From assembly GCA_021234155.1 (NCBI GenBank), contig JAJEKV010000051.1, positions 4,344,698 to 4,408,697 of the forward strand: a DNA stretch of 64,000 nt. The letters are read 5' to 3'. Both the position numbers and the translations under genes were made by a program. The notes beneath the pieces were generated by a model. It made no database searches, was not told the origin of the DNA, and saw only the letters and a program-made list of their open reading frames with translations. Shown here one piece after another: positions 1 to 64,000 of this stretch (its first letter is position 1; each line of letters opens with the position of its first letter). The DNA comes from Isoetes taiwanensis (lineage: Eukaryota > Streptophyta > Lycopodiopsida > Isoetales > Isoetaceae).

Positions 1-119
1 CCTGAGAATAGGGTATAGAAATTTGACAAAGAAGCCATACTAAGCAGGGGTACAATTCTTTGAATAAGGGTTTAATGATGATAGCACTGGTTGGAGGATG
101 ATAAAATGTTATAATGTGA

Positions 120-326
120 TTATACCATTCAAGGCTCTTTGATGATTACGGTGATGGTGCAGGCTTGAAAGAGTTGAAGAAAAAAAGGATGCCTAGCTGG
201 CATATTCACCAAAACTTTTATAAATCTATGCTTCCAGATGATACTAATTCTAAGATTGCTATTGCTGCTATAGGCCAGTGGTTCATGACCAGGTACCACA
301 TAGGAGATTTACTAGGCTTAAGGTAA
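120..326 (+). other. Unassigned open stretch ending at a splice-donor-like site
   Basis: A 68-codon stop-to-stop frame with ordinary, non-repetitive amino-acid composition, including the peptide KKRMPSWHIHQNF followed by MLPDDTNSK. Just before its stop it contains AAG followed by GTAATA, a good plant 5' splice site (GT at 323-324), so it could be an exon. I do not recognise the family, and no partner exon was found within the next 1 kb on this strand. It lies on the strand opposite to the HflX gene, inside what would be a large HflX intron or beyond that gene. It could equally be chance. Confidence 0.2.
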
Positions 327-1565
327 TAACTGATACAAAAGCTACTAACTAGTAATTGTTGCAGGGATTGTTCTAGAAAGACCAATTAAGGTTCATCCTC
401 TAGTAGTGCACAAGCTTCAGGACTAAATTGCAATAGTACTAAAGTGGAGAAGCCTTAACTGCTGTACCTGAAATGGTGGAAGCATCCCAATGCGCTTCCT
501 TGCCCCCCAGTGGCATCCAAAAGCCAAACGGCGTTTCAAGTAGTTTGGCTTATGACAGAATCTTTGCTTAGCTGTAATACAATGAATATCTGCTAACTTG
601 CATTGACATGGCACTTGAGCTAACTGAACTCCCGATTTTGAGTTTCATATTGGCTCATATCGTATGGCTGGTCTACTTTAGATGCAGATGCCAAAAGATC
701 AGATAATGAAGTTCATTTTTCAAATTCTTCTGTGCAGGTAGTCAGATAATTTGTATCCAAGCTGTCAAAATATGGTGTAACATATTTGTAACTGGATTAA
801 ATAATCACAGACAAGCCCAAGGACATGGATCTTAGTTTGTTAAAAGTGTTAGCAGTCTGGAAATGCTTTTGGCATTGCAGTCCAGAAAATCAAGCTGAGC
901 CCTGATATCTACCTGAGGAGATTGGTGAAAGCATGCTCTAGCAGTTACTTACTGCCATAGCAGCAAATCAGTCATTTTCCCACTGCTGCCCGCTACTTCT
1001 TGGTTGTTATCTGCAAATTGAAAATCTCTTCTGGCCGATTTAACCAAGCCTATTTGGTAAGTTAAACTGAAATCTTTTCAAGGAACCAAATATCACCGAA
1101 GGGAAGGTGTCAAATATATGGTGTAAGCCATAATTGTGACTGGACTAAATATCTGCACCCAGTTTCGATCAAATGAGATCGCTCTTCGGTTCACAAGAAG
1201 TACCAGACAATAGGAGTTTGTTAAGTTTGTTATCATGGACATCCACATCCTATTAACAAGGATTCTGCTCTTCTCAACATGAACCGTTAGTTGCTTGCTC
1301 CTAGTTCTAACTCTTTTGTTTCTTGCTTTGTATCTTAGGATACTTGCTGCCTAGACTTCAAAGTTTCAACCAAGCATCTACGTAAATATTGTAAGAATTT
1401 CACATGATGAGAAGACAACTCACATAATTTTCTGCCAAGTAATTTATAATACTCAAGCATAACTTGCTAATATGAGCATTAAAAGCATTTCCTACATCTT
1501 GCAGACAGACTAAAACACGTGTATTCCCATGGGTTTCCTGCTAGAAATAGCACTAAAAAACTTAC
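327..1565. other. AT-rich non-coding stretch, probable HflX intron
   Basis: No recognisable coding exon on either strand. The next expected HflX segments (the helix before the G domain and the P-loop GxxNAGKS motif) were looked for on the minus strand and not seen, so the following HflX intron is longer than 1.5 kb or the gene is truncated here. Confidence 0.4.
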
Positions 1566-4341
1566 ACGTGAACGAAGAATACGTTTGTCCACTTCTATCT
1601 GCTTCTCTCCCATCCCCTTTACCATACCCCCAGCCTGCCTCTCTAGATGGCTCCATAGCCTAGTCAAGCGTGGCAACTGGTACTCCATTTTTGCTAAATC
1701 AACCTAGAAAATTATAGATACAACAGACATATGAATAAGTTACTGAAGCTCCTTCAAGGGAGCAAGCCATAAATGCCTTATTATATGCATATTCCTTGAC
1801 TGGTTGAAACATCATACCCCACAGCCATGGCTCCTTCACTGCATGTAATTATGCCTCAAAAGAGATGCATGCAATTAAAGAAATGCCGTTTCATTTAGTA
1901 GCTTATTTTATACTGTTTTCACCGTTCATTTATTTGGTTTCTTTAATTATTCTAATATAATCATTTTCATAGACCCTATCACTTTTCTATTGCTTCAATA
2001 CAATTATGCCACATGCATTGCTTACCTTCATACAAGGAGATGATAGCATTAATCATGATAGCCAGGCTTCATACTCATCAAAGAACAACCATCCATACAA
2101 CAGCACTGCAGATACAGAATTGCGCTCTGGTCCAACGTTGTAATATTATTAAACCATAATGATACTTCAGGTCTGTTAACTCTTCAGCTACAAGGAAAAA
2201 CTATGAACATAGCTGGATCTATCTAATTGTCTGAATAAGGCATCGTATCTCTATTAACAAGTATTAAGAATGAGATATATATACATATATTTTAGCTCAA
2301 TCAACTAAAAATGTGCAGTAACATTACTTGCAGTGACGCCTCACGTGTTGCTGCCCTCTGGCTAAATATGTCAAGGATAAGTGCAGTCCTATCACATACT
2401 CGTACTTCATCACCAAAAGCTTTTGCCAGGTTCCTAAGTTGTCTATCCATTCCAGCAGACAAATCCCTCAATTTTCAGAATTACAGTATGTTATGTTCAA
2501 AAGGAATAAAAAATATCAGGGTTGATGTTTCAGTACCCTGGCGAAATTTCATCATCAAGGATTACAGTTTCGATATTGCCAGCACGGATGGTAGCCTGCA
2601 GCTCTTGGACCTTTCCTGATGAAATGTAGGTTCTAGGACTGGGATGGTCCAACCTGATATTTTATACTACAGCAATAAAAACTGACAGCCAGGAAAAAAA
2701 AAGCATATTGAAAGAAGACAATAACAACGGAGAATAGAATTAAATATCGTTACCTCTGATACATTGAACCCACAACAAAAAGCCCAGCAGTCTCTGCCAG
2801 TTTTGCAAGCTCATCAAGAGATTCTTGGATCCCAAATAAAGGCCGCTTTCCTCTCTTAAGTTCCACACCGACTAGATAAGCTCTTTCATAAAAGACCTGC
2901 ATCATTCCAGAAATAAGTGTACCTCTATATTTCTTAGTTGCTGCCCAAAGATATATGACAGTGCACCTTACAAATCTCCCAGTTTAAAGTTTGCACCCTC
3001 CTGGTTTTATCCTAAAGCATGATTTGATAACGTGGTCTACACGAAGCAATATATGTGTTTTCACTCTTTTCCAGCGGTAGAAGTAAAAAAAAAACTTGCT
3101 AGTAAAGGAATGTTCAATGCCCTTGCAATTTAGCAATATGGCTCTCTGAACTCCATGTTTGCATTTGTCATTATGAACTGTTGCTCTATCATGTTTCTTC
3201 TCCTTATTTTACCGTGTGCAAGTTCGAGAATGGTAATGGGCATATATGAAGTGAAAGATGAATGTCCACCTGACTTCATAACACCCATGATGCTACGAGC
3301 CCATATAGTGTCAAAATATATGTAGTCTTAATTTCATGCATAGTGGCGGTATTGCTTACTGTTCCAACCCATAGTTGATACTCTAAAATGATTTATCAAA
3401 GTTCTCCTAAGAGTGTCTCGAATGCCAAAGCCATTTTGAATGCTATACATCATCTTCAAAAGCTTTATATGAGAACATGATGATGTCTGTTCTGTTGCTT
3501 ATTCTTAGGTGGCAATCGCAATTGTGAACAGCAAAATATGACCAGGCCTTTTCCAGGATTCTCAAACTATTTATCCTTTTTAAACTTGCTGTAACTACTA
3601 CTGCCTCGTCAAAGCTAGTACAACTTGCTTGAAGGTAACCTGCTACTCCAAATTTTCACACAACCTGGGCAAAGTTCTTTTATTTAATTTTCACTATTTA
3701 TCCAACATAGACGCACCACGCACTACCTCTTAAGTTTTACAAAACATAATAGAAAAGCAAGTACCTCTCTGCCATTCTGCATCCTGAACCGATCATTTGT
3801 ATTCTTCTCCTCATACTCTGTTATTGAAGGCAATGCTGAAAATGAATCATCTTCCTTAATCCAATCAGAATTATCCAAAGCCTCGTCATTTGCATCCAGC
3901 TCCACTATATCACCACCATCTTCGTCTTCAAAGGCTTCCACTCTGTTGTCAACAAGCTGAATACTACCGTTGGGAGTTGATGGTTCCTCTTTAATAGGGA
4001 GAATGCTACTATTGACAAGCAGGCCGGTTCCATTGGGTTCCGACGCTTCTTCCACTACCATTTTATTGCCAACCCAATCAGACTCTGGGTTTATAATTTG
4101 CTCCTCAGGCCGGAACGTTTCATATCTAGAATAATCTTCAAACTGGACCTCGCTTCCATGCTTCTGCTTCCACTTCCGAGCTTCAAATTTCTAAACGTAA
4201 GATTTTACACTAACAAAGGAACCAAAATATATCAGCTTATCTTACCTTGCGTTCTCCAACCAGTATATGATCTTCCTTGCCGAATGGGAAAAGAATATGG
4301 TCGGCTAAAATCCATGAATAAAGGGCGGATATGAAAGCCAT
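1566..4341 (-). CDS. HflX-type GTPase, chloroplast-like, 5' part of a split gene
   Basis: HflX is a ribosome-associated GTPase; plants carry a nuclear-encoded organelle form. Six exons read on the minus strand: 4341-4246, 4190-3765, 2896-2754, 2653-2537, 2442-2328 and 1703-1566. Splice phases agree at every junction (0, 0, 2, 2, 0). The conserved N-terminal HflX domain is clear: [13 protein letters not shown], then [49 protein letters not shown] and [13 protein letters not shown]. Exon 1703-1566 gives [12 protein letters not shown] and [15 protein letters not shown], the helical arm before the G domain. The G domain itself lies off the left edge. Exon 4190-3765 encodes a long acidic linker ([20 protein letters not shown]) typical of a poorly conserved plant leader. 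The ATG at 4341 follows an in-frame stop, but the first intron (4245-4191) is only 55 bp, so the true 5' end is uncertain. No frame-breaking lesion is seen in the conserved part. Confidence 0.9.
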
Positions 4342-5359
4342 GACCTTCGTTATGGAGGAAATTTGGATGGAGCGAGCTTAACTCCGGCAGTGTGGCCATG
4401 TGTTAAAGATAAGACCACAACAACCCTTGTATCCTCATTTTCATAAGTGTCAACGTCTTTGTAGAAATTTGACGTCGAGACTGCAGTGTTAAATAATAAG
4501 CAATCCTAGACCAAGTCAAAGGGTGGGCATACAAATATCATACATGAAGATAGATCAATATCAGGGTGCCTCCTCCAGATTTGTGGTTGGATTCTTCCAA
4601 TTTTTTGTTCATGATCTCTCTTCATAGGTTCACCTTTATAGTAGCATCCACCTCCTTGTTTGAATCGGGCATGTGATCACGCCTACTGATGCTCCGTAAT
4701 ATAGACGATATAGGCTTGTAACTCACGTAGACAGATTATTTCGCATAACCACCTAGCAAATCACTAAGGAGAGGAGTGACATTCTCTTCCCAAGTTCCCT
4801 CTTTGTGATGTTGATGGTAGGCTAATGTGTAGATTCTAATGACCTATAAGATTAATTGACTTTAAAATCTCTTGCTTAATTGCTATAGGTATGACTTCCT
4901 AATCAGCAAATTTGAATGTCTACAATAGACTATAAATAGGTAATATAGTCCGTTGTGTTACGACTCAAGTTTTATTGTGAGGGCCATGTCTAAAGTGCCT
5001 TGGATTCTATGGGAGGTTGTTGACTTCCATCTACCTTGTTCTATCCTTGGGATTTGTTTGCCTACTTTTTCCCTGCCTTTTGACTATGGTGAGCAAGTTT
5101 ACTCCTTGATGGCTAATCCCACATGTGTATTGAATTTGAATGGAATTGCGATAGTCGCGTTTGTCTAGGGCTTCAATGTAGAGCAAGAATGAAGGATTTC
5201 CATTGTACAATCTATCAAAGGAGATATAACACGCGTTATTCCCCTTGTTTTTATTGCTTCATGGATGTGTGGCAGTAGATCTATTATTAAATTTTACTCA
5301 TCTCTCTCTCTCATGATCTTTTGGTCTTCGTAGACGTTAAAAATCTATTCTATTCTATT
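4342..5359. other. No gene seen upstream of HflX
   Basis: About 1 kb of AT-rich sequence. It contains a short CT microsatellite near 5303-5313 and a TTCTA-repeat at about 5343-5360. It may hold the HflX promoter, but no individual promoter element can be assigned with confidence. Confidence 0.4.
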
Positions 5360-6037
5360 CTTCTTATTGATAGAAGATTTCATTCTACGTGTCATATGAT
5401 GATTAGACACTTTTGCTGATGCGGCATGTAGTATGCGTGTTGCTGACATAGCAGATCTTTATAAGCCATAGTCATGCGTGTAGTTGGTTATTTAGTTGGG
5501 AAGCTCAGGGAGGAAGCGTCTCATTTTGTATCTTCTCTCTATTTTCAATACATTGAAAACCTAAAGTCTTTCCTGGTATCATAATTGGTTTTGAAAAGGA
5601 GATGCAGTGCAATTATGAGACGTCAAGTCATCTATTGTGGGACGTCAAGCTTTTTCTAGCCTTTTTCTATATTTGAAGTTTTTCAAATTTAGCTTTATCA
5701 GCTGGAGTGGATTTAGGCAGGCTTTTTAAAGGGCCTATTCTTATCATGATCGGATGATCAAGGTCATGTTCTTGCATCTTGAAAGATTTGATGTAGAGGT
5801 GGTTTTACCTCAGAATCCTTAGATTGTGGCTGAAATTTGGTCTTTCTTTGAAATTTTTTCACTGATAAGGTCGGTTTTAAGCAGTATACTCGAATGCTAA
5901 TCAGTCGGTGTATCTTTTCATCAGATCTGATAGTTCTTGCAAGATGTTGCCTAAATTCTGTCATATTCCTTCAGAAATTTTTGTTTCATCAAATTCTTTT
6001 GGATCTTTGTGATCTGTATTGCAGTTTTTGCAATCAA

Positions 6038-7018
6038 ATGGCTTCTCATACTGATCCCTAGAAGTATTTTACTCATACAGTATTGGATGCAAAGAATTAT
6101 TTTACCTGGAGGGATTCCTTTGAGATGAATTTGAACTTGAGGGATTTGGGAGATGTTTTTCTTGCTACATAGAATCCTACCAGTACAGATGATCAGAAGA
6201 AGGATATGTATACCTTGAATCATCTTAGGGCCTGCATCTGCACAGATTTTCAGAGGGATGTTAGAGGATTTAAAACATTCACAGAAGTTTTTGCATATCT
6301 TCAAAAAATTTGTACGCAAGAAGGTAAAGGGCAGCAAATCATGATACATAGCAAGATGGACAATCTTAGACTTTAATATTATACTAACATGAGGAATTAT
6401 TTGCAGCAGTTCAAAGCTTTGAGAGAAAAGTCCTTTGCAGCAGGAGGAAATATGGAGGAGATCACTCTTATCATGTATGTTTTGAAAGGGTTGTCAAAGG
6501 AATAGCAACATATCATTGATCATTATCAAATGAAAGTTAAAATCAAAATTACATTCAATCAACTTCAATAGAATCTGTTGGATGCAGAATTGAATAGGAA
6601 GAGAAGAAATCACTATAAGCATGCACATTACTCTACAACTAAGGTTTCTTTGCCTTCTAATACTTCTTTTCTTACTTGTTCCATTAATTCTTCCACTAAA
6701 TTAGCATCTAAGTCTTCATCTGGCCCTGTCACAACATCTAGAGAACCTTTTACTTGTAGGTTCTGTGGAAAGAAGGGTTATATTAAACGTGATTACAAGA
6801 AGTTGCAACGTGAATTTGCACAGTATTCAAAAGCTCACGCTATTAAACAGGTTAAACAAGTCTCGGTTCCAGCAGCCAGTTCTTCAAAGCAGGAAACCAA
6901 TGCAAACGTGTCTCATATTTCTATTGATGATTTTGAGCTTGGGTTTCTAAATTTCGCAGCAGAGAATTTTGAAGAAGATACTTGGTTACTTGATTCTGCT
7001 ACTATAAACATTTTGTAG
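6038..7018 (+). pseudogene. Copia gag/protease remnant with scattered stops
   Basis: The reading from ATG 6038 gives a Copia gag (YFTWRDSFEMNLNLRDLGD, then LQQFKALREKSFAAGG and ITLIMYVLKGLSKE) interrupted by several in-frame stops, mostly TAG. The nucleocapsid zinc knuckle is degenerate: CRFCGKKGYIKRDYKK keeps the first two Cys but has Tyr where the His should be and Tyr where the last Cys should be. The protease motif that should read D-S-G/A is decayed to WLLDSATINIL followed by TAG. It cannot encode functional capsid or protease. Confidence 0.75.
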
Positions 7019-7440
7019 GGAAGTCCCAACTCTTTGACACATTAACACCTCATGATACTACCATAGTCAAGATGGCTGATGGCAATTTGGCCAAATCTAA
7101 AGGGAAGGCAGTGTTAATTTTCAAACTGAAAATTGTATCACTCTTAAAATTGAGGATGTCATTCTAGTTTCTAGATTGTTGGTGAATTTCTTGAGCGTTA
7201 GTGAATTTGACAAGAAGATGGGTTATGATGCCTTGTTTACTAGAGGATTAGTATACATTTTGCACAAAAAATCCATTAACTTTTGTGGATCTTTAAAAAC
7301 TTGGGTTTAGTGCCAAAGGCTATCTCAATGATGAAGGATTGTATATTCTTCATAAAGGGCATCATCCTTCGCAATAAGTTGCTGATACAATCCATAATTA
7401 GTCTTCACTTTCGATAGCAGTCCCTCAATCTCAAGGATCA

Positions 7441-7716
7441 TTGTGGCATCCACGGTATGGACATATTGCTAATTCTGCTTTAGTGACAGCATCTAAATAT
7501 CAAATGGTTAATGGATTACCTATATTTAAAGCTCAAGTTGTTGATTGTCATGCTTGCAGACTTGGCAAGCAAGTCCAAGCTTCTTATCCCTCTGCAGAAT
7601 TTCGTAGCCAAACAGTTTTGGAACTCAATCATTTTAACATGTGTTATCTTCCTATTGAATCATATGGTGGTAACAGGTACTTCATGGTTTTTGTTGATGA
7701 TTTAGTAGGTATACAT
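7441..7716 (+). pseudogene. Copia integrase N-terminal fragment
   Basis: The translation starts with the HHCC zinc finger (W-H-P-R-Y-G-H then C-H-A-C within VVDCHACRLGKQVQ), followed by the start of the catalytic core, VLELNHFNMCYLPIESYGG and YFMVFVDD. The first catalytic Asp region is altered (normally H-x-D; here HFNMC). Homology stops at about 7716. Confidence 0.75.
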
Positions 7717-7927
7717 GTATCCTATCCTGTCATGGGGTGGTCTAGGTGCAGAATATCTATTCCCCTGGTTATTTAAAACCATTGAGAATACACTTGGCAT
7801 GAAAGCATGGGGAAAGGTGTGATGTGCTTCACAACCAGTTAAGTAGTTGTTATTAGCAATCACATCTACTGAGGTGCTTGTAGCACAACTAGCTAAGTGG
7901 TAGTGCCATTGGGCTTGGGTGTAATAT

Positions 7928-8522
7928 AAAGTGGCCATGGATTTCTAAAGAGGGATAGATTGTCTTGGCTTCCAACATTATGATAGCTTGGGACAATTGG
8001 AATTATGGTTTTCTAGCGAGGAGAGGATTGTGCAAGCCACAATCATTGAATTGCATAGGGCAGGATTCAGTTAAACTGCATTTGAATTGCAATCTTGATC
8101 GGGAGTTCAATACAAGTTTGGCATGGCTAGTCTAGGGGGCTCAAGAAGTGGGAAGCCTAGGGGTTTCCCGTAGCCAAGCTTGAACTCATTTGAGGGATGC
8201 AACACATTGTCTGGATTCTTATTATCTAAAGTGGCCATGGATTTCTAAAGAGGGATAGATTGTTTTGGCTTCCAAGATTGTGATAGCTTGGGACAATTGG
8301 AATTATGGTTTTCTAGCCAGGAGAGGATTGTGCAAGCCACAATTGAATTGCGCAGGGCAGGATTTAGTTAAACTGCATTTGGATTGCAGTCTTGATCGGG
8401 GGTTCAATACAAGTTTGGCATGGGGAGTCCAGGGGCTCAAGAAGTGGGGAACCTAGGGGGTTTACCGTAGCCAAGCTTGAACTGATTTGAGGGGTGCAAC
8501 ACATTGTCCTGGATTCTTATCA
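7928..8522. repeat. Tandem duplication, two units of about 300 bp
   Basis: The block starting AAAGTGGCCATGGATTTCTA at 7928 recurs at 8228, and the copies stay alignable to about 8522 with a few substitutions and small indels. Neither copy has a recognisable coding function. The array lies immediately after the truncated Copia element. Confidence 0.85.
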
Positions 8523-8910
8523 TTATCATAATCTATCATCTTGGTCTTTATATTCGTACATATCTTTGGTATTGTGTCTAAGAAGGAAACTTCCTTAAAA
8601 TTTGCATCGTTTACCATGAAACAAAACCTTCTAATGTGCAAAACCAAGAGCACTAATAAGCACAGAATAAAAAAAGCCAAATTAAACCTTATTTTGTCTC
8701 ATAAAGCCCAGGTGAATATCAAGATGAACAAACTTGGAAGACCTTTTATCCTCGATAAAGATGTGCGTACATATTCAATATACTTAATCATCATTTGCAT
8801 CTTCTATATAATGGAATGCAAATGCATTTTATGATTGAAAGAAATCAAGCTATTTCTAAATTCAAATCATTGGACATGCAATAACAATCTAATAAGCATC
8901 TTTACTGCAA

Positions 8911-9339
8911 TCAACGGCGACAAACAATGTTTGCAACTGGGAACTCCTCTTTGTCAGCATAGGAAGTCTCAAGTGGGAGCCCAAATAGTGAAACTTGGCA
9001 GTCAGTTGCAAAGAGCGAGGAGGTGGCATACAATCTCTCGCCGCCCATGATGGGCATAGCAGAAGTGCGATTTACACGAGTACCAAAGTTTGGTGCATAT
9101 GTTTGTCCAAGGACTCCTTACACCTTGCTAGAGAGATGGAAGAACCTAAAATGAAGTTCAAGATGAGCAAAGCAATCATCATCGGTAATACCATATTTAT
9201 GCACACGAGACTCCTCGACAGTAATGGGAACGACAGAAGCTTCAATGGCAAACAATCCTTGGGCTTCAACAGAAATTTTATTGGTAGCTTTATCGTGGAT
9301 GATTTGGAGGCCATCTTTGGGAGCCTCTAATACGGCACT
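8911..9339 (-). pseudogene. Root_cap domain protein, C-terminal fragment with a nonsense codon
   Basis: Root_cap (PF06830) proteins are plant secreted or LEA-related proteins. Read on the minus strand from 9339: [37 protein letters not shown], then GVLGQTYAPNFGT, MPIMGGERLYATSSLFATDC and a C-terminal VCRR stop at 8911. The hallmark G-V-L-G-Q-T-Y and M-P-I-M-G-G-E segments and the conserved Cys residues are intact. One in-frame TAA (9118-9120) interrupts the frame just before GVLGQTY, where a Glu codon would be expected. An upstream stop at 9340-9342 and lack of the N-terminal half mean this is either an isolated exon or a truncated copy. Confidence 0.8.
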
Positions 9340-9470
9340 TTAATTTATGTGACCCAACCAACTGGACAAAAGCATGTAGACGATGAGGTTTGGCCCTCTA
9401 TATGTGGTAATTAGGTGCTGCCTCCCCAAGATCCCAAACTATATCAAATCCTCTCCCTCCTCGGAATGCT

Positions 9471-9618
9471 CGCCTTTGAGCATATGGGACTTATATCCTT
9501 CGTCCATGAGGCAATTTACCAATTGGGACGCTCCCATAGAGACTCGCCTTTGAGCATATGGGACTTATATCCTTCGTCCATGAGGCAATTTACCAATTGG
9601 GACGCTCCCATAGAGACT
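9471..9618. repeat. Perfect-looking 74 bp tandem duplication
   Basis: CGCCTTTGAGCATATGGG at 9471 recurs at 9545; two adjacent 74 bp units are essentially identical until the second unit diverges at its last bases. Confidence 0.9.
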
Positions 9619-9633
9619 TGAACTCGAGACTCA

Positions 9634-10380
9634 GGCTCTGATACCAAATGCTACGCACTAGGACCTCTAGTGATAACCAACACACCAAAAGGGCGGACCC
9701 TTCAAGGAAATCGTTATCCAGTGGGCCCCAACCTTTCCAAGGCTTTATCCCATACCCAATAAACCATATCAATTCCTCCCCTTCTTGAGATGCTTGCTCT
9801 CAAGCATATGGAACACACCAATATTGCCACGAGAAATTGACCCAGGCTCTGATACCAATTGATACTATCTACTCGGAATACCTGAACAAACATAAGAAGT
9901 TTTACACAAATTAGTAGCCAAAGCCTTATTCAAAAGAGCTCTTCACCCAACCGGGCCACTGAGCTAGCAATATTCCGGCTGGAACACAAAGATTATAAGG
10001 CATATCTGACAATCAGCATTTTCTTGGAGCTCCTGTCTCGAGCTAGAAGTCTTCTTTGACTTCTTGACACTCCTTCGGCTATATCTCTCTCATTCAGATG
10101 AAGTACGAAAAGTGCAACACCAATTTGGAAACTAGAGTTCGAGCCGGTTCCAGAAACGTAAGAATCACCCAAATTTGATCTTTGCTTGAGAAGATGTCGC
10201 CAATTGAAGTTTATGTTCTATTTATAGAACTCTCTGCGACTTTAACCTTCTTTGCCTTTGCCTTGCCTTTTGTTCCCAGCCATGAGATATATACTAGCTC
10301 TATATGATTTTGCCTATTGCTTAATCATATTGGCCACTCCCCCGAGCTCCACCATATCATAAGCCTCTACATGTTCATAG
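9634..10380 (-). mobile_element. LTR retrotransposon remnant, PBS plus LTR-like sequence
   Basis: Two copies of GGCTCTGATACCA (9634-9646 and 9845-9857), the reverse complement of the plant initiator-Met tRNA binding site TGGTATCAGAGCC. To the right of the second lies AT-rich sequence with a minus-strand TATA-like GTTCTATAAATAG near 10213, consistent with a minus-oriented LTR ending at about 9860. No second LTR was found and the outer boundary is a guess. Confidence 0.4.
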
Positions 10381-10381
10381 C

Positions 10382-11240
10382 CTAATTGCAGCTGAGACGC
10401 ATGGAGATGCTGCACACAAGATATTGGAACAACTTGTCAAACCAGTTGTAAGTAAAGTGGAGGTGGTCTGAGTCCACGTCCTCATCTCTACTACCTATTC
10501 CCACACGAAAATGCTTAACGATGTGCATATCCTGCTTAGCCACCAATACATAGTCCACCACACTAGAGTCGCCCCCTGGCTCTCCTACCTGCAAGTGTGC
10601 TTGCAAGAGGACGACCACTGTGCCAGTCTATTTCATATTACCAGGCCAAAGATGCTGCAGAGCAATAATAGCTACCATAGCACGTGACCTGATTGTCATC
10701 TGATGCCCATGGCCAAGATCCTTCTGAAGGGCAGAGTTGCAACACATCGTCAGCCAAGAGATCAAATCTCATGGGCTGCTCTACACACGCTTGCATTGAA
10801 GTCCCTGACAAACATGAGAATACCCAACTACTTCTGCTACTGTATATCATTATATAGATCGATATAAGGGTCTAGCCTATCCACATCCAAATGAATGTGA
10901 CAGAAGTTGCTCTCGGCATGCACGAAATAGCAGGCCGCCATAAAAAGAGGGTTGCAGCTGCAGTTTTGCCCATGCACCCCCAGGTATCGGTTGTGCTTGT
11001 TTGCCTTGCACAAGGAGACTGATTATGGCAAGATTATTCGGTAATAGCAGGCGACCCTCCGTGCCCTCGCTTCCCTATACAACTCATTGAAGACGGAATG
11101 CACTGGTATCCTGGCAAGTCAGATAGATTGTATCCTGCATGCTCCCATGTTTCCATGAGGAAAATGAGGTCCATATCTGCGGCAACTAAGTTGAGACTAT
11201 TTCCTTCTGCCATGAGAAGTCCCGACAATTCTAGAAGACC
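10382..11240 (-). pseudogene. LINE endonuclease remnant
   Basis: Minus-strand peptide starting near 11228 reads LNLVAADMDLIFLMETWEH, then RGHGGSPA. This is the N-terminal part of an apurinic-type endonuclease of plant LINEs (the E in F-x-x-E-T-W is a catalytic residue). Downstream the reading shifts frame repeatedly; a later piece (VVDYVLVAKQD, then SDHLHF) corresponds to the conserved end of the domain, whose S-D-H catalytic motif is retained. Frameshifts and stops make it non-functional. Reverse transcriptase is not adjacent. Confidence 0.65.
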
Positions 11241-13072
11241 TTCCGAGGCACAATCCCTATTTACTTTGTAGGAGCCGCAGCAGCGGGTGGGGCGGTAGAG
11301 GTGGAAGCTTCATGCGGCGTGTGGGTAGCGGCAGGTGAGGCCACGAGAGCGGAGTGTGCAGCTGTAGCAGGTGAAGTAGGGGAATGGCCTGAGCAGTTGG
11401 GGCTTTAGCATGAGAATTCCGAGGAGCGTTTGGCAGTCGCAATATGTGCATTTTGCCTCAAATCAGTCCTGCAACACTCCCCCTATTTGCGTTACGTTCT
11501 TGACATTATCCAACTCGCATCTGCGGTCTTCCTATTGTGGGGGTCAGATCCTGGTCAATGTTCAAGTCAGTCCCCTTCAACTGCTTGCCCTGATGCAGGA
11601 TGGCTGCCCTCGCTCTCACACGTTCTTGACCATGAGTATGACTACTCGAGGGTGGTCATGATGTTGGGCTCCATGGCGGCTCGCATTAATGTTATGCACG
11701 TGAGTGAAAAACATCATCCAGACAAGGATCAGTATTTGGAGTCGATCACTGAGGCTTTCTTCTGCCAGCTCTATCAGGCCACACAGCTTCTGCATCCCTG
11801 CTCCTGGAGCTCTTTGATCGTCGGATGTCATGTGCGGTGGATGGGACATGGGCTACGGCTGTGCTAGGGTGGTGGCAGCATGGGGCAGTTTGATGGTGCA
11901 GCAGTGTGCAATACCAACTGACGTCGTGGGGGATGTGGGACTGGTGCAGCCTATGCTACGGCCTCTTCTTTCTAAAGCCTAGAGCTCAGCTTCTGCTAGA
12001 ATTGTTGCAAGGGGATGTCACCTAGAAGACCTTCCAAAACCACGTGCATAAATGGGAGGGGCTCAATTTCAATATATTTTTTTGTTTGTATACCACTAGA
12101 GTTGTCCCTTGATGGACCATAAATGGTTCATTTGCACAGTTCGCTTTAAAATTCATATAAAATCAATGGCATAAAATTCAGTTAAACCCTTTCTATACTT
12201 AATATATGGTAGTCATGTTGCACAGGAAAAATAATTAAAAATGCATAAAATTGAAAGTTATGCTTAGGTGAATCAAGGGGGGTCAAGTCCAGTTTGCTTC
12301 ATGTTTACATAATGTAAAACTGTCTCAACAAAAGAATTTTTTTTTTTTCATTATAATGATATTTTTCTATATGAGATAAGGATGAATACACAAAAAACCT
12401 TGTTCCAATCTGAAGTCTAGAAAGGAAGATATAGTCAGTCAAACATGACAGGGTCAAAACAATTTTCTGTCTCCTGTAGACCAATAATTGTTCCCAGAAG
12501 GCTGTTTCAATTAAAATTCTACAACGTTTGCATGAAAATGATTTTTTACTTCAAATTTGGTATATAAGTAGTTGATAATTGCTTCATGCATAAAAAAGAT
12601 ATTTGTTGGCCTGTAATTTGAATGTTCAGCTTTGACTTATAGTAACAATTTTAAGTGACTTTTAATTGATGTTTATTTTGTTATATTTGAAGGAAATTTA
12701 TCGAAATAGTATGTCATTGACAAAATCATATATGAATGCTTGTATGGATATGAAACCAATGAAAAAACAAATAAAGAAAAAGAGCAAAAGACACGATCAT
12801 GATAAATCAATAAAGGTTCCTGTACCTAGACCATTACTGGTCCACAGGTTCATTTTAAATCAATAACTTCTTTACCTTAGTCGATCTCAAGATGAGTTTT
12901 AGGATATTAGTATTTCATGAGATCCTCTATCAATAAAAAATATCTATTGCTAGGCTTGGGCTAAAACTTTTAGTATTAGTTCCATACAAAGGAACTAATA
13001 CTAAGTTCACATGACTAAGTTCACATGACTAAGTTCTATACAAAGGAACTTTCATATTTGCCATCATCTTCT
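11241..13072. other. No assignable gene
   Basis: A GC-richer part (about 11250-12000) probably belongs to the 5' region of the LINE relic; a 145-codon plus-strand frame at 11430-11867 has no recognisable features. From 12000 the sequence is AT-rich with homopolymers (T run near 12337) and a short triplicated motif (ACTAAGTTCACATG) near 13000-13035. Confidence 0.4.
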
Positions 13073-13440
13073 GTTATGTTGAGAAAACTAGTCGATTGCT
13101 GCAAGTTTTTTTGTTATTTACTTATTTTTTAATCTGAAGTGCATTTTGATACTTCAATTTCAGTATCACAGAATATCTTCTGTTTCCAAGCAAAATGTAT
13201 ATCAGAAAGTACAAAATGTTCATCAATTGTTGCATGAAGAAGTTAAACTAGTCTGTGTTATGTTGAGAAAACTAGTCGATTGCTGCAAGTTTTTTCTTAT
13301 TTACTTATTTTTTAATCTGAAGTGCATTTTGATACTTAAATTTCAGTATCACACAATATCTTCTGTTTCCAAGCACAATGTATATCAGAAAGTACAAAAT
13401 GTTCATCAATTGTTGCATGAAGAAGTTAAACTAGTCTGTG
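13073..13440. repeat. 184 bp tandem duplication
   Basis: GTTATGTTGAGAAAACTAGT at 13073 recurs at 13257; the two units differ at only a few positions. Not recognisably coding. Confidence 0.9.
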
Positions 13441-14478
13441 AACTTGTTCTGTTATAAAGGATATCAATAGCTTTTCTTTTGATTCATGAAACAAAGCAGA
13501 AAGTTGAACATGTATGGAGACAAAAACTCTTGTATTACATATCACAAGATATACAACCTGGTCATATCAGATATGATGCCAATATATACAAGTCTGTTGT
13601 TCATGTTTTATATTAACATTAAATTGCATTCAAAATCTGGTCACAACCGATGTGAAGCCAGCACATACTATTCTGCTGTTTCAATATGTTACTTTCTTGC
13701 AGCTTTGTCCATAGCCCGACATGCCATCTCTGGCCCTTGTAGCCCACAGAAAGCATTTGCCTCCGCATACAAATTTTTGTTAGTACATCGGTTGGATTAT
13801 GTAAAGGATTACGCTTCACATACCGCTTGCGGTGTCCGGTGCTATCAACAAACCCTCTAGCCATGGCTTCGAAGTGTCAAGAGACCTATGTCTTCAACAT
13901 CACTTTCCCCGCCATGAAGGTGGGCATATGCAATTTTCGTTGGGATTGAAGAGCATCTTGTACTTTCGAGTCGCCTACTATTAGTGTGTTCTTTGTCATT
14001 CCCTGCCCGGATACTTCTCGTATATAAACTCAATTGGCTTCGGATATAAAAGGTTTGTCTTGAAGTCGCAATCCCAAAGGCAGCTCCAAACAATGGCTTC
14101 CATCAAAGGTGAACCTTAAGTCCCTTATCTCGTGTCATTGTGAAGATTTTATCCACTACTCTTGATAGGTTCCATGGAGCTATTGATGACCATATTCCTA
14201 CTTCAAAGTGTTCAAATACAAATTCGAGGAATTAAATCTAGGTGGGGCCTTAAAACAACACTTTCTTGCCTATTATGTCATAATTTCCAACTAGTTGATC
14301 ATCTGATACCAAAGTCCTATGTATTTGTTTTGCCAAAACATTATTGATATCAAACACTATCAACCTTTTCTGTACACCTGCTATGAAAGAACATGCAATT
14401 TATCAATAAAGTATGGTGGAGTTGAATAAAAAGAGATTTTATTCATTAAAATTCAATGAAAAAATGTGTATTTTATAA
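13441..14478. other. No assignable gene
   Basis: AT-rich sequence 3' of the protease gene part. A minus-strand phrase near 13780 (NPLHNPTDVLTK) resembles the tail of Copia RNase H, which would make this another small retroelement scrap, but it is too short to call. Confidence 0.3.
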
Positions 14479-15048
14479 TCAAATAGTGTTTAGCATTGAT
14501 AATGGGGATAGGTCGCTTTCACCACATTTATTAGTACCAGGTGGTCTAATGGTTTCGGGTGCGATGTGAATGTGGTCTAACTCCTGAAGTAGTGCTCGGA
14601 TGAGAACATCACGACGATCCTCCGCATACTTTGGCAAGAACCAGTTTCGGGTAATTTGCAAATGTGACAACAATACTTACATAATAAGTGTTAAAAACCA
14701 TTTGTTTGCAAGACAAAAGACATGAGACACTCACATTGGTAGTTTTACCACACACGATTGTGTCTACAAACTTCTGCATATAAGCTGCAACATAGAGGCC
14801 ACATGAATCCCCATCTTTCTGCAGTGGACACTTATGAATCTTCACAACTGGTGAAGGATTTTGTCCATGCTTCAAAAAAGTGGGACACTCGACACAACCA
14901 CGTGCCATAGTGAGGATGTGGAGCCTGCAAAAGACAAGATCAACTTTGTAGCAAATGAATGAAAGAAGCTGCTAACATGGTATCCAATCTACTCAATATT
15001 AATAAAAGGAGATGTGAAATACAAAATACCTCTTAAGTGCAAGCATAA
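14479..15048 (-). pseudogene. Ulp1-like (C48) cysteine protease, catalytic Cys half, severed by inversion
   Basis: Ulp1/SENP-type proteases process or remove SUMO-like modifiers; plants have many divergent copies. Exons on the minus strand: a partial exon ending at 15030 (MLALKR), 14924 to about 14735 or 14749, and a last exon ending at the TGA 14479-14481. The core CPLQKDGDSCGLYVAAYMQ holds the oxyanion Gln and the catalytic Cys of the D-S-C-G motif. The tail reads NWFLPKYAEDRRDVLI. Phases fit between the first two exons (AG plus G); the last intron boundary is ambiguous. The first exon stops at about 15048 against Copia sequence. The missing N-terminal half is found at 45204-46476 on the other strand. 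There is no ATG or upstream exon here, so this part cannot be expressed as a protease by itself. Confidence 0.85.
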
Positions 15049-15051
15049 CCT

Positions 15052-15617
15052 GCACATTGGCAAGCTCTCAAGCGCATATTGAGGTATTTGAAACAAACCC
15101 CTCGTTCAAGGATTTGTTATCATGGAAACCATCTAGGTCCTTTCACTTTAGAGGGCATGGTTGATGCTGACTATGCAGGGGATGTGGCTTTCCGTAAATC
15201 ACGCACAGGCTTCATTTTTAAGCTGCAAGGGGGAGTTGTGAGTTGGACAAGTAAAAAGCAGAAGGCTACTGCAGTAAGCACCTGTGAATCCGAATATATG
15301 GCAATATGTGCAGCTACAAATGAAGCCATCTGGCTCAGGAGATTGCTTAAGAGCATTGGTTGTGAACAGAGAAATCTGACGATCATCATGAATGACAACA
15401 GGGCAGCTATATGTCTTGTGAAGAATCCCAGCAACTTTACAAAGGCCAAACATATTGAGACACAATACCATTTTACCAGAGAAAAGGTGGAAGAAGGCAA
15501 AGTTAACCATAACGCATTTGGAAACCCACCTTATGACTGCTGATGTATTGACTAAACCATTACCAAGGAAGAGGTTCTCCGAATGTGTGCAAGAGATGGG
15601 CATGAGCTCAGTTTGAT
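15052..15617 (+). pseudogene. Copia RNase H with one frameshift
   Basis: RNase H of a Ty1/Copia polyprotein. Catalytic residues are visible: D in MVDADYAGD, E in STCESEYMA and D in MNDNRAAICLV. After KAKHIETQYHF the frame shifts by one base near 15500; the C-terminus TADVLTKPLPRKRF followed by a stop continues in the new frame. Confidence 0.85.
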
Positions 15618-15924
15618 ACTGGGGAATGCAGCTATGATCAGGTAAGGAGTTAGTTAGTGATGCATTTTGTTAAGTAGGTGAAGGTTTCTGCAGGAAATCA
15701 TTAAGAGAACATGGTGGCAGATGGGCTCTTTTGGTCTACTGTGGTAAAGTTTTAGGGGGGAGCATTTTTTCAGGAAAAAAAAAAAAAAATAGTTGAGTAG
15801 TGCAGGCATCATTAACAGAACTTGGTGGCAAAAGTTCTTTCTTGTATTGTTGCAACTGGAGTCTTTCTAGGAGTTTAGATTTAGTCAGAGATAATGTTGT
15901 TGTCAGGTCAACCTTGAGGGGGAG

Positions 15925-16119
15925 TGTTGGAAACTGGAAAGTATGGCAAGGTTGACGCTTGTCATATAGTTATGTGTTCCTAAATTACAGGACACGGTTG
16001 AAGATATCTCGGCATGCAGCCTGGCCCCTTTCTATATTAAGAATTCTGAGATGTATAAAGATAGATCTAATGAATGGAAACGCCACTTCTTCTGGTGTCA
16101 ATTTTTCTTAAGTGAATTA
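15925..16119 (+). repeat. 3' LTR of the split Copia element
   Basis: 195 bp starting TGTTGGAAACTGG and ending AAGTGAATTA, preceded by the polypurine tract TTGAGGGGGAG. Aligned with the LTR at 49013-49222 it differs by one substitution and one 15 bp gap. The element ends TG...TA rather than TG...CA; the end is fixed by the second copy, where the primer binding site starts directly after the same bases. Confidence 0.9.
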
Positions 16120-16744
16120 AATTCACTGGGGTTACAATCCATAATCATAACCATTTCTTGCCCGAAAGCATTTGAGAGTTAAGCCCCCCGGGTTTTGTTC
16201 GGTTACTAAAGTCTAATGGAATCAAATGCCAGAGCTAAGATCAAATTTTATGCTGATGAAATCAAACCCTGAATTGAAGCTTCAAAACCGAAAATAACAA
16301 AGTAATTACCTGGTTTATGCAGGAGTTCACAAAATGCCAAAAGCTTTCAGGCCCAGAGGCTTCAATGGCTTTCTCCGCAGAGCACAAGCAGCGCTACCCC
16401 CACAGCAGGGCCTGGTATTGGAAATCATAGAGGCAAATGTAGACCAGGGCTTACACAAGGCCCCCAAAAAAAGATAGTTATCAGTTTTATAATTTACTTT
16501 TTGTATTAAACCACTAAAATAAACTAATGTTACTAAGTGGGTTAATGTGTTGAATAACCATAGGCAGTTAAAGAGTGTAGTTTGCATTTAAGGTTTTTTA
16601 ACGTGGTATATTCATGTTGTAAATATCTATAGCTTTTCATTGTGGTTTGTTGCTATAGTTTTTTGCCATGGTTCTTCCTTGGTTTGTTGTTATGTGACAT
16701 GTGGGTGAATTAATAGTTTTATCTTTTAGTTTTCAATAGTATAT
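16120..16744. other. No assignable gene
   Basis: AT-rich sequence between the Copia LTR and the first foldback element; no family recognised on either strand. Confidence 0.4.
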
Positions 16745-17073
16745 GTTATTCCAAGATCTGGACCGTACATAGCGATCCTCGTTTGTGGGGTATGCATGTA
16801 CAAGTTTTTGTATACTGTATATTAAGGTTTGCAAAATACTATAAGGTTTGAGAGAATGTACTTAATGGTGTTAATTTTGTACATGTATTGTAAATATATT
16901 TTTGGAGCTCTCGCTGCCCTACGTAACCCCCCGTGTGAATATGCACCCAAACCAAAGGGGGTTTAAGGGGGATTTTAATTAAAATGTGTTAAATGCAATG
17001 GTTTGTGTTAATAATATTAATGGTAGTTGTGTGTTGATTGTTATATTAAAAAAAAATTTGGGCCCTTCGGGCC
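16745..17073. mobile_element. Foldback/MITE composite, copy 1 (one arm)
   Basis: Central MITE sequence in reverse orientation (about 16745-16935), ending GCTCTCGCTGCCCTACG then CCCCCCGTGTGAATA, followed by the outer arm that starts GCACCCAAACCAAAGG and ends in the palindrome GGGCCCTTCGGGCCC at about 17073. The left arm is missing. Confidence 0.75.
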
Positions 17074-18971
17074 CTAACTAACGCAAACATAAGTAAATGT
17101 TATGGGCCTAAATATTAATTACTAAAAATCAAATGAGCAAATGCCACAGAAAATATTATGGGAACAAATGCGAGGAAAAGCATGTCTGAAGAAAATTGAA
17201 GAAAATTGAAAGGTGTAGAATGTAAGAACAACCAATCCTATGAACAGAGCAATAGAAATAAGGAATTGAAGTAGTATGATACAGATTCAGAAATATGTTG
17301 TTGCTAGTCTCTTCAACAATTTGGGATTTAGAAAGAAATCACACAAACATCAATCTTTTGCTAGTATAGGCCATTGCAACTCCACAAGAAACCATTAATT
17401 TGGCAGTTAAGCCAAACAGTACAAAAAAGAGCAATTGGACAGTACAAAAAAGAGCAATTGGAATGTATTGGCCACAATATTCTCTGGAACTTTGACATAA
17501 AATATCCTGAATGATGGAGTAAACCAAAACCCTTGTGATGTACCAATAAGTTCTAACTTGCTTGCCGGATACCTGCCGGTTGTTATTGGTGCTTCTTGAC
17601 CTCTTCAATCTGCTTCTGCAAGATCTAACACGGATGAACCAAAGTTATCATTATGAATAGATTTGGCAAGAAGAAATAACAGTGTGACAGAACATGGTTA
17701 GAGAATGATCAGACCAGCATATTGAGTCATCTTGAAAGCCAAATCTACTGCATTGTGCTACAATAAAGCTACAATAAAGCTACAATAAAGCTTAAGAAAG
17801 TAAATGCAAAAAATCCCTGCTATGACAGCCAGGATTCACAGAATTCCAGCTACAATAAGACATAGAGATATGCCAACACATTTGTAGAGCAAGTTTAGAG
17901 AGGACCAGCATAAGAAGACATGTTTTTTCACCCTTGCAAGGTGCTTGTCTATACTTGTCGCGCACCTTCAAATGAATAAGTAGCTCATTAGCTTTCTTTC
18001 GCATCGAAGTTACTTAATTTTAGTACACTAGTCGCATCTTGTTCATAAGCCAATTGAAGCCCGGCCCGGAAAGTGCCACAGTCTACATCTACTTTTTGTT
18101 TCTTCGGCGCTCTATCAGCTTTTACCTTACAATCGCATAACAAATGTACTTAAGATTTTTGCTTGCCTTTATTATGCAAAGAATACAAATCAGAGATGTC
18201 ACATATCTAGCATCATGAAACTAAATTTCGGATGTGGTCGGGTCAGCCGTAGCTAGGCGAGTTTTGATTTATAACCAGTAGTGAAACTTTGGTCTAAAAC
18301 CTACTTAGGAATCAAAGAGCATAATCCGTCGCGAATTGTACCGAGAAATCAACGGCAAAGAACATACACACAAGGTGCCTTGCGTAGAATTCATCAAAGA
18401 TTATCTTGTGCATGTTCTCGCAATCGGCGGGATGAGATAAAAGTCCAAATGAACATAAGATCACGCTACCCGGAAAGGCATTCCACCAAAATTCGAGATC
18501 CACAAAAGAAGACGACAAATTTCAAAAACTTTACAGGGAATCATAACGTCTTTGCTTCTATGTCTGGAGAAGGTATTGACAGACCCACAAAGAACACAAG
18601 TCCATGCCCATCGATCGAAGTCGCCAAAGACCATTAATGTAAGCCCAAAGAGCTCTCACAACGGGGAAGAAGGTGCCCACCTTTACCTTGAAGAGCTGGA
18701 TTACCCCTTTCGTCCAAAGCTGCAAGAGGAGTAACGGAAACTCCCCATGGCAAACCTGATGCTTCTTGCATCTCTGAATTTGCTGGGCATTTTCCTAATG
18801 CTAGCCTTACCCAATCTCATCTCTTCTGGACTGAAGAGCAAGCCTCGATTATGGCATATAGAAAATCTCTTCCACCTAGCAACCCTAAAAAAAGCAGACC
18901 AAACCCTAATCCACACAAAAGCCTTCACCACAGGATTTGCCCTCTTTTCTAAAATCAACGGCTAACAAAAG
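17074..18971. other. No confidently assignable gene
   Basis: Several short frames without recognisable family features. On the minus strand near 18110-18010 there is a hydrophilic frame (APKKQKVDVD, then FRAGLQLAYEQDA) and near 18004-17940 MRKKANELLIHLKVRDKYRQ; these might be exons but no family or consistent splicing could be shown. On the plus strand 18747-18965 is a 72-codon frame with a hydrophobic start (LGIFLMLALPNL), possibly by chance. Confidence 0.3.
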
Positions 18972-19352
18972 GGTGCACTCTAGAAATACTATTTAGTACA
19001 CCTAGATGAATACGGCCACCAAATCATATGAAAACCTTAGAGAAAACAGTACAAAAACACAAAAAAACCCCCTGTTATAATGCTACATATTCATATTTTG
19101 AATTAGAAAAGGGATGTTAGTTTTGTAACGAAACTAAGACATGTCATTCGTAAACCAATAGTAGTTGTAGCTTCAAGGAATGTGCAATTCATGGTGGTTG
19201 TCCAATGAAACTATTGTTGTTCTCCAGGACAAATATATAGCATAATAACAGGGGGTTTTCTTTGTGTTTTTGTACGCTTTTCACTAAGGTTTTCCTATGA
19301 TTTCGTGATGTATTCAAATGGATGTACTAATGCGTACATCTAGAGTGCACCA
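18972..19352. mobile_element. MITE with about 120 bp terminal inverted repeats
   Basis: The left end GGTGCACTCTAGA is mirrored by CTAGAGTGCACC at the right, and the inner part of the left arm (CCCCCTGTTATAATGCTACA) is mirrored by AGCATAATAACAGGGGG near 19236. Arms are about 120 bp with scattered mismatches; no coding capacity. The right arm type recurs alone at about 20817-20935, 23735-23855 and 25213-25335. Confidence 0.75.
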
Positions 19353-20816
19353 TTTCTGAGCCATTGATTTTAGCCTTTTTTTTCAATGGTCAACAACCAA
19401 TGGCTCACAACAAAAGCCCTTTTTTTGTGCGTGTGGTGCATAATGGGCACATGAAGGGCCATTGATTTTAGCCTTTTCTTTCAATGGTCAACAACCAATG
19501 GCTCACAACAAAAGCCCTCTTTTTGTGTGTGTGGTGCATAATGGGCACATGAAGGGCTTGAAGGGCGCATGTAGTGCAGTTTCCCGCTGGCAACACATTT
19601 CTTATCATAACTTTTGATCCAAAGCTCTGTTTGAGATGATTTTTATTGCCTTGGAAAGCTCTCTCCGAGATCTTTTTGATAATGTATGATATGGATATGT
19701 TTGGTTAAGTTATCTATGCTAAAACAACAATTTTTCGGCCGGGTTTGGTAGGCTTTCACATCCTACCAGCTGATTAATATAGGATTGCGTTATTGGATAT
19801 TGTTTTATGGCTCATTCCGAATGAAGCTTGCAAAAAATTACCATGCATTTTTAGATTTTGAGGCAGTTATTAAGCAAATTCCAAGGCTTCTAGATCCTTG
19901 TGCTAACAAGCAGAAAAGTTTTCCACTTTGGTTTCTCACCACAAGAATCCATGGAGGCCAAAGGCTGCTGTTAAATTCTAGTTGAAAAATGTTTGTGTAT
20001 GGGTGTTGCAAACTTTATGACTTTCAACAAAAAAAAAAAACTTTATGACTTTCAGAAGAATAATGGGATCAATCTGCTCTATCTTTATGATAACTTTTAC
20101 TTATGTTCTATTTGTTTTATTGTGATCAAATTCAAAAGCTACAGGTGATGAAAGCCTCAAATGAATTCTAGTTTTTTTCTGGTTTAAATTCTAAAATTTT
20201 TGTCACACCGGAGGGGGGCCCTAAGGTCACCTTTGGTCGAGAAGGGCCAAAAAACTTTTTTTGCAACACAAACCATTAACATCCAACATATAAAAATTAA
20301 ATCCCCCAACACATAACAACCATTGACATTAACAACCAACACATAACTACCATTGACATTAATTAACACAACCATTGGGTCCAACACATTTAAATTAAAA
20401 TCCCCCTTAAACCCTCTTTGGTTTGGTCCCCCAACACATAACAACCAACACATAACAACCATTGACATTAACAACCAACACATAACTACCATTGACGTTA
20501 ATTAACACAACCATTGAGTCCAACACATTTAAATTAAAATCCCCCTTAAACCCCCTTTGGTTTGGGTGCATATTCACACGGGGGGTGACGTAGGGCAGTG
20601 AGAGCCCTCATAATTGTATTTTGCACGTACGAAATCAACACCATATAGTATTCCGCTTGAAATCTTACAGTATTTTGCGAATCTTGTTATACAGTATAGC
20701 AAATTTTGTGCATATCCCGCAAACGAGGAACTTTACGTACGGTGTAGATTAAGAAATAAGGGGTGAATATGCCTATCCAACATCTCTCGTTGCCCGGAGT
20801 CACCCCGTGTGAATAT
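19229..20816 (+). repeat. 1.4-1.6 kb direct repeat, copy A
   Basis: Starts with the MITE right arm (GCATAATAACAGGGGG at 19236), continues through TTTCAATGGTCAACAACCAA (present twice in this copy), GGATTGCG and CATGGAGGCCAAAGGC, and runs into foldback sequence. In this copy only, 19785-19985 stays open ([20 protein letters not shown]). Function unknown; the same stretch has stops in the other copies. Confidence 0.85.
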
Positions 20817-20817
20817 G
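20212..20817. mobile_element. Foldback/MITE composite, copy 2
   Basis: Left arm 20212-20569 contains short direct repeats of CAACACATAACAACCATTG and ends GGTTTGGGTGCA. The central MITE 20570-20817 runs from TATTCACACGGGGGGTGACG to CACCCCGTGTGAATA. The right outer arm is replaced by the 120 bp MITE arm starting at 20818. Minus-strand peptides with NVNGSYVLVVNVNG are translations of the arm repeats, not genes. Confidence 0.8.
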
Positions 20818-20935
20818 TAGCATAATAACAGGGGGTTTTTTTTGTATTTTTGTACAGTTTTTGCTATGGTTTTCATATGATTTGATGGGCGTATTGCGCG
20901 AGGTGTACTAATCAGTATATCTAGAGTGTTCCTAG

Positions 20936-21707
20936 TATTTTTTTGATTAAAAATCCATTTCTCCATGGTTTACCCCTAACTTTCTTTTGTGAAAAGTCGA
21001 GCGCATGCAAAACTCGATTCTTCTATTCTAGGGTTTCTTTGTTCTTTTATTCATTCCTTTTTGTTTTTTCGTTCCGTCTCGTCTTTGGAATCAAGGATTC
21101 ATTTGCTCCAAGCTATGCTTTGAAATGCCTATGGCGGTCACCTTCTTCCGAATCGTGTACTGGCACCTATGACGGTCATGGAAATACAGAAGATCTTCTT
21201 CCGAATCGTGTACTGGCACAGAATCGTGTATTGTTGAAGGCATGGGCATTTCGTACCGTTTACTTCAGTGATTAGGTTTGAGCTTCTTTTCTCCTCTAAG
21301 TGCACATGGCATTTTCCAGGTAAATTTAATTCATGCAGATGATTCTGAAATGCCGAAATGTTCCTCAGATGCACCACCAGGAAAAGCCCTGGTTTCAAGG
21401 AAAGTAGGTGAAGAAAGAGCAATGTCTTAGAAGCCATCTGTGATAAAGCAAGAAAGAGTTTTCTCTATTGAAACAAGGCCAATTCACTATATTCCAAATC
21501 CCGCAACAAGTGTCTGGAGCTAAAACATCATTGGCGAAGTGTTCACCATTCCTGGAATTGACTCAAGTTTCCATCCTCCAGCAACAAAACTAGTAGAAAT
21601 TGAACCGTGGCATCTGATCTTGTGCTGATAATTCCAAGCTCCCAGTTAATTTCCTTCCTTTGATGTTTTGGTCAATCAAAACTTGGAGTTCAGGACTTGG
21701 GTTTTAT
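20936..21707. other. No assignable gene
   Basis: Contains a short duplicated phrase CTTCCGAATCGTGTACTGGCAC (first 20 bases at about 21144 and 21198) but no recognisable coding sequence. Confidence 0.4.
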
Positions 21708-22740
21708 GTGTAGTTGGAACTAGATACCGTATGTGCTTCTTGTTTGCCTTTGTCATTTTCCACAAGGCCCATTAGCAATAAGCTGAAATTCCTCTTATCT
21801 CCACAAGGCCCATTAGCAATAAGCTAAAATTCCTCTTATCTATGAATGCAACGGCAATTGGGCAATGGTAAGAATGATAAGGAATTTATGACAGGGAATT
21901 TTATGTAGAGTAGTTGGCAGTGGTTAAGAATGATAGAGAATATAAAGAAAGGGCGGCTGAGCCCTGAGTCATGCAGTCCCTTTGAGAACATTAAACTGGC
22001 ATCTGCAGTTGTGGCTTCCAATAAAACCGATATGCAGCTCACAGATTACCTTTGCATTCCGACCTTATATTTGGAAGCGGTAAACTTTATATACTATGCT
22101 GCTTTAAGAAATGATGGCAAGACCAAATGATGTAATCATAATCACAGGTATGCATTTTTAAAAATGCCAGGGCTTCATTTTTTTTAATGTATGATCTCTA
22201 TTTTATTTACTTATTCTGGTTATGCATTTGCCAATTTAGTGATGTATGATCTTTGTCTCATTTTATTTGTGCTATACATTCACGAAACATGACTCTGGGC
22301 AAAGCTATTGCACATGATCTGTCTAAGAACCAATACACTATTAGCTGGTTTTCTGTGTAGTTGGAACTGGATACCGTATGTGCTTCTTGTTTGCCTTTAT
22401 CATTTTCCACAAGGCCCATTAGCAATAAGCTGAAATTCCTCTTATTTTCACAAGGCCCATTAGCAATAAGCTAAAATTCCTCTTATCCGTGGAATGCAAA
22501 GGCGGTTGGGCAATGGTGAGAATGATAAGGAATTTTATGACAGGGAACTTTATGTAGAGTAGTTGGCAGTGGTTAAGAATGATAGAGAATATAAAGAAAG
22601 GGCAGCTGAGCCCTGAGTCATGAAGAATTGTTGCAGTCCCTTTGAAAACATTATGTCGGGCATCCGCAAATCGTGGCTTCCAATAAAACTGATATGCAGC
22701 TCACGGATTACCTTTACCTTACCTTTACCTTGAAGCCTAC
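21708..22740. repeat. Direct duplication with a 647 bp offset
   Basis: GTGTAGTTGGAACT at 21708 recurs at 22355, and about 370-380 bp downstream of each start are alignable. Inside each copy, CACAAGGCCCATTAGCAATA is itself tandemly duplicated. No gene recognised. Confidence 0.85.
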
Positions 22741-23407
22741 AGACTTGGTTGTCTTCTTCTTCACTCAATCGGGAAAACTAGCAGTGATCAATAAGGGATA
22801 TGAAATATTGTTCCGACAAAAACATGTTCTATATTGAACTAGTAAAAACAAGGGCAATCAGAGATATTCTAATGCAGAGTTCAAGTTATTTAGAAGTGAG
22901 ACCATTATTGCCATCTTCATTTTTGGGCTTAGGAGATAATGAAGAAGAAATGAGAATATCAGACAAAAGGTACCTAGAGTGGTTAGTTAAATAAAAAACA
23001 ATGTCAGTATTACATGTTTCATTTGGATCATGAGGCTATTGCGGGATTTTTAAGCCATTGTGGTTGGAATCCGACGTTCGATTCCCCAAGGGGGGTTTTA
23101 CCGCTTGTATATTTTTTGCGAATGTGTGTAAGAGATGCTTCTACAATATTGTAAATGTGTTAAGATGTCCTACCATAAAAACCATGTTGTGTTCGGGCCC
23201 AAAAATACACATTACCTCATTTAACTCATTTAATACAGTCTCTCTCATTGTTTCTAACATTTAGTATAGTTTATAGTTCCTAAATTTCTTTTATAATATC
23301 ATTATAATTTAAACGACCTGTTTATATGCAATACCTTTTCTAAGGCGCTGAATGTGCATTGCTCTTTGGATTTGCCCAAGCTTGATTCCTGGGGAGTTTG
23401 CTTTGTG
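22741..23407. other. No assignable gene
   Basis: AT-rich spacer; no gene, RNA or element recognised. Confidence 0.4.
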
Positions 23408-23740
23408 AGGGCCCGAAGGGCCCAAAAAAAAATTTCATATAACAAACAACACATATCTACTATTAATATTAATTAACACAAACCATTGCATTTAACACAT
23501 TCAAATTAAAATCCCCCTAAAACCCCCTTTGGTTTGGGTGCATATTCACACGGGGGGTGACTCCGGGCATCGAGAGCTGTTGGATAGGCATATTCACCCT
23601 TTATTCCTTAATCTACACCGTACATAAAATTCCTCGTTTGTGGGGTATCCATGTACAAAATTTGCTATACTGTATAACAAGATTTACAAAGTACTATAAG
23701 ATTTGAGGTAAGATTTGAGATTTGAATGTGTGAATATGTG
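23408..23740. mobile_element. Foldback/MITE composite, copy 3
   Basis: Begins with the palindrome GGGCCCGAAGGGCCC at about 23409, short left arm to 23549, then the central MITE in the orientation opposite to copies 2, 4 and 5 (GGTGACTCCGGGCATCGAGA at the left end). Its right TIR is decayed (ends GTGTGAATATG). Confidence 0.75.
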
Positions 23741-25099
23741 GCATAATAACAGGGGGTTTTCTTTGTGTTTTTGTACGCGTTTTACTAAGGTTTTCCTATA
23801 ATTTCGTGATGTATTCAAATGGATGTATTAATGCGTACATCTAGAGTGCACCATTTCTGAGCCATTGATTTTAGCCTTTTTTTTTCCAATGGTCAACAAC
23901 CAATGACTCACAACAAAAGCCCTTTTTTTGTGCGTGTGGTGCATAATGGTCAACAACCAATGGCTCACAACAAAAGCCCTCTTTTTGTGTGTGTGGTGCA
24001 CAATGGGCACATGAAGGGCTTGAAGGGCGCATGTAGTGCAGTTTCCCCGCCGACAACACATTTCTTATCATAACTTTTGATTTAGAGCTCTGTTTGAGAT
24101 GATTTTTATTGCGTTGGAAAGCTCTCTCTCTGGGATCTTTTTGATAGTGTATGATATGGATATGTTTGGTTAAGATATCTATGCTAAAACAGCAATTTTT
24201 TGGCCGGATTTGGTAGGCTTTCACATCCTACCAGCTGATTAATACAGGATTGCGCTATTGGATATTGTTTTATGGCTCATTCCGAATGAAGCTTGCAAAA
24301 AATTACCATGCATTTTTAGATTTTGAGGCGGTTATTAAGCAAATTCCAAGGCTTCTAGATCCTTGTGCTAACAAGCAGAAAAGTTTCCCACTTTAGTTTC
24401 TCACCACAAGAATCCATGGAGGCCAAAGGCTGCTGTTAAATTCCAGTTCAAAAATGTTTGTGTATGGGTGTTGGAAACTTTATGACTTTCAGAAAAATGG
24501 GATCAATCTGCTCTATCTTTATGGTAACTTTTACTTATGTTCTATTTGTTTTATTGTGATGAAATTCAAAAGCTACAGGTGATGAAAGCCTCAAATGAAT
24601 TCTAGTTTTTTTCTGGTTTGAATTCTAAAATTTTTGTCACACCTAAGTCCCTAAGGCCCCCGGGGCCAAAATTTTTTTTTTGCAACACAAACCATTAACA
24701 TCCAACATATAAAAATTAAATCCCCCAACACATAACAACCATTGACATTAACAACCAACACATAACTACCATTGACATTAATTAACACAACCATTGGGTC
24801 CAACACATTTAAATTAAAATCCCCCTTAAACCCCCTTTGGTTTGGGTGCATATTCACACGGGGGGTGACGTAGGGCAGCGAGAGCCCTCATAATTGTATT
24901 TTGCACATACAAAATCAACACCATATAGTATTCCGCTTGAAATCTTATACTATTTTGCGAATCTTGTTATATAGTATGGCAAATTTTGTACTTGCATACC
25001 CCACAAACGAGGAACTTTACGTACGGTGTAGATTAAGGAATAAGGGGTGAATATGCCTATCCAACAGCTCTCGTTGCCCGGAGTCACCCCCGTATGAAT
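23735..25099 (+). repeat. 1.4-1.6 kb direct repeat, copy B
   Basis: Starts GCATAATAACAGGGGG (23741) and matches copy A throughout, including CATGGAGGCCAAAGGC, with substitutions and one lost internal duplication. Same orientation as A and C. Confidence 0.85.
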
Positions 25100-25212
25100 A
25101 TGCACCCAAACGAAAGGGGGTTTAAGGGGGATTTTAATTTAAATGTATTGGACCCAATGGTTGTGTTAATTAATGTCAATGGTAGTTATGTGTTCGTTGT
25201 TAATGTCAATGG
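24647..25212. mobile_element. Foldback/MITE composite, copy 4, both arms present
   Basis: Left arm from about 24650 (GGCCCCCGGGGCC) to 24849, central MITE 24850-25099 bounded by TATTCACACGGGGGGTGACG and GAGTCACCCCCGTATGAATA, then right arm GCACCCAAACGAAAGGGGG to about 25212, where the MITE arm of repeat copy C begins. The two outer arms are inverted relative to each other. Confidence 0.8.
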
Positions 25213-26605
25213 TGAATATGTAGCATAATAACAGAGGATTTTCTTTGTGTTTTTGTGCGCTTTTCACTAAGGTTTTCTTATGATTTCGTGATGTATTCAA
25301 ATGGATGTACTAATGCGTACATCTAGAGTGCACCATTTCTGAGCCATTGATTTTAGCATTTTTTTTTCAATGGTCAACAATCAATGGCTCACAACAAAAG
25401 CCCTTTTTATGTGCGTGTGGTGCATAATGGGCACATGAAGGGCATTGATTTTAGCCTTTTTTTCCAATGGTCAACAACCAATGACTCACAACAAAAGCCC
25501 TCTTTTTGTGTGTGTGGTGTATAATGGGCACATGAAGGGCTTTGAAGGTCGCATGTAGTGCAATTTCCCCGCCGGCAGCACATTTCTTATCATAACTTTT
25601 GATCCAGAGCTCTGTTTGAGATGATTTTTATTGCGTTAGAAAGCTCTCTCCGAGATCTTTTTGATAGTGTATGATATGGATATGTTTGGTTAAGTTATCT
25701 ATGCTAAAACAGCAATTTTTCGGCCGGGTTTGGTAGGCTTTCACATCCTACCAGCTGATTAATACAGGATTGCGCTATTGGATATTGTTTTATGGCTCAT
25801 TCTGAATGAAGCTTGCAAAAAATTACCATGCATTTTTAGATTTTGAGGCAGTTATTAAGCAAATTCCAAGGCTTCTAGATCCTTGTGCTAACAATTAGAA
25901 AAGTTTCCCACTTTGGTTTCTCACCACAAGAATCCATGGAGGCCAAAGGCTTCTATTAAAGTCTAGTTGAAAAATGTTTGTGTATGGGTGTTGCAAACTT
26001 TATGACTTTCAGAATAATGGGATCAATCTGCCCTATCTTTATGGTAACTTTTACTTATGTTCTATTTGTTTTATTGTGATCAAATTCAAAAGCTACAGGT
26101 GATGAAAGCCTCAAATGAATTCTAGTTTTTTTCTAGTTTGTGTTCTAGTCCCTAAGGCCCCGAAGGGGCCAAAAAAAATTCTTTGCAACACAAACTATTA
26201 ACATCCAACATATAAAAATTAAATCCCCCAACACATAACAACCATTGACATTAACAACCAACACATAACTACCATTGACATTAATTAACACAACCATTGG
26301 GTCCAACACATTTAAATTAAAATCCCCCTTAAACCCCCTTTGGTTTGGGTGCATATTCACATGGGGGGTGACGTAGGGCAGCGAGAGCCCTCATAATTGT
26401 ATTTTGCACGTACAAAATCAACACCATATAGTATTCCACTTGAATTCTTATAGTATTTTGCGAATCTTGTTATACAGTATAGCAAATTTTGTACTTGCAT
26501 ACTTCACAAATGAGGAACTTTACGTACGGTGTAGATTAAGGAATAAGGGGTGAATATGCCTATCCAAAAGCTCTCGTTGCCTGGAGTCACCCCGTGTGAA
26601 TATAT
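25213..26605 (+). repeat. 1.4-1.6 kb direct repeat, copy C
   Basis: GCATAATAACAGAGG at 25223, then the same order of segments as A and B, followed by foldback copy 5. B and C sit next to each other with an offset of about 1480 bp; A is 4.5 kb to the left. Confidence 0.85.
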
Positions 26606-26790
26606 GCACCCAAACCAAAGGGGGTTTAAGGGGGATTTTAATTTAAATGTGTTGGACCCAATGGTTGTGTTAATTAATGTCAATGGTAGTTATGTGTTGT
26701 TAATGTCAATGGTTGTTATGTGTTGGTTGTTATGTGTTAGTTGTTATGTGTTGGGGGATTTAATTTTTATATGTTGGATGTTAATGGTTC
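26148..26790. mobile_element. Foldback/MITE composite, copy 5, most complete
   Basis: Left arm begins at GGCCCCGAAGGGGCC (about 26157) and runs to 26350; central MITE to 26605 (TATTCACATGGGGGGTGACG to CACCCCGTGTGAATA); right arm to about 26790, ending in ATATGTTGGATGTTAATGG, the inverse of ATTAACATCCAACATAT in the left arm. The arms are close to 190 bp each and could form a long hairpin. No transposase is encoded, so it would depend on another element. Confidence 0.8.
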
Positions 26791-28405
26791 AAGTTTATTA
26801 CAAAAAAAATGAACACACTTTCCATTAAAACAAGTGCGGTTTTGTGTCGTCAAGCATGTCCTATGTTAAAGGCAAACCAATGTCTTATATTATAGGATCT
26901 AATCGTGGCTTTGTATCTTCAAAGTACTTTGTGTTGGAGTCAACATAATTATACTTTGGATAAAAAATTGATCGTAGTTTAATGGATAAAATCAAGACAT
27001 CTCATTTGTAAACCAATAATAGTTTTAGCTTTAAAGGAATTGCAGCGCGTGGTGGTTGCCCAATGAAACCATTGTTATTCTATGGAATAAATAGTTCAAG
27101 TTTATTACCAAAAAGAGTGAATAAATTTACCATCACAATAGATATAACTTTGTAGCAAACCCATATCTTATATTGTGCAATCTATTTTAGTTTCACAAAA
27201 AAAAATCATCTACAAAATTCGAAACTAATCCACGCAAGCTTTTACTATGCAAATTGATTTAAAAATTTTCTTTTGTATTGTTCTCTTGATTACTTAGAAA
27301 CATTAAGCTCTTTCGTTAAAAAAAAAAACTTTGGGGCATGATTCAAGCCTAACAATCTTAATAAAACACAAGACAATATTAAAGGGATTTTTTTCAAAAT
27401 CAGGTTTCAGGAATTTTTTCCAGAATCTATGGGACTCGCAAGTGTTCCAACAAACAAGAAAGAAAGACCATTGTGTTTCCATGCAGAAGCGGAAAGGAAG
27501 AACCAAGAAGCGGAAAGGAAGAACCAACGCAATGTACCACAAAAAAAGAAGATAATTTGTACATTTAATCCTTGCAAGAAAATAACAATTTAAGCTCATT
27601 GCCATTTCTTGAAGTCAGTTTGTGTAGCAATGGCTTTGATTATCAGGGGCCATGACAAGGAATGTGGTGCTGGATTAAGCAAGTAACAAACGTTCCCCAT
27701 TCAGCTAATGATCACCATCTCCAATGGTTTTGATGGATTGAAAATATCAAGAATATTTATTAACAACCAGCTTATCAAGGCGTATAGATGACATGGAACT
27801 AGTACCAAAATATAATAAATACACAGGTACATAACAGATAGCCACGAATTCTTAGAATTTCTATAGACACCAACATAACAAGCCTATTGGCTATTTGGTT
27901 GGTATGTTAGCATGCAGGAGTTTAGAGCAAAAATTTAAGACATGGCCTCTTTCGGCCCTGTGTTTCACAATGAAAACAATAATAGATAAAAATACAAGCT
28001 TGAAGATAAAAGTTACAACAAAAAAAGAAATGGCAGAAGCTGTATAGAACATATAGACCTCTGTTTTGCACAGAATCAAAAGTCTTGGCAATCCAAACTT
28101 CAAGCCACCTCTTTTGTGTGGGATTTGGACCCAATCCTAAAACCTGATAATGACTACATTCATCATTACTGCCGTTTTCAAATACATTTCTGGAAGTCGC
28201 AGCCCACCAGAGCAAAGAATCTGTTTTAATAAATGGTAACGGCGGCAGTAGAGCATAAATGTGAAGCTTAAAGGGTGCAGGGCAGATGCATAGTATAGTA
28301 AAGGAAAACAACGGAGTAACCTAAAAGGCAAAGCACTGCACTCATCTGTACCTATAGATCCTCCTAGGTTGTAGCCGAAAAAATGCTCCAGCTCCTCCTT
28401 AATAA
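26791..28405. other. No assignable gene
   Basis: AT-rich, with a short direct repeat AGAAGCGGAAAGGAAGAACC at about 27485 and 27506. No family recognised on either strand. Confidence 0.4.
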
Positions 28406-28514
28406 GGATCCAGTGTTAAGAATCCTCTATCTTCGAACAAACACATCAATAGAATCCAAAGCAACGATCCTGATTGTGTTCTCACCAAGATGTGGGGCAA
28501 CCTCAAAAACAAGC
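28406..28514 (-). pseudogene. Relic exon of mitochondrial ATP synthase beta subunit
   Basis: Minus-strand reading from 28514, right after a plausible acceptor (TGTCAG), gives LVFEVAPHLGENTIRIVALD and then, past one TAG stop at 28427-28429, RILNTGS. This matches the N-terminal beta-barrel of F1-ATPase beta, whose typical core is a V-x-x-H-L-G-E-N-T-V-R segment followed by R-V-L-N-T-G-S. The residues around the nucleotide-proximal loop differ from the usual G-L-V-R-G. The nonsense codon, missing neighbours and altered residues indicate a dead copy. About 36 codons are visible; a similar, unrelated protein is unlikely given the H-L-G-E-N-T and L-N-T-G-S order. Confidence 0.7.
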
Positions 28515-31500
28515 CTGACATGCATGAGAAAAAGAGAAGATTTATGGATTAGAAGCAAGAATCAACAAAATAACGCCGCACAGGGCAACAAATATACCAG
28601 ATACGATCTACAAGAAATCTCCGGCATCTTCATCATGCCCATCTGCAAGAAAACAAACATAAACAGAGAAACCGAATACAGAACAATTGCTCCACCAAAT
28701 GAAAATGCTTTATTCTCTCAATCACGAACTGCCTGAACACGACTGCCATAAGAATCTCCTTCATGGCTTCTACTTTGCTCATGCTCTTCAAGGCACACAA
28801 CCAAGGCGGCAACTCCACAAGCAAAAACGAAATCAAAATGGGGCAAAAACACAATGCCTGGGATCACAATCTTGACCGTTAATCTCCACCGTTAGTTTAA
28901 CCAATAAGATAATAGCACTAAGATCGCAATCTCGACCGTTCACCTCAGCCATTCAACCTATACTATTTTACATACGTGTTTGGGCTTTGCTTATTTTGCT
29001 ATGGACTTTTATGCTTTAATTTAAAGTTCCTTAACAAAAGTTATGGTTTTTACAAGGTGATTCCACATATTATATATAGGAAATATAAGAAAATCCATGT
29101 AAGATACATTAAGGCCGGATTTTCACCAGGGCACTGTGGCACTTCAAAAATTAAGGCCAACCAAAGGAACATTTGCACATCATAGCTACTGCACATGCAG
29201 TCTTTCACCAAGTTTAATAGGTGCTTCGCTGCCAACACATTTCAACCTACCTACCGTCGAATTTCTATTCTAGCGGGCAATATTGTCTGATAGAGAAAAA
29301 ATCGATGGCAATAAGCCTCATTTTAAGCAGGAACTCTACCCCTGCTTGTTACAACAACCCCAATCATGGCTTCTTCATGCTAGAAAGAGCACTGGGAAGG
29401 CTTGGGAAGATAGTGCAGGTATAAAAATGGCCGGAAACAGTCAACTTGTTTCATTTTTTCAAGTCAATTTGTTCAGTTTTCCTATCAATTTGTTAGAAAA
29501 ATCGTGTTCTTAGATCTTAGTTGGCATTTGTTGATCAATTAACGAGACAGGCTCTAAAATTCAACCTGGAACAACGATGGAATTGCGAAGAATTATCTAA
29601 TCTGAATTAGTCTTGCCAGCAGAAGAACCCTAAAGGGATCAAGGATCAACAAAGGCGCTCAATAATCAGTAATATGTTATGCCGTTGCTGTTAGTGAAAC
29701 TTCTAAAAGTAGAAAATGCCGGCAGCTCGGCAGCTAGACGAATTAACTTGTTGCCACCTGGAAACAACGATGCCATGTCATTTTTTAATTTGGCACTAGT
29801 GGAAATCCGGCCTAAAAGGCCAAGAAAGAACAAATATAATGAAAACTCGAGATGGACATGGCGACACTCTGAGCAGAGGACAGTTATATTATATGTTAGG
29901 TCCAGCCAATATTGGTTGTCCTTTAAAAAAGGGCTTGGCAATGCCACATGGGTATTTTGAATGTAACTTCCACTCAAGTGGAATACATTGCAATGGTGAC
30001 TTTTTAAGCATGACAAGTTTATGTTGGGTTTCTAATTAAAATTCTACGTTTAAAGTCATTGTGGAATCTCACCCTTATCTCTACTTGCATGCCAAAATAG
30101 TGGTTCTTCAGTCACGTTATCACCAATCTACATTTCCAAAACCTTTGAATAGATTACTCCATTGATCTGGCCAGCCAATGTCATGCCATCTTTGAAATTT
30201 TAGATGAAATTCTTGAAAGCCTTTCTTCAGTACCATTTAACAGATCTTGCATCAGTTATAGGAGATAGCTCCAGACGCATGTATATGGGGTTGCAACTTT
30301 GCCTTTTGCAGCCGACATGGAAGTAGAAGAGTCTTGTTCTTATATTTATGGCTATTATTGCGAAGCTGAGGTTAAGTCCTTTTCGTTCATATATTTGAAA
30401 GCATGTTTAAATTCATGTATTTTAGCTTTCTCGTCCATCCTTTACTTTCTTATACATAACTCTTCGTGCTTCGTTCCTAGCCTCTCTACTTATGGTGTAT
30501 TAATAAATTAAGGCATAGAATCATCAATTCATCTTTTGCAGCTTGATTTCTATGATGTTAGCAGTAAATTATTTTCCATTTATAAATTGTTAAGTTAAAT
30601 TATGTCAGGCAAGAGCTCTCTGCATAAACACCCATATATATCATGCAAATTAGATAGTACAACTAACTGCGATATGATAGTAGAAACCCCTACAGAAATA
30701 AAGCAATTACTTTAAAGTAAACCCCTACGTTTTGTTAGATACACAAAAAATATTACATTCTAGATGGCTTTTTAATCTTAAACAAAATAAAGAAAGGATA
30801 ATAAAAACTTAGGTGTAACTCTCCTTTCTCTGAGGTTTCAGTGTCACAATTTGCAAATAAAATATGTCTTAAACAATGGACAAAATTACTTATGCTTTGT
30901 TTGCATAATGTGCAGCCTTTCTAAACTTAACTTAGCCAACAGATTTGTCTAGTTTGTATGTAAATTCTTTTGTCTCATAGATGTGGATTAGATGTTACAA
31001 TGAAAGTTAGAATATCTACCATGAACATTGTAAATAGTATTTCTACAATTCAATTCTTCTGTTTCCACTTTCTCCTACCATGAACTAGGAAAGGCAACGT
31101 TGAAGAAAAGCAATGAGAACGGACCCAACTTACAAGTTTCCCCAGCTTATGCATACCAACGTTGGGCACCATGACTAGTACCCAAATATTGGTTTCTTCT
31201 TTGACTTAAATCTTTATCACACGCCCTTCATGTTTTGCCACACCGTCACTCATCTTTGCCATCTCACCATGCTCATGCCATGTTATCTCCCATAATATGA
31301 CACAAATAATTTGGGCTGATTGTGATACTGATAGTTAGGATGCTTATAGGGGTATTAAGCAGGATAATGACATATGGACACTTGGCATGTGGCGACAACA
31401 TGGATATGGGATCATGAGTCATGGGGATGAATAAGACATTATGGCATAAGCTTGATGATAGGGATAATGCATGACAATCAAGACAGAACATGCCCCCCAC

Positions 31501-32272
31501 CTCCCCCCCTTCCAATGTGAATTTTGTATTATCTTTTTCCCTTGATTCTTCAAGTTATGGCTTTGTTGGTCTTTCATTGCATGGTATCATGCCCGCATAG
31601 TTAAAAGGCTAAGCCACGGGTACGCCTCGAGGCTTCTTGATCAAGTGTTGAACCCCTTTGATTCAATGGAGGTAAGGAAGAGCATCAACAATACCTTTAT
31701 TTTTGAACCCTTATGACTTGTAATTATGTATTCCATGGTGGTATGAATCCCCTCATGTGATGATTCTTATGGTGGTTACGGTTGTGCTTCAAAGGGTATG
31801 CCCCCAAGGGCACATGGTATATAGGGTTTAGGGCCTCTATATTGAGTGCATGGTGGAAGTGTGAGTCACTTGTATATTGGTTGGACTAATCAGGGTAGAG
31901 TGAGTTGATCTTATAGAGCGCACTTGTATTTTTTCATGATGCATGTATGAGTTCACCTATGGGTGAGATGCTTAGATATGATTTTTATTAATTTTTTTCA
32001 TATAGCATGGTGCCCAATTTCTTGGTTGTGGCATCTAGCCAAGGGGCATTCTCTAAGGCTAGATGGTCTAGGGTTCAAAACTTGGGCATATATTGTCCAC
32101 TTGATGGTGGAACGATCCATGCATCGCAGAGCCCTCCATGTTTATCTGCTCCATGTTTTGCTCCTAGTTTTTGTCCTGCCAGCCAATTCCATAATGCCAA
32201 GATACCCTTATATGTGGCGAGGTGTGAGTCCACTCGCCCATGAAACTAAATCTCTAAATGTAGGCTGCCCAT
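28515..32272. other. Long stretch without assignable gene
   Basis: About 3.7 kb, AT-rich, many short frames on both strands without recognisable features. A minus-strand frame from 28786 (MSKVEAMKEILMAVVFRQF) lies upstream of the ATP synthase relic but does not match that protein. Nothing can be supported as a gene. Confidence 0.4.
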
Positions 32273-32807
32273 CAGGGATAGGTTCTATACGTACGAAATC
32301 TAAATTCCTGAAGTATAAAGTTAAAAAAATATGTATTTTTTTGAAAAAGATGTATTTTACGTATTTTTTAGTCGCCGGCCGGAAAAAAAATTTCTGTTTT
32401 GCATACAAGGTTTCGCGTACGCGAAAGTTTTTTCGCGTACGCAAAACAGTAAAAACTGCATACGTGATTTTTATTTTATTTTATTTTTTATTTTATTTTT
32501 TTTTTTTTTGCGGTCGCGTACGCGAAACCTTCTGTTTTGCGTACGCAAAAACACTTTCGCGTATTTTTTTTTTTTGCTACCCGCTTTATACGGGTTTTCC
32601 AGACGCTGAAAAAAGCGTTCACAGACGCTGTTTATAGGATTTCGCATATGCGAAATTCAAATTTCAAATTCAAAAAAAAAAAAAAAATCGCGTACGAATT
32701 TTATTTTTTTTGCCGTATTTTATATGTTTTATACGGCAAATATATGCCGTATCATACAATTCATATATATTTCGTATAAAACGTACAGCGTATTGAACCT
32801 ATCCCTA
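32273..32807. mobile_element. hAT-like MITE with exact 8 bp target duplication
   Basis: Terminal inverted repeats CAGGGATAGGTTC (left) and GAACCTATCCCTA (right), flanked on both sides by CTGCCCAT (32265-32272 and 32808-32815). An 8 bp duplication with CAGGG-type ends is the signature of hAT superfamily transposition. The 535 bp interior is not coding: it is made of A/T homopolymers and CpG-rich palindromes such as CGCGTACGCG, repeated several times near 32415-32535. It is non-autonomous. Confidence 0.9.
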
Positions 32808-32939
32808 CTGCCCATAGCACAGTCTACATTTCCAGATTTTCCTTTACCAGAAAGGGGCCTTTTATGGTGCATGCTCGAATAGCCCAGTTCCCAGATCCAC
32901 AGTTGAATAGTCAATACATGTGAAAAGAAAAGTATCCAC

Positions 32940-33390
32940 ATATTTTGGAAAGGTCCGACGGTTAGATGTGCTACAAATGCATATCAGCTTTGCGGACCGG
33001 GTGGGGGGGAAGGGAAGAAAACATTGGACGACCATCTTGGACACTACAAGAACCGGTTGCTCCGCAGTGTTCAGACTGCAATAATACCTTAGAGATGAAG
33101 TTTTGTGGCCATCTGATATATTGTCACCTCCACGTGTTCAATTCCTAGTTGAACATGGGACTTGATACATTACTGTGGCTGTTCTAGACTTTGGACCCTT
33201 CTCCCCTTCCCATAAAAATTGGTCCCTAGGGTAATGGTAGTCTGAACACCATGGTGCAATTGGTTCGTCGGAGTATCTGGAATGGTCATCCAGTGCTGCA
33301 TCCCCCTTGTCCTCAAGGGCTGATGTGCATTTGTAGCACTTCCAACCATCTGATGTTGCGAATGACCTACCATTGTGCAAACTACAAATC
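32940..33390. repeat. Diverged inverted repeat around 33140
   Basis: Plus-strand CYKCISAL...EPVAPQCSDC (about 32966-33090) and minus-strand CYKCTSAL...EPIAPWCSD (about 33340-33230) are translations of two arms of one imperfect inverted repeat, centred on GTTCAATTCCTAGTTGAAC near 33137-33155. The C-x2-C pair suggests descent from a zinc-binding protein, family unknown. Confidence 0.6.
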
Positions 33391-36300
33391 ATTACACGTT
33401 TTTATTGTAAAAATATGCAATTTGTGATTCTAAACAATTCATAGCTATCTTGTGAAAATTAATGGATTTTAATTAGTAATGCTCGCTTTAATAGCATGCA
33501 TGATTTTGCTGGAATTGATTTGTTGGATGAAGAAAAAGTATATGTGTTGTCTGTTGTTGTTGTAGACATAGTAAAGTAGAAACATATGTGGTTTGTTTGA
33601 TGTTTATAGGATAGGTTACATGTTGATGGATGCAGCAAAACAAATTTGTCGTGTCAAATAACAATATGTCTTTAATCATGCAGGTACACAACGAAGTTCT
33701 TAACTATTGAGCTAGATGATTATTGATACACCATAACATAAGCTATAATAACACTTAATAAATCATTTGTGATTGCAAGGGCCATATTGTCATCCATGTT
33801 TCTTGAAGACAATGAATCTATCTTCGAACCATTCCATTAATCATTTAGATGAATTCAAAAAACATTACTACTTTTAATAAACTAGTAATAATTTTAGTTT
33901 GTGTTTGAAATGGTCCCATAAACTACAACTATTTTAGCAAACCACTATCTTATTATTAGCTGATATAAATAACCATGTTGTAAACCACTATCCTGGACGA
34001 CCATCCTGGACACTACAAGAACCGTTGTTCCTCAAGGTTCGACCGCAATAATACCTTAGAGATGAAGTTTTGTGGCCATCTGATATATCGTCACCTCCAC
34101 GTGTTCAATTCCTAGTTGAACATGGGACTTGATGCATTACTATGGTTGTTCTAGACTTTGGACCCTTCTCCGCTTCCCATAAAAATTGGTCCCTAGGGTA
34201 ATGATGGTAGTCCAACACCATGGTGCAATCGGTTCGTCGGAGTATCCGAATGGTCATCCAAAGGTCGCACCCCCCTTGTCCTCAAGGGCTGATGTGCATT
34301 TGTAGCACTTCCAACCATCTGATGTTGCGAATGACCTACCATTGTGCAAACTACAAATCATTACACGTTTTTAGCAAAAATATGCAATTTGTGATTCTAA
34401 ACAATTCATAGCTATCTTGTGAAAATTAATGGATTTTAATTAGTAATGCTCGCTTTAATAGCATGCATGATTTTGCTGGAATTGATTTGTTGGATGAAGA
34501 AAAAGTATATGTGTTATCTGTTGTTGTTGTAGACATAGTAAAGTAGAAACATATGTGGTTTGTTTGATGTTTATAGGATAGGTTACATGTTGATGGATGC
34601 AGCAAAACAAATTTGTCGTGTCAAATAACAATATGTCTTTAATCATGCAGGTACACAACGAAGTTCTTAACTATTGAGCTAGATGATTATTGATACACCA
34701 TAACATAAGCTATAATAACACTTAATAAATCATTTGTGATTGCAAGGGCCATATTGTCATCCATGTTTCTTGAAGACAATGAATCTATCTTCGAACCATT
34801 CCATTAATCATTTAGATGAATTCAAAAAACATTACTACTTTTAATAAACTAGTAATAATTTTAGTTTGTGTTTGAAATGGTCCCATAAACTACAACTATT
34901 TTAGCAAACCACTATCTTATTATTAGCTGATATAAATAACCATGTTGTAAACCACTATCCTGGACGACCATCCTGGACACTACAAGAACCGGTTGCTCCG
35001 CAGTGTTCAGACTGCAATAATACCTTAGAGATGAAGTTTTGTGGCCATCTGATATATCGTCACCTCCACGTGTTCAATTCCTAGTTGAACATGGGACTTG
35101 ATGCATTACTATGGTTGTTCTAGACTTTGGACCCTTCTCCGCTTCCCATAAAAATTGGTCCCTAGGGTAATGATGGTAGTCTGAACACCATGGTGCAATC
35201 GGTTCGTCGGAGTATCTGGAATGGTCATCCAGTGCTGCACCCCCCTTGTCCTCAAGGGCTGATGTGCATTTGTAGCACTTCCAACCATCTGATGTTGCGA
35301 ATGACCTACCATTGTGCAAACTACAAATCATTACACGTTTTTAGCAAAAATATGCAATTTGTGATTCTAAACAATTCATAGCTATCTTGTGAAAATTAAT
35401 GGATTTTAATTAGTAATGCTCGCTTTAATAGCATGCATGATTTTGCTGGAATTGATTTGTTGGATGAAGAAAAAGTATATGTGTTATCTGTTGTTGTTGT
35501 AGACATAGTAAAGTAGAAACATATGTGGTTTGTTTGATGTTTATAGGATAGGTTACATGTTGATGGATGCAGCAAAACAAATTTGTCGTGTCAGATAACA
35601 ATATGTCTTTAATCATGCAGGTAGACAACGAAGTTCTTAACTATTGAGCTAGATGATTATTGATACACCATAACATAAGCTATAATAACACTTAATAAAT
35701 CATTTGTGATTGCAAGGGCCATATTGTCATCCATGTTTCTTGAAGACAATGAATCTATCTTCGAACCATTCCATTATTCATTTAGATGAATTAAAAAAAC
35801 ATTACTACTTTTAATAAACTAGTAATAATTTTAGTTTGTGTTTGAAATGGTCCCATAAACTACAACTATTTTAGCAAACCACTATCTTATCATTAGCTGA
35901 TATAAATAACCATGTTGTAAACCACTATCATGGACGACCATCCTGGACACTACAAGAACCGGTTGCTCCGCAGTGTTCAGACTGCAATAATACCTTAGAG
36001 ATGAAGTTTTGTGGCCATCTGATATATCGTCACCTCCACGTGTTCAATTCCTAGTTGAACATGGGACTTGATGTATTACTGTGGTTGTTCTAGACTTTGT
36101 ACCCTTCTCCGCTTCCCATAAAAATTGGTCCCTAGGGTAATGATGGTAGTCTGAACACCATGGTGCAATCGGTTCGTCGGAGTATCTGGAATGGTCATCC
36201 AGTGCTGCACCCCCCTTGTCCTCAAGGGCTGATGTGCATTTGTAGCACTTCCAACCATCTGATGTTGCGAATGACCTACCATTGTGCAAACTACAAATCA

Positions 36301-36901
36301 TTACACGTTTTTATTGCAAAAATATGCAATTTGTGATTCTAAACAATTCATAGCTATCTTGTGAAAATTAATGGATTTTAATTAGTAATGCTCGCTTTAA
36401 TAGCATGCATGATTTTGCTGAAATTGATTTGTTGGATGAAGAAAAAGTATATGTGTTGTCTGTTGTTGTTGTAGACATAGTAAAGTAGAAACATATGTGG
36501 TTTGTTTGATGTTTATAGGATAGGTTACATGTTGATGGATGCAGCAAAACAAATTTGTCGTGTCAAATAACAATATGTCTTTAATCATGCAGGTACACAA
36601 CGAAGTTCTTAACTATTGAGCTAGATGATTATTGATACACCATAACATAAGCTATAATAACACTTAATAAATCATTTGTGATTGCAAGGGCCATATTGTC
36701 ATCCATGTTTCTTGAAGACAATGAATCTATCTTCAAACCATTCCATTATTCATTTAGATGAATTAAAAAAACATTACTAGTTTTATTAAACTAGTAATAA
36801 TTTTAGTTTGTGTTTGAAATGGTCCTATAAACTACAACTAGTTTTAACAAACCACTATCTTATTATTAGCTGATATAAATAACCATGTTGTAAACCACTA
36901 T
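33025..36901. repeat. Four tandem units of about 970 bp
   Basis: Units start at TGGACGACCAT: 33025-33993, 33994-34960, 34961-35930, 35931-36901 (969, 967, 970, 971 bp). Units are nearly identical, with unit 2 carrying a changed segment just after its start and a few small indels shared by neighbours. Each unit encodes the same minus-strand 84-85 residue frame (SDGWKCYKCTSALEDKG) and a second 67-residue frame. The array ends at a junction near 36901 (TTCAAGTTGACAAACC). Confidence 0.95.
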
Positions 36902-37029
36902 TCAAGTTGACAAACCACTATAGCATGTGGTTTTCTGCTATCAAATAAATTCTTGTACAAAAAACCATGTCCATCATAGTTTTTAGATTATCTAATACCA
37001 TTTTATTATGGTAGTTCATTTTTGGGTGC

Positions 37030-38410
37030 CTTGTGTTACAACATCTAGCCAATGGAAAAACGCAGGACCTGGATGGAATGCAGGCAGAGCTGCTCAAATG
37101 GGTGGGACCATCCATAGTATCGGTACTAGCCACCATGGTCAACGGGGCATTACAGGATGGTTTTCTCCCGCAAAGGACCATTAGCAGAGTTATCCCCATA
37201 TACGAGGTAGGTGATCCAAACTGCTCAGCCAATTATCAAATCATAAAGTTCAGCTCGATATTTGTGAAAGTGTTGGCCGGGTTTCTCAAGCAGCAGTTGA
37301 CAATATGGATAGGGGCAGCAGGCGTGCGGGCTCTCGCACATGCAGGGTTCAGGCTGGGCACTCAACTCTTGATCATATCTTCACACTGCAGACCCTGGTT
37401 GAGGACAACAGGGACCATCAGCAAGATCTCTATTGCTGCTTTGTGGACTTCACAAAGGCTTTTGACACAGTGCCTGAGGAAAAACTATTGGTAAGATTGC
37501 AACAGCTGGGGGTCCCCGTAGACCTACAAAATGTTGTGTACAGACTGTAAGAGACATGCTTATGCTGGTTGCAGCATAGAGGCCAGCCATTCAATAGCAA
37601 TATCGGGTCCATCAGGGATGCCCTCTTTCTTCTACATTGTTTGAACTATACATTGATCAGTTGGAGAGATGGCTTGCTGAAAATGGGGGCGACAGAGCTC
37701 ATCTCTTGCACCATATTGTCAGGTAGCTAACATATGCTCATGATTTGGACCTCCCGACTTAGACTTCGGTAGACATGCAGTGCCATCTCGATGCCATGGA
37801 CACATTTTGCCAAGCGACTGATGTGCGTGTCAATTTGGCCAAGATTAAGGTGGTCCTCACATCGCATCAGCCAAGGGCTCCCTCCTTCAGCTATCGCATG
37901 CAAAGTGTGGAAGTGGCACCCGCATGTAAATACTTAGGAGTGGAGTTCCCCTCTGCTATGCACTGGGAACTACTAGCCACTACATCTACAGGCAACAACG
38001 GGCTGAAAGGGGCTTTATGCAATACAAAACAACAGTCATAGAGTGGAGCTATATGATTGGGGCCATCGGCCGCACCTCTTCAAGGTATTGGTGGAGCCTA
38101 TCCTTTTGTACGGGGTCAATGTCTAGGGCCCCATGGCCTCCTTCGCTATCTGAAATGACTTGGAGCAAGTGCAGAAAGCCTCATTGACTCGAGCACTAGG
38201 GGTGAAGTCCACGGTGCCATAATCCTATTGCAAGAGACAAGATTCTTGCCCCTTCAGAGGGCGGCCCTTAATCATCACATTGTCTACTTTCAGAAAAAGC
38301 GAGCTTAGTGGCTCGCCAGATATGCAGGAGCACAGGTGCATACAAGTACAAAAAGAAGCAGACCGCTATAGCTCGAGGCAATACCTAGATGCTTGCTTCC
38401 TCCACAAGCT
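37030..38410 (+). pseudogene. LINE reverse transcriptase remnant
   Basis: Reads DGMQAELLKW, SRVIPIYEVGDPNCSANY, then after a frame change GHSTLDHIFTLQTLVEDNRD and CCFVDFTKAFDTVPEEKLL, which is the first catalytic Asp block. The second catalytic block is YAHDLDL near 37728 where active LINEs have Y-A-D-D, so a catalytic Asp is lost. Later pieces (CKYLGVEF; LVEPILLYGV) are the C-terminal part. Stops and frameshifts throughout. The endonuclease part is absent here; a separate endonuclease relic lies at 10.4-11.2 kb. Confidence 0.8.
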
Positions 38411-39260
38411 CTGGGATGCATAGTACCTTAAAGGCATGCACTTGTGTGGTGCCAAGAGAGGTTTATCCATGAAATAACTTCAATTGCCTCATATGTCAGT
38501 TGCTCCAATTCTAGTATGCAAGCCTTTGGATGTTATATTAATACTAAGCCCATAGAAACAAAGATGATGAATTTTTCACTTGTTGACTTCTTCCAAGCAA
38601 AAATTTGGAGTAAAGGATAATCAATAGCAAGTACATGTAGAGTAAGATTCAAATGAGATGCCCGAGGTCGAGATGCTCCATGTTTGCAGTAAAAAAAGTC
38701 CATATCCATATGCAATGACTTGTGTTTGTGCCCTCGTCTCCTCAATCCTTCTTAGTTACTTGGCCAGAAGAGAAATCTCCTTAGCAAGGGCAAGAGCTTT
38801 CTTTTCACTAGCATTTCTCGATCACTGATGTATGCTATAGCTTTTCTCCAGAACTCCTCGTGACCAAAACTCTCATATTACGACAAAAAACTTTTCCTGA
38901 ACAAACCTCGCCCGTTTGGAGCCCGCCAATCAACTTCCGCCCACACACCACGGATCCCAGATCCCCCTCGTTGATCAATATGATGCTGCTCCCATCCGGT
39001 GTTTCTACACACCACAGATGGTTGATCTTTCTCAGCTGATTTCCCCTGAGTTAATAATCGTCCACCTGCACAGTAGGCCCAATTCGACCACCAGAAGACA
39101 TGACCTTCTCTGTGATCACCACCGCAGGTTCATGCTGCCAAATCGGAAGCTACTATCAAGTCTCAATCCAATCAGATGTCTCTAGCTATAGAACCAGCCA
39201 CGGGGGGTTCACCTTTATCACATGAGCATATGCCACCTGCGTGCTTAAGGTGAGAAGAGA
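38411..39260. other. No assignable gene
   Basis: No coding or element signature recognised between the LINE relic and the Gypsy 3' region. Confidence 0.35.
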
Positions 39261-40104
39261 CACCCCTATATACGTACGCAAAAGTGTTGGAAAAAACCCC
39301 TTCCGTGGATAAAACACACTAGAATGTCAGTAAGAGGGGGATTTAAACCCCTAGTATACGTACGAAAACGTCGAGAAAAAACCCCCTTCCATACACTCAC
39401 TAGGTTTATACGGGTCTTCTGTGTGAATCCCCCATGGAACCAGCTTCTTTCTCCAAACCCAATTCCGGCAGCCCCCCAGATGAATTCATTCTCCAGGCTT
39501 TATAATGTAGCCTCCGGAGTTCACCACAGTCTTCTTTAGTCCAAATTCGACCTGCCAAGCCTTAGATTTGATCCGAATTGCAGCTTTCACCCACGACTCT
39601 CAGATCTGCCATTCCGGGTCTGATACAGATTCGTCCGGCTGTTCAATAACATGTTTTTTTCCCATCAAACCATTTAATGCCACGTGTCCATATAACCATT
39701 ATATTTTAACATAGCTAACTTTTATTCTTTTATATTAATGTTTCAACCCCTAGTGCTAACATTCATACTACTAACATTAACGAATAACGTTAACCATACA
39801 TTAATATAAATGACAGATCTCGCAAGCTCTTCTTCCGCACTAATATTATTCGATAATATTAGTGCCCCTAGCGACCCATTATCCATCCCTATCAACCATT
39901 GTCTCTTATTCCGCATTCCGTCACCATAGACTGATTACAGCCAACATGGCCCATTAATCACAACTGTCTGGCAATTGCAACTAACATTAACCCCATGCTC
40001 ATGGACATCCGTCAAGGGTCCGATTCCGGCTATACCCTTGGGAGCACCTGTAACATTCCTCCCCCTCCTTTTGGACCTTGTCCTCAAGGTTGATCTTTTA
40101 GACG

Positions 40105-40479
40105 AGGGAACTGCTACACAAATTCCTCCGTCTCCCAGGTGGCATCCTCAGGAGACTGGTCCTGCCACTGAACCAGATGTTCTACCACATCCCTATTGCG
40201 CAGCCGCCGAACTCTTTTATCCAAAAGACATTCTGGCATTACAGAGGAGTTTAAGACAATTGGTACACTTCGCGGACTAACCACATTAGAGGTATCCAGT
40301 ATAGCTCTTTTCAGCTGACTTACGTGAAACACAGAATCGATTCCTATTTCCTGCAGTAAGTTCAACTCGTACGCTGTTTTCTCGATCCTTTTAGTAATCT
40401 TAAAAGGTCCAGCATACCGCAGAGTAAGTTTGGGCACCCGACCTTTAGTCAAAGGCCACAAACTGTTCATTCTTAACAA
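40105..40479 (-). pseudogene. Gypsy integrase C-terminus and chromodomain
   Basis: Continues the polyprotein in another frame: RYAGPFKITKRIEKTAYELN, FHVSQLKRAI, then a chromodomain LRNRDVVEHLVQWQDQSPED with ATWETEEFV. Chromodomains at this position mark the chromovirus branch of Ty3/Gypsy and are thought to guide insertion to particular chromatin. Confidence 0.9.
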
Positions 40480-40496
40480 GGAAGGATAAACAACCC

Positions 40497-41501
40497 TTAG
40501 GAAAATATAATCACCTTTCGCATAAAAGATATCACATCTATGATGATTAGCGGACGCTTACTTGCATTGCTGCAAGATTGCATCCATATCATGGAGCATA
40601 TGTACTGCAACTTCGGTTCGGAGGTATTTATGTATACTGAATAAGACCTTGGATTTTGACCCATCATAGCCACAAAGGCAGTCATCCGAATTCCCGTATG
40701 ATGGCTATTATTGTAGGCAAACTCTAGATAGGGTAGATAATCTTCCCACCTGGATTGCTTCTCATGGACAAAGCTTCGCAACATATCCTCTAGGATCATA
40801 TTTATGCGCTCGGTTTGCCCGTCCGTCTGTGGATGATTTCCACTACTCATGTACAATCGGATCCTCAATCCTTTCATGAGATCTCTCCAGAAGTGACCCG
40901 TGAACTTAGTATCCCGATCACTTACAATGGACAAGGGAAGTCCGAAAGTTGGAAATATGTGTTGCATATAGGCAACTACTACGTCATGTCCCCTAGCCTC
41001 CCCTTTTAATGCTATGAACTTAGCATACTTGGTTAACAGATCCACTACCACCAAAATTTGAATATGTTGCCTAGCAATTCTAGGTAATGCGACTATAAAG
41101 TCTATACTCACGCTCTCCCAGCGTTCATTTGGTATAGGGAAGGGTTGTAATAATCCCAGGGCTTTCCCATGATCCGTCTTCACAGCTTGACACACCAAGT
41201 AGTGACTTACCAAGTCCTTGACTTGATCTTGCAACTCTGGCCAGTAGTAGAACCTTTTAACCAATTCATACGTTTTCCATTCACCTCCATGCCCAGCTTG
41301 TGGAGTATCATGATGCTCATGCAGAATTAACTCCCTAAGATTTCCACTCGAAGGAACATAAATCCTTCCTTTGTAAAAATAAAAATAGTCCTGTGCTTTG
41401 GGGCACGTGACTAACACCAGCCCCCCGTAACCCAGCCTCATGCCCGGGAACACCAACAACCTAATGCCCCCTCGCATGACGAGCTTTTTTGGGAAGACCA
41501 A
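40497..41501 (-). pseudogene. Gypsy integrase
   Basis: A long open frame (about 330 codons) with the zinc finger HHDTPQAGHGGEWKTYELVK and the DDE core: Asp in VVVDLLTKYAKF, Asp in SIVSDRDTKFTGHFW, Glu in HPQTDGQTERINMILED. In the zinc finger the first Cys of the usual C-x2-C is Tyr (YLVCQAVK). Near the 3' end a stop and a frame change separate it from the chromodomain. Confidence 0.9.
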
Positions 41502-41639
41502 GTGGTTGGACCATCACGAAAATGGCCCAAGCAGATGGCAAGGATAAGGGAGAAGCCTCTTCCACGAGGAAGGATGCATGGACGAAGGCCCAATCAATAA
41601 GGCCGGCCTGACAGACTGTTGATAGTTGTTTAGGCCCCA

Positions 41640-42285
41640 CGGTAAATTAGACATTGACAGATACTTTGAAACATCTCGTGGCGAGAATTGAAGGTAACAA
41701 TATCGAAATTACATGCTTCACAGAAGAGGTGCAGTCCTCAATGCCCCACGTGCTAAAAGGCAATTGGAGACCCGCACCCAGCAAATGGAAGATGACATCT
41801 AGTTCGCAACACTTCGAGAGGCAGTAGGACAAGAAGGATCTTGCCAACCTACGTGCTCGCACGGAATTGTCCATCATCATGGAAGCCATAACACAGGATA
41901 GGCAATGGGCCGAGCAGGAGACGATAGCAACCATCTCTCGCCTTCGAAAAGAAGTTGAGAAGGCTACCAGCATGGCAAGAGGTGTCCAGGCGACCTTTGT
42001 GGAGAGCCAGTCACAGCTGAAAGCCCTTCAGAGTAAGATCGACTCATGGGAAGTGCCCTCATCAGCAGTGAACCCTGCCCTGAACACCTTCTCGTTGGAA
42101 CTCGAGCACAACTCGCTGCTCGAGACCAGGCGGTGCAGAAGCTGCAGGCGGCTATCATGAGCAAGGCAATGGCCTCCATGCAGAGGCTCATGAACAACTG
42201 CAACGATGCATGCATGAATTGTCAAGGCAACAACAATTCTCGAGGGAGTCATTTATGTAATAAGGGATATACCACCTGTGTTCAT
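41640..42285 (+). pseudogene. Frameshifted coiled-coil protein relic, family unknown
   Basis: Plus-strand frames at 41764-42060 (ISRLRKEVEKATSMARGVQA, SQSQLKALQSKID) and 42091-42250 (AQLAARDQAVQKLQAAIMSK, then NNCNDACMNCQGN) are strongly helical and look like one protein broken by a frameshift near 42050 and at least one stop at 41803. The C-x2-C tail could bind metal. It might be a plant gene or the gag-like part of an element. Confidence 0.45.
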
Positions 42286-43379
42286 GTGATTGTAAGAAAA
42301 CCCCTAGAATGTTTGTTTTTAGCTAAAAGTTCCTCACATACAGTGTTTAGATTTCCTTTATTTGCAGCCCCTCTCGGCTTTGAATGTCATATTATCATTT
42401 ATGATCCCCCCCATGTTTGGATTTCATTATATTCGTCGCCCCTGTCGATTTTATACAACATTTCATTATTGAAAAACCCCTCATACACAATTGAATCTGC
42501 CATTAAAAAGTTCCTCTTGTACAATTTTATGTAGCCTTTAATGTTGCATCCATGTTCATACCTTTTTTATGATTGACAACATAGCATACTAATCAAGAAA
42601 ATTGTGATAATTGATGCTAGCTAGGTTACTGTTTTGAATAACCCTATGTAATGTGCAGTCTATAAACTTGCCATGGCTGGGAAAAAATCATGCTTCTGTT
42701 GGATGACAATCATTGGTCACAATATCGAGATGTAAAACTATATCCTAAACTTCTTCTTCATTAATTAAGGAAAAACATACAAATTTATTTGTTAGCCTTC
42801 GAGAATAGGCATGCTAAAGCAAAGCAAAGTTAAAATAGTTATAAAGATCCAAAGTGTTCACTTTTTTTTTCTTGCCTCCAAAAATAGAGAATCCAAGTCT
42901 TCAGTGAGCACGAAAATAAGGAATCTTGAGCTTTCTTGAACAAAATAGGTGTTCTGAGAATATGTAGGTCAATATTATCCAAGTAGATCTTTGATCTTCG
43001 GCACCACCAAAATGATGAGAAAAAAGAGGGGAAAACAAGGCAGGAGTGGGTAAAAGAAAGCTAGGGTGTCTAAAAAAAATGCCCTTACATTATGTATAAT
43101 GTAGGGCATGTAGGCACCCGTTTTTGTTATTTTTTTGAATTTTAGTTAGTTGGGATATGTAATCATTAGGAGTAGCCACGTCAGCAATTCAAAATTATGA
43201 GTGGCAGTGGCAACTAGAACGGACCTTCATTGCAATTTTTCGGAGGGAGATTGCGAAGTGTTTCCTGTTTAGGAAAAAAAATTGCCGCCGTTCCAATTTT
43301 TTGTGTTTGTGAGTGACCAACGAAGTAATTCGACTGTAACTTATTCTTCTTCCTCGAAATCCTTGCCCAAATCCAAGCA
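42286..43379. other. No gene seen; possible promoter region of the next locus
   Basis: AT-rich stretch with A and T runs. A short inverted motif CCTTACATTATG / CATAATGTAGGG-like lies near 43083-43107. Nothing else can be supported. Confidence 0.35.
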
Positions 43380-44642
43380 ATGGACACCTTTGCCTCCCAG
43401 AAGTCACCCAGATTAAACAAGAATTTGAAAATAGTCGATTCTAGCAAGAAAGCCGAAAAAAACAAGAGGAAGGTTCAAGCTTCTGAGGAACCAGGGCCAA
43501 AAAGAAGACTTATTTGTGAAGAACCCGCTGTTGTGGAAGCAAAGCATGTAAGATGTGTCAATGTAGATGAAATTTTTCCAGATTTACAACAGATAATGGA
43601 CGAGCAGTGGGGACCCAAAGACATACGGGGGTTCAAAGAATCTAGCGTGAAGCCAGAGTGGGCCGAGAACTTCTACAAACATTATGAAATTGTTTTTGGT
43701 AAGCGGGAGGTCACAAATCGCCATGTACCTGAGTACTTTGCTCGTGCATTTGCCCTTCAATTGACAGGTAAAAAAGTAGATTGGGATACTTTTAAAGTTT
43801 TGGCCAAAGATTTGGCAAAGGGAGGAGCAAAAGAATCTGCTATTACAGAAGAAATTGGGACCTCTAAATCCACATCCAAGGTTCCTAAATTTCAGCAAGG
43901 ATTTTACCCTAAGGAAGAGCTTGAATTTGCGTAAACTCACATTGCTGCGGCAAGTGTCATGAAGAGTTAATTAGCAAAGACATCCAAGGTTGAAGAACTG
44001 AAAATTCAGCAGCAGTTATTATGTGACAATATAAATAAGATTTCGTGAAGAAAGGATGCACATGAAGAGGACCTAGACATCAATAGTGTTCTCGACGACG
44101 CTAAAGCGTAAAGAGAGACATCAATAGGAGGTTGACCTTTTGATGAGGGATAGAACCAGAAGGAAGAAATGTTGAAGAGAATTCAGAGCCATTGGAGAAA
44201 GCCATTCGGGAAAAGGAGTTATGTGAAAAGAGGATTGCGGAACTTGAGGAGGCTCACAAAGTTCAGTTTGAGTGCTGCAGACGGCTTGATGATATGCATA
44301 AGTACATGATGCATTCCTGCAGCAATTCTCCTTCAGCCCAAAACAAGCTTAGTGACCTCTCCAGCTGAAGCAAAATTCATATCTATGCATGGATGTGTAT
44401 TTTGTAGTAATGGCTTTGCTAATAATGAACCTATCCTAGTTGCTCCATGCGAGCATTCATTTCATATCTTCTGTTTCTCATATTCTATTTCTGCTGGACT
44501 ATCCTGCCCAAGAGCATGCAAATGGGACGAAAACATTTCAAAGATCTTGGGTGTGTACACTGGAGGCAAGCAAGATTTTCATGATTTATGTTTAATTTGT
44601 CGCACCCGTGATTACCGCAATGTAGAATCCATTTACATGTAG
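43380..44642 (+). pseudogene. Basic N-terminal domain, coiled coil and RING-H2-like finger, broken
   Basis: ATG 43380 opens a 184-codon frame, lysine-rich at first (SKKAEKNKRKVQ), then a folded-looking part (WAENFYKHYEIVFGKREVTN, PEYFARAFALQLTGKKVDWD) and stops at 43932. The same frame continues as a coiled coil with several stops (KVEELKIQQQLLCDNINK) and then, after a frame change, KELCEKRIAELEEAHK. At 44352-44642 a Cys/His block C-V-F-C ... CEHSFHIFC ... CPRAC ... C-L-I-C resembles a RING-H2 finger, although the spacing of the last pair is unusual. I cannot name the family. It lies just upstream of the Ulp1-like exons on the same strand, and may be part of that gene or a separate neighbour. 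Confidence 0.5.
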
Positions 44643-45203
44643 AATCCATTTACATGTAGATTGCTTTGCACTTAAGGTTTTGCTACAAAGATGTAGGAGT
44701 GTATTGGTTATTTTATACTTATAGTTCCATGGCTTGCATGTCATACGATATGTGTTTCTTACATACATGTTGTACATTCACGATGTAGGGTCCTAGATGT
44801 AGAACTTAAATACATAAAATTAGGAGTTGTATATCGAGTTTTGTGGCGTAACATTTAGAGGTATTTTATGTAATGTCCGATGTGTACATGTGCATACATT
44901 GAGCACATTCATGTACATTACATGTACATTCCATCTAGATAAATAGTCATTTTACATGTGTATGTACTTAAAGTACTTCAATGTAGATCGATTCTAGTAA
45001 TATGTACCGCTATTGTTCAACGAATAGTTAGAGACCCATTAGTTTGAGACCCGATATCCGACCGTTATGTGATTTATTTTCGAGCTTCAAAGTGCCAAAA
45101 AAACCGAAAGCGTAAATTACACCACGATCGGTAGCTTGTTTTTCAAATTGTTTTGCATTGTGTCAGAGGAAGCAATTTCTTATTCTTGGTTCGGTTTTCA
45201 CAG
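44643..45203. other. Non-coding spacer
   Basis: AT-rich sequence with many TGTA/TACA-rich words (TGTACATG, ACATGTACAT); no coding signal. Confidence 0.4.
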
Positions 45204-46476
45204 TTTTGGAGGTTCCAAAGAAAATTGAGGTGCAAGATGTAGCCGAGGGAAAGAAAGCAGTGATTGAAGGAAAAAGCAAAATCACTATTCCTACGGTGAT
45301 ACAGGTTGAGGAGGCTGGCACTTCAGGTCTGCATGGTGACATTCCAGATTATGACGAGGAACTCGAGAGATTGAGGGAGCAGGCTAAGGCCACATCTTCA
45401 AAAGTAAAGGCAGCAGCAGAAAATGTGACTCCAAAGAAGAAGTCCACGCCTAAAAAGCCACAGAAGAAGACAATTAAAGCAGTAGAAACAGGTAAGAAAG
45501 CATTTTATTTCAGTGTACAGCAGCTGAGAAGTCCATGACATCCTATGTTTACAGGTCCTAATGAAGAGGAATCTTCCGAGCGCCAAGATCTAGAGCAGGA
45601 TACTCTTAAGTTTGTGTCAAATCTTGCTTCTGACATAGTAAAGGAGGCTGAATTTCATGACAATGAGAAATCAGGAGAGGTTGAAGACGAGGATTCTGGA
45701 CCTAATAAGAATCTGAGTGAGGAAACCAAAAAAGAAGGGAAGGAAATGGATACTGACTCCGAGAAAACAGTATCAGCAGAGCATAAGAATGATCTCTATA
45801 GGTAACTTGATCTACATATCTTACATTTTTTTTTACATCTAGTATCCAAGTTAAAAACTTTAAAATAATATGGATAGTAGTAGATGAATGTAGATGATTT
45901 GTGTAAATGTACTGGTCATTGAACCCAGACTGCAGTTCTGAATACAGGCCATATGATGCCTTGCTCAACCGAATGATGAAGCTCAAGAAGGCAAGGATTT
46001 TCCCAGGATCTTTGCCTGAAATGGAGTGTTATTTATTTGAACAAGATGTGTTGGACATGGATGTGGGAAAATTTTCCAACCGGCATGTGGATATGTATGC
46101 CAGGTACTGGACTTTGAACTTATTCATTTGTATATGGAAGTCAAGTTAGTAATTTTATCCTTTTCAACTTGTTATAGGTACCTGCAGCTCTGTGTTCCAG
46201 ATGATAAGAAGGCCGACGTCTGGTTCTTCCCACCGGACAGCTTCATGGAATTTGCAGCATACTGCAAAGCAAGCGAAAACGATAAATCTATGGCAGCCTC
46301 CGAGCGTGAAAGAGATATTGTAAAGGTAGCTCTTACAGGGATAAATTGGCTGAAGTGCAGATGGATCATGATTCCAATGCTATGTAGAGTTACTGAACAT
46401 CACACTTTGGCCATCTTCAACATGGCACTTACTAAGAGTAAGAACACCATCAACATTCAGATCTTCAATTCACACT
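45204..46476 (+). pseudogene. Ulp1-like (C48) cysteine protease, catalytic His half, severed by inversion
   Basis: Exons 45204-45491, 45555-45801, 45936-46103 and 46178 to about 46476, with matching phases at all three introns. The first two exons encode a charged, low-complexity linker (TPKKKSTPKKPQKK; EDEDSGPNKNLSEETKK). Exon three reads YRPYDALLNRMMKLKKARIF. The last holds the protease core: DVWFFPPDSFMEF, LKCRWIMIPMLCRVTEHHTL with the catalytic His in H-H-T-L-A-I-F, and NIQIFNSHS, where the family normally has Asp (D-S-L) and this copy has Asn. At about 46476 the sequence switches to Copia in the opposite strand. The Gln and Cys part is at 14479-15048 on the minus strand. Any transcript would now run antisense into the Copia element. 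Confidence 0.85.
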
Positions 46477-46985
46477 CCATGAATTGGCTAAGTGTAATAA
46501 CATTTTCTGAAAGTTCTGGCCTTGTACAGACCATAAAATGTAGAAGGGAGCCTATTACACTCCTATAGGGCACCCCAATTTTGCTATCCACCTCCTTGCA
46601 CTTTGGAGAACATGTTTCAAAAGATAAGCTAGAATGCACTGTTGGAGTACTTACGTGTCTGGCGGAGTGCATGTTGCACTTTGTTAAGAGAGACTCAACA
46701 GCCTTCCCTTGATGAATGGTGATGGTCTTATGCTCCTGATCTGCAAGAACATGAATATCCAAAAAATATTTCAGTGGCCCTAAGTCAGTCATGTGGAACC
46801 GAGCTGCCAAGGAAGTCTTAGTCTGCTGCATCAGCATGGTGGAATTGGAGGCAAGGATCAAATCATCGACATACAACACAATGATGAGAAATTGGGACCA
46901 AGCTGCTTTACATAGACATTCCAGTCTGCATCACTTCTGTCAAAGCCCAAGTTCGAGAAAAAGCTATGAATGGTCTTATACCATT
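46457..46985 (-). pseudogene. Copia reverse transcriptase C-terminal part
   Basis: After a jump from integrase, the reading NLGFDRSDADWNVYVKQLG, then (one-base frame change) VLYVDDLILASNS with the catalytic Y-V-D-D, FHMTDLGPLKYFLDIHV and YRSVIGSLLHFMVCTRPELS. The frame ends at the inversion breakpoint; translated residues beyond SQFM belong to the antisense of the protease gene. Confidence 0.9.
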
Positions 46986-46989
46986 ATGA

Positions 46990-47414
46990 ATGGTCTGCAA
47001 GAAATCTGAAAATTCAACACTGTTGAACTTTCCACCTTGGTCAGTCCTTATTTCTTTTATCTTCTTATCCTTAAAATTTTCAACCATGGCTTTCCAAATC
47101 TTGAAGTGTTCAAAGACATCTGACTTCTTCTTGAGAAAGTAAACCCAATTCTTTCTCGTATAATCATCAATGATTAATAAAAAATACCTAGATCCTCCTA
47201 TGGACGTGACTCTGGCTGGTCCCCATACATCCATATGAACCAGTTCTAATGGTTGAGAAGCACGTGTCCCCTTCTGCTTATGATAAGGTTTTCGGCTTAG
47301 CTTGGCAAGAGCACATCCTTCACATATACCCGTGGGAGCTTTGACCCTAGGAAGCCCTCTGACAAAGTTTTTCTCTTCCATCTTCTTAAGGAACTGATAG
47401 TTTACATGGCCCAT
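46990..47414 (-). pseudogene. Copia integrase, truncated by internal deletion
   Basis: Contains GHVNYQFLKKMEEKN, the C-x2-C of GICEGCALAKLS, and two catalytic acids: LELVHMDVWGPARV and EIRTDQGGKFNS. It stops after EFSDFLQ. The junction carries ACCATTCATA twice (around 46955-46985), suggesting a deletion between short direct repeats that removed the rest of integrase and the N-terminal reverse transcriptase. Confidence 0.85.
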
Positions 47415-47534
47415 TCTCTCATGCTAGATCTAATTGATATTTGCTGCTGCAGCACTCAAAGCAATAGAGGGACTTTGAGACCACCTGAGTCTATATATAC
47501 CTTCATCCTTATTTCCTTCAGCCAAAACATCTTC

Positions 47535-48032
47535 TCAAATGAGACACTTTCCTCCTCCAAATGTGGCATATAGCCCAGCATCATCCATTTTCCCAATGGA
47601 TATTAAGTTTACCTCAAGATCGGATACACACAATGTGTTTTTCAGATGCACCATTTCGGTAGGGAGCCTTAATGCTACAACACCATACCCAGTTACTTTA
47701 AGCAGACCTTTTCCAATTTTTACCTTGTTGTTGCTTGAAACACTCGTGAAGTCCTTGAAGAGGTCTTTCCTGCTTGTCATATGATCACTGGCCCCTGAGT
47801 CTAGATACCAGGTTCCATTCTCTACCTCTGCTATAAAACACATTGCTTTGCCATGCAGATCCCCTTGTCCTATGATTTCTGTATCATCTACTGAGGTCAT
47901 GGACTTACAAATGCGTACTGCTTCCCAAATAATCAGAACTAGGCATTGAATGTACTTACAGAACCTGTCATAAATCATATGGACAAATCTCTCTTTTGGT
48001 TGAACAACAACAAATGCCCTGGTTACAGTCAC
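47535..48032 (-). pseudogene. Copia protease region
   Basis: An aspartic protease motif is seen in WYLDSGASDHMTSR, followed by KIGKGLLKVTGYGVVALRL and LYATFGGGKCLI. A stop and further nonsense separate this frame from integrase, so the polyprotein is not continuous. Confidence 0.85.
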
Positions 48033-48035
48033 CAG

Positions 48036-48956
48036 CTAATCACTGCTTGAGGTTCCATCTGAATCTTCAGATTTGCTGACTTTGGATGCCCGGTGCCCAC
48101 CATGAGAATTTCCTTTCTCTTTCTTTTCTTGAGATTTCTGCTTCCTCCTACGCTTATCTAGTTCTTGACAATCTCTAGCCAAATGACCCTGTTTGCCACA
48201 GTTGAAACATTTTCTGGTTTCATTCCCTTCATTCCGACCTACAAATGCTTGGCTTTCCTTATTCCCTCCCTTCTTTCTGCCAGCTTGGTTGACTTCTTCC
48301 ATCAAAATCTGTTGACATGCCCATTCAAGCTGCACATGCTCAACAGAGCCAATAAGATTCTTAACACTGTTATACGAAATAGGAAGGCCTAACAGAAGAG
48401 CACCAACAATAAGATCATCATCGAGCCCTTTCTCCATACCCTTCAGTTGTAATGCAGCTGCTTTTATCTTTGATATGTACTCCTCAGCTGAGGAACAATC
48501 TTTAAGGTTGGTAGTGAATATCACAGCATAGAGATTGGCCTGTTGAGAGAAGTGCTTCTTCTTGTAAATTGCCATGAGCTGCTCCCATGCTTCTTTGGCA
48601 CTTCCTGCTGCTTCTACCTGAGCAATCATTGTATCATCAAGGTATCTCATGAGGCGATTTCTTGCCTCCCAATCCTTCTGCACCCATTTCAAAAGAGCAG
48701 CATTCTCAGCCCCTAATGCCTTTGCATTAGCATCTGCTTCTACAGGTTCACTATTGGATCCAGAGGTGGATCCTTTGACTATCTGGGCAGCACTAGGTGG
48801 TCCTGTGGTCATGGATAACCCTTTCTTACTTGGAACACCCAGTCTAGGCTCATCTCCAGATACTATATTCCATAAGCCCTTCTCTGCAAGCTTTCTTCTG
48901 ACCTTAATGAACCAGTAGAAAGCATTACTATGGGACAATCTCTCGATCTTTCCCAT
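48036..48956 (-). CDS. Copia gag, open frame
   Basis: 306 codons without interruption. N-terminal part FYWFIKVRRKLAEKGLWN, central gag motifs EAWEQLMAIYKKKHF and LKGMEKGLDDDLIVGALLLG, and a complete nucleocapsid zinc knuckle CFNCGKQGHLARDC, followed by a basic tail KRRRKQKSQEKKEKGN. Retained gag with broken pol is common in elements that depend on others for enzymes. It begins about 45 bp downstream of the primer binding site. Confidence 0.85.
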   Translation of the reverse strand: MGKIERLSHSNAFYWFIKVRRKLAEKGLWNIVSGDEPRLGVPSKKGLSMTTGPPSAAQIVKGSTSGSNSEPVEADANAKALGAENAALLKWVQKDWEARNRLMRYLDDTMIAQVEAAGSAKEAWEQLMAIYKKKHFSQQANLYAVIFTTNLKDCSSAEEYISKIKAAALQLKGMEKGLDDDLIVGALLLGLPISYNSVKNLIGSVEHVQLEWACQQILMEEVNQAGRKKGGNKESQAFVGRNEGNETRKCFNCGKQGHLARDCQELDKRRRKQKSQEKKEKGNSHGGHRASKVSKSEDSDGTSSSD

Positions 48957-49000
48957 TTCGCTCTAATCTTGAGCAACCTCTTATCCATAGAGGATGACCC

Positions 49001-49012
49001 GCTCTGATACCA
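49001..49012 (-). other. Copia primer binding site (initiator Met tRNA)
   Basis: TGGTATCAGAGC on the minus strand, complementary to the 3' end of plant initiator tRNA-Met, starts at the base immediately after the LTR. Confidence 0.9.
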
Positions 49013-49222
49013 TAATTCACTTAAGAAAAATTGACACCAGAAGAAGTGGCGTTTCCATTCATTAGATCTATCTTTATACATCTCAGAATTCTTAATATAG
49101 AAAGGGGCCAGGCTGCATGCCGAGATATCTTCAACCGTGTCCTGTAATTTAGGAACACAAAAAGGCAAGTATCCTAACTATATGACAAGCGCCAACCTTG
49201 CCATACTTTCCAGTTTCCAACA
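49013..49222 (-). repeat. 5' LTR of the split Copia element
   Basis: 210 bp, TGTTGGAAACTGG to AAGTGAATTA on the minus strand. It matches the LTR at 15925-16119 except for one substitution and a 15 bp segment (near 49155-49180) present only here. Confidence 0.9.
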
Positions 49223-50404
49223 GAATTGACCTCTGCATAAATAATTCCTTTTGTCTTCGTCATCACACTAGCAGAGTTCAACCCGGGATTTAAGAATCCA
49301 ACGCTATAATTCAATTGGAATCGAGCATTACAGAAGAATTGTAAGAGCTAATCCAGATGCATTTTTACTTTCCTTGCCCTTCCAGAAACAGTGGCGAACA
49401 TAGTTCAAAGCTGTGTGGCTTATAACTGTGCGAACCATGCCGGTGCCTGCTCAAACAAGGTAAGCTTTATGCTGAGTCTAATCTAAAGCTTCAATTTAAA
49501 ACCTAGTTTCGTGTGCTAATTATAATTAGCACAACAATAAATACTCAGTCCCAGAAAGCTAACTACTTGCCATAGCTGCAAGTTTTAGGCCCCAAATATA
49601 TGCTTGCATACAGAGTACCTTTTCTGGTCTGGTGATAGACCTGAGCATAATACTCTTTGAACGCCCTTTGAACCTCTATTAAACTGTAACTCTGGTAACA
49701 ATGGATTCTATGCAAATTTCCCATCGCCCAAAGTCTATTCCGGGGACATGTGATTTTGGGCTCAGACGGGCCAGCATGGCTGCTCTTTTGAAAAATCCGG
49801 CTCTTTATGGCTTGGGCGAGATAGACACTCAACAAAATTCAAGCCTAAAAACAGAGTGATTGGATTGAATTAGTTCTAAGACCGCAGATTTGTATGGCTC
49901 ATGTGGATTTCTTGTGTCAACAAGCAGTTGCTTGCAGGATAAAAACGTAGCCCAAATGTTTTTCTGGGCTTCAAATGCATGAGATGGGTAGAACATGATT
50001 TTAAGGGCTTGTAGCAACACATGAGAAGAGAAGGACAAAATATCATACGAGTTGGGTCTGAGCTTCTTAATCAGGCTGAATCTAGCTATCAAAGGGAGAT
50101 TGAATGCCTAGCTTTGCATTCGATTCAAATTTTTCTTTCCCCATTTTCGTTACAGATTCATGGTCAAGAAGGATTCTCGTCAGAAAGAACGATAGGAAAA
50201 CAAGGTATTTATGTCTCTTTATGGTATCCCAGTGGAAAGAATGGAAATAGAATCAGCTTGCAGAAACATAGCAGAGATATGAAAGGGATAAAAACAGAGG
50301 CATCTTCGAAAGACATAGCTATAATACCAGCCGATTTCATCTCTAAGATCTTCTTATTGAATCAGAAGAATGCGAAAATTTATGGTAAAAATGGTGAAAC
50401 TTAC
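49223..50404. other. No confidently assignable gene
   Basis: Minus-strand frames at 49829-50092 and 49563-49835 and a plus-strand frame at 50021-50437 (138 codons) have no recognisable family features and overlap each other; the last also overlaps the antisense of the SHIPPO exon. Confidence 0.35.
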
Positions 50405-50634
50405 GGATTTGCCAGTCAGCCTGTATGCAGGTCCTGAAGGACTCCATTATCTTTCATAGATGCCAGGTCCAGGCGTCTCCAGTGGCTTATCCCTGTCAAG
50501 ACGAGGGCCAATTGTATAAGATGCAGAGGATGGGCTTAGTCTCACATCGGTATAATATGATCCTGGTCTTAGTGAGTCTGATCTGATAGGTGATATTAAC
50601 CTGCCTGGCATACTATATGCACCACTATCACGAT
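50405..50634 (-). pseudogene. Sperm-tail PG-rich (SHIPPO/ODF3-type) exon with an in-frame stop
   Basis: Proteins with P-G-P-G-x-Y repeats are found along ciliary and flagellar microtubules. Minus-strand translation: GAYSMPGRLISPI, LRPGSYYTDVRLSPSSASYT, ETPGPGIYER, then a TAA at 50447-50449, then WSPSGPAYRLTGKS and a consensus donor GTAAGT at 50404. An acceptor-like GATAG lies just before 50634. Repeats are spaced as expected (P-G-x-Y at roughly 20-30 residue steps), and the S-G-P-A-Y after the stop continues the pattern, so the TAA interrupts a real exon. Alternatively the TAA is the true end and the match beyond is leftover. No other exon of this gene was identified in the window. Confidence 0.65.
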
Positions 50635-51413
50635 TTATTAACATAACAGAATTTGTTAAAAATATTTTCGCACTGGAGTTGTTATGTTAGTTTTTAACTT
50701 AACAAAATCTGTTAAAAAGCTTTTCACATTGCAAAACAAAAATTAATATGTTAATGGTCATTTCATAATCTGAACAAACTGTTAATGGTCGTTTGGCTCC
50801 AAGAATTTACTAACAGTTTTACAAGAAGAACGTGTACAAGAAGAACGCATGCATCCATAATACAACCAGCATTTATATCCAGCATAACATTGCATTCACT
50901 GGATCGTTTGTATATTCTTGATACAAATTCTATTGTATACATAATACAAATTCCAGAAATAAACTTGGTTTTGGAACAATGATAAAGAGAAAATACAAAA
51001 ACATTAGAAAACTGGCCTGTTGCCTGCCTCAGAAATATTGCTGCCAATGTTATCAGATATGTAAGAAAGAGGTAGTCATGATGGCAGATTTGATTGCAGC
51101 AGCTGCTCCAGGAAGGATGACCGTACCTCTATAGCAGATAGAAAAATACTACTCTGTTTGATCCTACGAATACTGGCATGGCCCTTTGTGCACATACTCT
51201 TGGCTCGCAGATACCATGTCTGCATTCCTATAGCTTGTTGCGCCACATTATATGCTCATAGTTACAAATACTAAGATACCACTAATGTAGAAGCATGCTT
51301 TGCTTAGAGGATTTTGTGAACCACGCACATGGTCAAAAGACTAGTCTTGTGCCACATTAGGCTAGATTAGGGATATGTTCAAGGCTCGAATTAGTCTTTC
51401 TGTGCCAACATTT

Positions 51414-51509
51414 TTAGCACATTGTAGTGCTGGCACAAATGTCAATGCTTCCATGCTTCATTTTGGTAAGTTCCACTTGTGTTTGCATAAGTAGCTGCAT
51501 CCTTTGCAT
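51414..51509 (-). pseudogene. Duplicated trihelix-like coiled-coil exon, truncated copy
   Basis: Acceptor TTTTGCAG precedes 51509; the frame reads MQRMQLLMQTQVELTKMKHG and ends at a stop after STTMC. It is a partial copy of the exon at 51950-52099 (identical core MQLLMQTQVEL). Confidence 0.5.
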
Positions 51510-51949
51510 CTGCAAAATTGCAGCATTGAGTGGGAACGCTAAATTTTTCTTCCAGTATTTAACTGCACAGAATGTTACAAAAATGATATTGCTCCTTGCA
51601 GCCAATACACTATATACTTGGTTTACAAGGGACTTAACAGAAGAATTCACAGTGGAACACTGCAATATGTCCGTCAATTGGGTTGCAACTAGGTCTGACA
51701 TGTGCAAAGTTTCTGGACTGTAACAAAATACACCTTGAAATTACAGTTAGCCACGACTTACTGTTAATCATAGTCAATACCAAATGAAGGCATTCTCTTT
51801 GTTGATGTGTGTCAAAGAGCATGTCAAGTTCCTGACGAAGCATCAGAAAATTCTTCATCGTTGTGTTATAATTGTCAATTCAACATGCAGCTCAAAATAT
51901 CAAGAGGCAATAAACTCATTTAAACAAAGTAAAGTAATACAGAACTTAC

Positions 51950-52099
51950 CCAACTGCTCATATTGCGGACATCAATGTCAATGCTTTCATGCTTCATTTT
52001 GGCAAGTTCCACTTGTGTTTGCATAAGTAGCTGCATCGTTTGCATCTCCAAATCCCTTGTAAATTGCATTCGTATTTTCATTAAATCTGATAGCTGTTG
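51950..52099 (-). CDS. Coiled-coil exon resembling the C-terminus of trihelix (ASIL-type) factors
   Basis: An exactly 50-codon, phase-0 exon between an acceptor (GTGCAG) and a consensus donor (GTAAGT at 51949): QQLSDLMKIRMQFTRDLEMQ, then MQLLMQTQVELAKMKHES. Plant trihelix transcription factors of the ASIL type end in a similar helix rich in M-Q-x-x and E-L-x-x-x-K. The DNA-binding part is not in the window and the identification rests on this helix only. Possibly the end of a gene whose other exons lie in long introns to the right, now separated by the Gypsy insertion at 52457. Confidence 0.4.
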
Positions 52100-52456
52100 C
52101 TGCACTTCAAAAAGTATAACCCAACATGCTATCTCATGCAACACTCTGAATATTCCTGAATCCTTCACTTATACTTTAGACAGTAGCCCATGCCAATGCC
52201 AAGCTTATACAACACCCAATTTGAGTACAATGGTGACCCTGCACTTGGGAAAGCTAGTTAGCCTGGCCTATTTAATTTAATGGTCCACAGATCTCCAACA
52301 CATCTTACCGTGTACCGTATACTATCCCATGTGCACCACAACTGTAGCCATGAAGTGCTATTTCAAGGTTGATCAAGATCTGGCCATATTGATGTATTAA
52401 TGCATGGTTACCCCATGTGGTGCCCAAAGCATATGTTCAAAGGCAAATGTACTGAG

Positions 52457-52830
52457 TGTTACAACCCATTGAACGGGCCAAGTTTGGCTACCATGAACCC
52501 CCTGGATTCCCCACTCCTCGAGTCCCTTGGACTCCCCACACCAAACTTGTGTTGATCCCCTGGATCAATACTGCAACATCGTGCAGTTCTCTAATCGTTC
52601 CCAGAACGATTCTTCATGGCCTCCTCTTCTTGAGATCCATGATCTCTTATATAGGGTACCTACTCTTGTGGCATGCCGCCACATGTCTGCATGCATGCAT
52701 ATGGACTCTTGGAGTCTCCTTATGCCACTTGTCCCTTAAACCTCTAATCCTTAGGTTTAATGGTCCTATGACCTAGGGACCAACATATGCATATAACATA
52801 TGACTTAGGGCCTAACCTATGTTCGTAACA
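52457..52830 (-). repeat. 3' LTR of the Gypsy-type element
   Basis: TGTTACAACCCATTGAACGG to CTATGTTCGTAACA as read on the plus strand. Compared with the other LTR I count two differences (AGTCCCTTGG vs AGCCCCTTGG; CTTAAACC vs CTTAGACC). Confidence 0.95.
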
Positions 52831-52845
52831 TACCTCCCCCCTTCA
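52831..52845 (-). other. Polypurine tract
   Basis: AAGGGGGGAGGTA on the minus strand directly before the LTR; primes plus-strand DNA synthesis in LTR elements and fixes the orientation. Confidence 0.85.
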
Positions 52846-55800
52846 AATCCTTGGTCCCCAAGGATCATGGGAGTATGTGTATCTTGAAACCTATTCCCTG
52901 GGTCACCCGGTGACCATGGTTTCACCATCTAGTCCATTTGAAACCCTTTCCCTAAATCACCTCGTGATCTTGGTTTTGTCTTCTCGTCCCTTCAGAAACC
53001 CGTTCCCTGGATCACCCTGTGATCATGGTTTCATCCTCTAGTCCCTTCCAAAACCCGTTCCCTGGATCACCCTGTGATCATGGTTTCATAGCTCATTCTT
53101 TAGCGGACGTCCTACTTGTCATCCCTGATGCAAGTCTCTAATTCTTTAGTTTTAGGTAACTGACCTCATATTGACTCCACTAATCCTTCCATGTTATCAA
53201 GGGATTTTGAGTCAGATGAGGATTTGGTACATGTACACTTCACTTTCCCATGTGGCCTTGGGAAGTGACCGATCTCGCCACAAGATCTAGTACTGCAATA
53301 CTCTTATTGCTTTGCGCACCTCCAAATGCGAAAGTGTCTAGAATCGCCTCAGGAGTTACCTCAGAGCTAAGGGCTAGGAGTACTGTCACAATCTTTGGAC
53401 AATATTGCTTTCTTGAGTTGACTTATGCGGAATAGGGCGCACTCCTAATCCATTCATAAGTTCTAACTCAACTCATATGCTGTCTTCATTGACCCTTCCT
53501 GAGTCCAACACATTGGGACATCTATAACTAATGGTCTCAAGGTTCTTACCTTGCCACTAGTATTATAATACCTATTTGGAACCTTGCGTCTATTCTTCTG
53601 CCAAGAACCCCAGGTTCTTTATGACGCATGTACCAACTTTTTGGACTAGAACAGAGGCCCACTTTATCCCTTAGTTGACACTTAGTGCAACTAAGTACCT
53701 GATGCTAGTCATGTGAATTCACTAATCTATGTGAATTCAATATTTTTGATCCCAGATCTAAGAATACTATGCTACAAAAGACCCTGCTTCTTATAAGCAA
53801 TACAGTGGTAATGACCATAGACTCCCCCAGAAATCTAACTAGAAACAAGATTCTAATAATTGTACCACTCACACTCTGATCATTTATCAGAGATTTTTTG
53901 CAACATTAACCCCAGGTTAAGCCTTGCATTTCTAGAGACCTTGCTCTATAAATACCCAGTACACCAATTATGGCTAATCATGAATTCTAATTGGATTCTC
54001 TATCACAACTCCCATAGTTGATTCTCTTCCGCCAAACATCTCAAGAATCCTTATATTCATGTATACTACTTTGATAACAAGTAGTGATAGTTCAGACTTT
54101 GTTCTTTTAGGTCTCCATGGCATGCCTGGCCCTGCCAGCATAATGCCATTCCTCTAGGAAAACATTCTTCCTAAGTCTGACAACCTTCGTATATTTATTA
54201 GGTGAACCCTTTCCTCAACAATTTTGGGTTCCACATTCACATTCCAGTTTGTGACCCCTTTTTCTTAGGGTCCCTTTCAAAAAAAAAAATCAAGCAATCC
54301 TTTGCTTTTGGAAGTGAATTCTTAAAGTCATATGCATCCAATTAACAGCCTGACATAGAACTTATCTATTACTCAGCTTGGATGATATACTAATAGGAGT
54401 TTTGGCCACTCTCTAAGCCTTGCTTATAAGACTTTTGACTATTCCCTAAATTACTGTATGGTGGTGTTCCTAGTGAAGCCTCACTAGAACCCAAATAAGA
54501 TTGAGCAAGAAGACCTTTAAGTCTATGCTCACACTCTTTCTATAGAGCCAACGGGCCTAACTACCTTACTTCTTAACTTTGTTGGCTTCCATAGCTTAAC
54601 ACCCCAAGTAATGCATCATCAATTCCAAATTGATTTGCAAGCCCAACCAACGCATTGGCAGAGACCACTTCCAGGTCTCTTACATGCTTAATTTGTGGGG
54701 TACTTTGATGCTCATGCCATATTGACTCTTAAAGATCACGATTCTAGTAGATTCCTCATCACGGAACTACTCTCTCACTTGACGTAAGTCACTAGACTTA
54801 GCTCTAAATGATCTTTTCAATAGGCATCATCGATCTCCTAGGGACCATTGCATCATAAGTGAAGCACCATTATGCTCCATCCATACATCAATCAGTATCT
54901 GTTCATACACATATGTGTTTGATGTTAATACAGAGTTCATGCAAAAAAAAATCAAGCAACTCAGTTTAACACGACTAATTGGCCTTGCAAACTCTAACAT
55001 ATAGAATTACATGGACCTTGGTTTCCACCACTTCCTAAATGATACCACCACTCTCATTAGGGGTTCTTGTTGTGCCTAGCTTTGCTTTTCATGCTTTGGC
55101 TTAGAGCTAACCCAAGTCATTCTCGACTTTGCTCAATAGCCCTTATGGTTGCATCACATGACTTACCTAAGTCAACTGCAACTTTAATTGGTCCACCAGT
55201 ACCACAGCTTCTTGACCTCGTCAAAAGCTTCCCGTTGTACTAACCCCTAATTCATACTTGAACTTCATTCAAAATTCTTATGGGGCTTTGATTTCCCAGA
55301 ATACACTTTCAACCATTGGCAGCCAAGCCAGCAAAATTTTCAACCTCAAGACACTCTTAAAGGGTGAAACTATTCTTATACGGCTTGCCCCTTACTGAGA
55401 TCCTCTTTTGAAAGTGAATAACTCTTATCAATGGGAAATTCATAGATAGGATCCAATTATTTGGTTTGAATTATGTGCCATAAAGTCAAATTTCTTGACT
55501 ACTTGTTCTAACACATATTCATTGCTTTGCCAATCTATGGCTATAAGGCATAAAATACATCTCATAATACCTATACAAGCCCAGCTTATATATTGCGACC
55601 ATATGTTTTACCCCAAGCCCCGCTTGAACATACTGGGCAATAAGATGTATTCACAACTCCTAGTTGCATATAGATGTAGGAATATAACTCTACTAACATT
55701 CTTGTTTCCAAACAAGAGATATTGAGATTTTCTAACCAATCTCAGTATCTTAGTTTGAGCATAGATAGAGTTTATGGAACTAGACAATCCAATCAATCAT

Positions 55801-57685
55801 ATTGTAGCTTGATTCATCCTTGGCATCTTTCCAGAGACACCCTCTGAAATTAGTTTAACAAACGCTACAATAATCTATTGCATGCATCCATATGATCCTA
55901 GTTGAATCCGTTTGCTTCTTTATTTATTTTAAGTGCTCTTCCCAGAAGAACCCCTTAAAATGACTAACAAGTTGCTTTGCAATTACTATCTTATAGTTTC
56001 TACCTGATAAGTTCTCAACCTTATCAGTACTGCAACTTGTCTTCTCTAGATGCGTTAGCTAGCATCTCTATAGTACTTTTAAACTACAGATTCCATGTGT
56101 AGATGTTCATCTATGAAGGTTATTTTCTTGACCCAACAATCGCAGATTGTATATGTTCCTTTGGAATTTTTCAAAGGAATACTTCAAGCTAAGTTAATTT
56201 ATTGCCACTTTCCTTTATGCAACCAAGATCTTTCTTGGTGCTTATAAGAAAGCATATCATACAAGGCATAAAACCTTTAAATCCTTCAAAATTCATTCCT
56301 AGAATTCAAGGACCTTATTCTCAACACTTACCACAAGTGTTGTTATTCCCAAGTGTTACTATGTTCCAAGGAACTAGTTAGAACTTCCGATGTTCTAATA
56401 AAAGCTCTGCTTCCAAGATGTCCACTTAACGGACCCCAAATCCTCCAAGTAACCAAGTCCTAGCATTCATGAAGAACTAGTATCCACAATATTTCCCAAA
56501 TATTGTGCATTTCTAGCACAAACCCTAGGTCGTGCACTAGTGACCCCTTGAGTCAATAGTAATATATCCGTCACCAATTCCCTACAAGGATTGTTTAAAG
56601 GAACATGCAACCTCGTACCACCCTACCCAGTAGAGTGAGCCAATGATCCCAGATCAAGTGGTTATCACGGGCAACAACATTCGAACATTAGACTCCATTC
56701 TCCATTTCTAGTTTCTTCTTACGCCACACTACCCAGTAGTGTGCGTCAAGTGGGCATGATCCCAGATCATGACACCCTATGATGCACTCATTGAAAGGGA
56801 TCTTTGGAGGGCAATAACGCTTTTTGTTAAAACATAATTTCTCTTAGTTCCTTGAACGTAAAGACGCTCTTCAAAAGAACCATCCTGGATATCAACTAAT
56901 TTTAAAAACTCAAAGCTCTAGGGGTCTTATATTAAGCATATTCACATGCTCCAAGGTATGGCCCATCTCCATGTGGTTCGTCTATGTTCCACTACTGAGC
57001 CCCCGACTCCTCATGACGAAACCACCTAACACTCTTGGAGTGCTATACCAATGTTACAACCTATTTTCCTTTCACAAACCCAGTTTGCAAGAATGCAGTA
57101 GATGGTAATACCAACAAGTGCCCTTGGCCCTTGTTCATTACTAGTTCAACTAGTACCAACATTAGCTAAAATCGTAAATATTAACTACGGTAAGTAACAA
57201 CCCATTAAAACCTTCCCTTTAATTTTTAATGGTTGATGACGGGGAACAAAATCCCTGATTTTTATTAATGGGCTGATAATGGGTCCTGGTTACCCTTTAG
57301 CAAAAAAATCACAGAATCGAAAATCTCAGAATCACGAAGTCGTGATTCCGTGCCAGCCAAGATCGATCACTCCGGGCTGCTCGGTACTCGGATTGCCACG
57401 AAATTTGACAGGTAAGCATTTCGGCCTCAAACGCTCCTGCTCGTAAATTTTCAGCTCAAACCGAGCTGTTTTGCAAAATCCGTTTTTCCAGGCCCCAAAC
57501 ATGATTTAGCAAGCCCTGCTTGCCCAGAGACTGCTACAGCGATTTCATATTGGCTTCTCAGGTCCCCAGGAGCCTGAAGAACGATTCTAAGGCCAAAATT
57601 TTGCACTTCGTGGATGCTCCAAAAATTGCTCTCAAGTTCTGCTCTCTTAACTGTTGTGCAGCCTCGAACCCAGCATCAAACTTAG

Positions 57686-57698
57686 GCTCTGATACCAA
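57686..57698 (-). other. Primer binding site of the Gypsy-type element
   Basis: Minus strand TTGGTATCAGAGCC directly after the LTR end (GGGTTGTAACA), complementary to initiator tRNA-Met. Confidence 0.9.
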
Positions 57699-58072
57699 TG
57701 TTACAACCCATTGAACGGGCCAAGTTTGGCTACCATGAACCCCCTGGATTCCCCACTCCTCGAGCCCCTTGGACTCCCCACACCAAACTTGTGTTGATCC
57801 CCTGGATCAATACTGCAACATCGTGCAGTTCTCTAATCGTTCCCAGAACGATTCTTCATGGCCTCCTCTTCTTGAGATCCATGATCTCTTATATAGGGTA
57901 CCTACTCTTGTGGCATGCCGCCACATGTCTGCATGCATGCATATGGACTCTTGGAGTCTCCTTATGCCACTTGTCCCTTAGACCTCTAATCCTTAGGTTT
58001 AATGGTCCTATGACCTAGGGACCAACATATGCATATAACATATGACTTAGGGCCTAACCTATGTTCGTAACA
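57699..58072 (-). repeat. 5' LTR of the Gypsy-type element
   Basis: 374 bp; right edge ...TTCGTAACA followed by the target duplication CTGAG (58073-58077), matching CTGAG at 52452-52456. Confidence 0.95.
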
Positions 58073-58077
58073 CTGAG

Positions 58078-58165
58078 GCATCGAGGCATCTGTTATCAGG
58101 TCCAAAAGCATCTGTTATCAGGCCCAAAAGCATCTATTATCAGGTCCAAAAGCATATATTCAAAG
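58078..58165. repeat. Short tandem array of a 22-23 bp unit
   Basis: Three imperfect copies of AGCATCTGTTATCAGGTCCA plus a partial one. A related phrase (AAAGCATATGTTCAAAGGCA at about 52427, AAAGCATATATTCAAAGGCA at about 58149) lies on both sides of the Gypsy insertion, showing that the element landed inside a locally repeated sequence. Confidence 0.75.
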
Positions 58166-58399
58166 GCAAGTGTACTGAGGCATTACAAACAACCCAAATT
58201 CGCCGACAAATGACTGACTCCATGCCAGCATCATCCTAATCATTAGGTTATTTTGTTCAAAGAATGACAAATGGTCCAGGAGTCAATACTCTCAAGCTGC
58301 TCCTCAGCCTCATCTTAATCCACTCTTAACTTCTCCTCCTACTTCTGTCTCATAATTTCTTCCGCCTCAGCAGCTTCTAAGCTACTTCTTGCATATGGT

Positions 58400-58520
58400 A
58401 CAAGAACAATATCTCGGATTCTGAAAGTCTGAGATGTCTGAGTTTGAAAAGCAACTGAGCCCTTCCCTTTAGGTTTTGCTAGATTCCCATCAGCCATCTT
58501 AACTATATTATTATTATTGT
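58400..58520 (-). pseudogene. Copia fragment between protease and integrase
   Basis: IVKMADGNLAKPKGKGSVAF and FRIRDIVLVP match the corresponding stretch of the element at 5.4-7.7 kb (IVKMADGNLAKSKGK). On the minus strand it lies downstream of a reverse transcriptase fragment, the reverse of the normal Copia order, so the two are separate pieces or rearranged. Confidence 0.65.
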
Positions 58521-58899
58521 AAGAATATAGCATTCAATGTACAGAATCAGAGAAAGATACAAATGGGTAGCGCTTAGCTAATTAGGCTCTAGAACCAATA
58601 AAGCGTGCTATGAACTTATATAGGCCTGCCATATTAGCAACAGGCATGCTATGGGGTAAGACACACTAAATCTGTTTCATACGCGTGAAATTGCTCCCAG
58701 ATAATGGCTTGATAAAATTCTTCTTCAGTAGAACAGTAAACAAGTGAGAGTGAACCATTTTCAAACTCTTTTCTAATAAAGGAAAGTTTACTATCTTAAG
58801 ATGCTATATAAATATGCAAGAATGGGCAGAAATACACAGGATAGCTCGACTAGTGAGTAAACTGAGTGTAACTATAAAGATATGACATCTATGACTTTA

Positions 58900-59450
58900 C
58901 AGTGGAGCCATGCCAGCAACATAGGTGGTTACTAAATACAAAGTAAAGGCTAGGATCAGCTGTTGATCTCTGATATCCAAGCTACAGGAGAAAGGTATTG
59001 ATTTTAGTGTTCCAACGGCGTGGTGCTTGTTTAAGACTATCTGTTCACCTTGCATGCATAAGTGGGAAGATCTTTGTCTTTAGAACCAGGTGGTTAACAC
59101 ATGTACAGATCCTCTTCTAGATGTCCATTCAAGAATGCAAGATTTGAAGTCCATTTGATAAACAGGCAGCCTTTTTCTGCTGCCAAAGTTATCACTGCTT
59201 TGATGTGTCTAATCTAACCATTGATGCAAAAGCATCATGGTAATCAAAACCTTTCTTTTCTGAGAACCCTTTGGCAACTAACCTTGTTTTATGCTTGGAT
59301 AGAGTGCCATCAGAGCATGAAATTTCGTGCAAAACACCCACAACTCCAATAATATTTTTGCCTTTAGGTTTAGGCACCAACTTTCCTTAGTTACGCAGCA
59401 TAGTTAGTTGTTTTCCCATTGCTGTAATTCAGTGAAATTCTTTTGCTCCT
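58900..59450 (-). pseudogene. Copia reverse transcriptase N-terminal half, broken
   Basis: Minus-strand reading LVPKPKGKNIIGV, SDGTLSKHKTRLVAKGFSEK, GFDYHDAFASMVRLDT; then, in other frames, AFLNGHLEEDLYM, PPGSKDKDLPTYACKVNR and a weak AWISEINS-like end. These are consecutive blocks of a Copia reverse transcriptase. The first catalytic Asp position is hit by substitutions, and there are several stops and frame changes. Confidence 0.8.
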
Positions 59451-59472
59451 TGTATATGATTGACAGGATCTT

Positions 59473-59574
59473 AAAGCTGATAAAACCTTGGTCATAAGAG
59501 CATAATTACTCTTATGAACAATCAAAGCTGATAAAACCTTGGTCATAAGAGCATAATTACTCTTATGCAATCAG
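59473..59574. repeat. 51 bp tandem duplication
   Basis: AAAGCTGATAAAACCTTGGT begins at 59473 and again at 59524; each unit also contains the small palindrome CATAAGAGCATAATTACTCTTATG-like hairpin (about 22 bp). Confidence 0.85.
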
Positions 59575-59611
59575 ACCATGTGAGGCTGTCAAAGGTCCAG
59601 AGGGGTCCCTT

Positions 59612-59665
59612 GGTCTTCTATAAAAGGACTCCTCCTTTGCATCATTCTCAAGCATCTCTCATTCC
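59612..59665 (+). promoter_or_regulatory. Candidate TATA box and transcription start region
   Basis: CTATAAAAGGA near 59617 followed 25-40 bp later by CATCATTCTCAAGC, a plausible plant start region. It could be a relic LTR promoter. No downstream gene is evident. Confidence 0.3.
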
Positions 59666-60129
59666 TTAGCTTTGCCTTTTGGGCTCTGAGCCATTGCCAT
59701 TCTTGGCACCGATCTTCTCCTCAACCCACAAAAATGACAAAACCAAGATCCCAACTTGGGGATCTGTGAATCCTGCCAGTATTTCTGCCAGTATTTCCAA
59801 GGGACACAAGGGCCTTTTACTTGGTGCTTACTGCAGAAGATATTGAGGTGCATGGTTTTTGTGTGCAGACTCGTGCATGGTTTTTGTGGATATTATCAAG
59901 GTCATGAATTATCTCACTTGGGTGCTGCTAGTGCTGTGCAGGGATCTATGGCAAACATGCTTATCCTAGCGAACCTGGACAGCTAAGGATTTAAGGAAAC
60001 CGCAAGTTCTTGATTCCTGCAATATGGGATCCTATTACATCTTCTTGTGCATATCCTTCTTGAACAGATCCAATCTAACATAGAAGACTGCAATGTAGAA
60101 TGGTTATTGCATGTCTCAGAACGAATGCA

Positions 60130-60530
60130 GGAAGACAAAACGAATGCTGGTTGTGGTACTTCGCTAATTCAACTGAATGCATACCAGAGATAAATACCAG
60201 AGATAAATACCAGATAAAACTGAATGCTGGTTGTGGTTGTGAATAAATACCAGAGAAAAATACCAGATAAAACGAATCTTTGGTTGTGGTACCAGCTATT
60301 CAACCTAATGCCACCGAGATAAATACCGATAAAAAAAAATCTTTGGTTGTGGTTGTGAATAAATACCAGAGAAGAATACCAGATAAACGAATGCTGATTG
60401 TGGTACTTTTGCTATTCAACTGAATGCATACCAGAGATAACCAGAGATAAATACCAGAGATAACCAGAGATAAATACCAGATAAAACTGAATGCTGGTTG
60501 TGGTTGTGAATAAATACCAGAGATTGGCGA
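60130..60530. repeat. Imperfect minisatellite
   Basis: Built from short words AAATACCAGAGATAAATACC, GAATGCTGGTTGTGGT and GTGAATAAATACCAGAG, repeated in irregular order over about 400 bp. Not coding. Confidence 0.85.
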
Positions 60531-60952
60531 TGTCGATTGGCGATGGAGCGTCGATGGACCCGCCGTAACAGCACTAAACCAGCGGCAGGGGCATCGATTA
60601 AAATTTCGTCCACAAATTGGAAGATTGTTAACGAATTGTTAATGTTTAACATAACTATATGCAATGTGAAATCCCGTTATCCTAACATATATAAAGCAGT
60701 GTGATTTTTTGTTTGAAAAAATAAGTTCCTAATATTTCCGACCCTGAGAAAGGCTCTCCAGTCGACACGTTAATTTTTAGGCCATTTCTGTTTTTTTTCC
60801 CCTCTATTTTCTTTGTCCTCCACGTGGTTGGGAGCCACAAGCATTGGCGATGGAATTATTACTTTGCTTTGAAGCAAAGCCCGAATTGTCCGGCGATTCA
60901 ATCGACTACCATAAGGATAAGCTCTTCGCCGGATTTGCCCAACCATTCTGCC
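60531..60952. other. Upstream region of the lectin fragment
   Basis: No gene. The frame of the lectin is open upstream to 60824, but those residues (many Trp, Tyr, Cys) do not resemble a leader and precede a good signal peptide, so I start the gene at 60953. Confidence 0.4.
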
Positions 60953-61334
60953 ATGGCCAGGGCTCCATCCGGTTCTGTTCTACTATTCCTTTGTATCTGT
61001 CTCATTTTCTCCCCTTCATTTGCCGATTTTTGGTTCCCAAAATTTGAAGGAAAACAGCTCGAGTTGCTCAAAGCACGGGACAATATCACCAGAAGGATGA
61101 ACGAGCTCAAGCTTAACGGATTGTCAAATAACCAGCTTGGAAGAATAGTTTACGCCAAGCCGCTCACGATCTGCCCGAAAAATGGCTCGGTAGTTTCTTT
61201 TACCACAAATTTTACGTTTATCTGGGGGTTTTGGCGGGGGGCCCGCATTTGCTTTCCTTATAACTCCTAAATCTGAAGGAAGCCGCCAAGGCCGGTTTCC
61301 CAAAAATCCCCATACGGAAGTTTCCCTTCCTTAG
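60953..61334 (+). pseudogene. L-type lectin receptor-like protein, N-terminal fragment with a frameshift
   Basis: L-type lectin receptor kinases are plasma-membrane receptors with an extracellular legume-lectin domain. ATG 60953 opens a signal peptide (GSVLLFLCICLIFSPSFA), then the start of the lectin fold: LKLNGLSNNQLGRIVYAKPL and NGSVVSFTTNFTF, the usual G-R-x-x-Y ... V-x-S-F-x-T-x-F pattern. At the G-rich run near 61225-61243 the frame must shift to continue as GPAFAFLITPKSEGS, the next lectin strand. A stop follows at 61332. The rest of the lectin, the transmembrane segment and the kinase are absent, so it is a non-functional fragment. A sequencing slip in the G run would remove the frameshift but not the truncation. 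Confidence 0.8.
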
Positions 61335-64000
61335 CATACGGTTCTCGGGTTTACACGGTCGATTTAATCTGAACCGTTGATTAAACATTTGTTACCAGCT
61401 AATAACATTACCTTGTCCCAAATTTTATAACATTCTGTAACATCCTAAGCGCGTTCCGGCGAAAATTCTCATAACGCCCTAAGCGTGATATGACTCCGAT
61501 CTGGCGATTCGGTGGGCGAGCATTGAAGGTTGGGCTATGGCGCATTTGAAGGCTGAGCTATGGCGTTGGATGCGGTGCGACTATGGCGGTCCCTTCCAAA
61601 GGCTGGGCTATGGCCCGAAAGGCGGCGCGGAAAGCGATGTCGAAGCTATGGCGGATCTCGGTGGAGCTGTGGCGGCAAATATAGCAACAAGGAAAGCGGC
61701 AACAAAGTTTTTTTTTCTTCTTTTCGGCAAAGCACAAAGAACACGTGTTCTTCCTTTCTTTATCTTCCTTTCTTGACCGTTTCACGGGGGACTCAAAACA
61801 GGGCTTAGCAACAAAGACCGGTGTCGAAAAGCGGGGTTCAATTCCACTGCCTTTAATATTGATCTGTCTAAGCTTCAAAGCGGGGTTCTATTCCAAACCT
61901 CCATTCCACTTTTTACAAAAATAGGCGACTTCATGAAGGAAATAGCCGCTATATCCTATTTCGGCCTCTCATCCAAAATCCGGCATTCAAGAACGGGTGA
62001 TTCTACCTCCGATCTTGGTTCAAAAACATCGCGATTCTATCTCCTCGATCAATGGTTCAAGAACGGATGAATCTATCTCGTGATCGCGACAATCGCTTAC
62101 GAACGGCAATGACTGATTTGCTATTTCCTCGAAAAACCCTCGAACACAGGCGTTAAGGCGATAGCATACGGCCCTGAGTTCTTGGCAAAAAAATTCTCGG
62201 GCCATTTGGCCAAAATGGCCACATGGCCATTTTGGCCATGGCCACATTTTTTTCCCAAGAACCCTCGCCCGTATTATCTACACCATAATTTGGGGAGAGG
62301 AGGCAATGATTAGGATTGCTTGGGTTTGCTTTAAACAAAATTCAGGGGAAAAACTACGAAGTGGGAGGTCGAAATGTTGACCCATTTGAAGGATGAGCCG
62401 ATTCAAACAGAGGGATGCGAGAATCAAAGCTCTTGATGGAAGCAAAATTCAGGGAAGAGATTATGAGCTGGTGAGGCCAAAATGCTGACCCATTTGAAGG
62501 ATGAGCCAGATCAAACAGAGAGATGCAGAATCAAAGCTCTTGGCGGATTATGATGCGATTAGGGCGCGAAATATTTTGGCGGGGAGTTATGCTCGCCAAC
62601 GCAATGTGGGCTACAAGATTAATGCCCAATGGGATCCATGGGGGCAAAATATGCAAGCCATATATAGAACCATAGCTGGAAGCTCGACAACCCAACTTAC
62701 GACTTTCGCCTCCTTCGAACTTCATGCCGGGATGAACCTCTCTCATGGAATGGGTTTAGAGCTTTAAGCATTTAAGCACTGGATTGCACGTGAATTGCTT
62801 TCTAGAGTAAACTAGTTTTACACCATATTTGTACAAGGTGTATTTCGGATGGGTCTGTGTTTGGGAAAGGGAAGACACAGGCAAGAATTAGAATTAGATT
62901 ATATGTGGTTCATCAAGTCTATCATATGCAAAGCTTTTACCGTTGTGTTGAACCAAATAATTTTACTTGGCCTTGCATGTGCACGTGAGAGAGTGGCACT
63001 TCTGGTCACATTTGAGCTGTCCATTATTTCTCATATGCCATTCTTCATCGCAGGAGAGCATTGGAGTATGTTCAGTGTCTCTTTTATTCTCAGGTTTTTA
63101 AAGGTGCACCTAGCAGTATTCTAATCTGTCTCCATTAATAGTTCAGCATAAACAAAAAAGCATCTCAGATGGATGGCCAGCTCTTCCTAATTAAACACCT
63201 CCTTATTTTATGAGAACAAGTTGGTCTTCCTCTAAGGTTGGTGAGAAGCGCATGTTCACAATTCCGGGGTAGAGAAGGTTTGTTCCGGTTGAAGCTAAGA
63301 ATTTCCGTTTGACTTAGCGCATTGCAGGAAAAATTCCGGTAAATTTTTATGCATATTTGTATAAGAGTAATACAAATTTCCGATTGGGAACTGAAAATAT
63401 CCGGCTATTTGATGAAAGAGTAGGAAAATTTCCGATTGGATTTAAAAACTTTGCCCAACACATTATGGGTTTCTATAATGTGCATTATCTATTTATTTAT
63501 GTGTAAACATTCAGAAAGTGAAGTCTTTTCTTATTGTCATTTGACATGTTAGCCTAGCTAAACTGTCCATCTAAACTGTCCATGTTCATATTCATTGTAT
63601 GATTGTTTAATAGTTGTATTCCTCATTTATAACATGAGATACTTCTACAAGTTGATACAGAATTCAATCCCAAGGGTTATAAATGACAAAATTTGAATAA
63701 AAAAATGTTCACGGTAGCCTTGGCATTGATGAAATTGATTCCCCTTTTATTGAACCAAGCTTTGATAACTTCAATCTAGGACCAAGCCACTACGAGAAGT
63801 CCTAAGAGCATATGAGGTGCTAAGAAATAGAATCTATAAATTTGAGATACAACATTTTGATGGATAAAAGTATCTAATTATAATTAATTAATGTCAATGG
63901 CTTCTTTTGCAATCCCTCAAACTAAAACGGATTTCTAACATCTATATTTATGTTAGGCCTAACTACCATAATTCAATCAATAGTAAGTCAGTTGGAAAGA
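61335..64000. other. No assignable gene
   Basis: GC-richer sequence to about 62800, then AT-rich. A tandem duplication of about 110 bp covers 62336-62554 (ATTTGAAGGATGAGCC at about 62382 and 62491). Near 62205-62250 TGGCCATTTTGGCCATGGCC-like palindromes occur. Frames at 61537-61776, 62501-62767 and 62849-63124 show no recognisable features. Confidence 0.4.

What the first reader, a model, noticed from the sequence alone, without database searches (positions are those of the whole stretch)
15040..46485. A single 31.4 kb inversion split both a protease gene and a Copia element
Seen directly: near 15,048 the minus-strand C-terminal half of a Ulp1-like gene abuts the plus-strand 3' half of a Copia element; near 46,476 the plus-strand N-terminal half of a Ulp1-like gene abuts the minus-strand 5' half of a Copia element. 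Flipping the segment between these points joins the two protease parts (catalytic His side to Gln/Cys side, with the family's normal spacing missing at most a few residues) and the two Copia halves (end of reverse transcriptase to start of RNase H). The two Copia LTRs are nearly identical and their outer flanks share the 5 bp duplication AATTC, which proves one insertion. Inference: inversion occurred after the Copia insertion, with one break in each of two adjacent genes. The breakpoints are in non-repeated DNA and show no long homology, which points to end-joining.
Basis: partly seen in the sequence, partly recalled or inferred. Interest (0 to 1): 0.9.

Follow-up and report, generated by a model that had tools for sequence, protein, structure and literature searches.

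The report
Small inversion that cut two transposons
A 31.4 kb piece of plant DNA, probably from a quillwort, was most likely flipped by ordinary break-and-rejoin repair that cut through two different transposons; it is a clean, well-resolved example of a known kind of event, and the supposed protease gene is itself part of a high-copy transposon.

Summary
The inversion is present in the assembly and can be placed to the base: breaks at 15046/15047 and 46471/46472, 31,425 bp flipped. Unbroken copies of both split elements in the same genome show that 22 bp were lost in one element and 4 bp in the other, with no microhomology or filler at either junction. This fits non-homologous end joining. 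A new third line agrees: the sequences outside the two Copia LTRs, one inside and one outside the inversion, belong to one copy of a dispersed repeat (4 of 4 copies fetched).

The 'protease gene' is not a host gene but part of a high-copy TIR transposon of about 8.8-9.1 kb with 4-bp target duplications, tentatively Sola-like, carrying Ulp1 and NIF-phosphatase genes; this copy lacks its 3' two-fifths. The breakpoints are in repeats, though unrelated ones. The AATTC duplication is weaker proof than claimed, because the host repeat lacks some 430-510 bp exactly there.

The genome matches the published size of Isoetes taiwanensis. Reads, sister genomes and alternative haplotypes could not be checked.

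The parts
15047..46471 (.). inverted segment, 31,425 bp
   Evidence: both ends defined by comparison with unbroken family copies
13018..15046 (-). TIR DNA transposon (Ulp1/NIF carrier), C-terminal Ulp1 and NIF-phosphatase part; this copy stops matching the family at 13018 and lacks the 3' two-fifths with the putative transposase ORFs and the 3' TIR
   Evidence: NIF PF03031 1.3e-17 in the C1029 copy
43048..46471 (+). same transposon, 5' part with N-terminal Ulp1 part; 24-bp 5' TIR at 43048-43071
   Evidence: sharp 5' end in 5 of 6 copies fetched (the sixth, C974, matched only from 45315); TIR repeated inverted at the 3' end of C1029 and C1042
15047..16119 (+). Copia 3' part with 3' LTR 15925-16119
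46472..49222 (-). Copia 5' part with 5' LTR 49013-49222, gag (PF14223), GAG-pre-integrase and integrase core; about 1.2 kb missing inside at 46984-46989
16120..16124 (+). AATTC next to the 3' LTR (candidate target-site duplication)
49223..49227 (-). AATTC next to the 5' LTR (candidate target-site duplication)
16134..16378 (+). host repeat, flank inside the inversion (match extends to 16116 in two of four copies)
   Evidence: 89-93% to L048-L051
49224..49313 (-). host repeat, flank outside the inversion
   Evidence: 78-79% to the same four copies, same strand and order once un-flipped

Best explanation
Shown: parts of two transposons of different families are joined reciprocally. Un-flipped, both elements lie on the minus strand about 27 kb apart and each is whole across its break except for 22 bp in the Ulp1/NIF-carrying TIR transposon and 4 bp in the Copia element. 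Both new joins are blunt, with no shared or added bases. Inferred: two double-strand breaks on one chromosome were repaired together by non-homologous end joining with slight trimming, after both elements had inserted. The near-identical LTRs suggest a recent Copia insertion, hence a younger inversion. No recognised host gene is cut; both cut elements are defective copies today.
For: Base-level reciprocal fit at both joins against unbroken family copies. All three Copia pieces have their highest percent identity with the same relative, C1107. The two Ulp1 parts carry similar shares of letters seen in no other copy covering that column (7 of 1469 = 0.48%, and 9 of 1597 = 0.56%; columns with at least 8 of 14 copies) and share rare letters most with the same two copies, L033 and L025 (rank agreement 0.61, p 0.02 for 14 copies; 0.64, p 0.06 for the 9 with full coverage). 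The host repeat lies on both sides of the Copia in the un-flipped order in 4 of 4 fetched copies, and these two flanks are the only parts of the 64 kb window that match those four loci at E 1e-3 with the low-complexity filter on. No homology between the breakpoint neighbourhoods beyond shuffle level. No N in the window.
Against: No raw reads, sister genome or un-inverted haplotype was available, so an assembly fault is not formally excluded. The window copy of the host repeat lacks some 430-510 bp at the Copia site, so the flanks are not contiguous in the four copies seen. In the Copia 3' part C423 and C1053 have more identical bases (829 and 828) than C1107 (806, over a shorter match), though at lower percent identity. 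The closest Ulp1-element copy by identity differs between the halves: L020 is first of 14 for the C part (94.3%) but among the lower ones for the N part (91.2%); and the share of columns where the window differs from the commonest letter is 2.9% in the N part against 3.8% in the C part. The 3' end and target duplication of the Ulp1 element could not be checked because that end is missing from the window.
Confidence: 0.9

Rival explanations
1. Assembly artefact: a contig or gap-filled stretch was placed in the wrong orientation, or chimeric reads made false joins.
For: If the genome is I. taiwanensis it was built from Nanopore reads with miniasm, scaffolded with Bionano and gap-filled (passages read), steps that can misplace segments; both breaks lie in repeats.
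Against: No N in the window. Two reciprocal joins at unrelated sequences with 22 and 4 bp lost; assembler errors normally fall at shared sequence, and one chimeric read gives one false join, not two matching ones (inference).
Confidence: 0.06
2. Replication-based template switching (MMBIR/FoSTeS-like) rather than two breaks and end joining.
For: Small losses at both ends; the Copia copy also has a 1.2 kb deletion with a 6-base filler, so other kinds of repair have acted here.
Against: No microhomology and no inserted bases at either inversion junction; a simple balanced inversion.
Confidence: 0.05
3. Alternative (reversed-ends) transposition by the TIR transposon.
For: One of the cut elements is a TIR transposon.
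Against: Such inversions have transposon termini and matching target duplications at the breakpoints (PMC8225341, passages read). Here both breaks are internal: about 3.4 kb inside one element and inside the coding part of the other.
Confidence: 0.01
4. Ectopic (homologous) recombination between inverted repeats.
For: The window is rich in repeats.
Against: Longest shared word around the breaks is 9 bases, as in shuffles; joins are blunt with bases lost.
Confidence: 0.01
5. No inversion: four independent fragments of two transposon families happen to lie here.
For: Both families have other copies; the best-matching copy of the Ulp1 element is not the same for its two parts.
Against: Pieces are complementary to within 22 and 4 bp, in the right orientation, with LTRs differing by 1 substitution in 195 and one host repeat on both outer sides.
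Confidence: 0.01

Closest known systems
Simple inversions repaired by non-homologous end joining between two double-strand breaks
   Same: blunt joins, small losses, no homology between breakpoints
   Different: read from two split transposons within a single genome instead of by comparison with another genome
Rearrangements in maize centromere 10 (PMC4806543; passages read)
   Same: partial and recombinant retrotransposons and inversions in one plant genome, dated with LTR elements and ascribed to double-strand break repair
   Different: there many repairs appeared to use microhomology and inversions were reconstructed with sorghum synteny; here one inversion is resolved at both ends without microhomology
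Sola DNA transposons (described in PMC10741241, and PMC3627910; passages read)
   Same: 4-bp target duplications, TIRs, 2-9 kb typical size, reported from a moss
   Different: Sola transposase not demonstrated here; this family also carries Ulp1 and NIF phosphatase genes
Ginger1 transposons with Ulp1 (PMC2836005; passages read)
   Same: 4-bp target duplication and a Ulp1 domain
   Different: Ginger1 ends begin TGTNR, duplicate CCGG/CCGT and encode a Gypsy-type integrase; this one begins GGGTAAAA, duplicated TACA and ATAA, and no integrase domain was found in the five ORF pieces scanned

Membership tests
End-joining inversion | reciprocal joins of the same two breaks | tested here: met
End-joining inversion | no extended homology at the joins, only small losses or additions | tested here: met
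   0 bases shared, 22 and 4 bp lost; longest common word within the shuffle range
End-joining inversion | un-inverted ancestral order seen in relatives or another haplotype | not tested
   no related genome held; own-genome junction searches did not complete
Copia LTR retrotransposon | gag, integrase ahead of reverse transcriptase/RNase H, LTR pair | tested here: met
   PF14223, PF00665, PF13976, PF22936; LTRs; the 3' ORF itself hit no Pfam family, so the RT-end/RNase H position rests on family alignment and recalled motifs
Copia LTR retrotransposon | 5-bp target duplication | tested here: inconclusive
   AATTC on both sides, but the host repeat lacks 430-510 bp at the site
Sola superfamily | 4-bp target duplication | tested here: met
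   TACA and ATAA in 2 of 2 copies with both ends read
Sola superfamily | terminal inverted repeats | tested here: met
   24 bp perfect in 2 of 2 copies with both ends read
Sola superfamily | Sola-type DDD transposase | tested here: inconclusive
   the three convergent-strand ORFs scanned had no Pfam match; one of them had a single, unnamed protein relative
Ginger1 | TGTNR ends and CCGG/CCGT duplications | tested here: not met
   ends GGGTAAAA, duplications TACA/ATAA (definition from PMC2836005)
Alternative transposition inversion | transposon ends with matching duplications at the breakpoints | tested here: not met
   both breaks internal (definition from PMC8225341)

The most novel reading that the evidence does not exclude
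The split 'protease gene' belongs to an undescribed, high-copy lineage of 4-bp-target TIR transposons that pairs a Ulp1 SUMO-type peptidase with a NIF/FCP1-like phosphatase on one strand and an unassigned transposase on the other; and the inversion is young enough that un-inverted chromosomes may still segregate in the species.
Probability: 0.3. Interest if true: 0.5.

Novelty: new member of a known kind. Interest (0 to 1): 0.3.

Why it matters
It shows that a balanced inversion with end-joining signatures can be read to the base from one genome alone, when it cuts two elements whose unbroken relatives are still in that genome. Applied genome-wide, pairs of reciprocally split transposons would give rates and repair signatures of small inversions in lineages such as lycophytes without a sister genome. 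It also warns that a 'split gene' may be a split transposon.

Tried and rejected
Rejected: host protease gene (the element is high-copy with TIRs); homologous recombination between inverted repeats (no homology); alternative transposition (breaks internal); Ginger (ends and duplications differ); a target-duplication test for the Ulp1 element (its 3' end is absent from the window: only one TIR match with up to 6 edits in 64 kb).

Led nowhere: the protein search with one putative transposase ORF gave 1 relative of 23 candidates, unnamed. The window's own Ulp1 pieces hit no Pfam family at E 0.1 except one weak RRP36 match below its cut-off; the Ulp1 filing rests on the C1029 copy. In the listings I saw, no title or abstract start names this inversion: searches (9 listed of 10; 15 listed of 28; 4; 2; 10 listed of 25; 5 listed of 28) was for the species. 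'Inversion' and 'DNA transposon' each occur 0 times in the main text of PMC8566536. Supplements were not looked at.

Not done: copy number of the Ulp1 element is a first-look figure (2337 candidates, 40 scored, 48 matches with the window itself included), and the query included about 1 kb of unrelated flank, so it is only an indication. Of six copies of the host repeat whose match fell in the first 263 bases, four were fetched. No haplotype or junction-uniqueness search was answered. 18 of the 21 ORFs (one of them cut short) were scanned against Pfam.

Full report
Where the window comes from. The own genome has 1,658,258,908 bases in 1110 contigs and the window lies at C1058:4344698-4408697. 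The published Isoetes taiwanensis assembly has 1658.30 Mb in 204 scaffolds plus 909 contigs (PMC8566536, passages read). I infer that this is the species; no name was given by the tools. That assembly was made from Nanopore reads, polished, scaffolded with Bionano maps, gap-filled and purged of haplotigs (passages read).

The joins. The two parts of the Ulp1-bearing element end at 46471 and 15046, the two parts of the Copia element start at 46472 and 15047. Unbroken copies in the same genome give the state before the break. Of 14 copies of the Ulp1 element, 10 have exactly 22 bp between the two parts and 4 have small indels there; of 5 Copia copies examined, 4 have exactly 4 bp and one, a more distant copy, has small indels. 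Neither junction shares a base between the two elements and none has been added. The longest word shared between the 400 bases around each break is 9 on either strand, where 200 shuffles gave 7 to 11.

Same elements on both sides. For Copia, the relative C1107 has the highest percent identity for all three separately searched pieces: 96.3, 96.3 and 95.4%, against 88-94% for the others (5, 5 and 4 copies compared; C1045 had no match to the 3' part in the stretch held). For the 3' part C423 and C1053 have somewhat more identical bases over a longer match. For the Ulp1 element, letters seen in no other copy covering the column (at least 8 of 14) make up 0.48% of the N part and 0.56% of the C part, and rare letters are shared most with the same two copies (rank agreement 0.61 for 14 copies, p 0.02; 0.64, p 0.06, for the 9 copies that cover the whole N part). 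Against this, the copy with the highest identity is not the same for the two parts, and the share of columns that differ from the commonest letter is 2.9% in the N and 3.8% in the C part; the family is nearly star-like, so this test is weak either way. The LTRs differ by 1 substitution in 195 positions and by a 15-base stretch that is present, with small variations, in the relatives' LTRs shown and missing from the 3' LTR here.

An independent third line. The sequence just inside the inversion beyond the 3' LTR (from 16116 or 16134 to 16378) belongs to a dispersed repeat. I fetched four copies chosen only by that match, of six listed there with it. All four also contain the sequence just outside the inversion beyond the 5' LTR (49224-49313), on the strand and in the order expected if the segment is turned back. 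With the low-complexity filter on, nothing else in the 64 kb matches them at E 1e-3; with the filter off, 39 bases of the in-between part of one copy match 49819-49857 weakly (79%, E 5e-4), which lies on the outer side too. In these copies the two stretches are some 430-510 bp apart, and those bases are missing in the window exactly at the Copia. Either the Copia entered a copy that already lacked them, with AATTC as a normal duplication, or the insertion removed them and AATTC is partly chance. Both readings leave one Copia insertion in one repeat copy, now split by the inversion.

What the protease gene is. Its C-terminal half matches very many places (2337 first-look candidates, 40 scored, 48 matches including the window itself). 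The element starts at 43048 with GGGTAAAAGAAAGCTAGGGTGTCT, sharp in 5 of the 6 copies fetched, which have different flanks; the sixth matched only from 45315. Two copies read to both ends are 8769 and 9071 bp with the same 24 bases inverted at the other end and with 4-bp duplications TACA and ATAA. The C1029 copy encodes a Ulp1-type peptidase (PF02902, 9.2e-4, 19.5 bits against a cut-off of 20.7) and a NIF-type phosphatase (PF03031, 1.3e-17) on one strand, and ORFs without any Pfam match on the other. Size, TIR and 4-bp duplication agree with Sola as described in PMC10741241 (passages read), but the transposase was not identified, so the filing is tentative. Ginger1, which can carry Ulp1, has other ends and targets (PMC2836005, passages read). 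The window copy stops matching at 13018 and has no second TIR.

The Copia copy. Besides the break it lacks 1.2 kb that five relatives have, between the integrase core and the remaining end of the reverse transcriptase region, with a few bases of filler. Whether that loss came before or after the inversion is not known. One substitution in 195 LTR positions suggests an insertion within the last few hundred thousand years at substitution rates I recall for seed plants (about 0.6-1.3e-8 per site and year; no rate for Isoetes was looked up), with a very wide error. The inversion is younger than that insertion.

Order and distance. Turned back, the Ulp1 element's 5' end and the Copia 3' LTR are about 27 kb apart on the same strand (arithmetic), so the breaks were not in adjacent genes. 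The Pfam scans of 18 of 21 window ORFs of at least 120 aa found transposon domains and one legume-lectin match at 60824-61270, outside the inversion, but no host gene cut; a spliced gene with short exons could escape such a scan.

Mechanism. Two double-strand breaks joined by end joining with slight trimming is the simplest account. Homologous recombination lacks homology; alternative transposition would put transposon ends at the breaks (PMC8225341, passages read); template switching usually leaves microhomology or inserts (recalled). An assembly fault cannot be excluded without reads, but the two joins are reciprocal, contain no N, and fall at unrelated sequences with bases lost.

Verdict. 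Confirmed observation, mostly sound interpretation, ordinary class of event with unusually clear anatomy. The Ulp1/NIF transposon may deserve its own study.

Noticed in passing
L034-L047 (C983, C1029, C1042 and others); window 43048-46471 and 13018-15046: High-copy TIR transposon of 8.8-9.1 kb with 4-bp target duplications that carries Ulp1 and NIF-phosphatase genes and convergent ORFs without Pfam matches; superfamily not settled.
   Followed up: partly
window 46984-46989: Internal deletion of about 1.2 kb in the Copia copy with a 6-base filler, relative to five relatives.
   Followed up: partly
window 16120 and 49223; L048-L051: The repeat that hosts the Copia lacks some 430-510 bp in the window exactly at the insertion site, which makes the 5-bp duplication ambiguous.
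   Followed up: partly
window 13000-13036: The Ulp1 transposon copy ends here next to a 14-bp tandem repeat and a short hairpin-like sequence; what replaced its 3' two-fifths was not worked out.
   Followed up: no
window 33025-36916: Four tandem copies of a unit of about 970 bp, mostly 96-100% alike with some less similar stretches, inside the inverted segment.
   Followed up: no
window 40114-41501: Minus-strand Ty3/Gypsy-type integrase with a chromodomain ORF downstream (PF17921, PF00665, PF24626, PF00385).
   Followed up: no
window 60824-61270: ORF with a partial legume-lectin domain match (PF00139, 5.9e-08), outside the inversion.
   Followed up: no
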